Source: a virus
IMG/VR virus record: IMGVR_UViG_3300046171_000314
Location: 62,001-126,000 of that record
Reading direction: 5' to 3' (one strand)
Length of the DNA: 64,000 nt
Shown piece by piece: positions 1-64,000 of this stretch. The notes beneath the pieces were generated by a model. The model ran no database searches, was not told where the DNA came from, and worked only from the letters and a program-made list of their open reading frames with translations. Within the stretch, counting starts at the first letter, position 1. Every line of letters starts with the position of its first letter. Position numbers and translations under genes: made by a program.

Positions 1-1
1 T

Positions 2-154
2 TTAGATGAAGAAAATGTAATTGAGAATTACTATAATGGCATCGACTATGAAGCCTATGCCGAGCACATCGTAGATCACGGTGGTGCAGGCACTCTGAAC
101 TCTTATGATGGGAACATTTACGAAGAGTGTGGATTAGTTTGGTTACTCTTTTAG
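2..154 (+). CDS. C-terminal fragment, possible ArdA-like antirestriction protein
   Basis: An open frame enters from the left edge and ends at a TAG, leaving about 50 residues of a C-terminus. It is acidic and contains IDYEAYAEHIVDHGG followed by LNSYDGNIYEE. ArdA antirestriction proteins (DNA mimics that block type I restriction enzymes) often end with an IDYE(A/S)(Y/F) stretch followed by a glycine/tyrosine-rich segment, so this is a weak resemblance rather than an identification. A strong hairpin terminator follows directly. The N-terminal part lies outside the window, so the assignment cannot be tested here. Confidence 0.45.
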   Translation, partial: LDEENVIENYYNGIDYEAYAEHIVDHGGAGTLNSYDGNIYEECGLVWLLF

Positions 155-177
155 AGACTGACTTGTTTTCTGACAAT

Positions 178-208
178 AAAAAAGCCGATCATACTTGATC
201 GGCTTTTT
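178..208. terminator. bidirectional rho-independent terminator
   Basis: A perfect hairpin: AAAAAGCCGATCA, a TACT loop, then TGATCGGCTTTTT. It is flanked by an A-run on one side and a T-run on the other, so it can act on both strands. It sits between convergent genes: the partial plus-strand gene at the left edge and the minus-strand metallophosphoesterase. Confidence 0.9.
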
Positions 209-227
209 GCATTATGAGGTGTGTGTT

Positions 228-1747
228 CTATTTGTCATTGACAGGTTCTATTTCTTGGGAGATAACTCCTCTTTCCTTTGAAACAACATAGGCTGTTAAG
301 GCTTTCCGAGATTTGTACCCTGACTTTGCGTGCCAAGCATCTGTTCCTGCCAAAGAAGGCATACGAAATACGGTCACATTACCAAAAGTTGGTAGTTCTC
401 TTTCGGTGTGAAAGTGTCCTGTGAAAATAAACTTGTTACTTGTGATACCCCATTTCTGTCTTTCTTCTCCTGCAATGATAGCGGGGCCAATCTTTTACTG
501 AACCGATGTCACCGTGCAAGAAAGCAAGTAAGTTCTCTCCGTAAACCACATACTGTCTGTTGAGCAAAGATTCAACGACCTCAACATTTTCTGTGTTGTG
601 AAACCAACCCTTCATCGATGCTCTCAATAAGGTGCTCGTGTAGTAATCGTGATTTCCTGCAATAACAAACAAGGTGACAGGAGCGAACTGCCGAACAAAA
701 TCAACATACTCTCGACAAAGTTCGACCCAAGACCAAGCCAACTCTTCAGGAGTGCCATCACAATCTTGTGCTGTCCCACGAGTAGTCGTCTTACTTTGAT
801 TGTCTATGTGTAAGCCATCTCCACCAAGAGCAAGGAAAATCTTATCAGGCTGTCCTCTATTTTCTAGTCTTGATAACAATCCTGCTGTTGCAGAAAACAA
901 ACGCTCCTTTGCTATTTGCCTGTTGTAAGGATCACCTCCAAACTCAGGTCCGTACTTGCCCCAATGAAAGTCAGTTGGAGAGATGACCACAGAATAAGCC
1001 TCCTTCGATTCTTTTAATTTCAAAGGGCGGACTTTATAGTCCCCTGATGTTTGTATGATCTTGTTGAACAGGTCTGCTTGGAGGAACTCCCTTCTTCTAA
1101 ACTTCTCAGCATCTTTCTTTATCTTATTCCATTCCTTTCTTTGGGCTTTCACAAGAACTTGCTCTTCTTTCTTTCTAAGTAGATCTTCAACCAAGTGTAT
1201 TTGTTCTGTGCCTGACATCTCTTCGTCTGTCCAAGGGGCTTGAATCGTGGGTCACACCCATAACTCTCAGTAGTTCAACTACGGTCTTTCGTGACAGCCC
1301 TTGCTTTCTGCAAATCTCATTTATGCTTGCAGGAGCACCATCCCAATTTGAATAGGCTTCCTTGATAGACCTCCAACGAACCGCAGGAATAGCAAGTGGT
1401 CGCTTTCTTGATGGCAAATGTACAACATATAAATCACGATCTTTGTCGTACCAATAAGTTTGATTGTGCTCCCAATTGTCTACTTCAAGTGGAGGAAGAT
1501 TTTCCTCTGAAGCAGACTCAGAACCATAAATCTCTTCCTCAGAAATAGTGTCCTCTTCTTCTATGTCAGGGCTTAATATGTTTTTCAAACACCAAGTACC
1601 AACAGCCTTTGCTTCTTTGTATGAATCAAGACCTAAAAATTCTCCGTGCCTGTCATAAAGCCTCTTCCAATTATATGTTCTTGCTAATGACTTAATGGTC
1701 GCTCTCTGTCCCTCCGACAGAGAACTCCAAAACTTTTCGATATTCAT
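228..1747 (-). CDS. HTH-metallophosphoesterase, split by two +1 frameshifts
   Basis: One gene appears as three reading frames. The first part (ATG at 1747) has an acidic linker and a helix-turn-helix-like segment (INEICRKQGLSRKTVVELL). The middle part holds metallophosphoesterase motifs: a degenerate first motif (SPTDFHWGKYG), GGDGLHIDN, GNHDYY and LHGD. The last part supplies the final metal-binding motif GHFHTE and ends at a TAG at 228-230. The frames join if one C is removed from the C4 run near 1235 (giving SPWTDEEM) and one from the C4 run at 483-486. All five metal-binding blocks are then present, so the enzyme is probably intact in nature. The family hydrolyses phosphodiesters or phosphomonoesters; the substrate here is unknown. 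The HTH suggests DNA contact. Confidence 0.8.
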
Positions 1748-1806
1748 AAAGAAAATCCCCCATAGTAGTTTCACTAATAGGGGCATAATAGAACGATTAA
1801 CAGAAC

Positions 1807-2898
1807 TTAGGGGATTCCTATGTATTCATGTGAATAACAAACACGAATTTTTTCCCTGTTCGAATGATCTTTATTTTTTTGAAAAGACTCAACCATTGTT
1901 GTGTATCGATCCGTTCGATATACTCGGTTTTTTGAGGTAGGCTTCCACTTGGGTGATCTTTCTCTTTGCTCTCCTAATCTTGGGTGGGCTGTTTTTCCAA
2001 AAAACCTCTTATCTTGATCTATATACGTTTGAGCAACCGCCTCTATCAATCGAACCCCAATACCAAAACCTTGATACTTTGGAAGAACCACCAATCGATG
2101 TCCTCTCACTGCATTCTTTATAGTGCCTGAGGGAAAGGGGAGAATTGCAAGAAAGCCCACAGGTTTTTCATCTATCAAAGCGAGATAACAAGTGCTTGCT
2201 TTATTTATCTGACCTGTCAGGTAGTGATACTTAGCAAACATTCCCCAATAATCAGTACTTGTTCTGAAGATTTGTAACTGCAAAGGTGTCCGAAGTGACC
2301 TCCCTACGGACAAAACACCCGTATTAGTGTTGAACACCCAATCAGGGCAAAGCCATTCTAAGATATCTTCGTGACAAGTAGCCACCACCACACCTTTCAG
2401 GTTTTCTTTGTCTATGTATCGTCGGACAGACACGGACAGGCTTTTGGCAGTGTCCCTGTCGACAACACTTGTGAATTCATCAAACACCGCCCCATCTTTC
2501 AAACCTCTTGCGATCTTAGCCCTGTACTGCTCACCGAAGGAAAGAACGTGGTGTGGTTTCAACCAAGAGGGGATCGTATTCAACCCAACAGACATAAGCC
2601 TTTCTATGGCATCATCAGGAGTTTGGAAATGAGAAACTATTGCTTTGTGTCGTTCCCAAGTGAAGTTCTCTTCTTCTCCAAAGTCTTTCAATAAAAGACT
2701 TTTCCCTGTGCCACTGTCACCAACGATCATTCCCACTGTAAAGTCTTCGGGTATATCAGGCTTATCCCATAGTTCGAACTCAGTGTATCCTTTGAAGGTG
2801 TAGTCTAGAGCCTCGCAAGCACGCTCTACAAATTCATCCATCTCTACTTCCGCTCGAACCTTTCTACGTTCTCCCATTAATAAATCAAGTATGTTCAT
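1807..2898 (-). CDS. ABC-type ATPase fused to GNAT acetyltransferase
   Basis: A 363-residue two-domain protein. The N-terminal half is a soluble ABC ATPase: Walker A GDSGTGKS (60-67), signature-like LSFGEQ (119-124), Walker B VFDE (138-141) and a switch histidine in ATCHED (near 176). There are no membrane segments. The C-terminal half (about 205-363) is a GNAT fold with the acetyl-CoA loop in VVLPKYQGFGIG (270-281). The arrangement resembles COG2401 (ABC ATPase fused to a predicted acetyltransferase). Phage Mu Mom shows that GNAT proteins can modify DNA bases, so base modification is one possible role, but this is inference. The gene has a strong SD (AAAGGAG) and its own CGGTATA promoter box. 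Confidence 0.85.
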   Translation of the reverse strand: MNILDLLMGERRKVRAEVEMDEFVERACEALDYTFKGYTEFELWDKPDIPEDFTVGMIVGDSGTGKSLLLKDFGEEENFTWERHKAIVSHFQTPDDAIERLMSVGLNTIPSWLKPHHVLSFGEQYRAKIARGLKDGAVFDEFTSVVDRDTAKSLSVSVRRYIDKENLKGVVVATCHEDILEWLCPDWVFNTNTGVLSVGRSLRTPLQLQIFRTSTDYWGMFAKYHYLTGQINKASTCYLALIDEKPVGFLAILPFPSGTIKNAVRGHRLVVLPKYQGFGIGVRLIEAVAQTYIDQDKRFFGKTAHPRLGEQRERSPKWKPTSKNRVYRTDRYTTMVESFQKNKDHSNREKIRVCYSHEYIGIP

Positions 2899-2915
2899 AA
2901 TCTCTCCTTTGAGAG

Positions 2916-2928
2916 ACTATACCGATTT
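2916..2928 (-). promoter_or_regulatory. CGGTATA-type promoter box
   Basis: On the minus strand this reads AAATCGGTATAGT, 18 bases before the ATG of the ABC-GNAT gene and just before its SD. The same CGGTA(T/A) core occurs before several other replication and early genes in this window. The leader would be very short. Confidence 0.5.
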
Positions 2929-2934
2929 CTATTG

Positions 2935-3222
2935 TTACTTTGGTTTTGATAAGAGTTCTTTTATGTCATCTACCTTTTCGGTCATTGAATCCATCTTGCC
3001 ATCGAGTTTTACAAGTTGGATAGAGTTCTGCATAACGGTCTTTTCAATGGTTTTCATTGCTGTTTCGTTCTCAGCAACCTTTTGTTCAAGTCGGGATAGT
3101 TGTTCATTCTGAACAGCCATTGTTATTTCAAGTTTTATCCCCCAAACAAGCAAGGGAAGCACGAGGAGGGCTAGTCCATCTCGTATGTAAGACCAATAGT
3201 TGGGGGTACTTGGGGCAGACAT
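2935..3222 (-). CDS. small membrane protein with coiled coil
   Basis: 95 residues. One membrane segment (about 14-31, GLALLVLPLLVWGIKLEI) is followed by a long charged heptad-like region (about 35-95) predicted to form a coiled coil. This layout, a single N-terminal anchor plus cytoplasmic or periplasmic helix, is seen in phage holin-like or XhlA-like proteins and in virion membrane proteins, but no specific family is recognised. It has a TTGGAG SD and a late-type TTTCTATATTC box upstream, which hints at late expression and so possibly at lysis. Confidence 0.65.
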   Translation of the reverse strand: MSAPSTPNYWSYIRDGLALLVLPLLVWGIKLEITMAVQNEQLSRLEQKVAENETAMKTIEKTVMQNSIQLVKLDGKMDSMTEKVDDIKELLSKPK

Positions 3223-3259
3223 AATAACTCCAATAAAAGAATATTCTCTAATATCAATT

Positions 3260-3271
3260 GAATATAGAAAG
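3260..3271 (-). promoter_or_regulatory. CTATATTC late-type promoter box
   Basis: On the minus strand it reads CTTTCTATATTC, 38 bases before the ATG of the small membrane protein. It matches the boxes found before virion-region genes (35254, 37785, 49404). Confidence 0.45.
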
Positions 3272-3300
3272 ATGATTGAACTTAAGAACTGCCCTCTGAA

Positions 3301-4077
3301 TCAACTAACTAGGGCATGTCTTAGTTTATCTATTTCACGAAAAATGATTTTTCTCACCGCCTCTCTCGATAAAGAAAATTGTTGTGCAATTTTGTTCAAA
3401 GATTGAGGGGTTTCGCCTGTCAATCCGAAACGCTTTTTTATAATCTCTTGGTGTCTTTGATTGCTTAGTTTATCCAATGCCTCAAGCAGCAACCTTTTTT
3501 CTTCCTCTTCTAAGGTGTGGGATAAAGGATCTTGCACCTGATGATCGACAATAATATCTTTCAGCAGGAAATCTTCTGAGAGGGGTGTCTCTAAAGAGGT
3601 AGGTGGGGGTGGGATGAGGGATATTTGGTCATAATGTTTCTTAGAAATGGCTGTCATTGCCAAACAATCTTCTAAGGAAAACCCTTGTTTAATCATTGCT
3701 TCTATTTGTGAGCAGTGCTTCATTTGCTCTTTTCGATATTCAGGGATAGCAATCAAGTCCGAGTGACACCTCCTCATTGCTTGCTTAATCCACCAAGTTG
3801 CATAGGTTGAGAACCGAAAACCCTTTTCAGGGTCATACTTTTTTGTTGCAATCATCAAGCCGATGTTCCCCTCTTGGATGAGATCCTCAAGAGGGCTTGG
3901 GTTTCTCTTCACTTCTTTTTGAGCAAGAGAAACCACCAAACGGAGGTTTGAAACAATCATTTTCTCAAAGGATCTGACACACCCTTTCTGTATTTTTGTG
4001 CCAAGTTCTAACTCTTCTTTTGCAGACAAGAGTTTGTGGTTCTTCAGTGATTCTAAATACGAGTCAATATCATTCAT
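3301..4077 (-). CDS. sigma-70 family RNA polymerase sigma factor
   Basis: 258 residues. The N-terminal half contains region 2: LRLVVSLAQKEV, LEDLIQEGNIGLMIATKKYD and FRFSTYATWWIKQAMRR, the hallmark core-binding and -10 recognition block. A short spacer replaces a full region 3. The C-terminus (about 190-258) is region 4 with a helix-turn-helix (LNKIAQQFSLSREAVRKI) for -35 contact. The protein is shorter than a housekeeping sigma and has no region 1.1, as in alternative sigma factors. It would redirect host RNA polymerase to phage promoters, plausibly one of the two box classes seen here. It overlaps the upstream gene by 8 bases, so the two are translationally coupled. Confidence 0.93.
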   Translation of the reverse strand: MNDIDSYLESLKNHKLLSAKEELELGTKIQKGCVRSFEKMIVSNLRLVVSLAQKEVKRNPSPLEDLIQEGNIGLMIATKKYDPEKGFRFSTYATWWIKQAMRRCHSDLIAIPEYRKEQMKHCSQIEAMIKQGFSLEDCLAMTAISKKHYDQISLIPPPPTSLETPLSEDFLLKDIIVDHQVQDPLSHTLEEEEKRLLLEALDKLSNQRHQEIIKKRFGLTGETPQSLNKIAQQFSLSREAVRKIIFREIDKLRHALVS

Positions 4078-4513
4078 TCTTTTTCCAAATGTATTCTAGG
4101 ACAGGAACATCTGCCCACTGAGAATAATACTCAGGCTTTTTCTGATAAAGTTTTGATCTGTGAGATCGGTGGAAAGATTCATCCCCTAGCCAAATCGGAG
4201 GTGTGATAAATTCACGCCAATGCTCTCCTCCAATGGCTTGTGCTTTCTGTTCTATCTTACCCAAACACGTGTCCTTATAGCCTCGACCAAGCCACTCTCT
4301 GCAAATTGCCATCCCATATTCACACAAAGACAACTCCGCATTTTCCCACATTATAACCGCAGGGTGGTTGACCCATCCTTTTTGAATTCCTTCTCTCCTA
4401 TTTTGCAAAGCATTAAGTATTTGAAGCGTTTCCACTCTTTGTTTGCCCAACCTTGCTCTATCAAGGGTTTTGGCAGATTTTTCAAAGTTCTCATAAGGTA
4501 AAAAAGTTTGCAT
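4070..4513 (-). CDS. MSMEG_6728-type protein (pyrimidine-dimer glycosylase-related)
   Basis: 147 residues. The start MQTFLPY, then SAKTLDRARLGKQRVETLQI, a GWVNHPAVIMW block, YGMAICREW and the ending SHRSKLYQKKPEYY match the conserved pattern of a small bacterial and phage family often annotated as MSMEG_6728 or pyrimidine dimer DNA glycosylase-like. The likely role is DNA repair, but enzymatic activity for this subfamily is less certain than the family membership. It lies first in a two-gene unit with the sigma factor and has a CGGTA box and an AGGAG SD upstream. Confidence 0.75.
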   Translation of the reverse strand: MQTFLPYENFEKSAKTLDRARLGKQRVETLQILNALQNRREGIQKGWVNHPAVIMWENAELSLCEYGMAICREWLGRGYKDTCLGKIEQKAQAIGGEHWREFITPPIWLGDESFHRSHRSKLYQKKPEYYSQWADVPVLEYIWKKNE

Positions 4514-4535
4514 AGTATTCTCCTGTTGTGCAAGG

Positions 4536-4549
4536 CTTTTACCGAATTC
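4536..4549 (-). promoter_or_regulatory. CGGTA-type promoter box
   Basis: On the minus strand it reads GAATTCGGTAAAAG, 23 bases before the ATG at 4513 and followed by an AGGAG SD. It would drive the glycosylase-like and sigma factor genes. Confidence 0.45.
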
Positions 4550-5093
4550 ACTCTTTGGAGAGATCGGATTGTTCCTTTGCTATTTGTTTGAAAATATCAT
4601 CGATGTTTGGCATATGTTCCTCCCACTGATCTCGAAGGTAGGTGATTGTCGTTTGTCCTGTTGCAACAGGGTGTATCATAAAAATAACGAAAAGGTTGTC
4701 AGGCAACATCTTGTACAAACCTTTCACATCGTTACGGAGTTCGACCATCTTCCCAACAGAATCACTTAGACAAATTTTATAGAAGTAAAAAAACTGTTCG
4801 TCTTCCTCAATATCATCGAAAGGAGGGTGCGTGTTCATAACTCCCTCAATCAAAAGCATAAACCTCTCAAATGATAAAACGAATGGTCTCGCACCTGCCC
4901 ATTCTCTTGGTATCTGCTTAGTTCCAAAGACCACCTTAGCAGGAGATTTTCTTTCGAGGAGTTGATTCATCACACTCATAAAAAAATGATCGTGAAACCA
5001 ATTAAAAGTCGCCCACGCAAAGCCTTTATTTCCATTATTAATTCCAATAAGTTCTGAGCCATCTGACACAAAAACTGCAAGGTGGTTTTTCAT
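4548..5093 (-). CDS. hypothetical protein
   Basis: 181 residues, soluble and acidic at its C-terminus, with no motif I recognise. Notable stretches are NNGNKGFAWATFNWFHDHFF near the N-terminus and IHPVATGQTTITYLRDQWEEHMP near the C-terminus. The SD is GAGGAG. A late-type box (GTTTCTATATTTGG) lies just upstream, so it may be expressed late. The C-terminus runs into the promoter region of the downstream 4513 gene. Confidence 0.7.
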   Translation of the reverse strand: MKNHLAVFVSDGSELIGINNGNKGFAWATFNWFHDHFFMSVMNQLLERKSPAKVVFGTKQIPREWAGARPFVLSFERFMLLIEGVMNTHPPFDDIEEDEQFFYFYKICLSDSVGKMVELRNDVKGLYKMLPDNLFVIFMIHPVATGQTTITYLRDQWEEHMPNIDDIFKQIAKEQSDLSKE

Positions 5094-5116
5094 AACGCTC
5101 CTCTAGTTACCTAGAC

Positions 5117-5130
5117 CCAAATATAGAAAC
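5117..5130 (-). promoter_or_regulatory. CTATATTT late-type promoter box
   Basis: On the minus strand it reads GTTTCTATATTTGG, about 24 bases before the ATG at 5093, in the gap after the terminator of the upstream operon. Its position right after a terminator supports a promoter role. Confidence 0.5.
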
Positions 5131-5153
5131 TTAATTGAAGTGCCCCTCTTGGG

Positions 5154-5178
5154 AAAAAAAGACCCCCAAAGTTGGGGG
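5154..5178 (-). terminator. rho-independent terminator
   Basis: Stem CCCCCAA/TTGGGGG with a two-base loop, followed on the minus strand by seven T residues (A-run at 5154-5160). It ends the small-gene operon that comes down from about 6.8 kb. Confidence 0.8.
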
Positions 5179-5203
5179 TAGTGATTTTGTCAAATTCCAT
5201 AGA

Positions 5204-5488
5204 CTAGAAGACTAGGTGATTGTAATAAGTCCAAGCAATATCACAGGCTTGGGGGCATTCTTTTCTCAAAGAGCCAAGATGGGAAATAAAATCTTTTTTG
5301 AGTAAAGGAAAGTCTCCATCAAAAAGATCAGGTGCTTCTTCAAGCACCCCCATTACAGCAGACCAAGCAAGGGTTTCACATTGTTTTTGCCAATGCTCTT
5401 CCTGTGCCCTTTCTACATTTTCAAGGGCTTGCTCTTCTCGCTCCTTAGCCTCTTCTATCCATTTTGTGATGTTCATATGAATTGACAT
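5204..5488 (-). CDS. hypothetical protein, helical
   Basis: 94 residues starting MSIHMNITKW. This ATG is chosen because an AAGGAGG SD sits just before it, although the frame stays open further upstream. The first half is strongly charged and likely helical (EEAKEREEQALENVERAQEEHW); the rest is mixed, with two cysteines. No family is recognised. It is the last gene of a run of four small SD-led genes and is followed by a terminator. Confidence 0.65.
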   Translation of the reverse strand: MSIHMNITKWIEEAKEREEQALENVERAQEEHWQKQCETLAWSAVMGVLEEAPDLFDGDFPLLKKDFISHLGSLRKECPQACDIAWTYYNHLVF

Positions 5489-5498
5489 AATAGCCTCC

Positions 5499-5648
5499 TT
5501 ATTCTTTGTCATAGCCATCGAACCAAACACCTTCTTTTCGGGTCTTTGGGTCACGACAATGGGCTTGGGCTTGTTCAAGAGACAAGCCTCGTTTGATGAT
5601 GCGTTTGCGATTGTGGTTCTTGTAGAACCGAATGATTTTGTAAGTCAT
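5499..5648 (-). CDS. small phage protein, FxxHNRKRIIKRGLSLEQAQ type
   Basis: 49 residues, starting MTYKIIRFYKN after a perfect AGGAGGTCAGT SD. It reads through RIIKRGLSLEQAQAHCRDP and ends GVWFDGYDKE. Small proteins with this order (RFY..., (I/V)IK.GL(T/S)LEEAQAHC.DPET, WFDGY) are common hypothetical proteins in many unrelated phages. The function is unknown. The stop lies just before the SD of the next gene. Confidence 0.8.
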   Translation of the reverse strand: MTYKIIRFYKNHNRKRIIKRGLSLEQAQAHCRDPKTRKEGVWFDGYDKE

Positions 5649-5657
5649 ACTGACCTC

Positions 5658-5870
5658 CTAGTGGTGTGTTTTTTCTATTTCAGAGATACGAACAAGAGCG
5701 TTAGGAAACTCGGCAAGGGTTAGTTCTTTGAACATATCCCTCGTCATTGGAATCCCACATAAGAACTGTGGGAAATTCCTCTCAACAAACTCTATCTTGT
5801 GGCAAAGCCCTTCCACACCCTCAGGATATGGAATAGGGGTTTTAATCTCAAAAGTAACGATATAAGTCAT
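5658..5870 (-). CDS. small hypothetical protein
   Basis: 70 residues, starting MTYIVTFEIKTPIPYPEGVE. The start is set by an AGGAGGTCACT SD identical in style to that of the neighbouring gene. No family or motif is recognised. It is likely a small cytoplasmic protein of the same early-type operon. Confidence 0.65.
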   Translation of the reverse strand: MTYIVTFEIKTPIPYPEGVEGLCHKIEFVERNFPQFLCGIPMTRDMFKELTLAEFPNALVRISEIEKTHH

Positions 5871-5905
5871 AGTGACCTCCTGTAAAATGTTATGTAATGT
5901 TATAT

Positions 5906-6503
5906 TTAAGCAACTCGCCAACCGCCCTTATACGACTTCTTGACAACGATTTCTTCACCGCCTTCGCAACCTTTTGCATCAGCAAGCCAACAGGCGATAG
6001 CGATTTCAGTGTCTTTCACAATGATATGTCCTTTCGGATACCAAGCCTCAACACCACCGATTGCCGCCTTGATTGCTTTGTCAGACTCGGCAAGGATAGC
6101 CAAGCCCTCAAACTTGCGGTGAGTAGGAACAGCGACCTCTTTGGCTTCCTCAGCCCCCTTGTCAGCCTTCGCACGATTTACCCAACGATGGGCAACCGCA
6201 TTAATATGCTTGCAAGGGTCAAGTTTGAAAGGGGCAGTGCCCTTCAGGGTTCATTCTTTTGAAGGATCTACAAGTACAAGAGATTGAGCCTGTACCGACA
6301 GGGTTCTCTTTTGTAGAGTAAGGGTTGAAGTCAGCAGAGATAGCCACAACATAATCAGCAGTGCCTTTGCAAGTCGCTGTAATGCCTTTTGAGTTGGCTT
6401 TGGCATCAACCACAGTGGTATCAGCGACTCGCTCTGTGTAGCGAAGTCTAGTTGCTTTGAGAACATCGTTTGCGGCTTTGTCTAGGATTTCTGTAATAGT
6501 CAT
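5906..6503 (-). CDS. SWIM zinc-finger protein, frameshifted
   Basis: The ATG at 6503 follows a CGGAGGT SD. The frame is open until shortly after SISCTCRSFKRMNPEGHCPF, where it hits a stop. Removing one base from the C4 run near 6233 continues the frame through KLDPCKHINAV to the stop at 5906. The joined protein (about 198 residues) has the CxC...CxH spacing of a SWIM zinc finger, used for DNA or protein binding. The C-terminal part is basic and aromatic (VKKSYKGGWRVA). A second SWIM-like protein is encoded at 48953-49348. Confidence 0.75.
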
Positions 6504-6552
6504 TATTGACCTCCGATTGAGTAAAAAATTGAGTGGTTATTGGATTCATTGT

Positions 6553-6577
6553 CTATACGATTGTCGAAAATTTACGT
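6553..6577 (-). promoter_or_regulatory. ACGTAAA...TCGTATAG promoter-like element
   Basis: On the minus strand this 25-base element begins ACGTAAATTTT and ends AATCGTATAG, 50 bases before the SWIM gene start. A near copy with the same length and spacing lies at 6802-6826. The two look like -35 and -10 elements of the same promoter class. Confidence 0.5.
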
Positions 6578-6597
6578 TAGGGTTTCAAGCCTTAATC

Positions 6598-6777
6598 TCA
6601 GTGCCAATGATGATCATTGTCCCCACAAACATATTGATTGTGGTATCGCTCTTCCAACTCAGCGAGAAGAGCCTCGTCACGAGCCTTTTCTTCTTCAAGT
6701 TGTTTTTTGTAGTTTTCAATGTCACGATCAACTGCATCTTGGGCATCGATATCAGGTGTATTGTATTCATTTTCCAT
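6598..6777 (-). CDS. small acidic helical protein
   Basis: 59 residues beginning MENEYNTPDID, after a CGGAGGT SD. The middle is a charged helix (ENYKKQLEEEKARDEALLAE) and the tail has several His residues (CGDNDHHWH), possibly metal-binding. No family is recognised. It is the first gene of the leftward small-gene operon, preceded by the 6802 promoter-like element. Confidence 0.65.
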   Translation of the reverse strand: MENEYNTPDIDAQDAVDRDIENYKKQLEEEKARDEALLAELEERYHNQYVCGDNDHHWH

Positions 6778-6801
6778 ATTGACCTCCGTTGTTGTCCCTT
6801 C

Positions 6802-6826
6802 CCATACGATTCTCAAAATTTTACGT
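6802..6826 (-). promoter_or_regulatory. ACGTAAAA...TCGTATGG promoter-like element
   Basis: Minus-strand element starting ACGTAAAATTTT and ending AATCGTATGG, 25 bases before the ATG at 6777. It shares most bases and its exact length with the element at 6553-6577. Confidence 0.5.
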
Positions 6827-6897
6827 CATAGTTTTGGAATATTTTTTTTATACTTTTCAATGGTTGGTACTTTATTTGGAACGCATTGGAGGAGAAA

Positions 6898-7908
6898 ATG
6901 TACGACCCGTTGGTAACTCTTTTTGAGAGAATAAAAGAGAGTGGGGGATTTGTTAATGCCCACTGCCACCTTGATAGAGCCTATACTCTAACGAAGGTAG
7001 ATGTAGAGCAGGGAATGATTTATGCCCCCCTTGAAAAAAAGTGGTTATTGGTGGATGCCCTCAAAGCCGAACTCAGCGAAGATGATTATGAAATAAGAAT
7101 GAAATTCGCCATCAAGAAGCAAAAAGAAATGGGTGTGTCTACTTGTTTGAGTTTTATCGACATTGATCCTGTTGTCGGAATGAAAGCCATCAATGCAGCA
7201 GTAAAGGTCAAGGCTTACGCAAAAGAGGAACTAGAACTTGATCTTCTCTTGGCGAGCCAAACCTTGAAAGGCGTTAATAATGCGGACTCTAAGAAACTAT
7301 TAGAAAAAGCCTTACAAGATCAAATGCTTGATGTGATTGGATCTCTCCCAAGAGCGGACAGGGATATGAACAGACATTTTGATACAATCTTCTCTATGGC
7401 TCGTGAAGCCAACCTACCTGTCCATTCGCACGTCGATCAGAACAATACTCCCACTGAAAAGGAAACCGAACTCCTTATTAATAAGGTGAAAGAGTTCTCT
7501 TATTTTGGAAAGACTACCGCAGTGCATAGCATCTCACTAGCCACACAAAAGAAAGGATATCGGAAAATGGTGTATTCAATGGCGAGGGATGTGGGATTGA
7601 ATTTTGTGTCCTGCCCTACTGCTTGGATTGACCACAAACGAAATGAAATGATGATGCCCTTCCATAATGCCCTCACTCCTGTAGATGAACTGTTGGAACA
7701 TAACCTTGTTGTTGCAGTGGGGACAGACAATATAAACGATGTGTATAAACCTTTTTGTAATGGGGATATGAAAGTAGAACTACGTTTGCTGTTGGAAGGG
7801 AACAAGATTTATGATTCAAACAAGTTGTTTGACATAGCCACAAGAAACGGTCTTATCTGTTGTGGTGGGGGAACTTTCCAAAAACCCTCTTTGCGGTTGC
7901 TGTATTAG
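6898..7908 (+). CDS. cytosine-deaminase-like amidohydrolase
   Basis: 336 residues from the ATG at 6898, which has a GGAGG SD; the in-frame TTG 12 bases upstream overlaps that SD. Metal-ligand motifs follow the amidohydrolase order: NAHCHLDRA (HxH), HSHVDQNN, AVHSISLA and VAVGTDNINDVYKPF. The last resembles the GHDDVFDPW block of cytosine deaminase CodA, so the likely reaction is hydrolytic deamination of a pyrimidine or similar ring. The protein stops about 60-80 residues earlier than CodA. A G5 run (7867-7871) sits near the end, and the 150 bases after the stop stay open in another frame up to 8042, so the C-terminus may be altered by a frameshift. I could not decide which frame is original. 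Confidence 0.75.
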   Translation: MYDPLVTLFERIKESGGFVNAHCHLDRAYTLTKVDVEQGMIYAPLEKKWLLVDALKAELSEDDYEIRMKFAIKKQKEMGVSTCLSFIDIDPVVGMKAINAAVKVKAYAKEELELDLLLASQTLKGVNNADSKKLLEKALQDQMLDVIGSLPRADRDMNRHFDTIFSMAREANLPVHSHVDQNNTPTEKETELLINKVKEFSYFGKTTAVHSISLATQKKGYRKMVYSMARDVGLNFVSCPTAWIDHKRNEMMMPFHNALTPVDELLEHNLVVAVGTDNINDVYKPFCNGDMKVELRLLLEGNKIYDSNKLFDIATRNGLICCGGGTFQKPSLRLLY

Positions 7909-8059
7909 GAAAGTTCAGTTCAAGTACATCGACTCTATCGTACGCTGCGGATGAGTTAGTATGTTTGCTCCAATCTTTATTAGGGTTTGTTATTGAAGAA
8001 TTAGGGAAAAAGAATAATTTGCCTATAAAATTTTTAGGGTAAAACAGAGGAGTTATTTG

Positions 8060-8929
8060 ATGTATAATTTTGGATATACCAAACTCAACCAAGACATAGC
8101 AGAAACAATAAATTTCTTGGAAAGAAATTATAAACAAGAAATTAAATTGAAACCCCTGAAAGATGCCAATTGGAAAAAGTTGCTCACTTCCTTGAAAACT
8201 CTTGATAAGGCAAACATCAAGCAAGCCATAAGTCTTGCTGAGGCAATAGATGTGCGATACCTCGCCTCTACCTACGAATTTCTTCAACAAGTAGTTGAGG
8301 AATACGACATTGATGATCAAATAGAGCGGATGTCCTACTCAGGAGTCGGAGAATGGTTCAATATGATGAAGTGGGCTTGGCGAACCGAAATGGACAAAGA
8401 TTTTTACTCTTGGGTGTATCAAGGCAAAGCCATCTACTCAGGCAAGTTCGAAAAAGCAGTGTATAAGTATATGGGAATTAAGGATTACGAAGAAGTAATT
8501 GTAGAAGATCTTATTCTTGAGAAGCGAAACATCCTAATCGATTTTGAGGGAGGTCTTCTTCGAGAAAAATCAATAGATGCTGTTTGCACCACCACCTCCA
8601 TAATCTCTATGGGTGCTCGTACTCCTGTGGAAGTTTCAATTGAGAATATCGACAAGATAGACATATCTAATGCTCTATCTTACACAGACACCTCCCCTGA
8701 CGAGGACACTCGAATACAAAGAGGTGTTTTATACTTACAAATCCCATTCATAAACAACGAAACTTTTGAGTTAGACCATCGCAAGCCTCCAATCGTTGAA
8801 TGGACAGGCACATTACATTTCGTACAAGAAAACGGACAACCCCTGCCCCTTGATCAAGATGTGGGAGTAACACTTCGATTAAACTTCGACAGTGATTATC
8901 TGAGGGAACTTGGGGTAAAAAGTTGGTAA
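8060..8929 (+). CDS. hypothetical protein
   Basis: 289 residues; the ATG at 8060 follows a GAGGAG SD. The N-terminal half looks helical with many aromatic residues (EWFNMMKWAWRTEMDKDFYSW). The C-terminal half is rich in beta-type segments (RGVLYLQIPFINNETFELDH, TLHFVQENGQPLPLD). No signal peptide or membrane segment is seen and no family is recognised. It follows the amidohydrolase and ends at a bidirectional terminator. Confidence 0.75.
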   Translation: MYNFGYTKLNQDIAETINFLERNYKQEIKLKPLKDANWKKLLTSLKTLDKANIKQAISLAEAIDVRYLASTYEFLQQVVEEYDIDDQIERMSYSGVGEWFNMMKWAWRTEMDKDFYSWVYQGKAIYSGKFEKAVYKYMGIKDYEEVIVEDLILEKRNILIDFEGGLLREKSIDAVCTTTSIISMGARTPVEVSIENIDKIDISNALSYTDTSPDEDTRIQRGVLYLQIPFINNETFELDHRKPPIVEWTGTLHFVQENGQPLPLDQDVGVTLRLNFDSDYLRELGVKSW

Positions 8930-8945
8930 GGTTTCCCTAATAAGA

Positions 8946-8979
8946 AAAGCCCCCAAGATATTTCTATCGAGGGGGCTTT
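8946..8979. terminator. terminator between convergent genes
   Basis: Stem AAAGCCCCC/GGGGGCTTT with a loop of about 16 bases, followed by a T-rich tract on the plus strand. It lies between the rightward 8060-8929 gene and the leftward lipoprotein gene. Confidence 0.75.
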
Positions 8980-9001
8980 AATTTTTTGTGAATAAGGAGG
9001 A

Positions 9002-9166
9002 TTACTCAGAAGCGGTATCTTCACCTTCGCCCTCTTCTGACTCTTCATTTTCGGAAGAGGTATCTTCATTTTCCACTACTGATGTGTCAGATTCTTCCAC
9101 AGCAGTATCTTGTTCTTTATCTTCACAACCAAAAATTGTGATCAAAAATATAATAGTACTAATCAT
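9002..9166 (-). CDS. small acidic lipoprotein
   Basis: 54 residues. MISTIIFLITIFGCEDKEQD is a minimal lipoprotein signal: start, hydrophobic stretch and a lipobox-like TIFGC, with the cysteine at 14. The mature part is almost entirely Glu, Asp, Ser and Thr with imperfect repeats (EDTAVEESDTS, ENEDTSSENEESEE). It has a strong GGAGGTGACC SD. The positive charge normally found before the hydrophobic core is missing. A surface or periplasmic anchored acidic peptide could act in superinfection exclusion or envelope change, but this is inference. Confidence 0.7.
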   Translation of the reverse strand: MISTIIFLITIFGCEDKEQDTAVEESDTSVVENEDTSSENEESEEGEGEDTASE

Positions 9167-9348
9167 AGGTCACCTCCAATGTGAGATTAGACAAACAAGT
9201 ATATCGTAAATTATATTTTTTCGCCAAAAAATATAATGAGAGTCTATCTCTATTGTTGAACTTAAAGCAACATCACGACTCTTTTGTTTGCCTATATCCT
9301 CTGTAATATGTTGAGGATACTTGTGTCCTCTCTTAACAGAGGTGAGAC

Positions 9349-10675
9349 TTGAAAAGTTTGTATGTTATAGACACATCGGTTTTAATACACGACCCTGATT
9401 GCATATATAAGTTTGTGGGAAATGATGTAGCCATTCCGATATTCGTCATTGTAGAACTTGATGATTTGAAAGAGAAGAAGCATAAGCCCAACGTTGCTTA
9501 TGCCTCTCGTTGTGCATCAAGAACCATTCAAAATATCCATGAACTTGGAAACATTAGGGAAGGAGTTTACTTAGAAGAAGAAAATATAAATGTTAAAGTC
9601 ATCGGAACAACAGGAGGAGAAATCCAAGCCCTTCAAGATAGCACCAATCCTCGAAAAATGGATTTGTGGATTATGCAGTGTGCTCTTTCAATGAGAGAAG
9701 AATATGACAATGTGATTCTTGTGTCGAAGGACTTGAACCTAAGGCTTCTCTCAGAGGGAGAGGGGCTTGTCGCAGAGGACTATGAAAGCAATAAAGTACT
9801 TGTCAGTGAGGTGTATAAAGGATTCAGAGAAATAGGAGAGCAGGAAAGAGCAGCAGAAGTTTATATTCCCAACATCGAGATAGAGGCAGAAGAAATGGTA
9901 GATGAGCCAATTCCAAATGAATTTTACATAGCCACCTGTGAAAAGAGAGACTTCCTTTTCAAGAACTTAGCAGGGTATGTGAGACCTGTTTCAAAAGAAT
10001 TTTCAGACCAACATGTTTCAGTCTCCCCTAGAAACATCGAGCAAAGAATGGCTCTTGATATTCTGTTGAACCCTAATATATCTCTCTTGTGTTTGGTTGG
10101 GAAAGCAGGAACAGGAAAGACCTTCTTAGCCCTCGCAGCAGCATTAGCACAGATCCACAATGGGTATGAAAAGATTATACTTTCAAAGCCGATTATGGAT
10201 ATGGGGAACTCCATTGGATTCTTGCCCGGCGATTTGGATGAGAAACTTGCCCCCTTGGATGGAGTCATACTTCGACAACTTAGACCAACTTATTCCAACG
10301 AAAACCACGATTAGTTGGGGAGGCAAACAAAAGTCTGAACCCAATTGGAAGTACCTATTAGACACAGGGGCGATTGTGATGCAGCCTATCAACTCCATTA
10401 GAGGAAGAAGCATTTCGAACTCTATAATGATCATTGATGAAGCACAGAACCTCACACCACACGAAATAAAAACAATCATTACTCGTGCCGCTGAGGGCAC
10501 AAAGGTTGTTCTTATGGGTGATCCATTCCAAGTAGACAATCAGTTCCTTGATCGAAACTCTAATGGATTGACTTACGTCTGTGACAAGATGAAAGGGAGT
10601 CCTATTTTTGGGGCTGTGTTCTTTTCACAAGGCGTTCGCTCAGAGTTGGCAGAAGAAGCCGCCAATAGGTTGTAA
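9349..10675 (+). CDS. phoH: PIN-PhoH family protein, frameshifted
   Basis: The start is a TTG after a GAGGTGAG SD; no better start exists in frame. The N-terminus (LYVIDTSVLIHDPDCIYKF, then VELDDLK and LVSKDLNLR) is a PIN nuclease domain with its acidic residues. The C-terminal part is a PhoH ATPase: Walker A VGKAGTGKT, SKPIMDMGNSIGFLPGDLDEK, Walker B MIIDEAQN and GDPFQVD. The frame breaks at the C5 run near 10245. Removing one C gives EKLAPWMESYFDNL, which fits the PhoH family, and extends the frame to 10675. Total about 441 residues. PIN-PhoH proteins (PhoH2/YlaK type) are linked to ATP-dependent RNA unwinding and cleavage. Confidence 0.88.
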
Positions 10676-10677
10676 CA

Positions 10678-11046
10678 ATGATCTATTGGTATGTTTTCCT
10701 GTTCATTATATTAGAACTCACTATCTTCGTGAGGGGCAACGCTAAGTTTGTTTGGGGCTTAGAGTTGCACCCCTTACAATGGTGGATTTATGTGGGGTGG
10801 CTTAGTTCTCTTGTGGGTCTGACATCTTGGTGGGGTCTTGTACAAGAGATGGGGATTTGGAAGGCAACGGTCTTTGCGATGGCTCTCTCGTTTACCGTGA
10901 GTTTTCTTCTCAAGGCTTGGTTTTTCAACCCCCCTAGTCCAAGAAACTTTATTGCATTGGCATTATGTTGGTCGGCTGTATTTATCTCAGAGGGGCAGCC
11001 GACAGAAACGGAGGAAGAGGACACTAAAGAAGAACCTAATGATTAA
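10678..11046 (+). CDS. multi-pass membrane protein
   Basis: 122 residues starting three bases after the PhoH stop. Three or four hydrophobic segments are visible (about 3-20, 34-53, 62-85 and 90-104), rich in Trp. The tail is strongly acidic (PTETEEEDTKEEPND). The first segment could be a signal anchor. No family is recognised; holin-like or membrane-remodelling roles are possible but unsupported. It ends tail to tail with a leftward gene, overlapping it by 11 bases. Confidence 0.65.
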   Translation: MIYWYVFLFIILELTIFVRGNAKFVWGLELHPLQWWIYVGWLSSLVGLTSWWGLVQEMGIWKATVFAMALSFTVSFLLKAWFFNPPSPRNFIALALCWSAVFISEGQPTETEEEDTKEEPND

Positions 11047-11371
11047 TTGCTATCCAATTCTTTTTATGCCTTATCGTTTGCAAGCAGTGATAGGTTAGTT
11101 CTTCTTCATCCCCTTGTTGGGAATAAACATATATCAAAAACCCACAAATCAAAAAGACCCCTTGACCACTTGGATCGAGGGGCTGTTTTTTTTCAGCGAA
11201 GTACCATCGCTGTATGACAGACGATAAGTGTTCTTTAAGCATTTTGGTGTGGTTTTGCGGAGGTAATCTCAGAACCCACCAAAGAGCACGACCAAAAAAA
11301 CCCAAAGCCATTTTAGAAAGGACATTCCACACCCCAAACATCCGACAAAAGAATTTAATATCTTCGAGCAT
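11036..11371 (-). CDS. hypothetical basic protein
   Basis: 111 residues. It has aromatic and basic N-terminal sequence (MLEDIKFFCRMFGVWN, ALWWVLRLPPQNH) and a hydrophobic stretch (GVFLICGFLIYVYS, about 71-84) that could be one membrane segment. It overlaps the upstream zinc-ribbon gene by 17 bases and has an AAAGGA SD. No family is recognised. Confidence 0.55.
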   Translation of the reverse strand: MLEDIKFFCRMFGVWNVLSKMALGFFGRALWWVLRLPPQNHTKMLKEHLSSVIQRWYFAEKKQPLDPSGQGVFLICGFLIYVYSQQGDEEELTYHCLQTIRHKKNWIAINH

Positions 11372-11537
11372 CCTTTAAGTACCTCTTCCCCAACTCAGGC
11401 TTGAGACCCAATTCCTTGTGCCTCTTATCTCTTTCTTTTTCATAGGCTTTGCCACTAGAGCAACTACAAATGCCTCTCAACACTTTACCACCAAAGTAAC
11501 CGTTGGCATAACCACGACCACCACACTTAGGGCACAT
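11355..11537 (-). CDS. DnaJ-type zinc-ribbon small protein
   Basis: 60 residues. CPKCGGRGYANG and GICSCSSGKAY together give two Cys pairs like the CxxCxGxG repeats of the DnaJ zinc finger. The rest is a basic helix (YEKERDKRHKELGLKPELG). It starts inside the stop of the previous gene (TAATG), so it is translationally coupled. A zinc-binding adaptor is likely; the partner is unknown. Confidence 0.7.
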   Translation of the reverse strand: MCPKCGGRGYANGYFGGKVLRGICSCSSGKAYEKERDKRHKELGLKPELGKRYLKDARRY

Positions 11538-11860
11538 TATTTTTTCACTAAATTTGTGGTATCCGAGCCATCAGGTAAGCGATCACAGATCACCCCTGTC
11601 AAGTCTACGTTGTGTAGGGCAGATTTCAGTTCATTGAAAGATCTCTTCCAATCCTGTTCCATTACAACCTCTGTCCGACCCTCGTGTCCGTGAATAGACC
11701 TGACATCCCCCATGCTATCGTACATTGCAACAGAAGGAGTATCCGACAGCCAAGTAAGGGCGACTTTCCCATTATCAAAAATCACCCCTTGTGCGATTCT
11801 ACCTGTGCCACTAATCCCATTCTCATCTTCAATTCTTTGTAAATAAAATAATTTCGCCAT
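11537..11860 (-). CDS. conserved small phage protein (SGTGRIAQGV type)
   Basis: 107 residues from the ATG at 11860, chosen for its GGAG SD. The pattern FYLQRIEDENGISGTGRIAQGV, VALTWLSDTPSVAMYDSM and IHGHEGRTEVV is typical of a small uncharacterised protein found in many phages and bacteria. It is a probable beta-rich cytoplasmic protein. The function is not known. It is coupled to the downstream zinc-ribbon gene. Confidence 0.75.
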   Translation of the reverse strand: MAKLFYLQRIEDENGISGTGRIAQGVIFDNGKVALTWLSDTPSVAMYDSMGDVRSIHGHEGRTEVVMEQDWKRSFNELKSALHNVDLTGVICDRLPDGSDTTNLVKK

Positions 11861-11861
11861 T

Positions 11862-12215
11862 TCAATCTCCTTTACAGAGCAACCATTGATGTAATTTGTT
11901 TTCCCATTCATCTGAGAGTGTTCCTTTGAAGGGGGGTTGCCCCATATCTTCTTTTCTATAATTAAAGATCAAGTTCCGAAGCCTCCAAATGTTCGGAGGA
12001 ACTCGACAAGAGTGTTCTACTCTTCTATAAGGAGTACCCTTAAAGAAGCACAGAACTAATAAATGATGCCTCGCTTCAAATTTTGCTTCATTCAGTTTCG
12101 TCTGAAACCTTGACTTGAATCTGCTCTTCTTGTGGGTTTTCCTAATGATCCTACAAATGTGCTCAAACTTCTTTATTTCTAAGCGTAGTAACTCAAATTG
12201 AAGCCTATTCATCAT
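11862..12215 (-). CDS. hypothetical basic protein
   Basis: 117 residues, very basic, especially in the first half (RIIRKTHKKSRFKSRFQTKL), with several Cys and His. DNA or RNA binding is plausible from charge alone. It overlaps the HU-like gene by 11 bases and ends one base before the start of the next gene. No family is recognised. Confidence 0.6.
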   Translation of the reverse strand: MMNRLQFELLRLEIKKFEHICRIIRKTHKKSRFKSRFQTKLNEAKFEARHHLLVLCFFKGTPYRRVEHSCRVPPNIWRLRNLIFNYRKEDMGQPPFKGTLSDEWENKLHQWLLCKGD

Positions 12216-12492
12216 CTTCTTTGTTCAACTCTTGCTTAAGTTTCTTGCCACATTTGAAGGTAGCAATTGTCCTATCAGGAATCTTCAAAGGTTCGTTGGT
12301 TCTTGGATCTACCCCATCAAAGCCTTTTCTATCAGAAACATTGAATGTTCCAAAATCCGATAAAGTGACTTTATCCCCCTCAACAAGAGATTTCTGTATC
12401 TCTTCTAAAAAGGAATTGATCAGAAGGGTCAGTTCTTTCCTTGTTTTTCCGTGCTTCTTTGCCATCGCAGCAATAATTCTAGTCTTATTCAT
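12205..12492 (-). CDS. HU/IHF family DNA-binding protein
   Basis: 95 residues from the ATG at 12492 (SD GGAGAG). It has the full HU pattern: MNKTRIIAAMAKKHGKTRKE, then VTLSDFGTFNVSDRKG, the DNA-inserting arm segment DPRTNEPLKIP and FKCGKKLKQELN. These proteins bend and compact DNA as dimers. A phage copy could assist replication origin function, packaging or recombination. It lies right next to the large hairpin-rich non-coding region, which may be where it binds. It leads the leftward 12.5-11.0 kb operon. Confidence 0.92.
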   Translation of the reverse strand: MNKTRIIAAMAKKHGKTRKELTLLINSFLEEIQKSLVEGDKVTLSDFGTFNVSDRKGFDGVDPRTNEPLKIPDRTIATFKCGKKLKQELNKEDDE

Positions 12493-13089
12493 ATTCTCTC
12501 CGACTATCACTTCTACGGAAAAACATTGAAAGAATAACGAGATTTCAATTGAGAAAGAAAAAATCGCTATCTGTCTTCTGTGGTATAGTGTATTTATTGG
12601 GGTTAAGAATCGAGTTCTTGATTAGTTTCCTCTTGAGGAATTTTCTGTCTTTGTGCTGTTCAATTTTATATGTGTAATTGCTGTTATATTTTTCTTAGTT
12701 TCTATGGCAGTTTTACTTTTGGTAGTTTTATTTTTGGATAGTGTAGGTGGGTCTTTCAAGAGGGACTTAAATAAATTCAATTCTTAACCCTATATTTATT
12801 AAGATTGAATTCTTACATCTACATAAAGAAACAAAGGATAGGAATCCAATTCGATAGTCCTTTATGTTCTGTAAGTATTTAAACATCACCTGTGTAGATC
12901 CTTCCCTTTGGTTATTCAAACCAAGTATGAATCTTTGATGGCTCATACTTGGTAGGGGAGGCAGGTGAGTCTTCTTATTCAGAATAAGACGAAGTGTTCT
13001 TTATTCGAGATCAAGCGGTAACTCTCTCAATCAAGAATTAATCTTGTTGCCAAGATCGAACTTCTCGTACCAACGGTCAGTTGTAAAAA
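12493..13089. other. non-coding region with multiple hairpins
   Basis: About 600 bases with no credible gene, between leftward genes. Several inverted repeats are visible. TTCCTC/GAGGAA lies at 12627-12640. An AT-rich stem with arms of about 13 bases lies around 12774-12811 with CCCTATATTT in its loop. A perfect 10-base stem, CCAAGTATGA/TCATACTTGG, lies at 12921-12952. Further stems lie near 12975 and 13030. The region may be a replication origin, a structured RNA or a regulatory island; nothing seen decides between these. Confidence 0.55.
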
Positions 13090-13305
13090 TCAAAGAACGA
13101 GGCTTTTGGGGGCTTTCGTTTTAATCCCTAACCCCTCAGGAAATATGAAGATATTGATCGACACATCTTCTGATGCTTCTTTTCTGATGAGAATCTTTTG
13201 GGTATCGAAGCCATAGGGTTTCTCAATAGATCGGAGAACACAAGGAAAAAGCATTTTGATTGTATAGTAAAAATCCAATTCCTGCAATAATTTTTCAATA
13301 AGCAT
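13090..13305 (-). CDS. small hypothetical protein
   Basis: 71 residues, divergent from the next gene with only about 20 bases between starts. No clear SD precedes the ATG at 13305. The sequence has a beta-rich C-terminal half (VSINIFIFPEGLGIKTKAP). No family is recognised. The lack of an SD lowers confidence. Confidence 0.4.
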   Translation of the reverse strand: MLIEKLLQELDFYYTIKMLFPCVLRSIEKPYGFDTQKILIRKEASEDVSINIFIFPEGLGIKTKAPKSLVL

Positions 13306-13326
13306 AGAAGGGTAAAAGGAGAACTT

Positions 13327-13662
13327 GTGCCGAAGATAGCAAACCCATTGACAGGTGAAGAAGCCGAAAAAATATTATCCTCTTATGTGATCGATCTCTT
13401 GATGGGGAAGGGTTTAGTGTCTTTCCCCCTATCTTCTATCGGAACTCCTTCTCCTGTTGTGTTGGTTAAGGGAACGCACTCTTCGATTTACGTAGATCGA
13501 GATCAGTGGCAGACTTGTGTCCGACCTATCTTAGAAGATGAATCCTATAAAATATTAAAAACCCCAAAAGGTCGTGAGTTGACAAGAGGGCATGGGTATC
13601 ACCGTTGGCAAGATTTGATAGGAAAAGCCTTGAGAAAGAAGTTCAATTCAAACGGCTACTAG
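13327..13662 (+). CDS. hypothetical protein
   Basis: 111 residues starting with GTG after an AAAGGAG SD. It contains YVIDLLMGKGLVSFP and a basic C-terminus (GRELTRGHGYHRWQDLIGKA). No family is recognised. It is the first gene of the long rightward replication block. Confidence 0.65.
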   Translation: MPKIANPLTGEEAEKILSSYVIDLLMGKGLVSFPLSSIGTPSPVVLVKGTHSSIYVDRDQWQTCVRPILEDESYKILKTPKGRELTRGHGYHRWQDLIGKALRKKFNSNGY

Positions 13663-13666
13663 AATT

Positions 13667-13680
13667 ATTTCGGTATTGTG
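13667..13680 (+). promoter_or_regulatory. CGGTATT promoter box
   Basis: ATTTCGGTATTGTG lies 26 bases before the ATG of the small zinc-binding gene that opens the clamp-loader cluster. It matches the CGGTATA boxes at 18207, 24397 and 32756. Confidence 0.45.
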
Positions 13681-13705
13681 AAAGCATTCAAATAACGGAA
13701 TCACG

Positions 13706-13861
13706 ATGAAAGATATTATTGTTTGGGTGGCTTGCAGAGCCACAACTAAGTGTGAGGGTCAGCGAGCCAAGCAGGTACGACACATTAAAACAGAAGGTGG
13801 TGGTCACATCACCCATTACAGATGCTTAACTTGCAATAAAAAGTTTGTGGTGCGAGTATGA
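13706..13861 (+). CDS. small zinc-finger-like protein
   Basis: 51 residues. Cysteines in VACRATTKCEG and YRCLTCNKKF form two pairs as in a small zinc ribbon. The tail is basic. Its stop overlaps the start of the delta prime gene (ATGA), so it is coupled to the clamp-loader genes. The function is unknown; nucleic acid binding is likely from the zinc-ribbon pattern. Confidence 0.65.
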   Translation: MKDIIVWVACRATTKCEGQRAKQVRHIKTEGGGHITHYRCLTCNKKFVVRV

Positions 13862-14457
13862 CCGCACGACTTATTTATGGCAGTGGTGCTTACGATAAAG
13901 CCCTTGAAATCGCACATTCCTTGACCAAAAGAGTATACGACTTTGGTGGGGATAGTCTTTCGACAGAACAAGCCAAAGCAGCCACAGAGAAGATGATCTA
14001 TGCTCCCATAGGCTCAGACCTATGTTGTGTTGTTGTAGGTGCTGTGGATAATGCTAGGGGGTCTGCAACCGATGCTCTCTTGAAAAGCATAGAGGAACAC
14101 CCTGAGTTCATTTTACCCATCTTGTGGGCGAATGGGCTAGACCGTGTGCCCTCTACGATTCGTTCAAGGTGTTCCGCAGAGTGGACAAAAGATACAGACT
14201 TTGCTGATGACTTGTCTGAGTACCACAAATTGGTAGAGGCTTGTTTGGTGTCCGATTATCATATTGCTTTGATGTTGGGCACAGATATAATCTCCGAAAG
14301 TTCTGCGAAAGGATTGTTGATTGGTTTTTCTAAGGTGCTTTCCACGAAGTCTTTTGATAACCCTAAGGTATCTATTTTATGGCAAAGGGTTCGTGAGGCG
14401 TTGATGCAGAATTACCCTCTATCAAAGACAGAGGCATTGGGGGTTATATGTATCTAG
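13858..14457 (+). CDS. clamp loader delta prime-like subunit
   Basis: 199 residues. The segment ARGSATDALLKSIEEHPEF, followed by ILPILWANGLDRVPSTIRSRC, matches the AAA+ core of bacterial delta prime (HolB), including the SRC sensor motif. No Walker A is seen, as expected for an inactive AAA+ stator subunit. It is shorter than HolB (about 330), so the C-terminal collar may be reduced. It overlaps the delta-like gene by 10 bases, so the two are made together. It would place the sliding clamp on DNA with the delta and DnaX-like proteins encoded here. Confidence 0.75.
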   Translation: MTARLIYGSGAYDKALEIAHSLTKRVYDFGGDSLSTEQAKAATEKMIYAPIGSDLCCVVVGAVDNARGSATDALLKSIEEHPEFILPILWANGLDRVPSTIRSRCSAEWTKDTDFADDLSEYHKLVEACLVSDYHIALMLGTDIISESSAKGLLIGFSKVLSTKSFDNPKVSILWQRVREALMQNYPLSKTEALGVICI

Positions 14458-15407
14458 TTTATGGTGGTCACGAGTTCCTTTGTCGGAGGTCTATTAACGA
14501 CATTCGGAAGGCTATGACAGCAAAGGGTTTCTCGGTACACACTGTTTCCTCTGAAAACCTTGAAGAAGAGGCACAACCAATGTTGTCTCCTGTTTTATCT
14601 TTTATGGGGGGTTCTACTGAAAAGAGTGCCTTTGTAGTGGATGAGGGAGTGGAAGACCTTGACTTGGAGTATGCGTCTTCTCTCGAAAAGGATTTTGGAA
14701 TTCCAATTGTCTTATACTTGAATGGGTCTTTGCCAAGATCAAAAAAACATCCCTTACATTCTTTCATTAAAAAAATACCAAAGAAATGTGTCATTAAACA
14801 TCTTGTGCCAAGCACCTTCAAAGAACATGAGGTCGCTATCACCTTTGTCTTAGGGGAAGCCTCTCGATTAGAGAAAGAACTTAATTCTCAATTGGCAGAA
14901 GGAATTGTTAAAATTTCAGGAACAGATCTCGGTATTCTTTCTTTTGAAATCCTTAAAGCGAGTTATCTTGCTCACGATTCAAAGGAGTTGAAACCTGAAC
15001 ATTTTCGAACCATTTCTTCATTAGCCGAAACCTCTGCTCTTCCTCTTATCCAATCTATTTCAACAAAAAACTTGAAAGAAGTGTTGAAACAGTTTGGGAA
15101 GATGAGAACCACCTATCATCGAGATCCTACTTTGATGGTGTGTGGTTGGCTAGGGTCAGAGGTCTGTAAGTGGCTTACAACCGCTTCTGCTTTGAAGAAA
15201 GGATCAGTAAAACCAAGCGACCTAAATATTCATCCATATGTTTTTCAAAAAAATATCTTGCCTGCGGCAAAAAAATGGGGAGAAAATTCTCTGTTGAAAT
15301 TGCTACATATTATCTCAAATGTTGAAAGGTATGTAAAAACAGGCGGCAAGCACGCTCTTGATAGATTAGAGGTTGAACTTGTATTTCTGATCAAAGAGAA
15401 TCCTTAG
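14448..15407 (+). CDS. clamp loader delta-like subunit (HolA-like)
   Basis: 319 residues, close to the usual length of delta. It starts MYLVYGGHEFLCRRSINDIR, like the YLLYGEDxFL opening of HolA. It also has VLYLNGSLPRSKKHPL and a helical C-terminal collar with RTTYHRDPTLMVCGWLGSE and LLKLLHIISNVERYVKTGG. Delta is the clamp-opening wrench of the bacterial DNA polymerase III loader. Identity is supported both by the sequence pattern and by coupling to the delta prime-like gene. Confidence 0.75.
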   Translation: MYLVYGGHEFLCRRSINDIRKAMTAKGFSVHTVSSENLEEEAQPMLSPVLSFMGGSTEKSAFVVDEGVEDLDLEYASSLEKDFGIPIVLYLNGSLPRSKKHPLHSFIKKIPKKCVIKHLVPSTFKEHEVAITFVLGEASRLEKELNSQLAEGIVKISGTDLGILSFEILKASYLAHDSKELKPEHFRTISSLAETSALPLIQSISTKNLKEVLKQFGKMRTTYHRDPTLMVCGWLGSEVCKWLTTASALKKGSVKPSDLNIHPYVFQKNILPAAKKWGENSLLKLLHIISNVERYVKTGGKHALDRLEVELVFLIKENP

Positions 15408-15502
15408 TTAGGTTTTCGTTTCTCTTTTGATAAACATTACTATGATACCGCCATCTTCTAAAGGGCGAATCTCAAACCATCTAAAAAACTTGGAGTACAA
15501 CA

Positions 15503-17440
15503 ATGAACAGCCCCTTAAAAACCATATACTTCCCCAACTTATTGTCTGAGTTTGTGTACACTCGAACCTATTCTCGTTGGAATGGTGAAAGACGAGAGAC
15601 TTGGCAAGAGTCCGTGTCTCGATACATCTCTTTCCTCAGAAAGGAAAGACCACAAGTTCCCCCTGAAGTTTTTCAAAAAGCAGAACAATTGATTTTGAAT
15701 ATGGAAGTGATGGGTTCTATGCGAGCCTTGTGGTCGGCAGGAAACCCTGCAAAGAGAGATAACACTTGTATATACAATTGCTCATTCATTCCTTTGGACA
15801 ATCTCAGAGCCTTTTCAGAGGGTCTTTATATTCTTATGCAAGGGACAGGTGTGGGTTTTTCTGTTGAGCGTCAGTTTGTTAATAATCTTCCTGTGGTTTC
15901 AAAGAAAGATCTTCATAAAATCCTCACACACAAAATTGTCGATAGTGCTGAGGGATGGGCAGAGGCATTGTTCACCGCTTTATATGAAGGATTCACAGGT
16001 GGGTTTGTAAATTTCGACTACTCAGATGTCAGACCTGCGGGAGCAGTTCTCAAAACAAAGGGTGGGAGAGCAAGTGGTCCTGAGCCTTTGAAGAACCTTC
16101 TTGATTATGTTGCTGTTGTGTTGGCGAATGCAGCAGGGAGAAAGTTAACCTCCTTGGAATGTCACGACATTATGTGTATGGTGGGTGAAATAGTTGTTAG
16201 TGGGGGTGTCCGAAGATCGGCTCTTATTTCTTTTTCTGATCCTGACGATGAGGAAATGAGAAACGCAAAGAATTGGAAATTGGGAGAGTTTCCCAAGCAT
16301 AGGTATATGGCGAATAACTCCGCTTACTATGATGAGAAGCCAAGCGAAGATGTGTTTTGGGCAGAATGGGAAGCCCTTGTAGATTCGCAAAGTGGTGAGA
16401 GAGGGTTTTCTATTGGAAATTGGCACACTCGTGCTGATCGACCTTCTTCTGATGTTCGGTCAAACCCTTGTCACGAAATAGGCTTACGGTTTCTTAGGGC
16501 GACTAATCCAATAACAGGTGAAGGTGGTGGCGGTCAGTTTTGTAATCTAAGTGCTGCTATTATGCGTTCGGAAGATACAGAGGATTCTTTTGCTGAGAAG
16601 ATTCAAATAGCCACTTGGATTGGGGCTATTCAAAGTTCTTTCACACACTTTCCGTATCTTAGAAAGGGTTGGGTTCAAACCTGTCAAGAAGATCGCTTAT
16701 TGGGTGTGGATATAACAGGACAATGTGATAACCCTGCATTATCTCAAAATGAGATATTTATGAAGAAGATGAATGATCTCGCCATTAGCACATCCATCAA
16801 AGCAGCGGATTGCTTAGGGATTAACCACCCTGCTGCTGTTACTTGTGGTAAGCCGAGTGGCAATACCTCTCAACTTGTAGATTGTGCAAGTGGTTTTCAT
16901 CCTCGACACAGCAAGTTCTATTACAGACATGTTCGTATTGCAGGACACGACCCTCTTTGTCAGATGATCCGAGATCAAGGCGTTCCGATGTTCAAAGAGA
17001 ATGGAGAAGAAGGGCTAGCCGACAAAGACGTTTCTACTTGGGTTGCTCGTTTCCCTGTCAAAGCCCCTGATGGTGCAATGCTTCGAGACTCTGAAACAGC
17101 CCTTGAGATGTGTGAGAGATACTTACAGATTATGCGGACTTGGTGCTCTGACAAAGGACACAACCAAAGTGTGACTATTTATGTTCGAGAGGGAGAGTGG
17201 AAGACAGTAGGTCAATGGGTTTATGATCACTTCGATGAGATTACAGGACTTTCTTTCTTGCCTTATTTTGGAGGTAACTATCGTCTTGCCCCTTACGAAG
17301 AAATTGATGAAGCAACCTATGAGCAAGCAATGAGCGAAATGCCTATGATAGATTTCTCTCATCTTTCCCACTATGAGAAAGAAGATCGAGGAGAGGGTGC
17401 TCGTGAACTTGCTTGCGTTGGTGGTTCTTGCGAGTTGTAG
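15503..17440 (+). CDS. nrdJ: class II (B12-dependent) ribonucleotide reductase
   Basis: 645 residues, close to the monomeric adenosylcobalamin-dependent ribonucleoside triphosphate reductase of lactobacilli. Key points: NTCIYNCSF near residue 95, the active-site block SNPCHEIGL (thiyl-radical Cys and catalytic Glu, near 320), GGGQFCNLSA, TCGKPSGNTS, and the C-terminal redox pair CVGGSC. It makes dNTPs from NTPs without oxygen dependence but needs cobalamin and a thioredoxin-type reductant. No separate radical-generating subunit is needed or seen. It supplies nucleotides for the replication genes on both sides. Confidence 0.95.
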   Translation: MNSPLKTIYFPNLLSEFVYTRTYSRWNGERRETWQESVSRYISFLRKERPQVPPEVFQKAEQLILNMEVMGSMRALWSAGNPAKRDNTCIYNCSFIPLDNLRAFSEGLYILMQGTGVGFSVERQFVNNLPVVSKKDLHKILTHKIVDSAEGWAEALFTALYEGFTGGFVNFDYSDVRPAGAVLKTKGGRASGPEPLKNLLDYVAVVLANAAGRKLTSLECHDIMCMVGEIVVSGGVRRSALISFSDPDDEEMRNAKNWKLGEFPKHRYMANNSAYYDEKPSEDVFWAEWEALVDSQSGERGFSIGNWHTRADRPSSDVRSNPCHEIGLRFLRATNPITGEGGGGQFCNLSAAIMRSEDTEDSFAEKIQIATWIGAIQSSFTHFPYLRKGWVQTCQEDRLLGVDITGQCDNPALSQNEIFMKKMNDLAISTSIKAADCLGINHPAAVTCGKPSGNTSQLVDCASGFHPRHSKFYYRHVRIAGHDPLCQMIRDQGVPMFKENGEEGLADKDVSTWVARFPVKAPDGAMLRDSETALEMCERYLQIMRTWCSDKGHNQSVTIYVREGEWKTVGQWVYDHFDEITGLSFLPYFGGNYRLAPYEEIDEATYEQAMSEMPMIDFSHLSHYEKEDRGEGARELACVGGSCEL

Positions 17441-17510
17441 TTTTTCAATAGTTTATTTATATCCTGTGGGTGTTTGACATCCTTGCAGGATATATTTTTT
17501 GAGGTTTGCT

Positions 17511-18122
17511 ATGAATAGAAGCGTTTACTCCGATTGGGACGACTTTACTGTGGGAGATGATTATGTTTATTGTGAAGAGGACTTTAAGACCTTTCAATAT
17601 CTTGTCGACAAGTTAGAGAAACAAACAAAGAAAGGCATCGATGCTCTTTTACAAAAACACGGTTTCGGAAATCTGACAGTAGACTTTTTTGACATAGAAG
17701 AAACCGAAATGGATGAAGATGGTTACGATATTCATGCCGTAATGTTTTTCAATGGTAAAGGAATCTCTACCTCAAAACTGCAAGAGATTACTTTCACTCT
17801 CACAGGCGATGTGTCCCTCAACACAGAAGAATATGAGTATATGGGCACAGTTCAATCTTGGATGGAATCCCCTCCATATGAGGTTGGCTACATTGAGGTT
17901 ATCTGCCCTGATCGGAAGATAAGTTCCTTTGAGATTATTAAGGGAAAACGTGCAAGTTCTAGTTTTTCGGCTAATGCCTTTATTAAGGCAATTGATGAAT
18001 ACTTAAATAATTTTAGCAAATCGAGAAGAGCCTCAGATTTGGCAAGAGTCCGAAAAAAGAGAGCACATCAAATCTCCAAGAGAAGAAAGCGTTCTAGTGG
18101 GTGCAATTGTCGTAAAAAATAA
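17511..18122 (+). CDS. hypothetical protein with basic Cys tail
   Basis: 203 residues from the ATG at 17511 (SD GAGG). The N-terminal two thirds are acidic and look like a mixed alpha-beta domain. The C-terminal 40 residues are extremely basic (KSRRASDLARVRKKRAHQIS, then KRRKRSSG) and end with CNCRKK. A basic tail of this kind suggests nucleic acid binding or packaging with DNA. No family is recognised. A terminator follows. Confidence 0.65.
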   Translation: MNRSVYSDWDDFTVGDDYVYCEEDFKTFQYLVDKLEKQTKKGIDALLQKHGFGNLTVDFFDIEETEMDEDGYDIHAVMFFNGKGISTSKLQEITFTLTGDVSLNTEEYEYMGTVQSWMESPPYEVGYIEVICPDRKISSFEIIKGKRASSSFSANAFIKAIDEYLNNFSKSRRASDLARVRKKRAHQISKRRKRSSGCNCRKK

Positions 18123-18150
18123 ACCTTGTGTTATAATTCTCCTTTGTTTT

Positions 18151-18182
18151 CCCCTCCAACATTATGTTGGGGGGGTTTTTTT
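18151..18182 (+). terminator. rho-independent terminator
   Basis: Stem CCCCTCCAACA/TGTTGGGGGGG with a TTA loop, followed by seven T residues. It closes the transcript that carries the ribonucleotide reductase gene. Confidence 0.88.
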
Positions 18183-18206
18183 ATTTGCAAACAAATGGGG
18201 GTGTTG

Positions 18207-18218
18207 CTTCGGTATAAA
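18207..18218 (+). promoter_or_regulatory. CGGTATA promoter box
   Basis: CTTCGGTATAAA lies 23 bases before the helicase ATG and directly after a strong terminator, so a promoter is required here. Confidence 0.6.
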
Positions 18219-18241
18219 CCATTCAAACAATAGGAGATAGA

Positions 18242-20599
18242 ATGGAAAAGTACTCAGGCAAGATTCAAGCAGTTGTCTTCAAGAACCCTGATGATCATTT
18301 TTATATAATGAAAATACTTCTTGATAAAGTCCCATCAAATAAAGGCTTAACAAAAGAGGTCATTGCTACAGGGAAGGTTTTTGGGGTTCGTGTTCAAAAA
18401 GGTACTTGGCTATCTTTTGAGGCTAACATCACCAATCACGCTAAGTATGGAAACCAACTTAAAATAACAAAAGCCCCTGCATTTGATTCAAAGAATATGA
18501 CCCCAAAAACAATACAGGGGATTCTTCAGGGTCAAGGTGTTTCAGAACTTGTGGCTCGTGCAATAGTCAAAAAGTTCGGAGAGAGTACTTATGGTGTCTT
18601 ATCAGGGGAAGATGCCTCAGAAGCCCTTCAAAGCATATCAGGCATTAACATGATTAGTGCTGACTTCATTCTTCAAAAGTGGAGAGATTTCTTAGCCCTA
18701 CACCAAACGTTTTCCTTCTTCGAGAAGATAGGGTTGTCTAGCAAGAAATATCAGCAGGTTTTCGCTCACTTTGGATCTGATGCAAAAAAAATTATTTCAG
18801 AAGACCCTTACTTATTGACCGACATAGAGGGGATAACCTTTGAACAAGCAGATGCGGTGGCTTCTCATATAGGGATTCCAAAGAACTCTGTGAAGCGAAC
18901 ATCAGGCTTGGTCTTCTCTGCCTTAAAGTCCGATAGGTCTATGGGACATCTTTATCTAACTCCAAGACAAGTCTTTGACTTTGCTAGAAGAAAGGTTGGT
19001 TCTCTTACGGAAAGCGGTTTGTTGACATCTCTCATATACCTGCACAACCATAAGCGACTTGTTTTTAATATCCCTGACTTTGAATCATTGGGCAAGGTCT
19101 TTTCAGTGAAAGATTCTTTTGACTTGGAGGTATCTTCTCTATCCAAAGAAGAGAGGTATATCTTCTTTGAAAAGGGCTGTGTGTATTCTAAGTGGAATTT
19201 CTTAATAGAACAGAGAAGTGCTGAGATGCTTTTGAAAAGACGAGAGACTATATTGCAGGGAGGTAATGTTTGGACAGAGGTTGAAAAAACATTAGAGGAT
19301 GTTCTCTCGGATGACTCCATAGAAATCACTCTTTCTGAGTTACAAAAAGAAGCAATTGTTACCGCATTATCGAACCCTATCTCGGTTATCACAGGGCTTC
19401 CCGGAACAGGAAAAACCACAACCCTGAAAGTTCTTGTGAAGGTTCTTGATAGAGCAGGGATTACTTTTCAGATGGTTGCTCCAACCGCTATTGCTGCAAA
19501 GAGAATATCCCAAGTGACAAGCAAGCCTGCCTATACAATTCACCGAGCCTTTGGTTCAAAGGGCGGCAAAGATCAAGACAACGAAAGGGAGAACACTTAT
19601 TATGGAGTGGTTGGAGAAAAGAAGCCATCTAATTCGACAGAGAGTTCTCAAACCTTTGAGGGGTGGGAGAAAATGCTTTCGGCTAATATCTTGATTTGTG
19701 ATGAGGCAAGTATGGTCGATCAGCATCTTTTGTATCGTATGTTGAAAGGGACGCACGGTAGGTGTCAATTAGTCTTTGTCGGAGACCACGCACAGTTGCC
19801 AAGTGTGGGGGCAGGAGATGTACTGAAGAGTCTTCTACACTACTTTCCTTCTGTTGCTCTCACTGAAATCTTCCGACAAAGCGACACAAGTGATATTGTG
19901 TATGCCGCTCACGACATACACAAAGGTAACACCCCTGATTTGGGGGATACCTCCGACTCTGATTTTGTTTTTATTTCTTGCGAAAGCCACGTTCAGATTC
20001 AAAATCTTATTCTTAAATTATCTCAGAGAGTGTACGAAAAGAGAGTTCCTTTTCAAGTTTTATCTCCAAGACATTCAAGCGAGTTGGGAGTCACAGAACT
20101 CAATCAAAGATTGAGAGAACTACTAAACACCACAGAAGAGCAAAGTGTTATTCGAGTGGGTAGTCAGTTCTTACGAGAGAATGATCGAGTGATGATCACA
20201 AAGAATGATTACAATCGTTCTGTCTTCAATGGTGACACAGGCAAGATTTATCGTATTATGCAGGATAAAAAGGTCATTGTGAAAATACACGGAGAGCAAG
20301 ACTTCTATGTAGATTTCACACCCAACGAGATTTCAAAGTATTTGCGATTGGCATACTGTACAACGGTACATAAGATGCAGGGTCAGGAAACAGGGATAAT
20401 TATTATGCCCTTAGTTCGTATGTTTTCAAGTCAATTGCAAAGGAACTTGTTGTACACAGCAATAACAAGAGCCAAAGAAAAGGTCATTCTTATAGGACAT
20501 CAAGACTCTTTGATAAAAGCCATAGACAATGACAAAGCCTCAGAAAGAAACACAAGACTTTTGGACAGGCTGCAAGAATACGTTTTGGAATCGGTATAA
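18242..20599 (+). CDS. RecD-like superfamily 1B helicase
   Basis: 785 residues. An N-terminal region of about 320 residues with helix-hairpin-helix-like segments (QGVSELVARAIVKKFG, ISGINMISADFILQKW) precedes the SF1 core: Walker A GLPGTGKTTT (about 385), Walker B ILICDEASMVD, GDHAQLPSVG, and C-terminal YCTTVHKMQGQE and LYTAITRAKEKV. This matches RecD2-type 5'-3' helicases, not the Dda type. It is likely to act in replication fork or recombination processing together with the RecA, RuvC and SbcCD-like genes downstream. Confidence 0.92.
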   Translation: MEKYSGKIQAVVFKNPDDHFYIMKILLDKVPSNKGLTKEVIATGKVFGVRVQKGTWLSFEANITNHAKYGNQLKITKAPAFDSKNMTPKTIQGILQGQGVSELVARAIVKKFGESTYGVLSGEDASEALQSISGINMISADFILQKWRDFLALHQTFSFFEKIGLSSKKYQQVFAHFGSDAKKIISEDPYLLTDIEGITFEQADAVASHIGIPKNSVKRTSGLVFSALKSDRSMGHLYLTPRQVFDFARRKVGSLTESGLLTSLIYLHNHKRLVFNIPDFESLGKVFSVKDSFDLEVSSLSKEERYIFFEKGCVYSKWNFLIEQRSAEMLLKRRETILQGGNVWTEVEKTLEDVLSDDSIEITLSELQKEAIVTALSNPISVITGLPGTGKTTTLKVLVKVLDRAGITFQMVAPTAIAAKRISQVTSKPAYTIHRAFGSKGGKDQDNERENTYYGVVGEKKPSNSTESSQTFEGWEKMLSANILICDEASMVDQHLLYRMLKGTHGRCQLVFVGDHAQLPSVGAGDVLKSLLHYFPSVALTEIFRQSDTSDIVYAAHDIHKGNTPDLGDTSDSDFVFISCESHVQIQNLILKLSQRVYEKRVPFQVLSPRHSSELGVTELNQRLRELLNTTEEQSVIRVGSQFLRENDRVMITKNDYNRSVFNGDTGKIYRIMQDKKVIVKIHGEQDFYVDFTPNEISKYLRLAYCTTVHKMQGQETGIIIMPLVRMFSSQLQRNLLYTAITRAKEKVILIGHQDSLIKAIDNDKASERNTRLLDRLQEYVLESV

Positions 20600-20615
20600 G
20601 AACACAGAGGATATT

Positions 20616-20915
20616 ATGAGAACTTTAGAAGAAATACAAAAAGGACTATTGGTGGGACAGGTAACCGCCACTAGAACTCTTAGGAGTAAGTCAGGAGACA
20701 TCATCACTTCAATCATTGGTGAGTGGGGCAGTGATACAAACAAACTCAGTTTGAAAGAGGTACAGGTCGCCTACCTATTGGTTTCTCGTGAAGCCGATAT
20801 AGGGGCTTTACGGTCACAATATGCCAAAGGGCTAGTAGATGCCATTGAATTTGAAACACAATTGCAGAGTATGAAATATCGGTATGAAGAACAGATAAAG
20901 GAGATATCAAAATGA
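20616..20915 (+). CDS. small helical protein
   Basis: 99 residues starting MRTLEEIQKGLLVGQ; the ATG at 20616 follows an AGAGGA SD. The middle (DIITSIIGEWGSDTNKLS) and tail (LQSMKYRYEEQIKEISK) look helical. It overlaps the next gene by 4 bases (ATGA). It could be a partner of the recombination proteins that follow, but nothing identifies it. A CGGTATA sequence lies in the last codons of the helicase gene just upstream. Confidence 0.65.
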   Translation: MRTLEEIQKGLLVGQVTATRTLRSKSGDIITSIIGEWGSDTNKLSLKEVQVAYLLVSREADIGALRSQYAKGLVDAIEFETQLQSMKYRYEEQIKEISK

Positions 20916-21574
20916 CAACACAAATACCTGAAATAACTCAAGAGTACATCGACAAGATTTTCGAGGAACTTGGGAAAATGCAAATCGTCTTAGACAAAGA
21001 ACCTTTACGATTTGGTCCGAGCCGCCTTAATGAAAAGGTTGCAGTGACAAGAAATATGCTCACAAGATGCGAGCAACTTTTTAATTCGGTTTCGCACCAT
21101 TTGCAGTTGTACTCTTTGGAGAAGAGAAAAGCCGATCTTACTTTTTCCCTCAATGAGAAAAATCTTATCGCTAACGATCCTGAGGTTCGTGCAGGAAGGA
21201 ACTTGAAGGACAGAGAGGCAGTTGCTCATTTGAAACTTAGAAAAGAAATAGAAAGCCTGACTTTTTTGGAAGCCACTGTTCATAATTTGGAGATTGTATT
21301 GTCTATGGTAAAAGCCAAACGTTCAGATCTTCGTGATGTACAAGGCAGGCTCAAAGACCAAATCAAGTTGTGTCAGGAAGATATCGGCATTGGTCGCAGA
21401 TGGGGTCACGAAAAAACACAAGCCTCCCCTAAACCCATTGTCACCCCTGATATGGCAGAGGAACTTTTGTCTCCTATCAATGAATCTTATCAAGCCGAGC
21501 AAGTCACCGAGCAAGATGTGAGTGAGGGTTTGGTGGATATCGACGCTTTACTAGACAGTGTTGATCAATATTAA
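20912..21574 (+). CDS. coiled-coil protein, possible recombination mediator
   Basis: 220 residues. Two long helical stretches are broken by NLIANDPEVRAGRNLKDRE. The tail is acidic and ends DIDALLDSVDQY. No enzyme motifs are visible. Its size, helical nature and position between a helicase and a ssDNA-binding protein, upstream of RecA, are reminiscent of T4 UvsY, which loads the recombinase on SSB-coated DNA. The sequence similarity I can see is too weak to claim homology. Phage hypothetical proteins with the same ANDPEVRAGR segment are common. Confidence 0.65.
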   Translation: MTTQIPEITQEYIDKIFEELGKMQIVLDKEPLRFGPSRLNEKVAVTRNMLTRCEQLFNSVSHHLQLYSLEKRKADLTFSLNEKNLIANDPEVRAGRNLKDREAVAHLKLRKEIESLTFLEATVHNLEIVLSMVKAKRSDLRDVQGRLKDQIKLCQEDIGIGRRWGHEKTQASPKPIVTPDMAEELLSPINESYQAEQVTEQDVSEGLVDIDALLDSVDQY

Positions 21575-21704
21575 TTTTTTTCACCAACAACGATCAATTA
21601 TAGATCGGAACTTGGTATAACTACTCGGCACTAACATTTTGTGCCTTTCTATAAACCTCGCACTAACAAAATAACAAATGTGCATTTTACATAAGGAGAT
21701 TCCT
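21575..21704 (+). promoter_or_regulatory. 130-base leader with repeats and promoter box
   Basis: This leader of the probable ssDNA-binding protein gene contains a hairpin GGCAC/GTGCC (about 21627-21645), a CTTTCTATAAACC box (21645-21657) and two direct copies of GCACTAACA about 32 bases apart. The SD is AAGGAG. T4 gene 32 is known to repress its own translation through its leader; a similar control is possible here but not shown. Confidence 0.45.
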
Positions 21705-22460
21705 ATGAGTGGATTCATGGAATTTGATCTCGGTAATACCGATAAAGCAATAAAAAAACCTGCATCTCGATTTAAAGTCGAAGATGGCAAATCATATCGT
21801 GTCAGCCTTGCTTGGTGGATGCCCCTCAGTGGCTCTGACTCCAAGTTTGATTTCGAGTCTAACCCTAAGTTTGTGAAAGCGGCTCGCTACTACAAGCAAG
21901 GACTTGGTTATGTCATTCACGATGAAAGTGTTGGAGCGGAGTTGAAACGACTTATGGGGGGCAATCCTCAAGAGCGATTTGCAACCATTCTCATTCAGTG
22001 GAAAACAAGTGATGATGGAACTCTTGATCAAAACGCTTTCGTACAAGGTCGTGACTACAAAGTCTTATCTTGGATTATGTCACAAGAGAAACTTACAACC
22101 ATTCTTCGTGTTCACAAAAACTTCGGCATCAGCGAAGTGGATATTAATATTACCTGTCCTAAAGGCGGCTCACAGTATCAGAAGATGGATATTATGCCCA
22201 TAAACCGCTCTTTCAAAAATGTAAAGCACGGAAACCTCCTCCGCTTTGCTATGGAAAGTGACAAAGAAGGTATGACAGCGATGGCTTCCAAGATTTACAA
22301 AGAGGTACAAGACACTGCTGAGACCATTAGAGATCAGATTGGTCGTCAATATTCTATCTCTGAAATCAAAGAGAAGTTGGGCTTGGAAGACAACACAGCC
22401 ACTGCTGATGTTGGTGTAGACAATGCTGATGATATTTTGGATAACATCTACCCTGTCTAA
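21705..22460 (+). CDS. probable ssDNA-binding protein
   Basis: 251 residues from MSGFMEFDLGNTDKAIKKP; the ATG at 21705 has an AAGGAGAT SD. The central part is rich in Lys, Arg and aromatic residues (SYRVSLAWWMPLSG, FVKAARYYKQGLGYVIHDES, KVLSWIMSQEKLTTILRVHK) and could form an OB fold. The C-terminus is strongly acidic and ends DNADDILDNIYPV, as in SSB and gp32 proteins, where the acidic tail recruits partners. No zinc-finger pattern like that of gp32 is visible. The identification rests on architecture and location before RuvC and RecA. Confidence 0.6.
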   Translation: MSGFMEFDLGNTDKAIKKPASRFKVEDGKSYRVSLAWWMPLSGSDSKFDFESNPKFVKAARYYKQGLGYVIHDESVGAELKRLMGGNPQERFATILIQWKTSDDGTLDQNAFVQGRDYKVLSWIMSQEKLTTILRVHKNFGISEVDINITCPKGGSQYQKMDIMPINRSFKNVKHGNLLRFAMESDKEGMTAMASKIYKEVQDTAETIRDQIGRQYSISEIKEKLGLEDNTATADVGVDNADDILDNIYPV

Positions 22461-22480
22461 TTCAACAACTATCTTGATGA

Positions 22481-22517
22481 TTGAGGGGTGAGGGTATTTT
22501 TCCTTTGCCCCTTTTTT
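22481..22517 (+). terminator. possible weak terminator
   Basis: AGGGG and CCCCT with short inner pairing (AGG/CCT) flank a T-rich loop, then a T6 run. The stem is interrupted, so read-through is likely. It could set SSB expression above that of the downstream RuvC and RecA genes. Confidence 0.4.
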
Positions 22518-22530
22518 ATTGGAGTCTTTT

Positions 22531-23160
22531 ATGAAAATACTTGGTCTTGACCCCTCTCTCACCAATTTTGGTTGGTGTTTTATAGATGACGATGGCTCTA
22601 CTGTGATAGAACGAGGTCGCTTCAAAACAACCTCCAAGCAAATCTTTATTGAACGTTATGTACAACTTAGAGGGGAACTTTCGGATCTCATAGATAGGTT
22701 GAAACCTGATCGAATAGGGATTGAGAGTCCTATTTTCAATGATATGTTCAGTGAAGGAATGTACGGTCTCTTCCTTTTCTGTAACGAGGTCTTTATGACC
22801 AAAAAGAAAGATGTGGCTTTCTTTTCTCCTCCGCAAGTGAAGAGCCACGCTTTTGTTTTCCTAAAGCGACCTAAGGGTTGGAAGATGAAAAAGCAGGATA
22901 TGTGCGAAGCATCTAGAACTAAGTCAGGTGGTGGAAAATGGAATCACAATGAAGCAGATGCCTATTGGGTTGGGGTGACCGCCTACAGGTTTTGGCAATA
23001 CTACGATCAAGTTCTTTCGGTGGATGATCTTACAGAAAAAGAAAAACACCAATTTACAAGAATTCATACATTTAAGAGAGGAAAGAAGATCGGAGAGACA
23101 GTAAAAAGCGGTTTAATACATAGGGAAGATGATCGATTTTTCCTTTGGTCACAAAAATAA
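22531..23160 (+). CDS. RuvC-like Holliday junction resolvase
   Basis: 209 residues from the ATG at 22531 (SD TTGGAG). It has the RNase H-like resolvase pattern: GLDPSLTNFGW (Asp 7), IGIESPIF (Glu 65) and the C-terminal HNEADAYWVG (Asp, about 143). It likely resolves branched recombination or replication DNA before packaging. The C-terminal 50 residues are basic and extra compared with host RuvC. Confidence 0.88.
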   Translation: MKILGLDPSLTNFGWCFIDDDGSTVIERGRFKTTSKQIFIERYVQLRGELSDLIDRLKPDRIGIESPIFNDMFSEGMYGLFLFCNEVFMTKKKDVAFFSPPQVKSHAFVFLKRPKGWKMKKQDMCEASRTKSGGGKWNHNEADAYWVGVTAYRFWQYYDQVLSVDDLTEKEKHQFTRIHTFKRGKKIGETVKSGLIHREDDRFFLWSQK

Positions 23161-23174
23161 ATTAGGAGGCTATT

Positions 23175-24392
23175 ATGGCTAGAAAAACTAAGAAGTCATC
23201 AGCAAAACCAAAGCAAAATGTGAGTGCTTTGGCTAATGCTATGTCAAAAATGAATACTGTTTTCAAGGGGGAGGATGTTGTTGTTTCGTTAGATATCTCT
23301 TCTATGAAACAATCTGTTCCTCATATCCCCACAGGTGCTCTTGCAGTGGATTACTTGATAGGGGGTCGCCCAAATCGTTACGGTGTAGCCCCCTGTCCGG
23401 GACTCCCCAAAGGTCGTATTCTGAACCTTTATGGACACGAGGGCAGCGGCAAGACAACACTTGCTTTGACTACTGTTGCACAGGTTTGTGCCACAGGAGG
23501 GACTGTCTGTTATATAGATTTTGAAAATGCCATTGTGCCTGATTATGCCGCACAAATAGGTGTGCCCATTGAAGATCCAAACAAGTTCTTATTGGTATCC
23601 CCTGAAACCCTCGAAGATGGCATCAAGATAATGTACATTATGTTGAGTGAAGGTGTTGATCTTATCTGTATTGATTCTGTTGGAGCAGGAGTTCCAAAAA
23701 TCGAGTTTGAAAAATCGATCAAAGATACAGACAAACACGCAAAGGTTGGGGAACTTGCACGACTATGGTCGGGACATCTCCCTAAGTTGAAACAAATCGC
23801 ATCAAAGAAAGGCACAACGATTATCGCCATTTCTCAGATCAGAGATAAGATTGGGGGGATGGGCTATGGAGAGCAATCCACTGTTCAAGGGGGTAAGGCA
23901 TGGAAGTTCTATGCGGCTCTCAGAATGAAACTCAGGCGAGTACAACAAGTTAAGGGCAAGGTTTTCAATGCCATCACAGGTCGTTATGAAGACCAAACAA
24001 TTGGGTCTGTTACACGAGCCAAGTTAGACAAGTGTAAAGTAAGTTCTTCTCAAGGTCAAGAGATAGACTTCCATCTTCGACAAGGCGAGGGGATTGACAA
24101 TGCAAGCACCCTCATTGACATTGCAGCAGCACACGGATTCATCAAGAAAGGTGGTTCTTGGTATACTTGGGAAAGACCTCACGCACAAGACATCAAAGTG
24201 CAGGGTTCTGAGAAACTTCGTGAAATGCTCCTAGATGACGATGCCCTCTTTGATGAACTTTGGGCACACTGCATACCGTTATTGTCAGGGGGCAAAGCGG
24301 AAGAAGGAGTCATTCTTGGAGATGACACTCCTGAGGAAGCCTCTGAGTATTCAGACAAAGACCTGTTGAAGGACTTGAAAGATTTAGAATAG
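23175..24392 (+). CDS. recA: RecA-like recombinase
   Basis: 405 residues. Walker A GHEGSGKT (87-94), the following GGTVCYIDFENA, Walker B VDLICIDSVGAG, GTTIIAISQIRDK and the GGKAWKFYAALRMKL segment match the RecA core. It promotes strand pairing, probably with the SSB-like protein and the split SbcCD encoded nearby. The N-terminal 40 residues are basic and low in complexity. The C-terminus is acidic, as in RecA. Confidence 0.95.
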   Translation: MARKTKKSSAKPKQNVSALANAMSKMNTVFKGEDVVVSLDISSMKQSVPHIPTGALAVDYLIGGRPNRYGVAPCPGLPKGRILNLYGHEGSGKTTLALTTVAQVCATGGTVCYIDFENAIVPDYAAQIGVPIEDPNKFLLVSPETLEDGIKIMYIMLSEGVDLICIDSVGAGVPKIEFEKSIKDTDKHAKVGELARLWSGHLPKLKQIASKKGTTIIAISQIRDKIGGMGYGEQSTVQGGKAWKFYAALRMKLRRVQQVKGKVFNAITGRYEDQTIGSVTRAKLDKCKVSSSQGQEIDFHLRQGEGIDNASTLIDIAAAHGFIKKGGSWYTWERPHAQDIKVQGSEKLREMLLDDDALFDELWAHCIPLLSGGKAEEGVILGDDTPEEASEYSDKDLLKDLKDLE

Positions 24393-24396
24393 TATT

Positions 24397-24432
24397 GTTT
24401 TCGGTATAAAGAGAGGGGGGTAGTCCCCTCTC
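24397..24432 (+). promoter_or_regulatory. CGGTATA promoter box overlapping an attenuator-like hairpin
   Basis: GTTTTCGGTATAAA (24397-24410) is followed at once by GAGAGGGG (24411-24418), a short loop and CCCCTCTC (24425-24432), then ATTTTAATT. The hairpin would end the RecA transcript, but it would also lie at the 5' end of any transcript starting from the box. Confidence 0.5.
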
Positions 24433-24452
24433 ATTTTAATTAGGGAGATCTT

Positions 24453-25523
24453 GTGGTAAAAGTACAAGTAAAAAACTTTCAATCTATCAAAAGTGCTACC
24501 GTAGAGATTGAAGGATTTACGGTCATAACAGGGAAGAACAACTCAGGGAAGACCGCTTTGCAAAGGGCGGTTCGTGGTGTTTTTGAGAACGCACGAGGAC
24601 ATTCTTTTGTTCGACATGGGGAGGATAGTTGTGAAGTTTCTGTTTCCTTTGAAGATGGGAATAAGGTTACTTGGCACAAAGGCAAGAAAGAAAACAAGTA
24701 TGTTATCAATGGAAAAACTTACGACAAGGTTGGTTCAGGCACTCCTGAACCCCTGAGAGATTTCGGTGTATACCCTATCACCTGTGGGGGTAAGGTTATC
24801 TCCCCCCAAATCGCACCGCAGTTCACAGGACAAGTATTTCTTTTGAATGAAACAGGTGCAGTTTTGGCAGAGGCTGTTTCAGATGTCGAGCGTGTGTCTG
24901 TGTTGAACAAGGCTCTCAAAGAGTCGGAAAAGGATAAGAGATCCGCAAGTTCTGAGTTGAAAATCAGGAAGAAGGATTTGAAAGGTCTTGAAGAGTCCTT
25001 GCTTTTTTATGAAGGCTTGGAAGACTTGGGTGGTGAAATAGAAGACCTAGATGCTTTACAGCAGGAATTAAAACAAACTCAAGAATCCTTATCGGAACTA
25101 ATTTCTCTTAGAGATAGATATAAGACAGCACAAAGTATCGTCTCACACCTAGAGGATGTCGGAAATTTGAGTATTCCGAATGAATCCTTGTCGGAAATCT
25201 CAAACAACGTGTCCGACTTACGCTCCTTTCAAAGTAGATTGGTTCGGTGTGATAAAAATATTTCTTTATTAGAACGTATTCTTAATGGAGTGCAACCCTA
25301 TGTCAGTGTTTTGGAAGAGAGCACCGTAGGGATGGATAGATGTTCCTCAGGGATTTATCTTCTTCAGGGATATCAGGACAGGGTATTGTCTTCTTATTCA
25401 GAGGTTGCCTCTATACAACAAGAAATCGCTTCGGTTGAGGCTCAGTTAGAGCAGATAGCAGAAGAGTTGCAGGCTTCACTAGAGGAACATTCTGAATGTC
25501 CTTTATGCGGAGGTGCTGTGTGA
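24453..25523 (+). CDS. Rad50/SbcC N-terminal half with terminal zinc hook
   Basis: 356 residues starting with GTG. It opens with an ABC-type P-loop domain (VQVKNFQSIKSATVEIEGF, Walker A GKNNSGKT at 27-34) and continues as a long coiled coil (about 160-345). It stops right after ECPLCGGAV, where C349 and C352 form the CxxC zinc hook. The protein has no Walker B or signature motif; these are on a separate protein at 29880-30521. The gene for the matching nuclease (Mre11/SbcD-like) follows 150 bases later. The halves would have to assemble in trans. Confidence 0.85.
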   Translation: MVKVQVKNFQSIKSATVEIEGFTVITGKNNSGKTALQRAVRGVFENARGHSFVRHGEDSCEVSVSFEDGNKVTWHKGKKENKYVINGKTYDKVGSGTPEPLRDFGVYPITCGGKVISPQIAPQFTGQVFLLNETGAVLAEAVSDVERVSVLNKALKESEKDKRSASSELKIRKKDLKGLEESLLFYEGLEDLGGEIEDLDALQQELKQTQESLSELISLRDRYKTAQSIVSHLEDVGNLSIPNESLSEISNNVSDLRSFQSRLVRCDKNISLLERILNGVQPYVSVLEESTVGMDRCSSGIYLLQGYQDRVLSSYSEVASIQQEIASVEAQLEQIAEELQASLEEHSECPLCGGAV

Positions 25524-25633
25524 CAAATTTTATCTTGTTTTTCTGTGCGGTGTTCTTGTCTTTCCTTCTTTACTCAGGACTTTCTTACCTATACCACCGT
25601 TGGAAATGGGATCGATTTGGAAGAGATGATTAA
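25520..25633 (+). CDS. 37-residue single-pass membrane peptide
   Basis: GTG start overlapping the stop of the Rad50 N-half gene (GTGA). The product starts VTNFILFFCAVFLSFLLYSG, a clear membrane segment, and ends with YHRWKWDRFGRDD, a charged inside tail. It lies between Rad50-like and Mre11-like genes and does not disturb their spacing. The function is unknown. The overlapping start suggests translational coupling. Confidence 0.5.
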   Translation: MTNFILFFCAVFLSFLLYSGLSYLYHRWKWDRFGRDD

Positions 25634-25645
25634 TATCTTTTGTTG

Positions 25646-25658
25646 TTTCGGTAGTTCT
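25646..25658 (+). promoter_or_regulatory. CGGTA promoter box
   Basis: TTTCGGTAGTTCT lies 15 bases before the SbcD-like ATG, just ahead of its ATCGGAGG SD. It deviates from the other boxes after CGGTA. Confidence 0.35.
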
Positions 25659-25672
25659 ATCGGAGGTTATTT

Positions 25673-26641
25673 ATGAAACTTATATGGCGAACAGACATAC
25701 ACCTTTCTGACAAGACACCTGTGAGCAGGAAGGACAATTGGAAAGAAACAATATTTAAGAAGATTCAGCAGGTCGGAAAGATCGCAGAAAAACACGATGC
25801 AGTTGCTGTTCTAGATGGGGGTGACTTCTTCGATATCAAGTCGCCTTCACGGAACTCACACGAACTTGTTAGGGAAGTTCTCGATGTTCATAAGGAATAC
25901 CCTTGCCCTGTCTATGCGAATGTGGGCAACCACGATTGTGTATATGGTGATTATCAATTCTTGCCACAACAACCTCTTGGGGTTCTGTTCTCAAGTGGGT
26001 GTTTTCAAAGGCTCTATGACGAGCACGAGGTCACCTTTGAAAAAGATGGTGTCAAGGTTCGGGTTGTGGGCGTTCCCTATCACGGTGTTGAATATGATAT
26101 GGAAAGATTCAAAAGCATAAAGAAGGGGGACGAGGATTGGCTTGTCTGTATTGCCCACGTTCTTGCTTCTGAGAAAGGCGGTACAATGTTTGAGGGGGAG
26201 GATATCGTCAAGTATAGCGACTTGACCGATCTAGACCCTGATGTATTTTGTTTTGGGCATTGGCACAAGAATCAAGGGATTAAGAGTATCTCTCACACAA
26301 GACAACAATGGGTTGTGAACATAGGTTCTCTTTCAAGGGGTAGTCTCACACAGGACAACTTAGACCGAGTGCCTTGTGTGGCATTAATGGAATTCAATAA
26401 AGAGGGCATACATCTCATAGAGATACCTCTTGAGATAGAAGATGCTGAGGAGGTCTTTGACATTGAAAAACGATTACAAGAGCAGGTTCGTGAGGACACA
26501 ATGAATCAACTTGTTTCGAGCATACAAACGAAGTTAGAGTCTACACAAGGACTAGACCTTCGGTCTGCTGTCAAGGCATTAGATCTCCCTGATACAGTGA
26601 AGGAACGAGCCATCTCATATATAGAAAAAGTAGACCGATAA
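25673..26641 (+). CDS. Mre11/SbcD-like nuclease
   Basis: 322 residues. The five metallophosphoesterase motifs are in order: WRTDIHLSD, VLDGGDFFD, ANVGNHDCVYG, CIAHVLAS and FGHWHKNQG. The helical C-terminus (about 270-322) could be the Rad50-binding region. With the two Rad50-like halves it would form an SbcCD-type complex that cuts hairpins and blocked DNA ends. T4 gp46/gp47 is the known phage counterpart, used in recombination-dependent replication. Confidence 0.9.
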   Translation: MKLIWRTDIHLSDKTPVSRKDNWKETIFKKIQQVGKIAEKHDAVAVLDGGDFFDIKSPSRNSHELVREVLDVHKEYPCPVYANVGNHDCVYGDYQFLPQQPLGVLFSSGCFQRLYDEHEVTFEKDGVKVRVVGVPYHGVEYDMERFKSIKKGDEDWLVCIAHVLASEKGGTMFEGEDIVKYSDLTDLDPDVFCFGHWHKNQGIKSISHTRQQWVVNIGSLSRGSLTQDNLDRVPCVALMEFNKEGIHLIEIPLEIEDAEEVFDIEKRLQEQVREDTMNQLVSSIQTKLESTQGLDLRSAVKALDLPDTVKERAISYIEKVDR

Positions 26642-26643
26642 TC

Positions 26644-26656
26644 TCCCTATATTTTC
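26644..26656 (+). promoter_or_regulatory. CTATATTTTC late-type promoter box
   Basis: TCCCTATATTTTC lies 32 bases before the ATG of the first RLAHTNPELR protein. It is an isolated late-type box inside the replication block. Confidence 0.5.
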
Positions 26657-26687
26657 ATCTTCTTATGAACCATAGGAGAAATTTATT

Positions 26688-27032
26688 ATGTCTGATAAGA
26701 ATTTAAGAAAGAAACTAATACGCCTTGCTCATACAAACCCTGAACTCCGAAAGGACTTGCTTCCTTTGTTGAAAGAGGCTGCGGAAACTCCTAATGAATG
26801 GTTTGACGCTTTCAGTGATTGGTGGGGTGGTATTAAGAACAGCATCCTTGCTGACGATGATAATGAAGTTCGTAACTCTCTTGGTTGGGATCTTTATCAA
26901 ATTTGTGTTGGCTATGATCAAAGTTCGAAAAGTCGAAAGGATAATGCACAGAGGGCTATTGATCAGTTTTCTAAGCGTCTTATGAAAGAGATTGATGTTC
27001 TCAATAAAAAAGCAGATGACCTTAAAAAATAA
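26688..27032 (+). CDS. RLAHxNPELR-tagged protein A
   Basis: 114 residues. The N-terminal tag is KLIRLAHTNPELRKDLLPLL followed by KEAAE, which recurs in the next gene and at 49445. The remainder is a small helical domain (WFDAFSDWWGGIKNSILADD; a Lys-rich C-terminus). A late-type promoter box precedes it, unlike the genes around it. The tag resembles a targeting or maturation sequence; LKE before Ala fits the (L/I)xE cleavage rule of T4-type prohead proteases, but that is inference. Confidence 0.7.
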   Translation: MSDKNLRKKLIRLAHTNPELRKDLLPLLKEAAETPNEWFDAFSDWWGGIKNSILADDDNEVRNSLGWDLYQICVGYDQSSKSRKDNAQRAIDQFSKRLMKEIDVLNKKADDLKK

Positions 27033-27046
27033 GACTTGGGGAAAAA

Positions 27047-27397
27047 ATGTCAGACTTACGCAGTAAAATTATCCGTTTGGCTCACGCAAACCCTGAACTC
27101 CGCAAAGACTTGCTTCCCTTGTTGAAAGAGGCTGTTCCGATGGTATCGAACTATGACATAAATGGATACTTCAATAGCCCACAGGAATACCTTGATGCGG
27201 AAGAGGTTCTTTTCAAGAAGAGACTTATTATGGACAACACCAATTGGAATGACAGTGGATCGCAAACGGGTTCTTTTCTGTATGCGGTTTCCCCAAAGAA
27301 TGTTCGTAAGGTCGAACAGATTATTAAGAAAATGGGTGGCACGATTACAAGTAAGGTTGCTCGTGGCGAAGATGGACAAGAGATAGTAGCAAGATAG
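27047..27397 (+). CDS. RLAHxNPELR-tagged protein B
   Basis: 116 residues. It starts with the same tag (KIIRLAHANPELRKDLLPLL, then KEAV), followed by an unrelated small domain (NSPQEYLDAEEVLFKKRLI, KVEQIIKKMGGTITSK). The first 90 bases of this gene and its left neighbour are closely similar in DNA as well, pointing to a tandem duplication of the tag. A terminator follows, so the pair forms its own transcript. Confidence 0.7.
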   Translation: MSDLRSKIIRLAHANPELRKDLLPLLKEAVPMVSNYDINGYFNSPQEYLDAEEVLFKKRLIMDNTNWNDSGSQTGSFLYAVSPKNVRKVEQIIKKMGGTITSKVARGEDGQEIVAR

Positions 27398-27421
27398 TAG
27401 ATACACTCTTTCATCCTAATC

Positions 27422-27448
27422 AAGAACCCCTCTTGGGGTTCTTTTACT
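27422..27448 (+). terminator. rho-independent terminator
   Basis: Stem AAGAACCCC/GGGGTTCTT with a TCTT loop, followed by TTACTTTT. It ends the tagged-protein pair. Confidence 0.8.
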
Positions 27449-27487
27449 TTTCTTGGGTATCATTGTTTCACAGACACAGGTGAAATA

Positions 27488-28420
27488 ATGGCAAGAAAAT
27501 TTAATGTGATGTATTGGTCTACCTTTGACCTATATGAAAATTGTCCTCAGAGGTTTCTTTGGCAAAGAGGTTGGAAAGGAATTGATCTTGGGTATGGAGT
27601 TGGCGAACCTATTCCTTCACCAAAGAAGGACAGTATGCACCACGCAGTTATGGGGATAGTCCTCGCAAAAGCGATGGAGGACTTATACAATGATCAACTT
27701 TATCTTGACCCTCCAACTCTTCGTGAGAAGTTAGAGGACATTGTTGAAAAGGAACTTCGCTATCAGATAACAAGAAAGCACATAGATTGGAATCAGACCT
27801 CTCACGAGGAAATGTTGAAGATTTGTTTGGATGGTATTCGTGGGTACTTGACCACAATGAAGCACAACAAACTTTTGGGGCAGTATGCAAGAAGCGAGGT
27901 CGACTTGGTTGCTGAATTGAAAGAGGGGCATCTCATTGGTGGTCGTGCAGACCTTATTATTAAGAGAGGTTCAGAGGTTGGCGTATATGATGGGAAGAAC
28001 TCTAAGAGTAAAGGAAAATATACAAGCCCTGATCAGTTGCGTTGGTACGGTCTTTTGTACAAGGCTTGTGAAGGTGTTCTTCCTGATAAGTTGGGTTTTG
28101 TTTATTTCAGATATCCTTTTGGAACTCCAAAGGAAGATGGGGGCATTGAGCAGGGGGTTGAATATGTCGATTGCAATGAGGTCGACCTGCAAACTCTTAG
28201 CGAACGTGCTATTCAAGCAAGGGATAACATAATGGCACAGAAATTTGATGCCAACCCACAACCCAAATATTGTATGTGGTGCGAATATAATGAGATGTGT
28301 GAACCAAGACAGGAGCAGAGGAAAGCCAACTCTAAGAAAAGGAAAAAGTCTTTGGGTTTGGAATTGGACACAAAGGGAGAGGTATTTTTTGAATTTTCTT
28401 TGCCTCGCACGATCAAATAA
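27488..28420 (+). CDS. Cas4/RecB-like PD-(D/E)XK nuclease with Fe-S cluster
   Basis: 310 residues. STFDLYENCPQRFLWQR gives the first cluster cysteine (about 19). A distal CMWCEYNEMC (about 261-270) supplies the other three, as in Cas4 and AddB. The catalytic core is GGRADLIIKRGSEVGVYDGK with the PD-(D/E)XK acid and lysine, followed by QLRWYGLLY. It is likely a 5'-3' exonuclease for DNA end processing. The basic tail KKRKKS is extra. Phages commonly carry such enzymes beside replication genes; no CRISPR array is present here. Confidence 0.85.
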   Translation: MARKFNVMYWSTFDLYENCPQRFLWQRGWKGIDLGYGVGEPIPSPKKDSMHHAVMGIVLAKAMEDLYNDQLYLDPPTLREKLEDIVEKELRYQITRKHIDWNQTSHEEMLKICLDGIRGYLTTMKHNKLLGQYARSEVDLVAELKEGHLIGGRADLIIKRGSEVGVYDGKNSKSKGKYTSPDQLRWYGLLYKACEGVLPDKLGFVYFRYPFGTPKEDGGIEQGVEYVDCNEVDLQTLSERAIQARDNIMAQKFDANPQPKYCMWCEYNEMCEPRQEQRKANSKKRKKSLGLELDTKGEVFFEFSLPRTIK

Positions 28421-28459
28421 AGATTCTGATTCTGTATAGGACAGAAGGAGGGTTCTAAT

Positions 28460-28723
28460 ATGACAACCGAACGATTAAAACAGGCTCTTGATAAGAGAGA
28501 CAAGTTGAATACAACCTTACAACGATTGAAAGGTCGATTAGAAAAGTCTCAACAGGATAGGGATAGTATTATCTCAGAGATTAGAGATAAAAATCTAGAT
28601 CCCGAAAACCTAGATCAAACTATTTCTGTACTACAAGAAAAATACACAAATCTTCTTCAGAAGTTTGAAGAAGACCTGAACACCTTACAAAACAATCTCA
28701 CTCAATATATGGAGAAAAAATAA
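28460..28723 (+). CDS. small coiled-coil protein
   Basis: 87 residues, nearly all heptad-like helix (LQRLKGRLEKSQQDRDSI) broken by NLDPENLDQTI, which would make a helical hairpin. The short turn in the middle is typical of proteins that sit beside SMC or Rad50 genes. It is only two bases from the probable sliding clamp gene. It may bridge the split Rad50 halves, but no direct evidence exists. Confidence 0.6.
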   Translation: MTTERLKQALDKRDKLNTTLQRLKGRLEKSQQDRDSIISEIRDKNLDPENLDQTISVLQEKYTNLLQKFEEDLNTLQNNLTQYMEKK

Positions 28724-28725
28724 AA

Positions 28726-29880
28726 ATGAAACTTACGATAGCAAAAAATGACCTAATGTCTTCTTTATCCTTAACCTCTCACGCATTGGGCAAGGACACT
28801 TGGACTACCCATTATTTTGTCAGAAAGCACAACGATAGTAAAGTAGAGGTTCTTTCTACAAACCATCGATATTGCTCATCGGCACTTGCTCCTTGTCACT
28901 TGGATGGGGAACTTGGAGAATTCACACTCGAAGGAAGTCGAGTAAAGACTTGGTTGAAAAATGTGTCAGATGGCGTAGCCCTTGTATTGGATAGTGATGG
29001 AAAAGTTGTTAATGCAAAGTCGGCTCGTGGCTCTGTTCGTTGGAACTGTGCAGGCACAGGGGACTTCCCCTATTGGGATGATGCTTTGAAGAAAGCAACC
29101 ACACAATGCACAATAGATGCCAATGAGTTCTTTGAGATGCTTTCGCACGCAAAGAACTTTGTGGGCAAGCCTGATGCAAAGAGTTTAGCCTTTCGTTATA
29201 TTCGTGTTGAGAAAGGTGCGGTATTTGCAAGTAATGGTCTTTCTCTCAGCATTATATTTTGCGATAAATTGAAGAAAGCCAATTTCTGTTTCAATGCCAA
29301 CGATGCCTCCCCTCTCTTGGGATTTTTGAGCAAACTTGAGGGCGATGTCGAGATCTTGTCCACTGACAGGATCGTCTTTTTCAAGGGATCAAATGAGGCA
29401 GTATTTGGGCTGACGTTGCCTTCTAAGCGTTCGATTGCAGGACTTGGAACACTTGCTCCTGATAAGTACCAAGCCACCTTGAATAGTAGTGTAGGCTCTT
29501 GGGAAGCCACAACTAAAGACCTTCAACAAACCATAGGGTTGTTAGAGTCATCTATGAATAGCGATGATCAAGTCATTAAGGTTTCTTTTGTCAATGATGA
29601 AGATGGGGAGAAAGCCTTGTCTTTGTCTGCTGTTTCGGTCACAGGAGATGTCGACAGTTTGAATGTGGGATTGTCTTCTTATGTTGATGAAGAGGGGATC
29701 GTAGAGAAGGGGCAATACCTCAACAAAGAGATAATGTTGAAGGTATTACAAATCATTGACTCACCGACAACTACGATTTCGGTATTAAAGTTGCTCAGTA
29801 ACTCGGCTTGTTTGGAGCACGAAGTTCTTGGGTACACCTCATACTCAGTGGTCGTTCCTTTGCCCAATAAGACTTTTTAA
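28726..29880 (+). CDS. probable DNA polymerase sliding clamp (beta-like)
   Basis: 384 residues, the usual length of a bacterial beta clamp (about 370). It begins MKLTIAKNDLMSSLSLTSHA, like the first helix and strand of DnaN. A second repeat begins near TIDANEFFEMLSHAKNFVG and a third near KYQATLNSSVGSWEATTKDL. It ends VVVPLPNKTF, similar to the C-terminal strand PMRL of beta. The sequence is divergent, so the call leans on length, three-part layout and the presence of delta, delta prime and DnaX-like genes. The last base of its stop is the first base of the next ATG. Confidence 0.65.
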   Translation: MKLTIAKNDLMSSLSLTSHALGKDTWTTHYFVRKHNDSKVEVLSTNHRYCSSALAPCHLDGELGEFTLEGSRVKTWLKNVSDGVALVLDSDGKVVNAKSARGSVRWNCAGTGDFPYWDDALKKATTQCTIDANEFFEMLSHAKNFVGKPDAKSLAFRYIRVEKGAVFASNGLSLSIIFCDKLKKANFCFNANDASPLLGFLSKLEGDVEILSTDRIVFFKGSNEAVFGLTLPSKRSIAGLGTLAPDKYQATLNSSVGSWEATTKDLQQTIGLLESSMNSDDQVIKVSFVNDEDGEKALSLSAVSVTGDVDSLNVGLSSYVDEEGIVEKGQYLNKEIMLKVLQIIDSPTTTISVLKLLSNSACLEHEVLGYTSYSVVVPLPNKTF

Positions 29881-30521
29881 TGTTTGAACAAGTAAAACAA
29901 GATTATGCAAAATTGCTTGGTCGGAAAGAAGCCCTACAAGAGCGGATTCTTACGACCAAGCAGAACATTACAACACTATCAAATGAAATAGAAACTCTTG
30001 ATAGTGTTGGGGTGGTCTTTCGTCAGTTGCTTGATGATGAGGTAGCCTCCTCTGTGAAAGCAGTGGAGGAACTTTTGTCAGAAGCCCTACAAGCCGTTTT
30101 CACCGATCAAAGTCTTCGTGTTCGTGCTAACATTTCTGTCCTTAGGGGCAAGGTTTCCGTAGAACTTTTGACTATTCAAGATCACGGTGGAGGGGTAATT
30201 ATTGAGGGACAGAGTTCTGAGGGTTTTGGTGGGGCTGTTACTACAGTTCAATCTATCATTCTGCGTATTCTTGTTTGCTTGAAGCGAGGTATGAGACCCT
30301 TTCTCCTTTTAGACGAGTCCTTGCCTGCCTTTGACTCTAATTATGTTCATAATATGGGGAATTTCCTATCTTCCTTATGTGGGAGGTTGGGTATAGATAT
30401 TCTTCTAGTCACACACAATCAGCATCTTGTTGAGGCTAGTGACAAAGCCTTTATCATTGATAAAAAGAAAGGGAAAGCAACCTTTTCAAAAGTTGTGAAG
30501 GGTTCTGTGTCAAAGACATAA
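29880..30521 (+). CDS. Rad50/SbcC C-terminal half
   Basis: 213 residues. A short N-terminal coiled coil (about 1-45) leads into the C-terminal ABC lobe: signature-like SSEGFGGAVTTVQ (about 112-124), Walker B RPFLLLDESLPAFD and the switch region ILLVTHNQHL. No P-loop and no zinc hook are present. These are exactly the parts missing from the 24453-25523 protein, so the two are best read as one ATPase encoded in two genes 4.4 kb apart. The antiparallel coil arm is much shorter here than in its partner. Confidence 0.85.
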   Translation: MFEQVKQDYAKLLGRKEALQERILTTKQNITTLSNEIETLDSVGVVFRQLLDDEVASSVKAVEELLSEALQAVFTDQSLRVRANISVLRGKVSVELLTIQDHGGGVIIEGQSSEGFGGAVTTVQSIILRILVCLKRGMRPFLLLDESLPAFDSNYVHNMGNFLSSLCGRLGIDILLVTHNQHLVEASDKAFIIDKKKGKATFSKVVKGSVSKT

Positions 30522-30530
30522 GAGGGAAAA

Positions 30531-30935
30531 ATGGCGTTGTTGGGAAAAGTGGTTCAGAAATTTAAGCAGGTTCGATTTAGATACTTGAAGAAGTTTTTAA
30601 ATGATCATCTTAATAAAGAATCCAAGAACTGTGTGTACAATCGATCAACAACCTTTTCACAAGGAGGCTGCGATAATGTCGGCTTGTGTGCTTTTGGTTT
30701 TGAGGAGAAGGCTTGGCTAGGGGGTGCTTGTGATTCAAGGGTAAACCCTGAACTTGCGAAAGGGTGCGAGGACTTTCTTTCGTTGTATAAGAAAGAGGAC
30801 TTAAAGAAGGTGTTCAATGATTTCTTGGAGACATCGACTTTGGCAGATATCACAAAACACTATCCTGACCTTGCTACTCTTATGTGGGTGATGGAACAGG
30901 CGAACATAGATATAGAAGACTCAGAGGAGGAATAG
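30531..30935 (+). CDS. Cys-containing hypothetical protein
   Basis: 134 residues. Four cysteines in NCVYNRSTTFSQGGCDNVGLC and GGACDSRVNPELAKGCEDF look like a metal site. The N-terminus is basic and the tail acidic. Phage proteins with this Cys layout are often found beside primase and Rad50 genes, but no function is known. A 9-base gap and a weak SD connect it to the Rad50 C-half gene. Confidence 0.6.
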   Translation: MALLGKVVQKFKQVRFRYLKKFLNDHLNKESKNCVYNRSTTFSQGGCDNVGLCAFGFEEKAWLGGACDSRVNPELAKGCEDFLSLYKKEDLKKVFNDFLETSTLADITKHYPDLATLMWVMEQANIDIEDSEEE

Positions 30936-31472
30936 GTGTCGCATTTATTAAAGTTAGTGAAGTTTGATAAAGTAAAGCCTTCTATTCAGCCCCTTGCGTT
31001 TGAGTTTCAGGCTAACAAGGAGGCTACTCCTTTTTTGGTTTCGACAAGCAAATCTTTGTTGTGGATAACAGAAGCCCCAACAAATGTTGTTCGAGCAGCA
31101 GTTAGACCCAAAACAAAGATACAAGATTTTTATCTTGAGGTTATTCAAGAAGTAGTGGAGGTGGGGGAAGAGTGTTCTTGGGGAAATAATTACTCTTTTA
31201 ATAAAGAGGGGGTGTTGTCTGCTGTTTCCTATGTAAAATCTTATGGCATTGAGGAGGTGGTTTGTCTATTAAGTTCCTCTACAAAAAGCAGAACTAATTT
31301 TTTGCAGGGAACAGGGGTGGAGTTTTCTATTTGTAATTGGTTGCCGCAAGACTTTATTGCTGTCGTCCCCAAAGACAGATCTCTATTAGGGTTCGTTGGT
31401 GTGATGAACTCAGGGTTTGTTTCGGTAATACAAAATCCAAGCAGGTGTTTGGCTTTTGCAGGTGCTATATGA
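30936..31472 (+). CDS. hypothetical protein
   Basis: 178 residues, GTG start just after a GAGGAGG SD. It is a beta-rich mixed sequence without recognisable motifs (LLWITEAPTNVVRAAVRPKT, LLGFVGVMNSGFVSVIQNPS). The stop overlaps the ATG of the primase gene (ATGA), so its product is made along with the primase and may be an accessory subunit. It does not resemble a zinc-binding primase domain. Confidence 0.6.
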   Translation: MSHLLKLVKFDKVKPSIQPLAFEFQANKEATPFLVSTSKSLLWITEAPTNVVRAAVRPKTKIQDFYLEVIQEVVEVGEECSWGNNYSFNKEGVLSAVSYVKSYGIEEVVCLLSSSTKSRTNFLQGTGVEFSICNWLPQDFIAVVPKDRSLLGFVGVMNSGFVSVIQNPSRCLAFAGAI

Positions 31473-32191
31473 GAGAATGGCTTGAAAATTCATTGTACGA
31501 CTTAACGGAAGATCAGGAGACGTATCTCTTAGGTCGAGGAGTTCTCAGAGAGGAGATTCGTAATGTGAACTTTCAATCTTGGTGTCCTGAGAAGCCTTGT
31601 CCTGCAAAAACCACAGAAGGGCAAGACTTTGTTAAGAGATTTGGGGAGTACGGTCATCGTCTTAATGATCTTCTATTGACTCCTTTGTACTCTCCTTCTA
31701 GCAAGTTGGTTGGTGTTGAAGGTCGTTCCATAGATGGCAACAAAACAATAATGAGAGTCCTTTCCTTTGAGTCTAAGTGGTGTCCGATATGGATAGGGCT
31801 TGGCAAAGCAGAGATGCTCAGGATTTGGAATGGGTATGATGTGTGGATAGTAGAAGGGATCTTCGATCTTACAACTCTGAGAGCCATAATGCCTCACGTA
31901 GTTGTTCTAGGGTCTTTGAGAGCCAACCTCACCAAGAAACATTTAGAGTTCCTTAGTCGCTTTGTGAAGGGCACAATTTACGTTGCTTACGACAACGATG
32001 AGACAGGACAAAAGGCTATGTACGGTCACTTCGATCCTAATGGTCGAAGACAACAAGGTATCATAGAAAAAATTAACAAATTACGATTAAACGCAGTGCC
32101 TGTTCGGTATAAGGGTGGCAAAGACCCGAATGAGATATGGCAACAAGGTGGCTACGATCAAGTTCGTAAATCTTTCATTAACTACCTATAA
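31469..32191 (+). CDS. DnaG-type primase with TOPRIM domain
   Basis: 240 residues from the ATG at 31469. The TOPRIM core is clear: VWIVEGIFDLTTLRAI (catalytic Glu), VVVLGSLRANLTKKHL and IYVAYDNDETGQKA (DxD), ending with RYKGGKDPNEIWQQGG. The N-terminal part (about 1-100) has WCPEKPCPAKT and LLLTPLYSPSSKLVGVEGRS, as in the DnaG catalytic N-terminal subdomain. A full CHC2 zinc-binding domain is not present, so template recognition may rely on a partner. No replicative helicase is visible in this window. Confidence 0.85.
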   Translation: MREWLENSLYDLTEDQETYLLGRGVLREEIRNVNFQSWCPEKPCPAKTTEGQDFVKRFGEYGHRLNDLLLTPLYSPSSKLVGVEGRSIDGNKTIMRVLSFESKWCPIWIGLGKAEMLRIWNGYDVWIVEGIFDLTTLRAIMPHVVVLGSLRANLTKKHLEFLSRFVKGTIYVAYDNDETGQKAMYGHFDPNGRRQQGIIEKINKLRLNAVPVRYKGGKDPNEIWQQGGYDQVRKSFINYL

Positions 32192-32206
32192 TATAAGGAG
32201 CATAAT

Positions 32207-32677
32207 ATGCCTACTGAAATATGGAAAGCAACAGAGGACATACAGGATTCTGTTAAAAAACTTGTTGCGAATCATCACCCTGACCTAATACTTGCCGCTG
32301 ACGAGATTGTGGTTCTCTTTCGTGAGAAAGCCACAAAGAAAGGTGGGAAAGTCATCTTAGGATCAAGCAAGAAAGCCCCCTCGATATTGAATGTTCTATC
32401 TGATGTTGAGTGTAAGTTTATTATCGAACTTGCGGCAGACGAATGGGTGGGTCTTACATCAAACCAACAAACCGCTTTGTTGGATCACCACTTGTGTGCG
32501 TTTCAAGTAGAAGAAGACCCCAAGACAGGAGATGTGAAATACTTTATCGCTCCTCCTGACATCGGATACTATCTTGATGAATATGAGCGGTATGGGGATT
32601 GGAGACCAAAGCAAGAAGAGGACACCACTGTGAAAGTGGATACAGTAACAGCAGACACCATCTTAGATGGACAGTAA
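32207..32677 (+). CDS. putative phage metallopeptidase-like protein
   Basis: 156 residues. LVANHHPDLILAADEIVVLF, then KFIIELAADEWVGLTSNQQTA and LLDHHLCAF, match the PhageMetallopep type (PF18894), where LLDHEL.H holds the metal-binding residues. Here the Glu of that motif is His (DHHL), so catalytic activity is doubtful. The C-terminus has PPDIGYYLDEYERYGDW. A terminator follows. The role in phages is not established. Confidence 0.65.
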   Translation: MPTEIWKATEDIQDSVKKLVANHHPDLILAADEIVVLFREKATKKGGKVILGSSKKAPSILNVLSDVECKFIIELAADEWVGLTSNQQTALLDHHLCAFQVEEDPKTGDVKYFIAPPDIGYYLDEYERYGDWRPKQEEDTTVKVDTVTADTILDGQ

Positions 32678-32698
32678 GCAGTTTTAATTGGCTTTATT

Positions 32699-32727
32699 AA
32701 AGGTGGGCTATTGCTCACCTTTTTTTG
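32699..32727 (+). terminator. rho-independent terminator
   Basis: Stem AAAGGTGGGC/GCTCACCTTT with a short loop, followed by seven or more T residues. It closes the nuclease to primase transcript. Confidence 0.82.
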
Positions 32728-32755
32728 TTTATGGGGTGGTTGGAACGTAAGAGCA

Positions 32756-32767
32756 CTTCGGTATATT
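32756..32767 (+). promoter_or_regulatory. CGGTATA promoter box
   Basis: CTTCGGTATATT lies 22 bases before the DnaX-like ATG and just after a terminator. Upstream, GGAACGTAAG resembles the ACGTAA element of the 6.5-6.8 kb promoters. Confidence 0.58.
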
Positions 32768-32789
32768 CAAAAACAGATAGGAGAATACA

Positions 32790-34172
32790 ATGGCATTTGA
32801 TACAAAATATCGTCCTAATGGATATGACTCGGTTATTGGGCAAGAAGCCAATGTAAAGGTTCTACAGAGCATCGTGAAGAATGGATCAGGCTTTCACCAA
32901 TCTTATGTATTTTGTGGGCAGCACGGTACAGGAAAAACCACATTGGGTCGGATTCTTGCACGAGCCTTGCTTTGCGAAAATCCTCAGGAGGGTAATCCTT
33001 GCGATCAGTGCTCTTCTTGTTTGTCTATTTTGGAGAATGGTAGTTCGGAGGGGTTCATAGAAATAGATGCGGCTACAAACTCAGGCAAGGGAGACATTAA
33101 AGAGATAGTGGATCAATTAGAATACGCTACTGTGACAGGAAAGAAAAGGATTTATCTATTTGATGAGGCACATGAGTTATCAAGACAAGCCCTTGATGGT
33201 TTATTGAAGCCGATGGAAGATACAGAGGTGGGATCTGACGATAAAAAGTTGGTGTGCATCTTTTGTACAACCGAGCCTGAGAAGATGCGAAAGACCATCT
33301 TCTCAAGGTGTGCCCCTGCTTTTGTTATTCGTGTTCCAACCCCTCAGGATATAGCAGACAGACTTGTATATGTCTGTGAGAAGGAGGAAATAGAATATGA
33401 CTATGAAGCCCTTGTATCTATTTCGGAGTACTGTTCCTGCCACGTTCGAGATTCTCTTAAGTCTTTACAAGGTGTCTCTTCTTTGGGCAAGGTCGATATG
33501 GCAGCCATTAAGCAATACCTGCGATTAGATGTACAGATAAAATGTTTAGAGGTTCTTGATAACTTAAGATCCGATTTTGCAAAGGCAATCGAGAACTTCG
33601 ATGCTTTAAGGATTATTGCTTCTCCTGCCTCTTGTTACGAGCAACTATCCAAGTTGTCCTTGATGGCATATAGAAAATCATTGGGGGTTTCAAAGATCCC
33701 CGTTTATTTGGATTCCAAAAAGATAGACTCAATCTCTAAACAAGGGCAGCAACTTATAGTTCTCACCCAAAGTTTGCTTTCACATCCACATAATCCCTCT
33801 CACGAAATGCTACTATGTGATCTGTCTAATTATCATTTTGGACAAGCCCCTATACAGACTATAACTAAAGTAGTCACCCAAACTTTAGAACCAAAAACAC
33901 AACCAACACAAAAAAATTCTCAACAGATACCACAAAGTTCGGTATCGTACCAACAACAAAAGCCTACAATTATAAATGGGGTATATCGAGAAGCAAGGGC
34001 GGTTAAGAAACCTCCTAGAAAATCAGAGAGTGTTCCGAAAAAAGAAGGAATACCTTTTGAAGTTTTTAAGGATTTCCTAGACGCTCGCTATCAGGAGTTG
34101 GAACACGAACATGGACAAAAGAGACGAACAAACTTGGGTGGTTTTGGAACTTTCTCACGCAGGAGAGTCTAG
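32790..34172 (+). CDS. dnaX: clamp loader gamma/tau-like subunit (DnaX-like)
   Basis: 460 residues. KYRPNGYDSVIGQE, Walker A GQHGTGKT (43-50), a zinc-binding block with Cys in LLCENP and CDQCSSC, EIDAATNSGKGDIKEI, Walker B YLFDEAHELS, LLKPMED, FCTTEPEKM and FSRC are all as in bacterial DnaX domains I and II. A collar domain (about 225-350) follows, then a Gln/Pro-rich linker and a basic tail. It is the ATP-hydrolysing motor of the clamp loader. A possible -1 frameshift site lies in the linker (33910-33946). The 3' end overlaps the NusG-like gene by 62 bases. Confidence 0.95.
   Translation: MAFDTKYRPNGYDSVIGQEANVKVLQSIVKNGSGFHQSYVFCGQHGTGKTTLGRILARALLCENPQEGNPCDQCSSCLSILENGSSEGFIEIDAATNSGKGDIKEIVDQLEYATVTGKKRIYLFDEAHELSRQALDGLLKPMEDTEVGSDDKKLVCIFCTTEPEKMRKTIFSRCAPAFVIRVPTPQDIADRLVYVCEKEEIEYDYEALVSISEYCSCHVRDSLKSLQGVSSLGKVDMAAIKQYLRLDVQIKCLEVLDNLRSDFAKAIENFDALRIIASPASCYEQLSKLSLMAYRKSLGVSKIPVYLDSKKIDSISKQGQQLIVLTQSLLSHPHNPSHEMLLCDLSNYHFGQAPIQTITKVVTQTLEPKTQPTQKNSQQIPQSSVSYQQQKPTIINGVYREARAVKKPPRKSESVPKKEGIPFEVFKDFLDARYQELEHEHGQKRRTNLGGFGTFSRRRV
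33910..33946 (+). promoter_or_regulatory. possible -1 frameshift signal in dnaX-like gene
   Basis: A run of seven A residues reads A AAA AAT in the zero frame, followed after 8 bases by a perfect stem GATACC/GGTATC with a 9-base loop. A -1 shift would add about 30 codons and stop at 34004-34006. This copies the layout of the known E. coli dnaX site (slippery A-rich heptamer plus downstream hairpin). The stem also contains TTCGGTAT, so it could instead be a promoter-like box for the NusG-like gene. Confidence 0.4.
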
Positions 34173-34647
34173 GGCGAAGGAGGGGATTCTCGAAAAGATT
34201 GTTCGACACGAGTTGGGTGTTGAGCCAACTTTTCCTGTTTTTATACCTATACAGGTATATCAGAAAGGAGATAAGACAATACGAATTGATGGTATGCAGG
34301 GGTATGCCTTTGTGAAAGCAGGGCTTCCCGATCACGTCTATTTTCAATTAGAGCAATCAGATTTTGTGAAGAATGTTATCTCTGCCCCTCATAAAAGAGG
34401 AAGAGTCCTTGCTTGTGTTCCTGATAGTGCCATAGAAGGTGTTCGAGATTCAATTCGAAGAGAGGTAAGCCAAGACCTTGTTGCAGGAACAAGGGTTCGT
34501 GTGCGGACAGGGCTATTCTCCTATCTTGAGGGTGAGGTCATCGACAGAGAAGATGACGATATCATACTAGAAATTAAGATGAGATCCATACACGCAATTG
34601 TGAAAGTACACGGCTTGTATGTTGATCTTGCTGAGGGAGATGCTTAA
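34111..34647 (+). CDS. NusG-like transcription factor
   Basis: 178 residues. The N-terminal NGN-type domain (TWVVLELSHAGESRAKEGIL, YAFVKAGLPDHVYFQLEQ) is followed by a C-terminal KOW domain (about 120-175, LVAGTRVRVRTGLFSYLEGE and a typical beta-barrel sequence). NusG/RfaH proteins bind RNA polymerase and prevent pausing or termination. A phage copy could allow long late transcripts. The start codon lies 62 bases inside the DnaX-like gene, in another frame, and the stop overlaps the next ATG. Confidence comes from the combined NGN and KOW layout. Confidence 0.82.
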   Translation: MDKRDEQTWVVLELSHAGESRAKEGILEKIVRHELGVEPTFPVFIPIQVYQKGDKTIRIDGMQGYAFVKAGLPDHVYFQLEQSDFVKNVISAPHKRGRVLACVPDSAIEGVRDSIRREVSQDLVAGTRVRVRTGLFSYLEGEVIDREDDDIILEIKMRSIHAIVKVHGLYVDLAEGDA

Positions 34648-35252
34648 TGTGGTGGTCAGGTCATAAACTAATAGATTCACACGAATTAGAGTCAAGGTTC
34701 TCTAATGAAGATGGGTTGTCTGAAATAGGGATTACTGTTTCTGAGGAGATGTCAGAGGAAACCCTAGAGAAGTTGGATAGGATAAGGGATATGCTTGATC
34801 GTATTCCACCAAGAGAAGCCGACTTTATTGAACTGTACTATTTCAATAAGATGCGACAAACGGACATAGCAGAACTCTTTTGTGTAACACAACCTACTGT
34901 TTGCTATAGATTACAACGAGCCTCCGACAGATTGAAATATCTTATGGAACTTCCTGATATCAACTCAAGCCAATTAAGAGAGAACCTAACAGGCAAATTT
35001 AAGGATGAGGTGGATGTTGATATAATGATCCTGATGTTTGAAACTACTTGTCAGAGTGAGGTTGCGAATTCTCTTTCCGTTTCACAGGGGTTGGTTCGTC
35101 ACAGATTTATTCGGTCTATGAAAGCCTTAGCCCACTACCCTGAATTGGATTATATCTTGCAGATGTACGAAAAACTATCAAAGAATTTGAACATTCTGAG
35201 AGAGGTTCAAAGACCAACCTTGCCGAATGAAATTTTCAATGTGGTTCATTAG
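34647..35252 (+). CDS. sigma region 4-like HTH transcription factor
   Basis: 201 residues. LDRIPPREADFIELYYFNKM followed by RQTDIAELFCVTQPTVCYRLQRA is a clear sigma-70 region 4 helix-turn-helix. A second, weaker HTH (QSEVANSLSVSQGLVRHRFI, about 132-151) follows. Region 2 is missing, so it is not a full sigma factor; it may act like the split late-sigma T4 gp55/gp33 pair or as a DNA-binding activator. Coupling to the NusG-like gene (TAATG) and the change to virion genes right after make a late-gene regulator the best guess. Confidence 0.8.
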   Translation: MWWSGHKLIDSHELESRFSNEDGLSEIGITVSEEMSEETLEKLDRIRDMLDRIPPREADFIELYYFNKMRQTDIAELFCVTQPTVCYRLQRASDRLKYLMELPDINSSQLRENLTGKFKDEVDVDIMILMFETTCQSEVANSLSVSQGLVRHRFIRSMKALAHYPELDYILQMYEKLSKNLNILREVQRPTLPNEIFNVVH

Positions 35253-35253
35253 T

Positions 35254-35266
35254 TTCTCTATATTCC
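35254..35266 (+). promoter_or_regulatory. CTATATTCC late-type promoter box
   Basis: TTCTCTATATTCC lies 23 bases before the TTG start at 35289, at the point where virion genes begin. The same core occurs before 37821 and 49445. Confidence 0.55.
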
Positions 35267-35288
35267 TTCATTACAAGAAGGAGGAGTC

Positions 35289-35600
35289 TTGTCTGATAAA
35301 GAGTTAGAAGATCGTATACTAATGACAAAGAGGTTGGCACACAGGTGGGTGAAGAAACACATTAAGCCTGAGAACCGATTGATTGTTTATTATGGACACG
35401 TAGAGATAAGTCGTGTCCCATCTTTGTTGCGTAGTTTTCGAGACTCTAAGATCACTATGGCAGGCATTCCACCTATCCCTGATCTTGGCATCACAGAAAG
35501 ATTTGATTGCTTTGAGATATGGACAGAGAATAAGGAAGGTTTGATAGCCCTTGACAAGTGGCTGTCTGATCGGGGATTTGAAACATCAGGGGTATGGTAA
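35289..35600 (+). CDS. hypothetical protein, virion-region
   Basis: 103 residues, TTG start after a perfect GAAGGAGGAG SD. It contains a basic helical N-terminus (MTKRLAHRWVKKHIKPENRL) and a beta-type rest. No family is recognised. The RLAHRW element is reminiscent of the RxAxRY segments of other proteins in this block. It is the first gene after the late-type box. Confidence 0.6.
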   Translation: MSDKELEDRILMTKRLAHRWVKKHIKPENRLIVYYGHVEISRVPSLLRSFRDSKITMAGIPPIPDLGITERFDCFEIWTENKEGLIALDKWLSDRGFETSGVW

Positions 35601-36032
35601 ATGTCTTCACAAAGAATACAATCAGAGTTTGTTTATAAGTCTGTCACATCAGCGGCTGAGACCTATTACTTCACGATACGTTGCGACACCGAGAGCAATC
35701 TCAGTGTTCGGAATATACAAAATCCCGCAGGGCTTATTGTAGATTCTATGTCTTCTTTACCCTCTGAGGTTATTACAGATATCTCGGATGCAATGTCAGT
35801 TGTTCGTGATCTGCTCTCCATTAATTCTAGAGTCAATGGCACAATAACTTTCACCGCTGAAACTTCTGTTACTGTTTCACTGCCTGAGGCGATGTCAACG
35901 GCAGGCTATTCTGTTCTTCTTGATGTTTCAGACTTTGTTCTTTTTCGTGTCACTTCAAAAACAACAACATCTTTTGTTGTTCAAAGTTCTACGACATATA
36001 CGGGAACGATTCTTTATTCTGTTTTTAATTAA
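35601..36032 (+). CDS. virion protein with shared C-terminal beta domain
   Basis: 143 residues. The C-terminal 60 residues (TVSLPEAMSTAGYSVLLDVS, then KTTTSFVVQ and ILYSVFN) match the C-terminus of the 36602-37780 protein. The shared pattern is a compact beta sandwich as often seen at the tips of tail fibres and receptor-binding proteins. The N-terminal part is beta-type with no motif. It starts directly at the stop of its neighbour. Confidence 0.7.
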   Translation: MSSQRIQSEFVYKSVTSAAETYYFTIRCDTESNLSVRNIQNPAGLIVDSMSSLPSEVITDISDAMSVVRDLLSINSRVNGTITFTAETSVTVSLPEAMSTAGYSVLLDVSDFVLFRVTSKTTTSFVVQSSTTYTGTILYSVFN

Positions 36033-36040
36033 GGTACAGC

Positions 36041-36602
36041 ATGGACATATACATATTTGACTTTGATGGTACTTTGATGCGAACACCTGAGGAAACCCCT
36101 TCTTGGTGGAAAGACCCTGCTCCTTTTAGTTGGCACAGTAATCCTGTTTCACTATCTCCTCCTGTTGTTCCCTCAAAGCCAAGCGGAAAACATTGGATTT
36201 CTTGGGTAGCCAAAGAAGCAAAGAGGTCTTTGCAAGACCCCAATGCAAAAGTATTTCTTGTCACTGCGAGAGTTTCTTCTATGAGGCAGAGAATACTTGA
36301 GATTCTGAAGAGTAAAGGTATAGTGTTCGATGGAACTTACTTCAATCCGGGGGACCGATGCTTCGTCTTACAAGAAAAAGGTTTTTCAAGATATTCAAGC
36401 GAAGTACCCTAACCCACAAGAGGTTCACATCTTTGAAGATAATCACCTCAATGCTTATGTTCCTGCCTTAGAAAAAATGTTTCCCTTCTCGAAGGTCTTT
36501 GGGCATGGTGTAAAAGACAGTCAGCATCCGATAGAGCCTGAGGGTATCCCTCAGGACTTAGCCTTAAGGGTTGCTGATCGATACTTGAATAGGAGATACT
36601 AA
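36041..36602 (+). CDS. HAD-family phosphatase (Swiss-army-knife RNA repair type), frameshifted
   Basis: The first frame has the HAD motif DIYIFDFDGTLMRTP, a WWKDPAPFSWH segment, VFLVTARVSSMRQRI and KGIVFDGTYFNPG. After the G5 run near 36353 the frame breaks. Removing one G joins it to TDASSYKKKVFQDIQAKYPN and HIFEDNHLNAY, ending at 36602. The joined order matches the HAD_SAK family (PF10307) linked to RNA repair. Its C-terminus, LRVADRYLNRRY, carries the R(V/I)AxRY tag seen in nearby virion proteins. A role in repairing host or phage RNA, or in capsid-delivered action, is inference. Confidence 0.78.
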
Positions 36603-37780
36603 TGCCGCAAACAACCCCCACAGAAGCAGATGTGATACAGTTCAATTCAAATGGTGGCAACACCATACAAGTTTCATCAGACACTGATGGCAATTTGACC
36701 TTTGTAGATGCTGTCGTTTCTTCTGCAATCAAATTAGTAGATTTGGCAGGTCTTGAAAGCCATAGTTCTGTTTTTGTTGTCGGCAAAAAATATGCCACAA
36801 TACAAGCCGCATTAGATGCGGTTTCAGGCACTTCATCGGTTTCCAATCCTTCTGTTATCTTAATTCCTACAGGTGTTTATGCCGAGAGCATTACTGTTCA
36901 AAAAGATGGTGTTCATTTGGTGGGGCTTGGTTTGGTCGAGATAACAGGAACAGTGGGCAACCCTACTGTTTCTATTGATGATTTGGGGGCGGTTGTTCCT
37001 CTCTCGGTCACTTTTCAAAACATAATCTTCTCAAAATCACAAGATGCAGAGAAGGCGGTCTCTATTGTTGGGGCTGCTGCAACTAATCTTGGATTGGGGG
37101 GTATTACTTTCAAAGGTTGTCAGTTCAAAGCAACAGGCATTGGAACGTTTGCGGTCTTTGTAGATATTGCTAATACAGTTATTATTGAGGGTGGGAGTAC
37201 CACAGGTTCTAGTGCAACTGCGAAATTTTCGGTTTCACAGTGTGCAAGTTTTTCAGCGAATAGGACATCGGAAATTCCCAATGTAGAGTTGTCATATAAT
37301 AATGCCTCTGATCGACCCTCAACTTTGACATCAAGTTATTCCTTCGCACATAATCTTTCGTGTGGAGATTTTTTGGTATCTCTGTTGGGGATAGGGTCTC
37401 TGAGTGTTTCTAATTGTACTGTGGGCAGTTTGTCTGTAGATGGAACACAAAACATCTCTCTTGCAAGATGTACTTTGGGGGTTCTTACGGTTAGTGGGAC
37501 GATTGGTGCAGCGATCACAGACTCGGAGTACACCTCCTTGAGTGGGGATGTCACAGCATCCTTAGAGATAGATCAGGTGATTGATTCGATAGTTTTCTCG
37601 AACGAAGCAAGTAAAACTGTCTCGTTGCCACTGCCTTACCCCAACTCTTCTTATATGGTTCTTATAGATAGTCCTCTTGCTGACATGCCTTTTGTCGAAA
37701 ATAAGACCACCACAACCTTTGATATTACCTACTCAGGGTTGGTCACAGTTACTGCTATTTACCAAGTCATAAAGTTTTGA
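36602..37780 (+). CDS. beta-helix-like tail or receptor-binding protein
   Basis: 392 residues. A pectate-lyase-like opening (KYATIQAALDAVSGTSSV, ILIPTGVYAESITVQKDGVH) is followed by many short beta repeats. The C-terminus (KTVSLPLPYPNSSYMVLIDS, NKTTTTFDITYSGLVTVTAI) shares its domain with the 35601-36032 protein. Tail spikes with right-handed beta helices bind and sometimes degrade surface polysaccharide. No catalytic residues can be assigned. TAATG coupling links it to the HAD gene upstream. Confidence 0.78.
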   Translation: MPQTTPTEADVIQFNSNGGNTIQVSSDTDGNLTFVDAVVSSAIKLVDLAGLESHSSVFVVGKKYATIQAALDAVSGTSSVSNPSVILIPTGVYAESITVQKDGVHLVGLGLVEITGTVGNPTVSIDDLGAVVPLSVTFQNIIFSKSQDAEKAVSIVGAAATNLGLGGITFKGCQFKATGIGTFAVFVDIANTVIIEGGSTTGSSATAKFSVSQCASFSANRTSEIPNVELSYNNASDRPSTLTSSYSFAHNLSCGDFLVSLLGIGSLSVSNCTVGSLSVDGTQNISLARCTLGVLTVSGTIGAAITDSEYTSLSGDVTASLEIDQVIDSIVFSNEASKTVSLPLPYPNSSYMVLIDSPLADMPFVENKTTTTFDITYSGLVTVTAIYQVIKF

Positions 37781-37784
37781 TAAT

Positions 37785-37798
37785 CATTCTATATTTCC
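37785..37798 (+). promoter_or_regulatory. CTATATTTCC late-type promoter box
   Basis: CATTCTATATTTCC lies 23 bases before the ATG at 37821, in the short gap after the beta-helix protein. Confidence 0.55.
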
Positions 37799-37820
37799 AC
37801 AAGGATAGTGAGGTGTATCT

Positions 37821-38408
37821 ATGTCTAGTGGAAATGATTTTGGTTTTTGGGATGGTCTATTAAAAGAATCCTACCTTAGCGGTGATGTTGATTCTATGAA
37901 TATGTTCCTTGACGATGCCGTTGAGACAAGAATGACCTCAAGAGAAATTGGGGAGAACTTTGAACAACTGAGAGGTTTGACCGATAAAGGCAGAGTTTCC
38001 AAAGCACTGCATTTGCCTGTCCTTGATGGGTCTCGTGTGGCTTTTAATTCTAACTTGGGGGTTGTGTTATCTTTTGAGGATATGCCTGAACACGGATCGA
38101 AGGGGACAGTGGTCTCAGTACGGTCTGCCTCAGGGGAGGTCACCTCATACGAGGGTAATGTCTTTGTTGAGTGGGATGATGGGCATTTTCGATCTGTTAA
38201 TGCTCAATACCTTTTGTTATTAGAAAGCCCTAAGAAAGCAGAAAAAATTCGTGTTAGTTCTTTGGGAGATCTTACAGATTTCTTAAAGGTTTCCAAAGAT
38301 GCCTTAGTACACAAATCCACTAAGGATATTTGGTCTTTCAAAAAAGATGGTGATGAATTTGTTATTGAAAGGCTGCTTGGAGAAGATGGCACACCCTTAA
38401 AAAGTTAG
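37821..38408 (+). CDS. virion-associated hypothetical protein
   Basis: 195 residues. The centre has a beta-barrel-like segment (SYEGNVFVEWDDGHFRSVNA) preceded by GSKGTVVSVRSASGEVTSYE, a pattern also found in other phage structural proteins and in the 54324 protein (GDSIVALDGPRDNVGKITRL). The N-terminus is acidic and helical. The function is not known. Confidence 0.65.
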   Translation: MSSGNDFGFWDGLLKESYLSGDVDSMNMFLDDAVETRMTSREIGENFEQLRGLTDKGRVSKALHLPVLDGSRVAFNSNLGVVLSFEDMPEHGSKGTVVSVRSASGEVTSYEGNVFVEWDDGHFRSVNAQYLLLLESPKKAEKIRVSSLGDLTDFLKVSKDALVHKSTKDIWSFKKDGDEFVIERLLGEDGTPLKS

Positions 38409-38417
38409 GAGTAACCT

Positions 38418-39026
38418 GTGAGTATAAAGAGAATCGCTGATAGATATATGACTAGGCATAGCGTCCGAACCGCAGGTGAAGTTCGTTTCGTAAAAGACAA
38501 TTCTAACGATGCAAGTTCGTGGGCTTGGAAGCAAGGACCTTCTGAGCGTGTGATGACACCTGACCATGTGTTTAATCCTGCGAAGAAAAAAGCATTGGCG
38601 AAAGTTTTGAGAAGCACCACTGCATCAATGGGGCACGCTATGAGTGCTTATTCTACATTTACAAAAATCAAGAGTGCAGATGTTTCCCCTGATGGGAACT
38701 TAGGCGGCAAAGGGTACATTCAAAAGATAATGGATATGCGAAAGCAATATATGAATGTTGTTGAGGCTCTCTCTGCACTCAGTGATACGATTTATGACGA
38801 AGTTTCTGCTCCACATTGGGCTGCAATCTCTCGTCAAGAAACGGATGAAGACAAAGCAGAAGTTGCACAAATTATGCAAGATGCTCAGGATATAAAAGAA
38901 AATCCTGAGGAGTGGGCAGAAGAACAGGAAGAAGAAATGGATAAAAACCCTGTGGGAAAAACCGCAAGCACAAAAGTTCCTTCTGTTGTTAGAGTTGCCC
39001 AACGATATTTAAAGGAGAGAGTCTAA
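38418..39026 (+). CDS. virion-region protein with RxAxRY tags at both ends
   Basis: 202 residues, GTG start. It begins MSIKRIADRYMTRHSVRTAG and ends VVRVAQRYLKERV, so the R(I/V)AxRY motif is found at both termini. The centre is helical with a very acidic part (NPEEWAEEQEEEMDKNPVGK). The tags recur in other proteins here and may be packaging or protease signals. No family is recognised. The next gene overlaps by one base. Confidence 0.65.
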   Translation: MSIKRIADRYMTRHSVRTAGEVRFVKDNSNDASSWAWKQGPSERVMTPDHVFNPAKKKALAKVLRSTTASMGHAMSAYSTFTKIKSADVSPDGNLGGKGYIQKIMDMRKQYMNVVEALSALSDTIYDEVSAPHWAAISRQETDEDKAEVAQIMQDAQDIKENPEEWAEEQEEEMDKNPVGKTASTKVPSVVRVAQRYLKERV

Positions 39027-41104
39027 TGAGTTCTAAGTTACCCTCAGAAACACTTGTGCCTAGAGGTCTTAATGGTCTTGTGGATACGTACCCTGACTTG
39101 AATTACGGATTAGGAGTGTTGGAGAAAAGACATTTGATTGATAGTGGTGAACAAACAGCACAGATCCCTGATGGATTACAAAAAGAATCTGACTTGTTGT
39201 TAGGAGATCTCTCAGGGTTTATGGGGGAAGAAAGTAATTCCGATCTGTTATTTATGGATATAGAGCCTGATCCTGAGATTCAATCTTTGCCTGAGTTTCA
39301 AGAGCCTGTTGCCGAACTCGAAGCGGCTTGGGCAGAGAGAGATCATACTCCTCTTTATGCAGAACACCAAAAAGAATTAATCGCTCCTGTGCAATCGGTT
39401 TCCCCTGAGATTTCAGAAGAATTGCTTGAGGAAACTCTGTACAAGGCGGCTCGTGCTTATGCTAACGGATTATCTCAAAAAGAGATAGATCGGTTGGTCA
39501 AAGCATCTCTTGGTGGAATGACCGACATGCTTCAAGAGGAACTTGAATGGTTGAAGGGGCAGCGAGGTCTTAATGGTAATGTTTATGTTCTTGCTAGTGC
39601 CTACCCTAATCTTCATAATGGACAATGGAAAGAGGAGGTTCGAAAACTAGCCCAAAGAGCAAGATATTTAATAGTCGACACAGACACAGTAATGGGTCGG
39701 AAACTTGCTTCTCAAGACCGTTTTATGGGGATGCAGATTGTAGAGGAAGTGGGTTGGAAAGAAGCCTTCAATCACTATGCTCCCAAATTAAAGTCTTTGG
39801 GGTGTCGGTTGGCGAGTGAGGGTTCTTATGAACAACGAATTCAACAAGGGTTCTTAAACATTCCCAAACGCAAAGCGAACTTGGGTACAAGACCGCAAGA
39901 CTTTCGACCAACAGATCACATTACTCTTAAGGAAGCACAGCAAGAGTTTTCACAACTCATTCCGCAAGAGAGAAGGGTTTATGTAAGAGAGGCGAGCGAG
40001 AACAGAATACGCCTTAAGCAAGCAACCAAAAAAGTTATTCAATCATATAGAGCAGGGTTTATCTCTAAGTCAGAGTTGAAAGAAATAGTTGCGACAGGAG
40101 ACCATCGGAAGATGCTCCAAATGTTGTCTTCTAAGAAGAAACTCTCTTCTGAAAGTTCTGAATACACCGCACCGATAATAGGAAGACACCAAGATACAAG
40201 AAGAGAAGCATCTGTAGATGTTCGTGAAAGCCGCATACAGAAAAAACAGGCAGAGAGACATCGCAAAACAGTTGCACAGAAAGTTCAAAAGGTAGCAAAG
40301 GCAATCAAGAGTGGGCTTCGAGGGAGTTCTTTAGCGAAGATGCTTAGAGCCAACTTTAGCAAAGAGGACTTGGTTCTAGCATCCCCTTTGTTGAATCCTC
40401 TCTTGAAAGAAACCAATGCTCTGAATGAGACAGTTAAGGAAGCAAGAGAATATAGTGGAACACCTGAGTTCAGACACCAATCTGTTCGCAAGACAGCCCA
40501 ACCTAAAAAGATATCCAAACAACAACAAGCCCTCAGAAAGATTTCTCTTTGGACAAGGCGACAAATGACAGAGGGTACTTGTGGGGAGGTTCTTACAGGA
40601 CTACTCAAAGCGAAGTTCGCCCCCTCCTTTCTTAAGTCTGCACAAGAAACTATTCTAGATGTTCGTCAGGCACACGAAGGTTTATCAGGGTTTGTTTATG
40701 TTGATGCTGAGGCTTATGCTTCACCGACAGGTACGAATGGTTGTGAAGAGGGTGCTCTGAGACATCGAGCCAACCAACTTAAGTTTGTAAAAAAGATGGC
40801 TCGTTGCGGTGGGTGTTCCTTTGCAAACACTTTGGCAGATGGCACAAGTGTTTGTCAGAAGTACAACAAAAGATTGGCAGCAGAAACACCTGTGGAGTTC
40901 CCACAAGAGTACCAACAAGAAATGATTCGTCTTTCAAATGCTAGCGATGCCGAGCAAACTGCTTCTCTTTTCGGAAGCACCTATACGAATGATTTTGGAT
41001 TACAAAATACTGCCTTAGATGGTTTTGGTTTCAATGAAACTGCAAGTGTTGAGCAACTCAGCGGTCTGTTCTTTGGCGGTATGGATATTGGGGAAGATGA
41101 ATAA
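39026..41104 (+). CDS. large virion-region protein
   Basis: 692 residues. The N-terminal 150 are acidic. The centre is long, basic and helical (LKQATKKVIQSYRAGFISKS). A Cys-rich segment near 590-620 (KKMARCGGCSFANTL, SVCQKY) could bind zinc, and the C-terminus is acidic with Gly/Phe repeats. There is no enzyme motif. Position between tagged proteins and the Dps-like gene, ahead of the terminase, suggests an internal head or portal-vertex protein. An alternative is a protein ejected with the DNA. Confidence 0.65.
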   Translation: MSSKLPSETLVPRGLNGLVDTYPDLNYGLGVLEKRHLIDSGEQTAQIPDGLQKESDLLLGDLSGFMGEESNSDLLFMDIEPDPEIQSLPEFQEPVAELEAAWAERDHTPLYAEHQKELIAPVQSVSPEISEELLEETLYKAARAYANGLSQKEIDRLVKASLGGMTDMLQEELEWLKGQRGLNGNVYVLASAYPNLHNGQWKEEVRKLAQRARYLIVDTDTVMGRKLASQDRFMGMQIVEEVGWKEAFNHYAPKLKSLGCRLASEGSYEQRIQQGFLNIPKRKANLGTRPQDFRPTDHITLKEAQQEFSQLIPQERRVYVREASENRIRLKQATKKVIQSYRAGFISKSELKEIVATGDHRKMLQMLSSKKKLSSESSEYTAPIIGRHQDTRREASVDVRESRIQKKQAERHRKTVAQKVQKVAKAIKSGLRGSSLAKMLRANFSKEDLVLASPLLNPLLKETNALNETVKEAREYSGTPEFRHQSVRKTAQPKKISKQQQALRKISLWTRRQMTEGTCGEVLTGLLKAKFAPSFLKSAQETILDVRQAHEGLSGFVYVDAEAYASPTGTNGCEEGALRHRANQLKFVKKMARCGGCSFANTLADGTSVCQKYNKRLAAETPVEFPQEYQQEMIRLSNASDAEQTASLFGSTYTNDFGLQNTALDGFGFNETASVEQLSGLFFGGMDIGEDE

Positions 41105-41913
41105 TGTACTTGAATGAAGAAAAAAGTTCTGAATTGGGTCGAGTATTGTTTGACCTTCTTACAACCCTACGAGCGATGTACGTTCATTATCAGAATTTAC
41201 ATTGGGAGAGTCAGGGTCAGGCTTTTTATAGTGATCATCTTTTGTATCAAAGATTATATGGAGGAGTCGCAGAAGAAACTGATGCTCTCGCTGAAAAGAT
41301 TTTGGGACTTACAGGGGATGGTGTTTTTGTTTCAGACATACACACTTTCGAGCACGGATACAACACTCTTCGTATTTGGTATGATGTTGCAAAGGGAAAG
41401 TCTTCAGAAGACAGGGCTTTGTTCTCTGAGTTCTACCTTTTGGAGCAGTTGGAATACACATCAGCCTACTTGGGGGAATTGGGTGCAAAGTCTCTCGGAC
41501 TAGAGGATTTCTTATCGGGATTGGCTAGTAAGCACGAGGAGCATATATACCTTCTCAGACAAAGAAATGGTTTTACAAAGAAGCGGCAAGCCTCTGCTGC
41601 TCACTTATTCTTTGATAATCCTCAGGCAAGGGAAGTTCGTGAGTTTTCCGAGAGCGGTGCTTTATCTAACAACCCTGAATCCGCAGAAACATTTGAAGAG
41701 GAATTGCGAGCCGAAATCGCACCCCCTAATCCAAGTGAGATTATCGAAGACACAGCAGGGGCGGATGAGTTCTCTACTCTTTCAAGGTTCATTGTCGAAA
41801 CAGAACAACCTGTCGAAGACGAGGCAAACATCCCACAAGGATATGACGATGTTGATAAAGCCGATGATGTTCGGTTGAAACAAGGTCGTAGAAAAAGACT
41901 TACTTGGAGATAA
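41104..41913 (+). CDS. Dps/ferritin-like protein with acidic extension
   Basis: 269 residues. The N-terminal 150 residues fit a ferritin-like Dps fold: LRAMYVHYQNLHWESQGQAF, YQRLYGGVAEETDALAEKIL and SKHEEHIYLLRQRNGF. The ligand-like H and E residues of Dps are partly present. The C-terminal part begins AAHLFFDNPQAREVREFSES and GALSNNP, a block also seen in other phage Dps-like proteins, then becomes strongly acidic, with a basic end. Dps proteins oxidise iron and protect DNA; here it may be packed in the capsid to guard the incoming genome. That role is inference. Confidence 0.75.
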   Translation: MYLNEEKSSELGRVLFDLLTTLRAMYVHYQNLHWESQGQAFYSDHLLYQRLYGGVAEETDALAEKILGLTGDGVFVSDIHTFEHGYNTLRIWYDVAKGKSSEDRALFSEFYLLEQLEYTSAYLGELGAKSLGLEDFLSGLASKHEEHIYLLRQRNGFTKKRQASAAHLFFDNPQAREVREFSESGALSNNPESAETFEEELRAEIAPPNPSEIIEDTAGADEFSTLSRFIVETEQPVEDEANIPQGYDDVDKADDVRLKQGRRKRLTWR

Positions 41914-41916
41914 GAA

Positions 41917-42438
41917 ATGAGCAACAAGCAAAAATTAATTGACCTGATGAAAGAAGGCGACATATCTTCAATAAAACAAGCAATAGAGTTGAACAAAGTT
42001 CTGAATTTGCTTCCTACTCAAAAACTTTTTGATGCCTTAGAGTGGAATGGCAAAGTGTTGACTGAAGAGTTGTTTGAGTATGTTTCTGAGATAGATGCAA
42101 TCAATGACATCTTTGATAAGATTCGCAAAAAGTATGGCGGAGAAAACTCTGATAGTATTGCAAGGTTTTTTCCTATTGATACAGGATCACACTTGCTGCA
42201 GCAATCATTTTATATGTTCTTTGAAATGGATAAGTTGTTTTCTTATTCTCCATCTTCTCCTGTATCGGCATCCATTAAAAAATTATCCGACATTGAAAAA
42301 GATATTCGTAGTGGGATCGCATCTGCCAAAGGCATTTCATTGGCAGGGGAAGTTCTTATGTTCACTATTTCAGATAAAGACATCCTATTTCAAGCAAGTT
42401 TGAACGTAGACCTAGACTTTTTCATCTCACGACTTTAG
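41917..42438 (+). CDS. hypothetical helical protein
   Basis: 173 residues, three bases after the Dps-like stop. Mostly helical with short repeats (MKEGDISSIKQAIELNKVLN, EYVSEIDAINDIFDKIRKKY) and a beta-type C-terminus. No family is recognised. It lies in the run of virion genes leading to the terminase. Confidence 0.6.
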   Translation: MSNKQKLIDLMKEGDISSIKQAIELNKVLNLLPTQKLFDALEWNGKVLTEELFEYVSEIDAINDIFDKIRKKYGGENSDSIARFFPIDTGSHLLQQSFYMFFEMDKLFSYSPSSPVSASIKKLSDIEKDIRSGIASAKGISLAGEVLMFTISDKDILFQASLNVDLDFFISRL

Positions 42439-42448
42439 GAGATAAAAC

Positions 42449-43066
42449 ATGAAAATCGCAAAGCCACCTTTCACAATGATTGCACCACAAATCAAAAGTC
42501 CAAGCGACCCAAGCAAGGGTGTTGCTGCTACGGTTTCGGGTAATGCGGTCACTTTTCAAGAAGTCTCTGAGTTCCAAAGTGCTGTTCCTTCAACTCACCC
42601 ACTCCCTTCTCGTGGCGGCTTGCACAGAACAATAAAAGGAAATCTCACAGGAACACCGACAGGAGCAGTAGCCCAAATCGAATTTGATCCTGCCGCTACG
42701 GTACATAGCATTCCCTTTAATCTTTTTATTGGTTCATATGAACTTCGCTCAGGACACTCTGCCTCTTACAGTTCTTCCACAGACCTTGTTGGGGAGTTTC
42801 AGAACTCAAACAATATCAGCCCTGCTGCAAATACTCTTGCAGTGGCTGACTTTTTGGCAACCCTTGAAACTGCTTTGCAGGCTGTAGGTTTTTCGACATC
42901 GGTTGTTGGCAGTACTATTGAGATTACAGCACCCATTGGGTTAGACTATAATGACTTAGAGATTTCTTATTCTATTCGTGGTGTTGCCACAGGTTCTACT
43001 CCTATTGTATCCATTACACAATTTTCAGGAGGTCTTCCATCTGTCGGTGGTATTGTGATCTCATAG
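42449..43066 (+). CDS. hypothetical virion protein, beta-rich
   Basis: 205 residues after an AGGAGAT SD. The sequence is rich in Ser, Thr, Gly and Val with regular beta-strand patterning (VSGNAVTFQEVSEFQS, GSTIEITAPIGLDYNDLEIS) and no charged helices, as in tail or decoration proteins. No catalytic motif is seen. It sits directly upstream of the terminase genes. Confidence 0.6.
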   Translation: MKIAKPPFTMIAPQIKSPSDPSKGVAATVSGNAVTFQEVSEFQSAVPSTHPLPSRGGLHRTIKGNLTGTPTGAVAQIEFDPAATVHSIPFNLFIGSYELRSGHSASYSSSTDLVGEFQNSNNISPAANTLAVADFLATLETALQAVGFSTSVVGSTIEITAPIGLDYNDLEISYSIRGVATGSTPIVSITQFSGGLPSVGGIVIS

Positions 43067-43076
43067 GAGGAAAAGT

Positions 43077-43877
43077 ATGTCTGAAGAAAGCAAGCCTGAG
43101 ATAGATAAGCAGGCAGTATTGGCGGCTCTGCCATCAGATGTTTCTCGTATCCAAGTAAAGGATACCGAAGATAAGATTAGGTTTCGTTTGTTGGATGAGG
43201 TTCGTTGGGATGACGAACTACAATTTAATAAACATGGACAGCCTATTGTAATGCGAGGTTCTTTGGGTCGCCCCAAAGATGATTCTCGTTCTCCCATACC
43301 AACGGTTTTGGAGGAGGAGAAAGACCCAAATGTCTTTGTGCCCATAGTTAAGAGCAAAGGGAAAAAATCATTTATTAAGAATAAAGCACCTACCGCTCCA
43401 ACACAGCCTACGATACAAACCCCTGTCGCAGTTGTTCCTGCAACAAGTATCCCCCAACCTACCCCTGCAACGAGTGGGGTTCTTGGAACAATAAAAGAAG
43501 ACCCTGAGAGCGTGGATGTTCTGTACCACGTTATGCAAGGCTTGGCAGAAGAGGCGGAGGCTATGGCACACGCAAGGCTTTTGTTGGAGTCACAGGGTAA
43601 GAACGCCTCCAATGTATCAGCCAAGCGAGTATCGGCACTAAGGGCTGTCGGAGATACTTGGTTGAAAAGAAAAGAGCAAATTGGGTCAAAGGGTGTGGAC
43701 TTGAATTCTCTTGCTTTCAAAAGGGTTTTCACATTTATTATGGATACCTTTCGAGTGTCTTTGATGGTGAGTGGTGTTCGTGCGGAGCAAATCGAAGTAA
43801 TCTTCGCAAAACTTGCGGCAAAGATCGACGACGATTGGATGAAAGAGGCTCAGAAGAAAGTCGAAGGCGAGGAATAA
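43077..43877 (+). CDS. protein preceding terminase, possible small terminase
   Basis: 266 residues. It has an N-terminal charged region, a Pro/Thr-rich linker (TAPTQPTIQTPVAVVPATS) and a helical C-terminal domain (LYHVMQGLAEEAEAMAHARL, VSALRAVGDTWLKRKEQIGS). It lies three bases before the terminase large subunit gene, the usual place for the small subunit. The helical C-terminus could be the oligomerisation part, but no clear N-terminal HTH is seen, so the assignment is tentative. Confidence 0.55.
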   Translation: MSEESKPEIDKQAVLAALPSDVSRIQVKDTEDKIRFRLLDEVRWDDELQFNKHGQPIVMRGSLGRPKDDSRSPIPTVLEEEKDPNVFVPIVKSKGKKSFIKNKAPTAPTQPTIQTPVAVVPATSIPQPTPATSGVLGTIKEDPESVDVLYHVMQGLAEEAEAMAHARLLLESQGKNASNVSAKRVSALRAVGDTWLKRKEQIGSKGVDLNSLAFKRVFTFIMDTFRVSLMVSGVRAEQIEVIFAKLAAKIDDDWMKEAQKKVEGEE

Positions 43878-43880
43878 TCT

Positions 43881-45698
43881 ATGGCAGGTCTTGCTGACAT
43901 TGCAATGGGTGCAGGCAGGGTTCGTGGCAGTGAAAGTCGAGATGTTGTAGATATTATCACTTTCATTGAGAGCGAATGGGGCTTGAAGATGAAACTTTTC
44001 CCCATTCAAAGAGTGATCTTGAAAGCCCACTATGGGATACCTCTTGATGACAAAGTTAAGGATGTGCCTGTATCGGATTGGAGGCGTATCAATAACAGAA
44101 TGATGACCGAGTTAGAGTACCTCCAATACCTTTATGATGATGGTCGGTGTAACATTAACTATGTTGAAGAAGGACACGAAAGACGAGAAATGATTCTCTC
44201 TGTTGGTCGAAGATCAGGAAAAACTACAATTAGTGCTTGTGTTGCTGCCTATGAGACGTACAAGTTGATTTCAAAAGGTGATCCACAAGCCTTTTATGGG
44301 TTGCCTGCAAGCAACGTTATACAGTTGATATCTGTTGCGACAGATAAAGACCAAGCAGGTTTGTTGTACAACGAGGTATCAGGACACTTTCGGAACTGTA
44401 CTTTTTTCACACCGTATATGGCTAACAACACAATGTCTTACGCAAGGTTTCAAACACCTATGGACATTGATAGGTATGGGTCTTATGCAGAGGACAATAG
44501 TGCCAATGCGAACATCAAGGTAACATTCAGGTCTTGTGTTGCTAAGGGTCTTCGTGGTGCAGGTAATATTTGCGTCATCCTTGATGAGGTTGCTCACTTT
44601 ACGGATAAAGGACAGAGTGGTGCAGAGGCGGTTTATAATGCGGTCACACCTTCGACATCGGCATACTCACAGAAAGACCCCAATGACAAATCAAAGCCTG
44701 TCGGACCTGTTGAAGGTCGAATTATTTCGATTAGTTCCCCTCTTGGAAAACAAGGTTTGTTCTATAAGTTGTTTCAAACTGCTATGGGCAGCGGAAAGGC
44801 AGCGGAGAATATGTTGGCTGTTCAAGCCCCTACTTGGGAGGTAAATCCTACTGTTCCTGCAAGCGAATTTGAGAAGCATTATGTGAAAGACCCACGAGTA
44901 TTTTTTACGGAATATGGTGCAGAGTTTTCAGATAGAACTAGGGGTTGGATAGAAGATAGGGTTGACTTAATGGCTTGTGTCATTGATGGTCGGAAAGCAA
45001 AGCAACGAGGTATTCCTCGATCTCCGCACTTTATGGGAATTGACTTGGGCTTAGTGGGTGATGGCAGTGCCGTTGCTATTGGGCACATAGAAGATGGAAA
45101 GGTGATTCTTGATTGTGTGGAACAAATAAAGGCAGGCGAAGGGGCATTTGTCGACAAGGAAAGACTAGAGTTTGATGATGTTGCTGATTGGGTTTATGAA
45201 TGGACAAAGAAGTTCTACATAAAAGAAGGAATGTTCGATCAATGGGCAGGAATACCTTTTGAACAGGCTCTTGCGAAAAGAGGGTTGAAAGTTATAAAGT
45301 CGAAGCACTTTACAAAGACCCTAACATCTCAAATGTTTCAGAATTTTAAGAACTTAATGTTTGATGAGAAGTTGGAATTATACAATGACCCTTCTGAGGA
45401 AGAGGAGTTGTCAGACTATCTCCAAGAGTTGCTTGAACTTCAAGCCCAAATACATAGCAAACACCTCATTACAGTAGAAGCCCCCCAAGTAGATGGAAAA
45501 CACGATGATATGTCAGATGCCATAGTTCGTATGGTGTGGTGTGCTTCCCAAAATATGTCAAAGCAGTTAAGGATGACTACATCGAGTGGAAAGGTTTTCG
45601 GTAATGCTCCAATAAATTCTAATAGGCGACACGTAAAGAGTAGGGTTAGGGCTATGAAAGGTGGTTCTCATCCAAGTCGATACAAGAAGAAAAGATGA
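43881..45698 (+). CDS. terL: terminase large subunit
   Basis: 605 residues. The ATPase domain has Walker A LSVGRRSGKTT (109-116), Walker B ICVILDEVAHF (near 240) and the coupling motif IISISSPLG. The nuclease domain has the acidic triad elements GIDLGLVGDGSAVAIGH (near 390) and KHDDMSDAIVRMVW (near 545). The tail is basic. It packages DNA into the prohead by docking on the portal protein encoded at 46820. The order small subunit, large subunit, portal is typical. Confidence 0.95.
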   Translation: MAGLADIAMGAGRVRGSESRDVVDIITFIESEWGLKMKLFPIQRVILKAHYGIPLDDKVKDVPVSDWRRINNRMMTELEYLQYLYDDGRCNINYVEEGHERREMILSVGRRSGKTTISACVAAYETYKLISKGDPQAFYGLPASNVIQLISVATDKDQAGLLYNEVSGHFRNCTFFTPYMANNTMSYARFQTPMDIDRYGSYAEDNSANANIKVTFRSCVAKGLRGAGNICVILDEVAHFTDKGQSGAEAVYNAVTPSTSAYSQKDPNDKSKPVGPVEGRIISISSPLGKQGLFYKLFQTAMGSGKAAENMLAVQAPTWEVNPTVPASEFEKHYVKDPRVFFTEYGAEFSDRTRGWIEDRVDLMACVIDGRKAKQRGIPRSPHFMGIDLGLVGDGSAVAIGHIEDGKVILDCVEQIKAGEGAFVDKERLEFDDVADWVYEWTKKFYIKEGMFDQWAGIPFEQALAKRGLKVIKSKHFTKTLTSQMFQNFKNLMFDEKLELYNDPSEEEELSDYLQELLELQAQIHSKHLITVEAPQVDGKHDDMSDAIVRMVWCASQNMSKQLRMTTSSGKVFGNAPINSNRRHVKSRVRAMKGGSHPSRYKKKR

Positions 45699-45708
45699 GG
45701 GTGCTTCA

Positions 45709-45951
45709 ATGTCAAAACCTATTCGCTCTGATTACCGATTGGTTCAGAGATTAATAAAGATACAGGGAAAAAAGAAGGGTCTTTCCCCCACGAGTGGGGA
45801 TTTCGATAAGATCATTCGTGCCTTTGGTCAGGTAGGAGGTTCTTGGGAGAAGTTATTCAAGGGAAGTGTGGATGATATGTCCCTCTTGAAAAAAATAATC
45901 AAAGTCGGCATTGAAAAAGAACTCTTTACAAAGAAAGACACTTGGAGTTGA
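45709..45951 (+). CDS. small basic helical protein
   Basis: 80 residues. MSKPIRSDYRLVQRLIKIQG is a basic helix, followed by FDKIIRAFGQVGGSWEKLFK. No family is recognised. It lies between terminase and a beta-rich virion protein, one base before the start of the next gene. Confidence 0.65.
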   Translation: MSKPIRSDYRLVQRLIKIQGKKKGLSPTSGDFDKIIRAFGQVGGSWEKLFKGSVDDMSLLKKIIKVGIEKELFTKKDTWS

Positions 45952-45952
45952 T

Positions 45953-46522
45953 ATGAGATTGATACACCATTCAATGGGAAATGCAGAGCACGATGTAGAG
46001 TTAAACTTTCTTGGGGATAGATTTCCTGTCAAAGCACACCCAATACTGAGAGAGAGCGGTTGGCGTGGGGGTCAATGGGTAATGTATGTGACAGCCCCTA
46101 CTAGCGAAGAATTTATGGTTGTCAAAAGTGATGGCACAGCCTGTGCAGGATTTCTGCTTTTTCCAAGTGAGAATTACGACCCTGTTCCTCCCTTTGGAAC
46201 AGGGGTGGGATCTACTGAAAATTACATAGGGATTCAGCCTGCGGCTAATCCAAATAACGCCATCACGATGGTGAATGGAGGAACACGAGCCTACTTTAAG
46301 GTTTTTGAAACAGTTGCTTTAAGTGGTGGAACAAGATCAGGAGGGGCGATTACTTATTCTTTGAATGAGGAGATAAAGATATCGGAGAATGGCTTACTCT
46401 GTAATGATAGTAATGTGCAATTTGGGCTTGCAGGGATTACAACTCCTGTCGTCATTGGTATAGTGTCAGCAATACCTAATCCTGCTAATGGGAATAGGCT
46501 TTGTGTGGATATAAAGTATTGA
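45953..46522 (+). CDS. beta-rich virion protein
   Basis: 189 residues from the ATG at 45953, one base after the previous TGA. The Gly/Thr-rich beta sequence (GWRGGQWVMYVTAPTSEEFM, AITMVNGGTRAYFKVFETVA) looks like a decoration or head protein. It is flanked by terminase and portal genes. No family is recognised. Confidence 0.65.
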   Translation: MRLIHHSMGNAEHDVELNFLGDRFPVKAHPILRESGWRGGQWVMYVTAPTSEEFMVVKSDGTACAGFLLFPSENYDPVPPFGTGVGSTENYIGIQPAANPNNAITMVNGGTRAYFKVFETVALSGGTRSGGAITYSLNEEIKISENGLLCNDSNVQFGLAGITTPVVIGIVSAIPNPANGNRLCVDIKY

Positions 46523-46523
46523 T

Positions 46524-46823
46524 ATGGGAAGACTTAGAGCAAGATTAGCAACAAATCCTGTTGAAAAGGATATATTAAAGAACTTGGCAGAGGCGGAACG
46601 GTCTTTATTGAAAGTTCTCGACATTGCTCGTTCGAGTCGTAAGGACAAAAATCTCCGACTCGGTAGATTGTCTGAAATTGAGCAGAAGGTACAATCGGCT
46701 ATTCGCTTGATAGATAATCCCCCAAGCATTACATCTAAGATAGATGCACAAGACCCTGATTTAAATCCGACAGTTCGTGATAGAAAACGAATGGAACGGA
46801 TGGAAAAGAGAGGTAAGAAATGA
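46524..46823 (+). CDS. small charged helical protein
   Basis: 99 residues: a basic N-terminus (MGRLRARLATNPVEKDILKN), a helical middle and the Lys/Arg-rich end RKRMERMEKRGKK. It overlaps the portal gene by 4 bases. Its size, charge and position suggest a head-assembly helper, but there is no recognised family. Confidence 0.6.
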   Translation: MGRLRARLATNPVEKDILKNLAEAERSLLKVLDIARSSRKDKNLRLGRLSEIEQKVQSAIRLIDNPPSITSKIDAQDPDLNPTVRDRKRMERMEKRGKK

Positions 46824-48505
46824 CAAAGAAAAACGAGGGTGAAAAAGAAGTAGCCAAGTTAAAATCACGTCCTAATGTTCAGACAGGCAAGCCTCGAAAA
46901 CTAACAGCAAGTTCAATGCGGATTGCAGGGTTACAGACTTACTCAGGGTCAGAGGGTTCAGGAGGGAATTTTTATTCTCCTGAGTTGAGCACGGACTTTC
47001 TTGAACTTCCTCAGAGTATGCACGAGCGATGGAACTACTTTCGGTTCTTCTATCGGTCTGAACCTTTCGTCGGGCAGGCAATTGACTTACACACTGAGTT
47101 GCCCCTATCTAAGATTAGGCTTGGATTTCCTAAGTACATAAAGAACAGAGATATGGCGAAAGAGGCTTTGGTGTTTTGTGAGAGATGGTCAAAGAAGATT
47201 GGGCTGCTCCATAGAATGATAGAAATTGTCCACGAATATAATCTTATTGGTGAGGTCTTTGTTTTTATGGAGGACACGACTCCTGACCCCCCTAAAAGGT
47301 TGAGATATGAAACTGTCCGAAGGTTGGAAGAAGATGGCACTCTCTTTGAGGAAGAGATTGAACACGAAAACGCAGACGAAAAAGAGATTGAGTGGTTAAA
47401 GAAAAACTACTCAGGTTGGACAGCCATTCGAGTGCTTCCTCCTGAGCAAGTACATGTTCAATCCTTTCCGTTCACCGACGAAAAGATAATGGAACTTATT
47501 CCTGACAGTAAGACAAAGGATATCATTGCCCAATCAGACGCAGGGGACATTCACGCCAAAAGGGTGGTTGATTCAATGCCAAAGGGTGTTGTTGATTCGG
47601 TTCGTGAAGGGAACAACATTCCTTTGAACACTGATCCTGAGGCAGGTTCTTTTGTGACCTACCTTGCTCGTAAAAAATCTCAGTACGAAGATAGAGGGCA
47701 TTCTATTCTTGAACGGTGTATTCGGACACTTGTTTTCAGAGATAAATTACGCCAAGCAAATACAAGTATTGCCTCTCGTCATATGACACCTATTCGATTG
47801 GTCTTTGCTGAGGATATGGATGTCCAAGATGTAGAAGATTTGAGAGAACAGGTCGACTTGGCTCTTGCTGATCCCGACTTTTCGATTATCGCCAACTTTC
47901 AAATTAATTGGGAAGAGATGGGTTCAGATCAAAGACTCTTGGAGTTGTCAGGAGAGTATGACTTGACCGATAGACAGTTGTATGCAGGTCTTGGGGTAAC
48001 AGAGGGGCTACTTAGCGGTGAAAGTTCTTACAGTGGGGATAGAATAAACCTTGAGGTCATCAACACTCGCTATATGCTTCTTCGAGAAATCTTACAGGAT
48101 TTGGTTGAGGAAAAGATGCTCAAACCAATGTGTGCTCGTATGGGTTTCATAGAAGAAGATGAGTATGGCAATGAGCAGGTGTTATATCCGACACTATCCT
48201 TTACTCGTTTGGCTCTCAGAGATAACAATGACACCTTTGATGCGTTGTTCAACCTGTATCAAAAGGGTTCGCTTGATGTTGATATTATTCTCGAACTCTT
48301 GAACATTGATCCTGTGGCAACCAAAGAGAAATTAGAGAGAGATTTATTTACTATTAATGATGGCTCATTCAATGAGGTCTTGCGAGGTATCTACGGTGAT
48401 GTGGGTCGAGCATTGGCAGAGAACAGCGATGCGGTAGAGATTATTGCGAAGAACTTGGGCTTAGACTATGCTGTTCCTGAGGAAGAGGGTGGCGGCAGGT
48501 TCTAA
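46820..48505 (+). CDS. portal protein
   Basis: 561 residues. ELPQSMHERWNYFRFFYRSE, the long central helical part with TAIRVLPPEQVHVQ, RQANTSIASRHMTPIRLVFA and the VEEKMLKPMCARMGF to FDALFNLYQKGSLDVDIILE stretch fit the wing and crown parts of large-phage portal proteins. It forms the twelve-subunit ring through which the terminase pumps DNA. Identification also follows from position next to the terminase. The C-terminus ends GGGRF. Confidence 0.85.
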   Translation: MTKKNEGEKEVAKLKSRPNVQTGKPRKLTASSMRIAGLQTYSGSEGSGGNFYSPELSTDFLELPQSMHERWNYFRFFYRSEPFVGQAIDLHTELPLSKIRLGFPKYIKNRDMAKEALVFCERWSKKIGLLHRMIEIVHEYNLIGEVFVFMEDTTPDPPKRLRYETVRRLEEDGTLFEEEIEHENADEKEIEWLKKNYSGWTAIRVLPPEQVHVQSFPFTDEKIMELIPDSKTKDIIAQSDAGDIHAKRVVDSMPKGVVDSVREGNNIPLNTDPEAGSFVTYLARKKSQYEDRGHSILERCIRTLVFRDKLRQANTSIASRHMTPIRLVFAEDMDVQDVEDLREQVDLALADPDFSIIANFQINWEEMGSDQRLLELSGEYDLTDRQLYAGLGVTEGLLSGESSYSGDRINLEVINTRYMLLREILQDLVEEKMLKPMCARMGFIEEDEYGNEQVLYPTLSFTRLALRDNNDTFDALFNLYQKGSLDVDIILELLNIDPVATKEKLERDLFTINDGSFNEVLRGIYGDVGRALAENSDAVEIIAKNLGLDYAVPEEEGGGRF

Positions 48506-48506
48506 T

Positions 48507-48914
48507 CTACCTAACACTGTGTCGAGGATTACCTGTTAGATTGGCAAGGGAGATGTGGAACGTTCTGTTCTCCCTTATATTAATTCCAAGATCCCTTCTA
48601 ATACTATCCACAAACTTTTCTAATGCTTTTTGAGTGGTTGGGGTTACTTTCAGTGCCCAAGTTTCACGACCTTGTTTTTCGTCTATTCTGTACCAAATTT
48701 TATTCTCAAATTGAATCTTTGGTATTGTAGGGAACACAAACTCTTTCGAATTAAGAATATCCTTGTAAGGAGATAAGATATCATAATGTATAAGAGTGAT
48801 GTGGGTAACACTTGGGTCAAGAACTACTGCTCTTTCGGGAAAAGAAAACCTCTTGTGTATTTCTCCAAAAGAGCGATCTTTTAACATCAGTATTCCATCG
48901 AATTTGATTTTCAT
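48507..48914 (-). CDS. 2H phosphoesterase-like protein
   Basis: 135 residues from the ATG at 48914 (SD CGGAG). Two HxS/T motifs are present: THITLIH near residue 56 and FHISLAN near 123, the signature of the 2H phosphoesterase superfamily (LigT, cyclic phosphodiesterases). Such enzymes cleave 2',3'-cyclic phosphates; the phage protein Acb1 uses the same fold to degrade CBASS cyclic nucleotides. A role in countering host defence is therefore a testable option, as is RNA repair. The gene is on the opposite strand, between portal and tagged virion genes. Confidence 0.8.
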   Translation of the reverse strand: MKIKFDGILMLKDRSFGEIHKRFSFPERAVVLDPSVTHITLIHYDILSPYKDILNSKEFVFPTIPKIQFENKIWYRIDEKQGRETWALKVTPTTQKALEKFVDSIRRDLGINIRENRTFHISLANLTGNPRHSVR

Positions 48915-48952
48915 TGTTGCTCCGAGTTTATCTTTCCTGAATAATAGAAAGA

Positions 48953-49348
48953 TTATTTGGCGGCTTGTGCTTTCTCTAACAGTTGTTTGATGTGCCACGA
49001 GCCAATTAAGGAACTGTTGAGAGTCTGCTCGATAGCCATTTGATCCATCTCTAATCGTTGATCGAGCCAAATAGCAAGTCGAATAACGTGCTTACAGATG
49101 TTCTTTCTTTTACTGCCTTCACATTCACACCTAACGGTTCTGTCTTTTATACTAATGCTTGTGTTGTATACCTGAGCATTTTCAAGAGGGGTGTGTGTCA
49201 TACCAACAACAACTCCGCTTTCAATATTGACAGAAGGGATTTCAAGGGCGACCTTGCTTGCTCTTTTCTTTCCCTCTGCTCCTTGTGCTTCAATGAGTTT
49301 GCTTAGGGTTTTTCGGTATTCTATGGTCTTTGATAGTACATTCATCAT
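48953..49348 (-). CDS. SWIM-type zinc-finger protein
   Basis: 131 residues. VRCECEGSKRKNICKHVIRLA gives CxC...CxH, the SWIM zinc-finger spacing, with a basic helix after it. The first part is helical and basic. A CGGTA box and an AGGAG SD precede the start; the ATG three bases downstream (49345) is an equally good start. It pairs with the 2H phosphoesterase gene as a short leftward cassette. SWIM fingers bind nucleic acid or proteins. Confidence 0.72.
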   Translation of the reverse strand: MMNVLSKTIEYRKTLSKLIEAQGAEGKKRASKVALEIPSVNIESGVVVGMTHTPLENAQVYNTSISIKDRTVRCECEGSKRKNICKHVIRLAIWLDQRLEMDQMAIEQTLNSSLIGSWHIKQLLEKAQAAK

Positions 49349-49368
49349 ATCTCCTATTGCTTGTAATA

Positions 49369-49380
49369 GGATTACCGAAA
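49369..49380 (-). promoter_or_regulatory. CGGTA promoter box of the minus-strand cassette
   Basis: On the minus strand it reads TTTCGGTAATCC, 21 bases before the SWIM gene start. The opposite strand carries a late-type box 24 bases away, so two divergent promoters of different class lie face to face. Confidence 0.5.
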
Positions 49381-49403
49381 TGGGGTTGAGATCTGATCGT
49401 TAA

Positions 49404-49418
49404 TTCCTCTATATTTCT
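49404..49418 (+). promoter_or_regulatory. CTATATTTCT late-type promoter box
   Basis: TTCCTCTATATTTCT lies 27 bases before the ATG at 49445, with an AAGGAG SD in between. Confidence 0.55.
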
Positions 49419-49444
49419 TTCAAAGTGAACATAAGGAGAAGAAC

Positions 49445-49783
49445 ATGTCTAATTTAAGAAGCAAAATCATTCGACTTGCTCACGCAAAACCTGAGTTGCG
49501 AAAGCACTTACTACCTCTTGTCACTAATAAAAAGGCTTACAAAGACCCTTGTAATGGAGGTTCTTACTTCGGTGATAGTTATGACGAGACTATGGTAGGT
49601 CTTGAAGAATGTCACGATGAAAAAATTAATGAAAAAAAAGTCGACGATGCTTTTGAATTACTCACAATATTAAGTAACGAAGATGATTTTGAATTTCCAA
49701 ATGGAATGGAAACAGTAAGTTTGAAATTTCGTCTTAATCGGGCAGAGTCTGAATTCGTGAAGTGGCATTACGACAACGTATAA
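49445..49783 (+). CDS. RLAHxxPELR-tagged protein C
   Basis: 112 residues. It starts MSNLRSKIIRLAHAKPELRK and HLLPLV, the same N-terminal tag as the proteins at 26688 and 27047. The rest is acidic with no recognised domain. Unlike the other two, the tag is not followed by LKEA. It has its own late-type promoter box and sits between virion genes, supporting the idea that the tag belongs to virion or virion-delivered proteins. Confidence 0.7.
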   Translation: MSNLRSKIIRLAHAKPELRKHLLPLVTNKKAYKDPCNGGSYFGDSYDETMVGLEECHDEKINEKKVDDAFELLTILSNEDDFEFPNGMETVSLKFRLNRAESEFVKWHYDNV

Positions 49784-50164
49784 TCAATGTCTATCTAAGT
49801 GCTCTAACAAAAGAGCGTGGGCATCCATAAGATTGTTGTCTTTAAGGATGCTCAAGGCTACTTGATCACAGTGGCTCTCATCTAGGGTTTTCAAATAGAT
49901 GTGAGCCATTTCGTGTGCAAGGATTACGAACAGGTGGTCGGCACTGAACCAATCTGTGTGTAATATTTCTTTATCCAATAGAATCAGAGGTTGTGGGACA
50001 TCTTCCCAAACAGCAAAAGCGTGTGAGTCTTTGAACATTGACATTTCGAAGTGCCACTTGCTATCTTCAGGCAGTTCGAACTTATCATTATACTTATCGA
50101 GTACGAGTACGAGAATGCTTTCATCCAAAGGACAATCGAATCTTGTGTATTGCTCTAAGTTCAT
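49784..50164 (-). CDS. HExxH zinc metallopeptidase
   Basis: 126 residues from the ATG at 50164 (SD GAGGTGA). The active-site motif VILAHEMAHIYLKTLDES supplies HExxH, and a downstream acidic residue in HCDQVAL could be the third ligand. The small size and layout resemble M78/ImmA-like or SprT-like peptidases. Its target is not known. It is a leftward gene, ending one base after the tagged protein C gene, again an inserted minus-strand cassette among virion genes. Confidence 0.78.
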   Translation of the reverse strand: MNLEQYTRFDCPLDESILVLVLDKYNDKFELPEDSKWHFEMSMFKDSHAFAVWEDVPQPLILLDKEILHTDWFSADHLFVILAHEMAHIYLKTLDESHCDQVALSILKDNNLMDAHALLLEHLDRH

Positions 50165-50216
50165 ACTCACCTCATTAATGGGTATTGTTATAGGGGTTTT
50201 ATTGATTGATAATTGT

Positions 50217-50227
50217 TCTATAAACCT
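50217..50227 (+). promoter_or_regulatory. TTCTATAAACC promoter-like box
   Basis: TTCTATAAACC lies 28 bases before the topoisomerase-like gene ATG. An identical core occurs upstream of the probable ssDNA-binding protein gene (21645-21657). Confidence 0.45.
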
Positions 50228-50255
50228 TTCTCAGTATTGAACGAGCAGGTAAGAT

Positions 50256-51413
50256 ATGTCTAAGAAGGTGTGGTCTGAACTAGAAAGTATTTGGTTTCGA
50301 GAAGCCAAATACAAAGACAAAAAAACCATCAAAAATAAAGATGGTGAAGAGACAACTGTTTATGAATACAGTGATCGTCAGGTCAATACAAGAAACAAGG
50401 AGAAGTCTAAGAAGGTCGAGAAGATACGACAGAACATAGATGCCCTTGAAAAAACGGTTTATTCTGATCTTAAGAGTAAAGAAAACAAATTGGTTGCTCT
50501 TGCGGTTGCTCTCATAAACCACACTTATGAGCGAGTAGGGAACGATGAGAGTGCTTCCAATGGTCACTATGGGGTAACAGGTTGGAAGAAGAAGCATCTG
50601 TCTTTCAAAGGCGGCAAAGCCATTCTTAAATACACAGGCAAGAGTGGTGTAAAGCACGAGAAAGAAATCACCGACAAGAAACTCGTCAGTGCTTTGAAAG
50701 AGATTTCAAAAGGATTATCAGGAGATGATTGTTTGTTGGAAGAGATCAGTGCCTCAGATGTGAATGACTATCTTGATCAATTTGGAATCACTGCGAAGGA
50801 TATCAGAGGATATCACGCCAACAGAGAAATGCAGGAACGCCTTAAAGCCCTCCGAGAAGAAAACGGTGCTCTGCCTAAGGATAAGAAAGAAAAAGAACAA
50901 CAACTCAAAGACGAGTTCAAAGAGGCATTAGAGGGAACAGCAAACTCGGTAGGGCACGAAGAGGCAACTCTCAGAAAGCAATACCTTGTGCCACACCTAG
51001 AAGACACCTATATGAAAGATGGTACGGTTATCACTACTCTGAAGGAAGCCTCTCGACTAGGGGACTGTTATGAGGCGGCAGGTAGGTATATGCTTGACAA
51101 CTGCCACAGGAAAAACCTAATTCTTGTCCATGCGGAGGTAACAGGTCAGGGTAGGATTGATGGTGTGAAGTACGGACACGCATTTATTCTTGATGGCAAT
51201 ACTGTAATAGATGTCTCAAATGGCAATAACATTAAGATGGAAAAAATGGTCTATTTCTTATTGGGTAAAATTGGGCAGTACGACCTGAAAACAGGGGATG
51301 TAGACACTAGCAAAGCCAATATGCACACATACACTTGCGACCAATTTCGAGAAAAGATTAGTAGACACGAACATTGGGGTCCGTGGGATCTTCAAACAAG
51401 TACAGGGTACTGA
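50256..51413 (+). CDS. topoisomerase IB-like domain fused to cysteine peptidase-like domain
   Basis: 385 residues. The N-terminal segment WSELESIWFREAKY is followed by a type IB topoisomerase-like region (about 60-200): ALAVALINHTYERVGNDES, NGHYGVTGWKKKHLSFKGGK, LKYTGKSGVKHEKEITDKKL and FGITAKDIRGYHANREM. The usual catalytic Tyr segment is not clearly seen. The C-terminal part (about 250-385) has GDCYEAAGRYML (Cys near 271), LVHAEVTGQGRIDGVKYGHA (His near 308) and VIDVSNG (Asp), a likely papain-like triad. Such multi-domain fusions are typical of polyvalent phage proteins delivered into the host. Confidence 0.7.
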   Translation: MSKKVWSELESIWFREAKYKDKKTIKNKDGEETTVYEYSDRQVNTRNKEKSKKVEKIRQNIDALEKTVYSDLKSKENKLVALAVALINHTYERVGNDESASNGHYGVTGWKKKHLSFKGGKAILKYTGKSGVKHEKEITDKKLVSALKEISKGLSGDDCLLEEISASDVNDYLDQFGITAKDIRGYHANREMQERLKALREENGALPKDKKEKEQQLKDEFKEALEGTANSVGHEEATLRKQYLVPHLEDTYMKDGTVITTLKEASRLGDCYEAAGRYMLDNCHRKNLILVHAEVTGQGRIDGVKYGHAFILDGNTVIDVSNGNNIKMEKMVYFLLGKIGQYDLKTGDVDTSKANMHTYTCDQFREKISRHEHWGPWDLQTSTGY

Positions 51414-51414
51414 T

Positions 51415-53502
51415 ATGGAAAAAAAGATTTTCACCAAGTTACAGAAGAAGCACGTTCGAGTTGATCCCCAAATTCTTTCAGAGATTAGAGGAACACGAAT
51501 ACGTTCCGCAACTCTTGTGAGGATAGCAAAACAAGTGTTCGCAACCAAATCTCAATCTGAGAAAGAAGACGAAGAGGTTGAGAGATTACAGAAACCATCT
51601 CCAAAGAAGAAGCCTCCTCGTAAGGATAAATCTCGTAGAAGGGTAAAGATTAAAGACAAGGACACAGACAAAGACCCTGACTTGAACACCAAAGATATGT
51701 CAATGAACTACAAGATAGTGGGAAGTCAACTTGAAACCCTTTGGTTCAAAGATGCGAAGGAGGACTTGAACACTGTCCGTAGAAAAGAAGATGGAGAGGT
51801 CATACAGGTGTCTGACAATACACTCAAAGAAAGAGGCTCTGAGTTTGATATCGTGGAAGATGATGATGAAGACGAAGACACAGAGGTAGAGGAAGATACA
51901 GAGACAGAGCAAAACGAAACCTCAACAGAGAATGCCCCTGAGGATAAAGAAGACAAAGAAGAGGTTAAGAAGGAAGAAGAAAAAGAAGAAGCCAATACGC
52001 AAGGTGATGCCGTAAAGAAAGAGTTCAGTAAGACCTTAGAGGGGAAAGAGGGGGCGTTGGATTTCCTGTTGGAATTGGGGGATGATGTAAAAGCCTTGTT
52101 GTCTGAAAATGCGGATACCTTAAAAGGTGTTGAAAATATGAAGGTCATCCTGAAAGAAAAAGGTTCTTTGCTTGAGTCTATCCAAGATGCTTTGGAGGGT
52201 GATTATGGTTCTGAGTTTATGGATGCTGTTAAAGATGTTTTGGGTGAGGGGCTTGACACAGATGTTTCTGTTGAAATAATAGAGACATTAAAAAAAGTTA
52301 TTGATGAGGGAATAACAGATACCCCTGTCAAAGAGTTGGCAGAGTTGTCTGTTGATGAGTTGGAGCAGCGGATATTAGATGAAGCAGAGTTAAAAGATAT
52401 CCACACAGAGAAAACCAAAGAGTTGAAAGATAAATACAAGAAAGAGGTTCGTGAAAAATTCGAGTCTTTGTCGGATAGCGATGCAGGGATAGAAAAAGTT
52501 CATAGTATTCTTGCGGAGGTTTCTAACGCAGAGTTGTCCTACTTTTCGAGTGTTGTGAAAGAGCCTATGGATAAACTCGAAGAGATAGACAAGTCTTTGG
52601 AAGATAAGAAAGAGGAATTGGAAAAAGCAGAGGGAAAAGAGAAGCGAACTCTTGAAAAGGAGATCAAAGCCTTAGAGCAGGAGAAAGGTCAGTTAGAAGA
52701 GTCTTTGCCCAAGTTGAATACTGTAAAGAACATGGTTAATGTCAATGCTATTCTTAGAGGGGAAGATAGTTCAATAGTTGGGGAGGTGTCCGACAAACAA
52801 AAAAGTTTGATTTCTTTTTTGGGAGACCATCTTCCTGTTGAGGGTGTTCTTGACTCTATGTCTCAGATTGTTTCTGTTTCAGAAGATAGCGATAAAGAGG
52901 TGGAGTCTAAGACTCAAATGCAACTAGCGATTGGAAACTCAATGAAAGACCTGTCTATGGATCAGAAGATGAGTGTTCTTATGGATCAGAAAGTTTTTGA
53001 TGACAACAAAATATTTATTGAGGCTTTCAATAGATACGCAGAGCAAGCCAAGAGTCCTCTAATTACCGCAGCCAAACGAAAGGAACTAGAGGATATGGCT
53101 GATATGATGTTCTCAAGAGCAATGGCAGAAACTTTGGCAGGGTCAGAAGGCACGAGTAAGGATAAGAAGGATAAGAAGCCTTCTTCCTCTTTTTCCTCTA
53201 AAGAAAAAGCAAAAGAAAGATCTAACTTACTTAATTCTATTGGAAAAATTCTTGAAGAGAATCTTGGATCATTCCTTTCCGATCCTGATCAAGTTAATGA
53301 CGCAGACATTTCAGGTATGTCAGAAGGGCTTGATTCTGCTATCCAAGCCGAGTCTATTCGTGAGATGTATCGGAAAAGAATGGAAAATGCCTCTGAAGGC
53401 GAGAAGCAACTTTTGCAGAAAAAACAGGAAGAGGCTGTTGAACGAATGATGAAAAAGGCAAAAATAAGATCAAATCTCACTCTTCTTTGGGGTAAGATTT
53501 GA
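51415..53502 (+). CDS. large acidic coiled-coil virion protein
   Basis: 695 residues, one base after the previous TGA. The N-terminus is basic (ATLVRIAKQVFATKSQSEKE), then comes a segment SQLETLWFKDAKEDLNTVRR that resembles the N-terminal part of the upstream topoisomerase-like protein. About 150-600 is highly acidic and helical with several coiled-coil stretches (EEIDKSLEDKKEELEKAEGK). The layout suggests a scaffold-like or internal head protein, possibly packaged with its neighbour. No enzymatic motif is seen. Confidence 0.7.
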   Translation: MEKKIFTKLQKKHVRVDPQILSEIRGTRIRSATLVRIAKQVFATKSQSEKEDEEVERLQKPSPKKKPPRKDKSRRRVKIKDKDTDKDPDLNTKDMSMNYKIVGSQLETLWFKDAKEDLNTVRRKEDGEVIQVSDNTLKERGSEFDIVEDDDEDEDTEVEEDTETEQNETSTENAPEDKEDKEEVKKEEEKEEANTQGDAVKKEFSKTLEGKEGALDFLLELGDDVKALLSENADTLKGVENMKVILKEKGSLLESIQDALEGDYGSEFMDAVKDVLGEGLDTDVSVEIIETLKKVIDEGITDTPVKELAELSVDELEQRILDEAELKDIHTEKTKELKDKYKKEVREKFESLSDSDAGIEKVHSILAEVSNAELSYFSSVVKEPMDKLEEIDKSLEDKKEELEKAEGKEKRTLEKEIKALEQEKGQLEESLPKLNTVKNMVNVNAILRGEDSSIVGEVSDKQKSLISFLGDHLPVEGVLDSMSQIVSVSEDSDKEVESKTQMQLAIGNSMKDLSMDQKMSVLMDQKVFDDNKIFIEAFNRYAEQAKSPLITAAKRKELEDMADMMFSRAMAETLAGSEGTSKDKKDKKPSSSFSSKEKAKERSNLLNSIGKILEENLGSFLSDPDQVNDADISGMSEGLDSAIQAESIREMYRKRMENASEGEKQLLQKKQEEAVERMMKKAKIRSNLTLLWGKI

Positions 53503-53525
53503 TAAAAATCGAAAATATTTGCATA

Positions 53526-53543
53526 TTCTGTCTATAAACAGAA
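53526..53543 (+). promoter_or_regulatory. late-type box inside an inverted repeat
   Basis: TTCTGT, CTATAA and ACAGAA in a row form a perfect 6-base inverted repeat around a TATAA-like core, 62 bases before the scaffold-like gene start. It could be a promoter with an operator, or just a palindrome. Confidence 0.4.
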
Positions 53544-53604
53544 CATATTGTCGATGGATTTATACCAACGACATTTTATTTATACCCATATTGGAGGCTT
53601 AAAA

Positions 53605-54301
53605 ATGAAGAAGATTTCAAAAAAGCAGGTAACAGCAAGCCTTGATCGCATTGCTGACTTGTTTCAAAACCATGCCGAGCAACTAGGAGTTCCCTCTCGT
53701 GTTGCTTTTGACTTTGCCTATCGTTGTGACTTACTTTCAGATGCCTTAGATAAAATGGCTTCCGAAGATAAGAAAGAAGAGAAGGAAGAAGAAAAAAGAA
53801 GAGGAAGAAAAGTCTGAGGAAGAATCTGAAGAAAAAGAAGAGAAGTCTGAGGAAAAAGAATCCTCAAAGAAGGCTCGTCTTTCTCGAAGAGCAGCCCTCA
53901 AAAAACTAGATCTTTTGTATGCAAAAATTGCTGCGGAAGAGGAAGCAGAAGAAGAGGAATCAGAAGAGGAAGAGGAAGAGGCAGAAGAGAAGGAATCTTC
54001 TAAGAAAGCCAAACTTACTCGTCGTGCCGCTATTCGTGAATTGGATCGTTTGCATAGACAAGTTGTTGCTAAGGACAGAAGATCAACTCGCAGAAGTCGT
54101 AAATTGGCTGATTTCGATCCAAATGATATTGGTGAAGACAAAGGTCAGGAAGTTGAAAGCGATGAAGCGTATATGAATGACTTTGGTGATGATCCTGCTG
54201 AATTGCGTTCAAAGCAAGAAGGTAAGGGTCTTGGTAAAGCAGCGGCTCGCAGACAACGTGCTCGTCGTAGAATGGCTAATCGTGTAAGAAGAAACCGCTA
54301 A
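53605..54301 (+). CDS. acidic prohead core/scaffold-like protein, frameshifted
   Basis: The ATG at 53605 has a TTGGAGG SD. The frame breaks in an A6 run near 53793; deleting one A joins it to the frame that ends at 54301 (about 231 residues). It begins KKISKKQVTASLDRIADLFQ, then long Glu/Lys/Ser repeats with two copies of EEKESSKKA(R/K)L(S/T)RRAA, and a basic end (ARRRMANRVRRNR). Acidic repetitive cores with basic tails are typical of prohead core proteins. The same EEKESSKKA element ends the 56326 protein. Confidence 0.7.
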
Positions 54302-54323
54302 TATTTGTTGGTAGGAGTTCCTT

Positions 54324-54890
54324 GTGGAAAAAGCATCAGCAGGTAGCGTGGTTAACCTCCCATTAAGGTCTGAAGACTTTCAAGTTGGCGACAGTATTGT
54401 CGCCCTTGATGGTCCGAGGGACAATGTTGGGAAGATAACCCGTTTATACCCTGCCATTGGTATGGCAGATGTTGAGTTCTCGACAGGAAATCATCGGATG
54501 CCTGTCGAAGAGATCAAGAAAGTCGATGAAGACGATAAGGGCTATGCTCCGAATACGGACTCTACGGTGGGTGGTGGTATAGATCTTGAGCCTTTTGGCG
54601 TTCGTGACATTAGTACAAAAGACCCCTCAAATTCTTTTGGGGTATTGGCTACTCGTGTTGCGAGGGCTTGGGTCAAGAAAGGTCTTTATTGGGCTTCTGT
54701 TGATCGTAAGTATCGTGCCACCAAGTCTGAGTGTGGTTCTCACTACACCTGTCCCAAATGTCCTGAGGTTGCTTTGAAAAAAGCCATCTATAAAAGAGAC
54801 AGTGGGGCAAGTGAAAAGTTGTGGGGATGTCCTAGTTGTATGTTCTTAATAAAGGACAGCGACATTACAAGATACAATGGAGGTATGTGA
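54324..54890 (+). CDS. zinc-ribbon virion-region protein
   Basis: 188 residues, GTG start after a TAGGAG SD. The N-terminal part is a beta-barrel-like domain (FQVGDSIVALDGPRDNVGKI). Then comes LATRVARAWVKKGLYWAS, with the RVAxxW tag, and a C-terminal zinc ribbon: YTCPKCPEVALKKAIYKRD and WGCPSCMFLI. It lies between the scaffold-like protein and the prohead protease and its stop overlaps the protease start (TGATG). Confidence 0.72.
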   Translation: MEKASAGSVVNLPLRSEDFQVGDSIVALDGPRDNVGKITRLYPAIGMADVEFSTGNHRMPVEEIKKVDEDDKGYAPNTDSTVGGGIDLEPFGVRDISTKDPSNSFGVLATRVARAWVKKGLYWASVDRKYRATKSECGSHYTCPKCPEVALKKAIYKRDSGASEKLWGCPSCMFLIKDSDITRYNGGM

Positions 54891-56293
54891 TGGCTTTTAT
54901 GAAATATGCCTCTGCTCTCTTAATGTCCCCTAGTATTTCTCAAAGGGGTTGGAAAAAGGTTCGAACTGCTTCCATGAAAGCAGGCGGAAATCTTGTTCAT
55001 CAAGCCGAGAACATTTTTGGTCAAAAGTTTGATCCGAGTAAGTACTTATTGTCTCATTGTACGATAGTGGCTTCTGTTGATGTTGATGAAGTCTCCAATG
55101 TTAAAATGGGGTCTGTTCAAGAAGGTGGTAAGACAATTAATCGCAAGTATAGCGATTACTATATTACTCCCCAAACCTCTAAGTATGTAAATAACAATGG
55201 GGATTCTTGGTCAAGAGAAGTTCTTATGAAGTCTTACAAAACCTTTATAGGTTCTCATAACTTTCAAGAACATGTACAAATAGAAGACCTGTCAAAGGGT
55301 CGCATTATTGATGCAGTTGCTCGTGATGTTGGTGAGAGTATTTATATTGATATTCTTGTGGCTACGGATCGACAACACACACAATTAGTAGAGGACATAG
55401 AGAGTGGCAAAATGGCTACTCTTTCTATGGGATGTACTGTCGAAGCAACCATTTGCTCTCAATGTGGAAATGTTGCAGTAGATGAAACCGATATGTGTGA
55501 TCATATTAAATATGCCAAACTAAACAAGTTCTTTGACAAGAGCGGTAATCAAAGGGTTATTGCAGAACTTTGTGGTCACCCTGAGATGGGTGATACAGGC
55601 GGTGTTCATTTTATAGAAGCCTCTTGGGTTGCTGTTCCTGCTTTTACAGGTGCGGTAATGAGAAATATTTTGACACCTGAGCAAGTTAGTGCAGAAGTCA
55701 AAAAGAAGGCTACTGAGATTCTTTCTGTTCCTCCGAGTGAGTGGGTCAATCCTGAGGGCAATCAAAAGGTTGCTCGTGATGTATATGCTCGTGGAATGTT
55801 TGATGACGATGACGATGATGATGGCGGTGGCGGAGATGCCTCTCCAATTAAAGAGTTGGAAGATGAAATGGTTCAAGTGGTTAAGAAGAGAGTTCTTGAT
55901 CGATTGAAAACCGAAATGAATCCTCCAAAGGAAGAAGCAGAAAAAGATGCCCCAAAGACAGAAGATGCTACCACGTATCAAAATGATACGATAGTCAAAG
56001 AGGCTATGCGTAAAGGTGCATTGGAAGGTCTTGTAAAGATTTCCTCCTCTTCGGTGGAATTGGTTGATGGTATTGCTAGGCTCGATAGAGCGAACGGTGA
56101 GCCATTTGCAATAGATTTGTATCGTGCCTCTCTTAGAGTAGGTTCGACCACAAATTACCCTTCTTTGAGATCCTTTTTGGCACAATGTCATAAAGTGTTG
56201 AGAAGAAGATTTACTTCACAAGAAGCAAAAAAATTGGTTCGCCTTGCTAAACTCATAGAAATATGGGAGAAGCGGAGCAACTTTCAATCTTAA
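54890..56293 (+). CDS. prohead (capsid maturation) protease-like protein
   Basis: 467 residues from the ATG at 54890. The core (about 80-270) has LMKSYKTFIGSHNFQEHVQI (catalytic-type His), IESGKMATLSMGCTVEATI (nucleophile-like Ser) and FIEASWVAVPAFTGA, the pattern of U9/U35-type prohead proteases. An inserted zinc-binding block (CSQCGN, DMCDH) is a feature of some large-phage proteases. The C-terminal 180 residues are acidic and then basic, as in protease-scaffold fusions, ending with KKLVRLAKLIEIW. It would cut scaffold and head proteins during maturation. Confidence 0.8.
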   Translation: MAFMKYASALLMSPSISQRGWKKVRTASMKAGGNLVHQAENIFGQKFDPSKYLLSHCTIVASVDVDEVSNVKMGSVQEGGKTINRKYSDYYITPQTSKYVNNNGDSWSREVLMKSYKTFIGSHNFQEHVQIEDLSKGRIIDAVARDVGESIYIDILVATDRQHTQLVEDIESGKMATLSMGCTVEATICSQCGNVAVDETDMCDHIKYAKLNKFFDKSGNQRVIAELCGHPEMGDTGGVHFIEASWVAVPAFTGAVMRNILTPEQVSAEVKKKATEILSVPPSEWVNPEGNQKVARDVYARGMFDDDDDDDGGGGDASPIKELEDEMVQVVKKRVLDRLKTEMNPPKEEAEKDAPKTEDATTYQNDTIVKEAMRKGALEGLVKISSSSVELVDGIARLDRANGEPFAIDLYRASLRVGSTTNYPSLRSFLAQCHKVLRRRFTSQEAKKLVRLAKLIEIWEKRSNFQS

Positions 56294-56325
56294 TAAACCC
56301 CCCTATTTTATAAAGGAGATATGTT

Positions 56326-57390
56326 ATGCGTAGACGCAGACTTACTTGGAAAAAAGCAGACTCTGATTTGCCTAATGAAGGATATGACCATCCTGCCTTC
56401 ATCGGACAACAACCTGCTGAAAAATATTTTATCGACAATGATGGTAACGGTGTTGGTTCTGAGCCTTCTGACTTTGCAGAAGATGTTCATCAAGGACCTT
56501 ACGACAATGGTGCTGAACCTGCTCTTCCTCACGAAGAATGGGATCATCCTGCATCAATGAAGCAAGCCGCTCGTGACATTCGTGCTAGTGTAGAACGCAA
56601 AGCCGCTAAGTGTATTCGTATTGCACAGGCGACTCTTGGAAAGAAGGCAACTGTTGCTGACATTGAAAATCAAGCCCTTGCTTTTATGGATATGCCTGAT
56701 TCTCAAATCGATGCTACTCTTTCTCGTCTTTCAATGCCAATGCCAATGGCACAAGAAGAAAAGGCTACTCTTTATGCAGAGGAAGACCACGCTCTTGAAG
56801 AAATGATGGCTGAGTTCTTGGCAGAAGATCACGAAGGCGAAGATGCAGAAGCAGAAGAAATGCTTGCTCAAATGCTTGCAGAAGAGCCTGTTGCTATGAA
56901 GCCCCCAATGATGTCCAATCAGAATGATCCTGAGCACTTTGAAGCACAGGAAGAAAAGGCTACTCTTTATGCGGAAGAAGAAGAGGCTATGATTGATCCT
57001 ATGATGAGTGATAATCATATGAGTGAGCACCATGAAGAACACGCTACTATGTATTCTGAAATGGATCATATGGGTCTTAATCCTATGATGGGTGAAGAAC
57101 TTGATGCAGAAGATGAAGACTTGCTTGCAAGTATCTTTGGTGGAAAGTTCGCTGCTGATGAAGAAAAAGAAGCAGAGGAAGAAAAAGCGGAAGATGAGAA
57201 GGAAGCAAAAGAAGAGGAAGCAGAAGAAAAAGAATCTTCTAAGAAAGCCTCTTACAAGTTGAAGCCTCGTGCTCGTAAAACTTCAAAAGGTGTCAAGTCT
57301 GTTGGAAACGTTTCTAAGACCGCAAAGTCAGAAATGGATGACCTTTCAAAACTTTGGCAATCTGCTCCTGACATTTCGGATATGTTTTAA
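56326..57390 (+). CDS. acidic scaffold-like protein with repeats
   Basis: 354 residues. It begins with a basic stretch (MRRRRLTWKKADSDLP), then shows EEKATLYAEE twice and the related EEHATMYSEM, then a Met/Glu-rich core and the EEKESSKKA element before a basic end. The C-terminus, LSKLWQSAPDISDMF, resembles a short capsid-binding helix. The whole layout fits a scaffolding or prohead core protein, placed between the protease and the capsid genes. A strong terminator follows. Confidence 0.75.
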   Translation: MRRRRLTWKKADSDLPNEGYDHPAFIGQQPAEKYFIDNDGNGVGSEPSDFAEDVHQGPYDNGAEPALPHEEWDHPASMKQAARDIRASVERKAAKCIRIAQATLGKKATVADIENQALAFMDMPDSQIDATLSRLSMPMPMAQEEKATLYAEEDHALEEMMAEFLAEDHEGEDAEAEEMLAQMLAEEPVAMKPPMMSNQNDPEHFEAQEEKATLYAEEEEAMIDPMMSDNHMSEHHEEHATMYSEMDHMGLNPMMGEELDAEDEDLLASIFGGKFAADEEKEAEEEKAEDEKEAKEEEAEEKESSKKASYKLKPRARKTSKGVKSVGNVSKTAKSEMDDLSKLWQSAPDISDMF

Positions 57391-57428
57391 TTCTCTATAA
57401 GAATTGAAAAATTGAGTTGAGTGAATGT

Positions 57429-57460
57429 AAATCCCACCGAGCAATCGGTGGGATTTTTTT
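57429..57460 (+). terminator. rho-independent terminator
   Basis: Stem AAATCCCACCGA/TCGGTGGGATTT, GCAA loop, then a T-run. It ends the scaffold-protease transcript. The 134 bases between it and the next ATG hold a CCTATATATG sequence that may be a promoter; nothing else is seen. Confidence 0.9.
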
Positions 57461-57594
57461 ATTTATTTTCAATATTCATTCGATAATCCAACCTATATAT
57501 GATCACTCACACGTGGGTTGGTCTTTTAACCAAACTTTCTATTTAACTCTCTCCCTTGTAAACAGGGAGTATTGCCTATAAAAGGAGAAATCTT

Positions 57595-58278
57595 ATGGCT
57601 ATGCTTGGACAAGCGAGTGGTGGTTTTACTGAAAGTTCATCTTCTCTTCGTCTGTTGCATGTTGGTATTCGCAACTCAACAGGTGTTTTGGCTGATGATG
57701 CTTTCACACAAACTAACCCCGTAGGCTCAATTTTGGCAGGCGAAAGCACTGCTACATATGCAACAAATTCCCCACAAGTAGCAACATCTGTATTGGGTGT
57801 TCTCAGTGGTTCTGTTGCTTTCACAAGACCCACAACCGCAGATGGTGGGAACAACGAAATCGGTGGACTTGGCTTTGCCTCTCTTAGTGGTGTTGCTACT
57901 GTCGTTGCTGACCTTAAAGCAGGACAAACAAACTGTATAGGTGTTCGCCCTATTGGTTGTTTCATCAATCACGCAGCAGGTTATTCTTTCGAGAACACCC
58001 CTGCTCTTGCATCTTCTAAGTCACCTTATGTATCTGCACAAGGAACTTACGCAAACTCATTGTTTGAAACGGTAAGACCTGCCTCTGTAGGTGTTAATGT
58101 TACTTATCTTGTTGGGAACACTCTTGTACCATCTATCAATGGATTCCTTATTTCATTGGAAGGTTGTGTTTCGGCAGACGATTGTTACAATGGTGGTGAT
58201 ACACCTGAAACAATCGGTATCTTAAAAATGGTTTCTGATTCTGCACAAGATGAAATCATGTATGACCAACGAATTTAG
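57595..58278 (+). CDS. head decoration or minor capsid-like protein
   Basis: 227 residues after a strong AAAGGAG SD. Rich in Ser, Ala, Gly and Thr with beta-strand patterning (GVATVVADLKAGQTNCIGVR, GVNVTYLVGNTLVPSINGFL). No charged helix or enzyme motif. It lies 14 bases before the major capsid gene, as decoration proteins often do. Confidence 0.72.
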   Translation: MAMLGQASGGFTESSSSLRLLHVGIRNSTGVLADDAFTQTNPVGSILAGESTATYATNSPQVATSVLGVLSGSVAFTRPTTADGGNNEIGGLGFASLSGVATVVADLKAGQTNCIGVRPIGCFINHAAGYSFENTPALASSKSPYVSAQGTYANSLFETVRPASVGVNVTYLVGNTLVPSINGFLISLEGCVSADDCYNGGDTPETIGILKMVSDSAQDEIMYDQRI

Positions 58279-58292
58279 GAGGAGGTTAAAAA

Positions 58293-59165
58293 ATGTCTAA
58301 TGTTAATAATGCTGTAAAGCAAAAAATTATTTCTGATTATATCAAAACTCCTCAAGGGCGTGCAAAACTTGCTGCTTCTATGACTCAACCGCTTCGTTTG
58401 CGTAGAGATTATAGTTCGGTTGGTCGTAAGACTTTCCTTGTGGAACAACTACCTGATGGTGCTCTTCCTATCTATGATAAAGACCCTGACGTAACTGCTT
58501 ATGTTGTTGGTGAAGAAGGTGAAAACATTCTTGCTATCACTAAGCCTCGTCGTGTTATTTTTCCATTGTTTGAAATTGCATCCAACCCTGAAATTCCTTT
58601 GACACAAATCAAAGAGCGTCGTTTCGACTTGATCGAACGTGCTCAAGACTTGGCTCGTGCTCAAATCCAAGCCGCAGAAGATGAGCGAGTATTCGCTACT
58701 CTTGATGGTGTTGCTACTAACGGATTTGATTCTTTGGGAACTGAAAATGCTGACATTCCTGTTGTTGCTCCTGTTACAGGTGCAGTACTTGCTGATGCAT
58801 ATGCTCTCATCGAACGCCACGATCTTCGTGTTGCTCGTGTCTTTATGAATGCTCGTGACTATGCTGACCTTCGTAAGTTTGGTCGTGACATTCTTGACAT
58901 CGAATCTCAAAGAGATTTGTTGAAGACAGGTCTTATGGGAACTCTTTGGGGTGCTCAAATCATTACTTCACGTATCGTTCCTGTTGGAACTGTATATGTT
59001 GCTTGTGAGCCTGAGTACTTTGGTCGTATTCCTGTTCGTACCGAACTTACTGTTCTTTCTGCTGATGATCCTAAGGCTCGTACCATTGGTTTCTCAGTAT
59101 TTGAAAATCTCGGTATCGGTTGTTTCAATCCAAAAGGACTTGTTCGTTTGTCAATTACTCGATAA
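58293..59165 (+). CDS. major capsid protein (HK97-like fold)
   Basis: 290 residues after a GGAGG SD. RRDYSSVGRKTFLVEQLPDG, PRRVIFPLFEIASNPEIPLT and the helical LIERAQDLARAQIQAAEDER are like the N-arm, E-loop and spine helix of HK97-type capsid proteins. LRVARVFMNARDYADLRKFG and VPVGTVYVACEPEYFGRIPV follow. Position after scaffold, protease and decoration genes and before a strong terminator supports the assignment. Codon use is strongly biased to a few codons (GCT, CGT, CTT), as in highly expressed genes. Confidence 0.85.
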   Translation: MSNVNNAVKQKIISDYIKTPQGRAKLAASMTQPLRLRRDYSSVGRKTFLVEQLPDGALPIYDKDPDVTAYVVGEEGENILAITKPRRVIFPLFEIASNPEIPLTQIKERRFDLIERAQDLARAQIQAAEDERVFATLDGVATNGFDSLGTENADIPVVAPVTGAVLADAYALIERHDLRVARVFMNARDYADLRKFGRDILDIESQRDLLKTGLMGTLWGAQIITSRIVPVGTVYVACEPEYFGRIPVRTELTVLSADDPKARTIGFSVFENLGIGCFNPKGLVRLSITR

Positions 59166-59190
59166 TCGACTTAGAACTGTCACTTGACCT

Positions 59191-59221
59191 AAAACCCTCC
59201 GTATTGCACGGAGGGTTTTTT
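59191..59221 (+). terminator. rho-independent terminator
   Basis: Stem AAAACCCTCCGT/ACGGAGGGTTTT with a short loop followed by T residues, right after the capsid gene. Confidence 0.9.
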
Positions 59222-59267
59222 AATAATTGTCCTATACTTCCCCGTTATGTAAGTAGGGGAGTCTTCT

Positions 59268-59501
59268 ATGAAAGATGTTGTAAGTTTGACCGATTTTCGT
59301 TTGGCAGGGTTTTTAGTTTCAAAGGGGGCAACCCTTTTGAGAACTTCCAAGAACAACAAAGGTGAAGTTGTTTTTACTTTTGATGACAGTGATGGCACAG
59401 CCACGAAAACACTTATGTCTTTCCCAAATTCCCCTGAACAAAGATACGACTCTGCTTGCAAAACAATGTATGACCTAGTAAAAGTTGAACTGCGGAAGTA
59501 A
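59268..59501 (+). CDS. DUF5659-like small protein
   Basis: 77 residues. SLTDFRLAGFLVSKGATLLR followed by EVVFTFDDSD and SACKTMYDLVKVELRK matches the small DUF5659 type found in phages. The function is unknown. It lies alone between the capsid terminator and a late-type box. Confidence 0.65.
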   Translation: MKDVVSLTDFRLAGFLVSKGATLLRTSKNNKGEVVFTFDDSDGTATKTLMSFPNSPEQRYDSACKTMYDLVKVELRK

Positions 59502-59541
59502 ATTATTAGGGTATAATGCCACACCCTTTACAATATCATTA

Positions 59542-59552
59542 CACTATATTTA
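59542..59552 (+). promoter_or_regulatory. CTATATTTA late-type promoter box
   Basis: CACTATATTTA lies 13 bases before the ATG at 59566. The distance is shorter than for the other boxes, so it is a weaker candidate. Confidence 0.35.
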
Positions 59553-59565
59553 TGGAGTTTTTCCT

Positions 59566-59934
59566 ATGAGCACACGACAAGAAGATATTTCTGAATTGAA
59601 TGAACGACTCGAAAACCTTGCGAGCAAACGCTTGGTGGTTTTTGAAGAATACAAAACTGAATCTCAAGGTCTAAATGACAAAGCCAAGTCTATCTTAGAA
59701 GAGGCAGGCATTTTGGAACAATGGACAGAGTTGGAAAAAGAGAAAGCCGAGTTGAACGCTCGCTTTCAAAAATTGCTTGACCCCTACAACAATGCAATTC
59801 AACAAGTTCAAGGTGTCCGAAATTGGTTGAGTTCAAAAGAGAATCCTGTTGCCCCTGAGGTCGCCCCTGCGATTTCTGAGGAGACCGTTGCATTAGAGTC
59901 TTCTCTTGAAGAAGGTGGCGAGGACACCGAATAA
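59566..59934 (+). CDS. helical acidic protein
   Basis: 122 residues from the ATG at 59566. Almost fully helical with a Glu-rich coil (ISELNERLENLASKRLVVFE, LEKEKAELNARFQKLL) and an acidic Pro/Ala-rich tail. It could be an assembly chaperone for head or tail. No family is recognised. A strong terminator follows. Confidence 0.65.
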   Translation: MSTRQEDISELNERLENLASKRLVVFEEYKTESQGLNDKAKSILEEAGILEQWTELEKEKAELNARFQKLLDPYNNAIQQVQGVRNWLSSKENPVAPEVAPAISEETVALESSLEEGGEDTE

Positions 59935-59976
59935 CTTTTTTACTTTCAAATAAATTAGGGTGAAACTAATCTATCA

Positions 59977-60014
59977 AATGAGAAGGTCATTTTTTTAATG
60001 GTCTTCTCATTTTT
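59977..60014 (+). terminator. rho-independent terminator
   Basis: Long stem of about 14 paired bases around AATGAGAAGGTCATT and AATGGTCTTCTCATT, then a T-run. It separates the helical protein from the giant virion gene. The following 100 bases hold CATTCTATGG and an AATAGGAG SD. Confidence 0.85.
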
Positions 60015-60117
60015 CTATTTATATCTCCTTGTAATAGGGTGACTATTCTAAATCATTCTATGGTGTGCAATTGCATCATTCTTTTCTCTTTCTAAAAAAC
60101 ATAATAGGAGTTTATTA

Positions 60118-63100
60118 TGGCTGATTTTTCAACAGGTAGTGGTATTAGCGGTAGCGGTATCAGTGCTAGTGGGGACAATGACAATTTGTCTCTTGCTTTT
60201 ATTAACTTAAAAGGACAAACTGTCGCAGTGGGCGAGGCTCACGATGTCGAACTTGGTTTCTCTGCCTTAACTATTGGTACAGATTCAGGTTCTCTTGAAC
60301 TGTTATCCACAGGCAACATGCTATTTGATGCCTCGCAATACACTTTTCAGACAGGTGCTGTCAATTTCGATGCTGCTGTCACTATGGATACCACTCTTGG
60401 TGTCGATGGTGTTCTGACAGTTAATGATACTTCTGAGGCAACAAGTGCTACAACAGGTTCTGTCATAATAGATGGTGGTGTTGGTATTGCTAAGGATCTT
60501 TATGTAGGTATTGACCTCCATGTAGCAGGCGACCTTATTGCTGTCGGTGATGTAGCAGGTGCGACAGGTACTTTCGGATCACTCACTGTTGGTGGTGGTT
60601 ACGGTAGTTCAGGTGTTTCTGTATCAGCCACAGGTGACATTCAAGCGAATGGTGATCTTGATGTTGATGGTGCTATCACAGGAACAGGTGGAGCAAATAT
60701 CTCAGGTGGCGAGACAGTATTATCTTCTGCTACTGTATCTGACTTGACCGATAATCGTGTTGTTCTTGCAGGAACAGCAGGTGTTCTTGAAGATAGTGCA
60801 AACCTTACATATAATGGTACTGTGCTTACAATCGGTGGTCAATCACAAGGTACTACCGCATTATCTGTTTCAGGGGATGCCGTAGTTACAGGTGATCTTA
60901 CTGTTAATGGTGTTACCGTTACAGCAAATGCCGAAACAGTATTGTTTGAAGATACCATTCTTCAACTTGCAAACAATACCACTTTCAACTCCAATTCTCT
61001 TGATGTTGGTTGGATGTATGAATATGCTAGTGGAGACTTCAAAGGTACTATTTATGACAATAATGCGAGTGAGTTTGCTTTCTTTGAAAATGGTGCGGAA
61101 GGTAGTACAGGTGTTATTACTATCAGCACTTATGCTGATATTCGTATCAAAGACCTTACAGCCGTAGGCGGAACATTTTCAGGAAATATTAGTGCTGTCG
61201 ATGCTATTTTCACAGGTAACCTTCAGGTTGATGGTAACACAACTCTCGGTGACGCTGATACTGACACTCTTTCAATTAATGCTAAGGTTGATACAGCCAT
61301 TATCCCAAGTGGTAGTGTAAGTCTTGGTTCTGCAACAGCAAGTGAGCAATGGACATCTATCTTTGCTGTCAGTGGTGTCTTGGGTAATGGAACAAGTGCT
61401 TCTCTTACTTTTAATGGTGCATCAGGTAATAATACTTTCCAAGTTCCCAATAATGCTCAGGATGCTTTGTCTATCATAGATTCAGGTTCTACTGACATTA
61501 TGGTGTTTGATAGTGTTGACGAAGAGATCCAAATTGCTAACTACGATGTATTTATCACCAATGGTCTTGATGTTGATGGAACAACCAATCTTGATGTTGT
61601 AGATATTGATGGTGGTCTTACTGCCGACACCGCTACCATTGAAGACCTTAATGTTGTTAATGCTGTTGTCTTTACAGATGCAAATGGTACTCTTGATAAC
61701 GATGCTACTCTGACCTTCGACACATCAAGTGCAACGAACGAACTTGCTTTGACAGGAAGTATGACCATTTCTGTTGATCTTGATGTTGATGGTATTGCAA
61801 ATCTTGATGTTGTGGATATTGATGGTGGTGCTAATATCGCAAGCGGTGCTGTTATTGATACCCTACAAGTCTCAGACTTGTCCGATGGTCGGGTTGTCTT
61901 GGCAGGTACATCAGGCGAACTTGAAGATAGTGCGAACTTGACCTTCAGTGGCTCTGCATTAGTTGTTACAGGTACTGCTGCTATCACCTCTACTCTTGAT
62001 GTTGGAAGTACCTCTACCTTTGCCGATACCATTACATTAGATGGTGGGTCTACCGCTACTCAGACAATTAATTTTGCCACAGGTGGTAACGGAAGGCTTC
62101 TCGCAGCAGATGAATTGCATCTCGATGGTGACATTGTTGAAGTCGCAGCAAGTGCAGGAAAGATTACTCTTGACTCTTCAACAGGTGTTGTTGAAATCAA
62201 CGGTATTACTATCACAGAAAGTGCCGCTCAAACACACAATGATATCTTCGCTCAAATTTCTTTGGGAAGTAGCAATGTTGCTTTCTTGTATGAAGATTAT
62301 CAAAGAGAAGAAAGTGAGACTTCAGATCATCTCGGTGCTGATCATGATGTATTTGGTGTCAATGAGTTGCTTGGTTTCAAGCCAATCTCTAAGCCTACTA
62401 TTGACTTGGCAGAAGATAGAGGACAGGGACACCTTTACTCTGTAAATACCTCTGTTGTCGAAAACCAACTTGTCTTTACGAATCTTGCTAATGGTGATGG
62501 TTTCAAGATAGCATTTGACGATGGCGGTTCTTCTTCCACTATCCAAGTTGACATCAACAACCCTGCCTCACCCTCCGCCCCGTACTATGTTTGGGCAGCA
62601 GGTGGTGTTGCTATTAATGTCGGTGCTGATGATAATGAAACTGTTCAAAGACTTGCGAATGCTTTGCAAGCAGCGGATGCGAACAATCCATTCAATGGGC
62701 TACAGGTTGTTGCAGAACAAAATGCTCTTAAAATTGTTCAAGAAGATGCTGCCAAGCCTTTTGAGTCGCCTGTTCTCACTAGCATTACTGATGCCGCAGG
62801 ATCTGACTTAGTTATCAATGACTTCCCTGCTAATGGGGCAGGAACAGCAGCGTTTGTCAACGGAGCAATCAATCAGCCTGAACTTTATTGGGAAGATATC
62901 AAAATCACTAAGTGGACAGGTACTACTTACACCTTTGGTACTGACCTTCAAGCGGCTTATGACTCTGCCTCTGCTGACCAAGATGTTCCTTCAATCATAA
63001 TGGATGGTCAATACGACCTTTCTATTGAACTTGGAGATAGTTCCAAGTTTCAATTGGAGCGTTCATCGAAAGCAGTAATCAACCGACATACGCTTACTTA

Positions 63101-64000
63101 TGAAGGTGAGGCTGATCCAAGTTTGAGCAATGCTAATGTTTCTGAAATTCAGGACAGTGGTTTAGCCTTTGGACATGCCTCTATGTTCTGTGGTGAGTAT
63201 GACTCTACAAATGCTGATGCGACTACTTTGCCCGCAGGTCTTGCTGTTGTTTCAAAAGAACAAAGTGTTATACAGGTTGTTTTTGATGCAAGCACAACAG
63301 GGGCTAACTTGCAGACTAAGATCGTTGCTCTTGAACGTGTTACTACTGCTCCTTTTACTCAAGGAACAGGTACTTCCATTGATTACCAAGAAGGTGGGGC
63401 TTCTCCAAGAGGATGGACTATCAGTAATCCATTCGACTTGAAGTCTAGTATTGAGGCTCTTGCAAATGCAATCAACACCTCTAACGGACCACAAGCAGGG
63501 AGTGCTTCGGACAGATTTTTCAAAGCATCTGTCATTGATATGGGAACTGATGGCGTAATGCTTCAAGTTATCGGTATCAATAATCCTGAGAGAGCCTACA
63601 TTGATATGAGTGGGACTACCATCCTTGCATCAAATCTATCTCTTGTACAACAAAGACAAGTATCTGCTTTGTATAAAGCAGATTCCTCAGAGTCTTCTGA
63701 CTCGATTGTTGGGATTGTTGCTAAGGGTGCTTCTCACGGTGATATGGTGCAATTGCATCAACCAAACACTGTCTTTGAGATTTCCCTTGCCTCAAACGTT
63801 ACAGGGGCAGTAGGTCGAGAGTATCCTACTATCGGGGAAGAAATGTTTGTTGCTAATGAGGTTGGAACAGGTGAAAAGGGAGTCTTTATTCCTGCACAAC
63901 ATCTTGGTGATGCTACTCTTGGATTGGATGCAGGATCTCAGATATTCTCTGTGGGTTATGTTGCAGCCGCTCCTGAGGCAATTTGGGACCCCTCCGCTAA
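60118..64000 (+). CDS. giant repetitive virion protein, incomplete at window end
   Basis: Open from the ATG at 60118 (AATAGGAG SD) to the window edge, at least 1,294 residues. The first 700 residues are Gly/Asp/Thr/Val-rich short beta repeats such as IIDGGVGIAKDLYVG, NLDVVDIDGG (twice) and the pair VSDLTDNRVVLAGTAGVLED / VSDLSDGRVVLAGTSGELED. These resemble the tail or base fibre proteins of large myoviruses and algal viruses. The later part is less repetitive and includes EEGEADPSLS-like and PGLAVVSKEQ-like stretches without catalytic motifs. It is likely a tail fibre or surface appendage protein. Confidence 0.8.

What the first reader, a model, noticed from the sequence alone, without database searches (positions are those of the whole stretch)
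13858..34172. A phage-encoded bacterial-type clamp and clamp loader
Delta prime-like (13858-14457), delta-like (14448-15407), a probable beta-like clamp (28726-29880) and DnaX-like (32790-34172) proteins are all present. DnaX is clear by motif; the two delta calls rest on the AAA+ segments, the SRC motif and gene coupling; the clamp rests on length and layout. Well-studied phages mostly use a T4-type clamp system or none, so a near-complete polymerase III-style set is unusual. It suggests that a polymerase III-like or host replicase is recruited.
Basis: partly seen in the sequence, partly recalled or inferred. Interest (0 to 1): 0.75.

Follow-up and report, generated by a model that had tools for sequence, protein, structure and literature searches.

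The report
Phage's own bacterial-type sliding-clamp set
This large bacterial virus carries its own version of the ring that bacteria use to hold their DNA-copying enzyme on DNA, plus all three kinds of protein needed to load the ring, and its longer-sequenced relatives pair this set with a different type of DNA polymerase from the one bacteria use.

Summary
The four gene calls hold up. 28726-29880 is a three-domain beta-type sliding clamp: its AlphaFold2 model (mean pLDDT 93.6) matches bacterial clamps at Z about 32 over about 350 residues. 32790-34172 is DnaX. 14448-15407 is delta: a clade profile hits the solved chain 3zh9_B ('DELTA') at 1.5e-29 over positions 6-318 of 319. 13858-14457 is a short delta prime (199 aa) that seems to lack the lid domain. 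So the window holds all four gene types of a minimal bacterial-type clamp and loader. The further reading, that Pol III or a host replicase is recruited, is not supported: in 32 related IMG/VR records, clamp and DnaX are in 32, delta in 28, Pol III alpha in 0 and a family A polymerase match in 19, including all 18 records of 226 kb or more. The window's own 148-kb linear record has no detectable polymerase, most likely because it is a fragment. Phage clamps and phage loader subunits are known separately; one Nodularia phage has Pol A, DnaX and clamp, but no delta by my profiles. Delta was found in one genuine held phage record, a relative. dnaX is followed by NusG-like and sigma-like genes across the clade. 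New variant of a known kind.

The parts
13858..14457 (+). Delta prime (HolB-type) clamp-loader subunit, 199 aa, short form: degenerate P-loop, SRC motif, apparently no lid domain
   Evidence: PF13177 1.5e-10; 21 of 21 members of alignment A9 match PF13177; AF2 model pLDDT 93.2, pTM 0.63; VIA Z 14.6 to 2gno, Z 12.0 to E. coli delta prime 1a5t, 196 residues aligned over 24..318
14448..15407 (+). Delta (HolA-type) clamp-loader subunit, 319 aa, overlaps the delta prime gene by 10 bp
   Evidence: Clade profile A8 hits 3zh9_B 1.5e-29 over 6-318; PF21694 in 14 of 25 members; a delta prime ORF next upstream in 27 of 28 delta loci
28726..29880 (+). Beta-type sliding clamp (DnaN fold), 384 aa
   Evidence: AF2 pLDDT 93.6, pTM 0.90; Foldseek best 6ams_D 7.6e-24; VIA Z 32.7 over 352 residues, 2pol Z 31.7; clade profile to PDB clamps 4.5e-18
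32790..34172 (+). DnaX-type clamp-loader ATPase, 460 aa: Walker A, DExH, SRC, four zinc-module cysteines, collar region, C-terminal tail
   Evidence: PF13177 1.6e-26; invariant G48 K49 T50, C62 C71 C74 C77, D125 E126 H128, R173 C174 over 30 clade members
34111..34647 (+). NusG-like protein, start overlaps the end of dnaX
   Evidence: PF02357 0.01, below cut-off; PHROG 6386 transcription antiterminator 1.9e-4; a homologue follows dnaX in 33 of 33 loci with over 1.5 kb of room, the window included
34647..35252 (+). Sigma-like protein (region 4 detected)
   Evidence: PF04545 2.8e-10; PHROG 351 2.1e-14; a homologue follows in 32 of 33 loci with room, the window included
31337..32191 (+). Toprim primase-like protein between clamp and dnaX (true start may be later)
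   Evidence: PF13155 3.8e-10; PHROG 47 DNA primase 1.6e-16
29880..30521 (+). SMC/SbcC-like ATPase fragment, overlaps the clamp stop codon; syntenic in LR745208.1
   Evidence: PHROG 15167 ATPase 3.6e-21; 52% to LR745208.1
18242..20599 (+). RecD2-type helicase, replication/recombination block
   Evidence: PF13604, PF14490 and PF18335 over cut-off; syntenic in LR745208.1
23175..24392 (+). RecA/UvsX-type recombinase, same block
   Evidence: PF00154 6.2e-52; PHROG 97 1.8e-62
25673..26641 (+). SbcD-like nuclease subunit, the gene used to find the clade
   Evidence: PHROG 100 2.5e-9; 100 IMG/VR relatives confirmed by tblastn, 80 kept
27488..28420 (+). PD-(D/E)XK nuclease just upstream of the clamp
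   Evidence: PF12705 5.8e-19

Best explanation
The window lies in a fragment of a large tailed-phage genome whose lineage encodes a complete minimal sliding-clamp system of the bacterial kind. DnaX (the ATPase), delta (the clamp opener) and delta prime (the stator) would form a DnaX-DnaX-DnaX-delta-delta prime type pentamer that opens the phage's own beta-type ring at primer ends and leaves it on DNA. Shown here: the identity and fold or profile family of the four proteins, and their conserved gene order and co-occurrence in a clade of large phages. Inferred: that the loader acts on the phage clamp, that the pentamer has the bacterial stoichiometry, and that the ring tethers the clade's own family A polymerase, not Pol III; the polymerase gene would lie on the missing part of this genome. 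The short delta prime would keep the arginine-finger (SRC) and collar contacts but dispense with the lid, which is tolerable because it should not bind ATP (inference from its degenerate P-loop).
For: Clamp fold and profile. Delta profile and PF21694 in 14 of 25. Delta prime PF13177 in 21 of 21, fold. DnaX motifs. In a 32-record panel chosen from 80 related loci mostly for record length: clamp 32 of 32, DnaX 32 of 32, delta 28 of 32, Pol III alpha 0 of 32 over cut-off, Pol A match 19 of 32, namely 18 of 18 records of 226 kb or more (one of them, G028, by a single short piece) and 1 of 14 shorter ones. A delta prime ORF is the next homologue upstream of delta on the same strand, at most 371 nt away, in 27 of 28 delta loci; in the 28th (LR745208.1) another ORF, methyltransferase-like by eye, lies between them. 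Fragment argument: G000 69-136 kb is largely colinear with G001 207-273 kb, and the Pol A locus of G001 (94.7 kb) has no counterpart in G000; two panel records carry an identical 20,951-bp stretch, yet the 297-kb one has Pol A and the 150-kb one does not.
Against: No polymerase was found in the window's own 147,878-bp record: PF07733, PF00476 and PF00136 none, and tblastn of 19 query proteins from Pol A regions none below E 0.11. No clamp-binding pentapeptide was found in 18 clade Pol A proteins (0 of 18 for two patterns); a looser hexapeptide pattern was found in 12 of 18 against a shuffle mean of 6.3, reached by 0 of 200 shuffles, but in the 16 of these without long insertions 12 of 14 sites fall in two aligned columns that look like ordinary polymerase sequence. 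So a physical link of Pol A to the clamp is not shown. Alone, the window clamp and delta miss Pfam cut-offs. G029 of the panel had no delta match and one sub-threshold Pol III alpha match (0.006). Delta prime pTM is only 0.63, and the lid claim rests on alignments whose second piece is weak.
Confidence: 0.72

Rival explanations
1. The phage clamp and loader serve the host replicase: the phage lacks its own polymerase, and its ring and loader capture host Pol III for phage DNA.
For: No polymerase family was found in the 147,878-bp record. The loader set is of the bacterial kind. Most panel records under 200 kb also lack a Pol A match (13 of 14). No clamp-binding pentapeptide was found in the clade's Pol A.
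Against: All 18 panel records of 226 kb or more carry a Pol A match, and a 150-kb record that shares an identical 20,951-bp stretch with a Pol A-bearing 297-kb record lacks it, so absence in a fragment says little. The clamp is only 10-17% identical to the bacterial clamps listed in the structural alignment, which makes recognition by a host polymerase less likely (inference).
Confidence: 0.15
2. The clamp set serves mainly repair, recombination or transcription coupling, with replication processivity secondary.
For: The genes sit in a block with RecD2, RecA/UvsX, RuvC-like and SbcCD-like genes; dnaX is followed by a NusG-like gene in 33 of 33 and a sigma-like gene in 32 of 33 loci with room.
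Against: A primase-like gene also lies in the block and the longer records of the clade encode a DNA polymerase; clamp loaders in well-studied systems serve replication first (established knowledge).
Confidence: 0.1
3. The window is bacterial or plasmid DNA, not phage, and the genes are ordinary host genes.
For: The genes are of bacterial type.
Against: Terminase and portal genes in the window; the record is an IMG/VR virus record; relatives are IMG/VR virus records and one uncultured phage record; a scan of genome contigs with the SbcD-like alignment gave 1 locus, a 3,659-bp contig of a metagenome-assembled genome.
Confidence: 0.02

Closest known systems
Bacterial DNA polymerase III clamp and clamp loader (DnaN, DnaX, HolA, HolB)
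   Same: Same four protein types by fold or profile; DnaX with P-loop, zinc module and SRC; delta prime with SRC.
   Different: 10-17% identity for the clamp in the structural alignment; delta prime about 200 aa instead of 334, apparently lidless; no Pol III alpha over cut-off in the clade panel.
LR745208.1, uncultured 485-kb phage, apparently the same phage as panel record G015 (485,040 bp)
   Same: Has all four proteins and a syntenic block from delta to the gene after the clamp.
   Different: Identity to the window proteins: clamp 24%, delta 25%, delta prime 30%, DnaX 48%. DnaX, helicase and Pol A carry long in-frame insertions that look like inteins. Pol A present, Pol III alpha and Pol B not found.
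Nodularia phage vB_NspS-kac65v151 (146.6 kb)
   Same: Encodes Pol A, DnaX and a clamp annotated as processivity factor; my clamp and DnaX profiles hit the last two.
   Different: No delta (best E 0.35) and no separate delta prime (the only hit is DnaX itself) among ORFs of 80 aa or more of the whole record, filters off.
Aquificae viruses (Thermocrinis Octopus Spring virus group), PMC7689252 (passages read)
   Same: PolA-type polymerase together with a Pol III-type sliding clamp.
   Different: The paper says they lack an obvious clamp loader.
Jumbo phage subgroup 3.1 of PMC7824862 (passages read)
   Same: T7-like (family A) polymerase, some with an RFC-like clamp loader.
   Different: The paper reports no detectable PCNA-like clamp there, and the words DnaN and DnaX do not occur in its main text.
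T4 gp45/gp44/gp62
   Same: Phage-encoded ring and loader; the delta prime model also aligns with the T4 loader subunit (3u61_C, Z 13.3).
   Different: The window clamp is a three-domain protein of the beta type, and the loader has separate DnaX, delta and delta prime genes.

Membership tests
Bacterial-type beta sliding clamp | Three-domain processivity fold over the whole chain | tested here: met
   VIA Z 32.7 (3t0p_B, 352 aligned, rmsd 3.1), 2pol Z 31.7 over 353; Foldseek best 7.6e-24
Bacterial-type beta sliding clamp | Sequence homology to DnaN | tested here: met
   42-sequence profile to PDB beta clamps, best 4.5e-18; E. coli DnaN 30.9 bits
Bacterial-type beta sliding clamp | Pfam DNA_pol3_beta domains over curated cut-off in the window protein itself | tested here: not met
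   None for P0003; PF00712 in 3 and PF02768 in 1 of 42 clade members at E <= 0.01. A library threshold, not a biological criterion: the protein is too diverged
Bacterial-type beta sliding clamp | Homodimeric ring around DNA | not testable with these tools
   No complex prediction available
Pol III-type clamp loader, DnaX | Walker A, DExH, SRC, zinc module | tested here: met
   Invariant or near-invariant over 30 members; PF13177 over cut-off
Pol III-type clamp loader, delta | Full-length homology to solved bacterial delta | tested here: met
   3zh9_B 1.5e-29 over 6-318; PF21694 in 14 of 25 members. E. coli HolA itself: 5.2e-8 with filters off, missed with default filters
Pol III-type clamp loader, delta | Clamp-opening hydrophobic motif in domain I (as E. 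coli MSLF, recalled) | tested here: inconclusive
   Several clade members read SGLFD, SSLFD or similar at the aligned place, the window protein VLSFMGG, others do not fit; judged by eye
Pol III-type clamp loader, delta prime | SRC arginine-finger motif and AAA+ core | tested here: met
   S103 R104 invariant over 21, the C in 16 of 21 by eye; PF13177 21 of 21
Pol III-type clamp loader, delta prime | Core, lid and collar domains (about 330 aa) | tested here: inconclusive
   199 aa; model is a core joined directly to a helical bundle; alignments skip about residues 193-245 of gamma and 172-211 of E. coli delta prime, the second piece weak in both. Three outlier relatives have 315-356 aa ORFs
Pol III holoenzyme | C-family alpha polymerase encoded with the clamp set | tested here: not met
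   PF07733: 0 of 1 own record, 0 of 1 LR745208.1, 0 of 32 panel records over cut-off, one sub-threshold 0.006 in G029
T4-type clamp system | Two-domain clamp subunit of the gp45 type | tested here: not met
   Window clamp is 384 aa and aligns end to end with three-domain beta clamps

The most novel reading that the evidence does not exclude
In these large phages a beta-type ring, loaded by a phage DnaX-delta-delta prime complex with a lidless delta prime, works with a family A polymerase and also links replication to late transcription: the dnaX gene is followed, clade-wide, by a NusG-like and a sigma-like gene, so that the ring or its loader may recruit or activate a phage-modified RNA polymerase, as T4 gp45 does with gp55 and gp33. 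This would be an independent invention of clamp-coupled transcription.
Probability: 0.2. Interest if true: 0.78.

Novelty: new variant of a known kind. Interest (0 to 1): 0.56.

Why it matters
Phages with family A polymerases are best known from T7, where processivity comes from host thioredoxin (established knowledge). A clade of large phages that pairs a family A polymerase with a complete bacterial-type clamp loader, including the rarely seen delta, would show that the Pol III clamp machinery can be uncoupled from Pol III and reused. It gives a small system (four genes plus one polymerase) in which loader function, the need for the delta prime lid, and a possible clamp link to transcription can be tested directly.

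Tried and rejected
Single-sequence searches failed for the clamp and delta: phmmer of P0003 found nothing in the PDB and P0002 only chance hits; related-loci scans with P0003 and P0004 alone found no relative. They were replaced by alignment-based searches.

A clamp-binding motif in Pol A was sought and not found: strict and loose pentapeptides 0 of 18; the hexapeptide excess sits mainly in two aligned columns and was rejected as a clamp signal.

A programmed frameshift in dnaX as in E. coli was considered: one AAAAAAG run at 34038 is in codon phase 0 and one A7 run lies at 33910. The first is not in the E. coli register (recalled); no claim is made.

A phage delta outside this clade was sought with E. 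coli HolA: 3 records. All look bacterial: two contigs of 'Acinetobacter phage MD-2021a' whose sister contigs carry dnaX and dnaN, and the unverified record 'Pseudomonas phage Y3', where ORFs similar to leuS, lptE and holA follow each other as in E. coli. tblastn with three queries (P0002, L113, HolA) can miss diverged deltas.

Limits. Pol B was tested only in G000 and LR745208.1, not in the panel. The panel is 32 of the 80 loci, chosen mostly for record length; 48 loci were not given. It holds one pair of records with an identical stretch (G006/G007) and G015, which appears to be LR745208.1 again. G028 counts as a Pol A match on one 43-position piece only. In one search the 33 loci include near-duplicates, the window and LR745208.1. 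Alignment A7 left out 13 of the 55 clamp hits (cut off, or near-duplicates of others); A8 holds 25 delta proteins and leaves out L100, L105, L114, L117, L124 of the 28 loci; A9 and A10 together hold 24 of 29 delta prime proteins (left out: those of L109, L110, L114, L117, L124).

Not-in-print check: searches listed no paper that I recognise as describing a phage with clamp, DnaX, delta and delta prime; I read passages only of PMC7162821, PMC7824862, PMC7689252, PMC13282480 and PMC11448039, and of the other papers only the listing with the start of the abstract. The library lacks most subscription papers.
Full report
Where it is. The window is bases 62001-126000 of a 147,878-bp linear IMG/VR virus record. 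It carries terminase and portal genes, so it is phage DNA. ARAGORN finds no tRNA gene in the window.

The four proteins. All four ORFs are open at the given coordinates. DnaX (32790-34172) is plain by Pfam (PF13177 1.6e-26) and keeps, over 30 clade members, the P-loop, four zinc-module cysteines (C62, C71, C74, C77), D125-E126 and R173-C174. Delta prime (13858-14457) passes the PF13177 cut-off alone (1.5e-10); all 21 members of its alignment match PF13177 at E <= 0.01. Its P-loop region reads GSGAYDKA and lacks GK[ST], so it should not bind ATP (sequence, inference). Delta (14448-15407) is sub-threshold alone, but its 25-member profile hits the solved delta chain 3zh9_B at 1.5e-29 over positions 6-318 and the Pol III delta chain 8vam_A at 5e-8; 14 of 25 members match PF21694 at E <= 0.01. 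The clamp (28726-29880) has no clamp match in Pfam or PDB when searched alone, but it matches PHROG 947 (1.5e-11), its 42-member profile hits many PDB beta clamps (best 4.5e-18), and its AlphaFold2 model (pLDDT 93.6, pTM 0.90) aligns with bacterial clamps end to end: Z 32.7 over 352 residues for 3t0p_B and 31.7 over 353 residues for E. coli 2pol, at 10-17% identity in the rows listed; Foldseek agrees (6ams_D 7.6e-24). This is far beyond chance.

The short delta prime. The model (pLDDT 93.2, pTM 0.63) shows a core with five strands joined directly to a bundle of five helices. It aligns over 1-199 with clamp-loader subunits whose matched range is about 275-295 residues (2gno 25..299, Z 14.6; 1a5t 24..318, Z 12.0). 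Profile alignments skip about residues 193-245 of gamma and 172-211 of E. coli delta prime, roughly where the lid lies (recalled); the piece after the gap is weak in both. In 24 of the 27 delta loci with a neighbouring delta prime ORF it is 192-261 aa, in 3 outliers 315-356 aa. A lidless delta prime is thus likely but not proven.

The clade. The closest held phage record is LR745208.1 (485 kb, uncultured), which has DnaX (48% identity), clamp (24%), delta (25%) and delta prime (30%), with the same gene order from delta to the gene after the clamp. The SbcD-like alignment then led to 100 IMG/VR relatives, 80 kept. In those 80 loci plus L008, L012 and the window, 55 ORFs match the clamp profile and 54 the DnaX profile; where both are in one locus on one strand, dnaX starts 2.4-5.5 kb after the clamp, in 41 of 41. 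In 32 records searched whole: clamp 32, DnaX 32, delta 28. Of the four without delta, three have the block close to a contig end by the ranges (G013, G014, G027); G029 has no explanation. A delta prime ORF is the next homologue upstream of delta, at most 371 nt away, in 27 of 28 delta loci.

Which polymerase. Pol III alpha: none in the own record, LR745208.1 or, over cut-off, in 32 panel records (one sub-threshold match, 0.006, in G029), while 10 of the 14 control genomes ring in that call. Pol A: 19 of 32, i.e. 18 of 18 records of 226 kb or more and 1 of 14 shorter ones; in G028 only one short piece matches. Own record: no Pol A, Pol B or Pol III match; 19 proteins from Pol A regions give nothing below E 0.11 against it, while against the Pol A locus of G001 18 of the 19 (one of them that protein itself) give E of 1.6e-60 or better (the 19th, from the G028 region, gives no hit and is probably not a Pol A). 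The own record is best explained as a fragment: its 69-136 kb part is largely colinear with 207-273 kb of the closest relative G001 (289 kb; clamp 37.5% identical), its left part matches mostly 154-202 kb of G001 in shuffled order, and the Pol A locus of G001, at 94.7 kb, has no counterpart (G001 before 92.5 kb and 98-100 kb was not compared). A direct example: two records share an identical 20,951-bp stretch; the 297-kb one has Pol A, the 150-kb one does not. Of 18 Pol A proteins, 18 have an HDE-type motif and 16 an exonuclease-type [LIVFY]D.ET motif, most with a long C-terminal tail. No clamp-binding pentapeptide was found in them, so the link from ring to Pol A is inferred from co-occurrence.

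Rarity. E. coli DnaN finds 313 of 50,697 phage records, some clearly bacterial contamination, and P0004 finds 218. [quoted passage not shown] PMC11448039), and the huge-phage paper used a clamp loader gene as a marker (PMC7162821); so loader subunits as such are ordinary. Clade clamps find only LR745208.1 or nothing, clade deltas only LR745208.1. E. coli HolA finds 3 records that look bacterial. The short delta prime P0001 finds LR745208.1 and two weak partial matches; the long form of L127 finds 86 records, 2 of them over 80% of its length, but DnaX proteins answer to it too. A Nodularia phage has Pol A, DnaX and clamp but no delta or separate delta prime by my profiles with filters off. In print, Aquificae viruses pair PolA with a Pol III-type clamp but no obvious loader (PMC7689252, passages), and jumbo subgroup 3.1 pairs a T7-like polymerase with an RFC-like loader but no PCNA-like clamp (PMC7824862, passages). 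My searches (listed under Tried and rejected) gave no description of the full set.

A linked transcription pair. The end of dnaX overlaps a NusG-like gene (weak: PF02357 0.01; PHROG 1.9e-4), followed by a sigma-like gene (PF04545 2.8e-10). Among loci with more than 1.5 kb after dnaX, a homologue of the NusG-like gene follows in 33 of 33 and of the sigma-like gene in 32 of 33, near-duplicates, the window and LR745208.1 included. In an outlier group the NusG-like stretch lies in a protein of about 600 aa. T4 uses its ring gp45 with gp55 and gp33 in late transcription (PMC7892883, start of abstract). Whether this clade does something similar is open; it is my most novel reading.

Verdict. It is a new variant of a known kind: a full bacterial-type clamp set in large phages whose longer-sequenced relatives encode a family A polymerase.

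Noticed in passing
window 34111-35252 and clade loci: NusG-like and sigma-like genes follow dnaX clade-wide; many of the sigma-like proteins share a C-terminal stretch like NLNILREVQR.
   Followed up: partly
window 9349-10675: A PIN-PhoH gene is split over two overlapping ORFs; in the relative G001 one ORF covers both. Frameshift, real or by assembly.
   Followed up: no
window 436-1786 (minus) and 50256-53502: Two further pairs of adjacent ORFs each match a single ORF in G001.
   Followed up: no
LR745208.1, L012:10817-12703, L008:5413-8202, L013:2691-7967: Long in-frame insertions, intein-like, in DnaX, the RecD2 helicase and (several) in Pol A of the same phage.
   Followed up: no
L002:992-2233 and 2372-3646 (own record): Neighbouring AAA_5 ATPase and VWA-domain genes, like a MoxR-VWA pair.
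   Followed up: no
L004:11143-12210 (own record): Protein with DUF3293 and a borderline S-adenosylmethionine lyase match just over its cut-off, a possible anti-restriction gene.
   Followed up: no
phages collection, H50-H53 and H90-H92: Records labelled phage that carry bacterial DNA: DnaN 96-100% identical to E. coli, and a leuS-lptE-holA row in the unverified record Pseudomonas phage Y3.
   Followed up: partly
L156, RFZO01000200.1: A clade-like SbcD gene (56%) sits on a 3.7-kb contig of an Actinomycetota metagenome-assembled genome: a weak host hint or a binning error.
   Followed up: no
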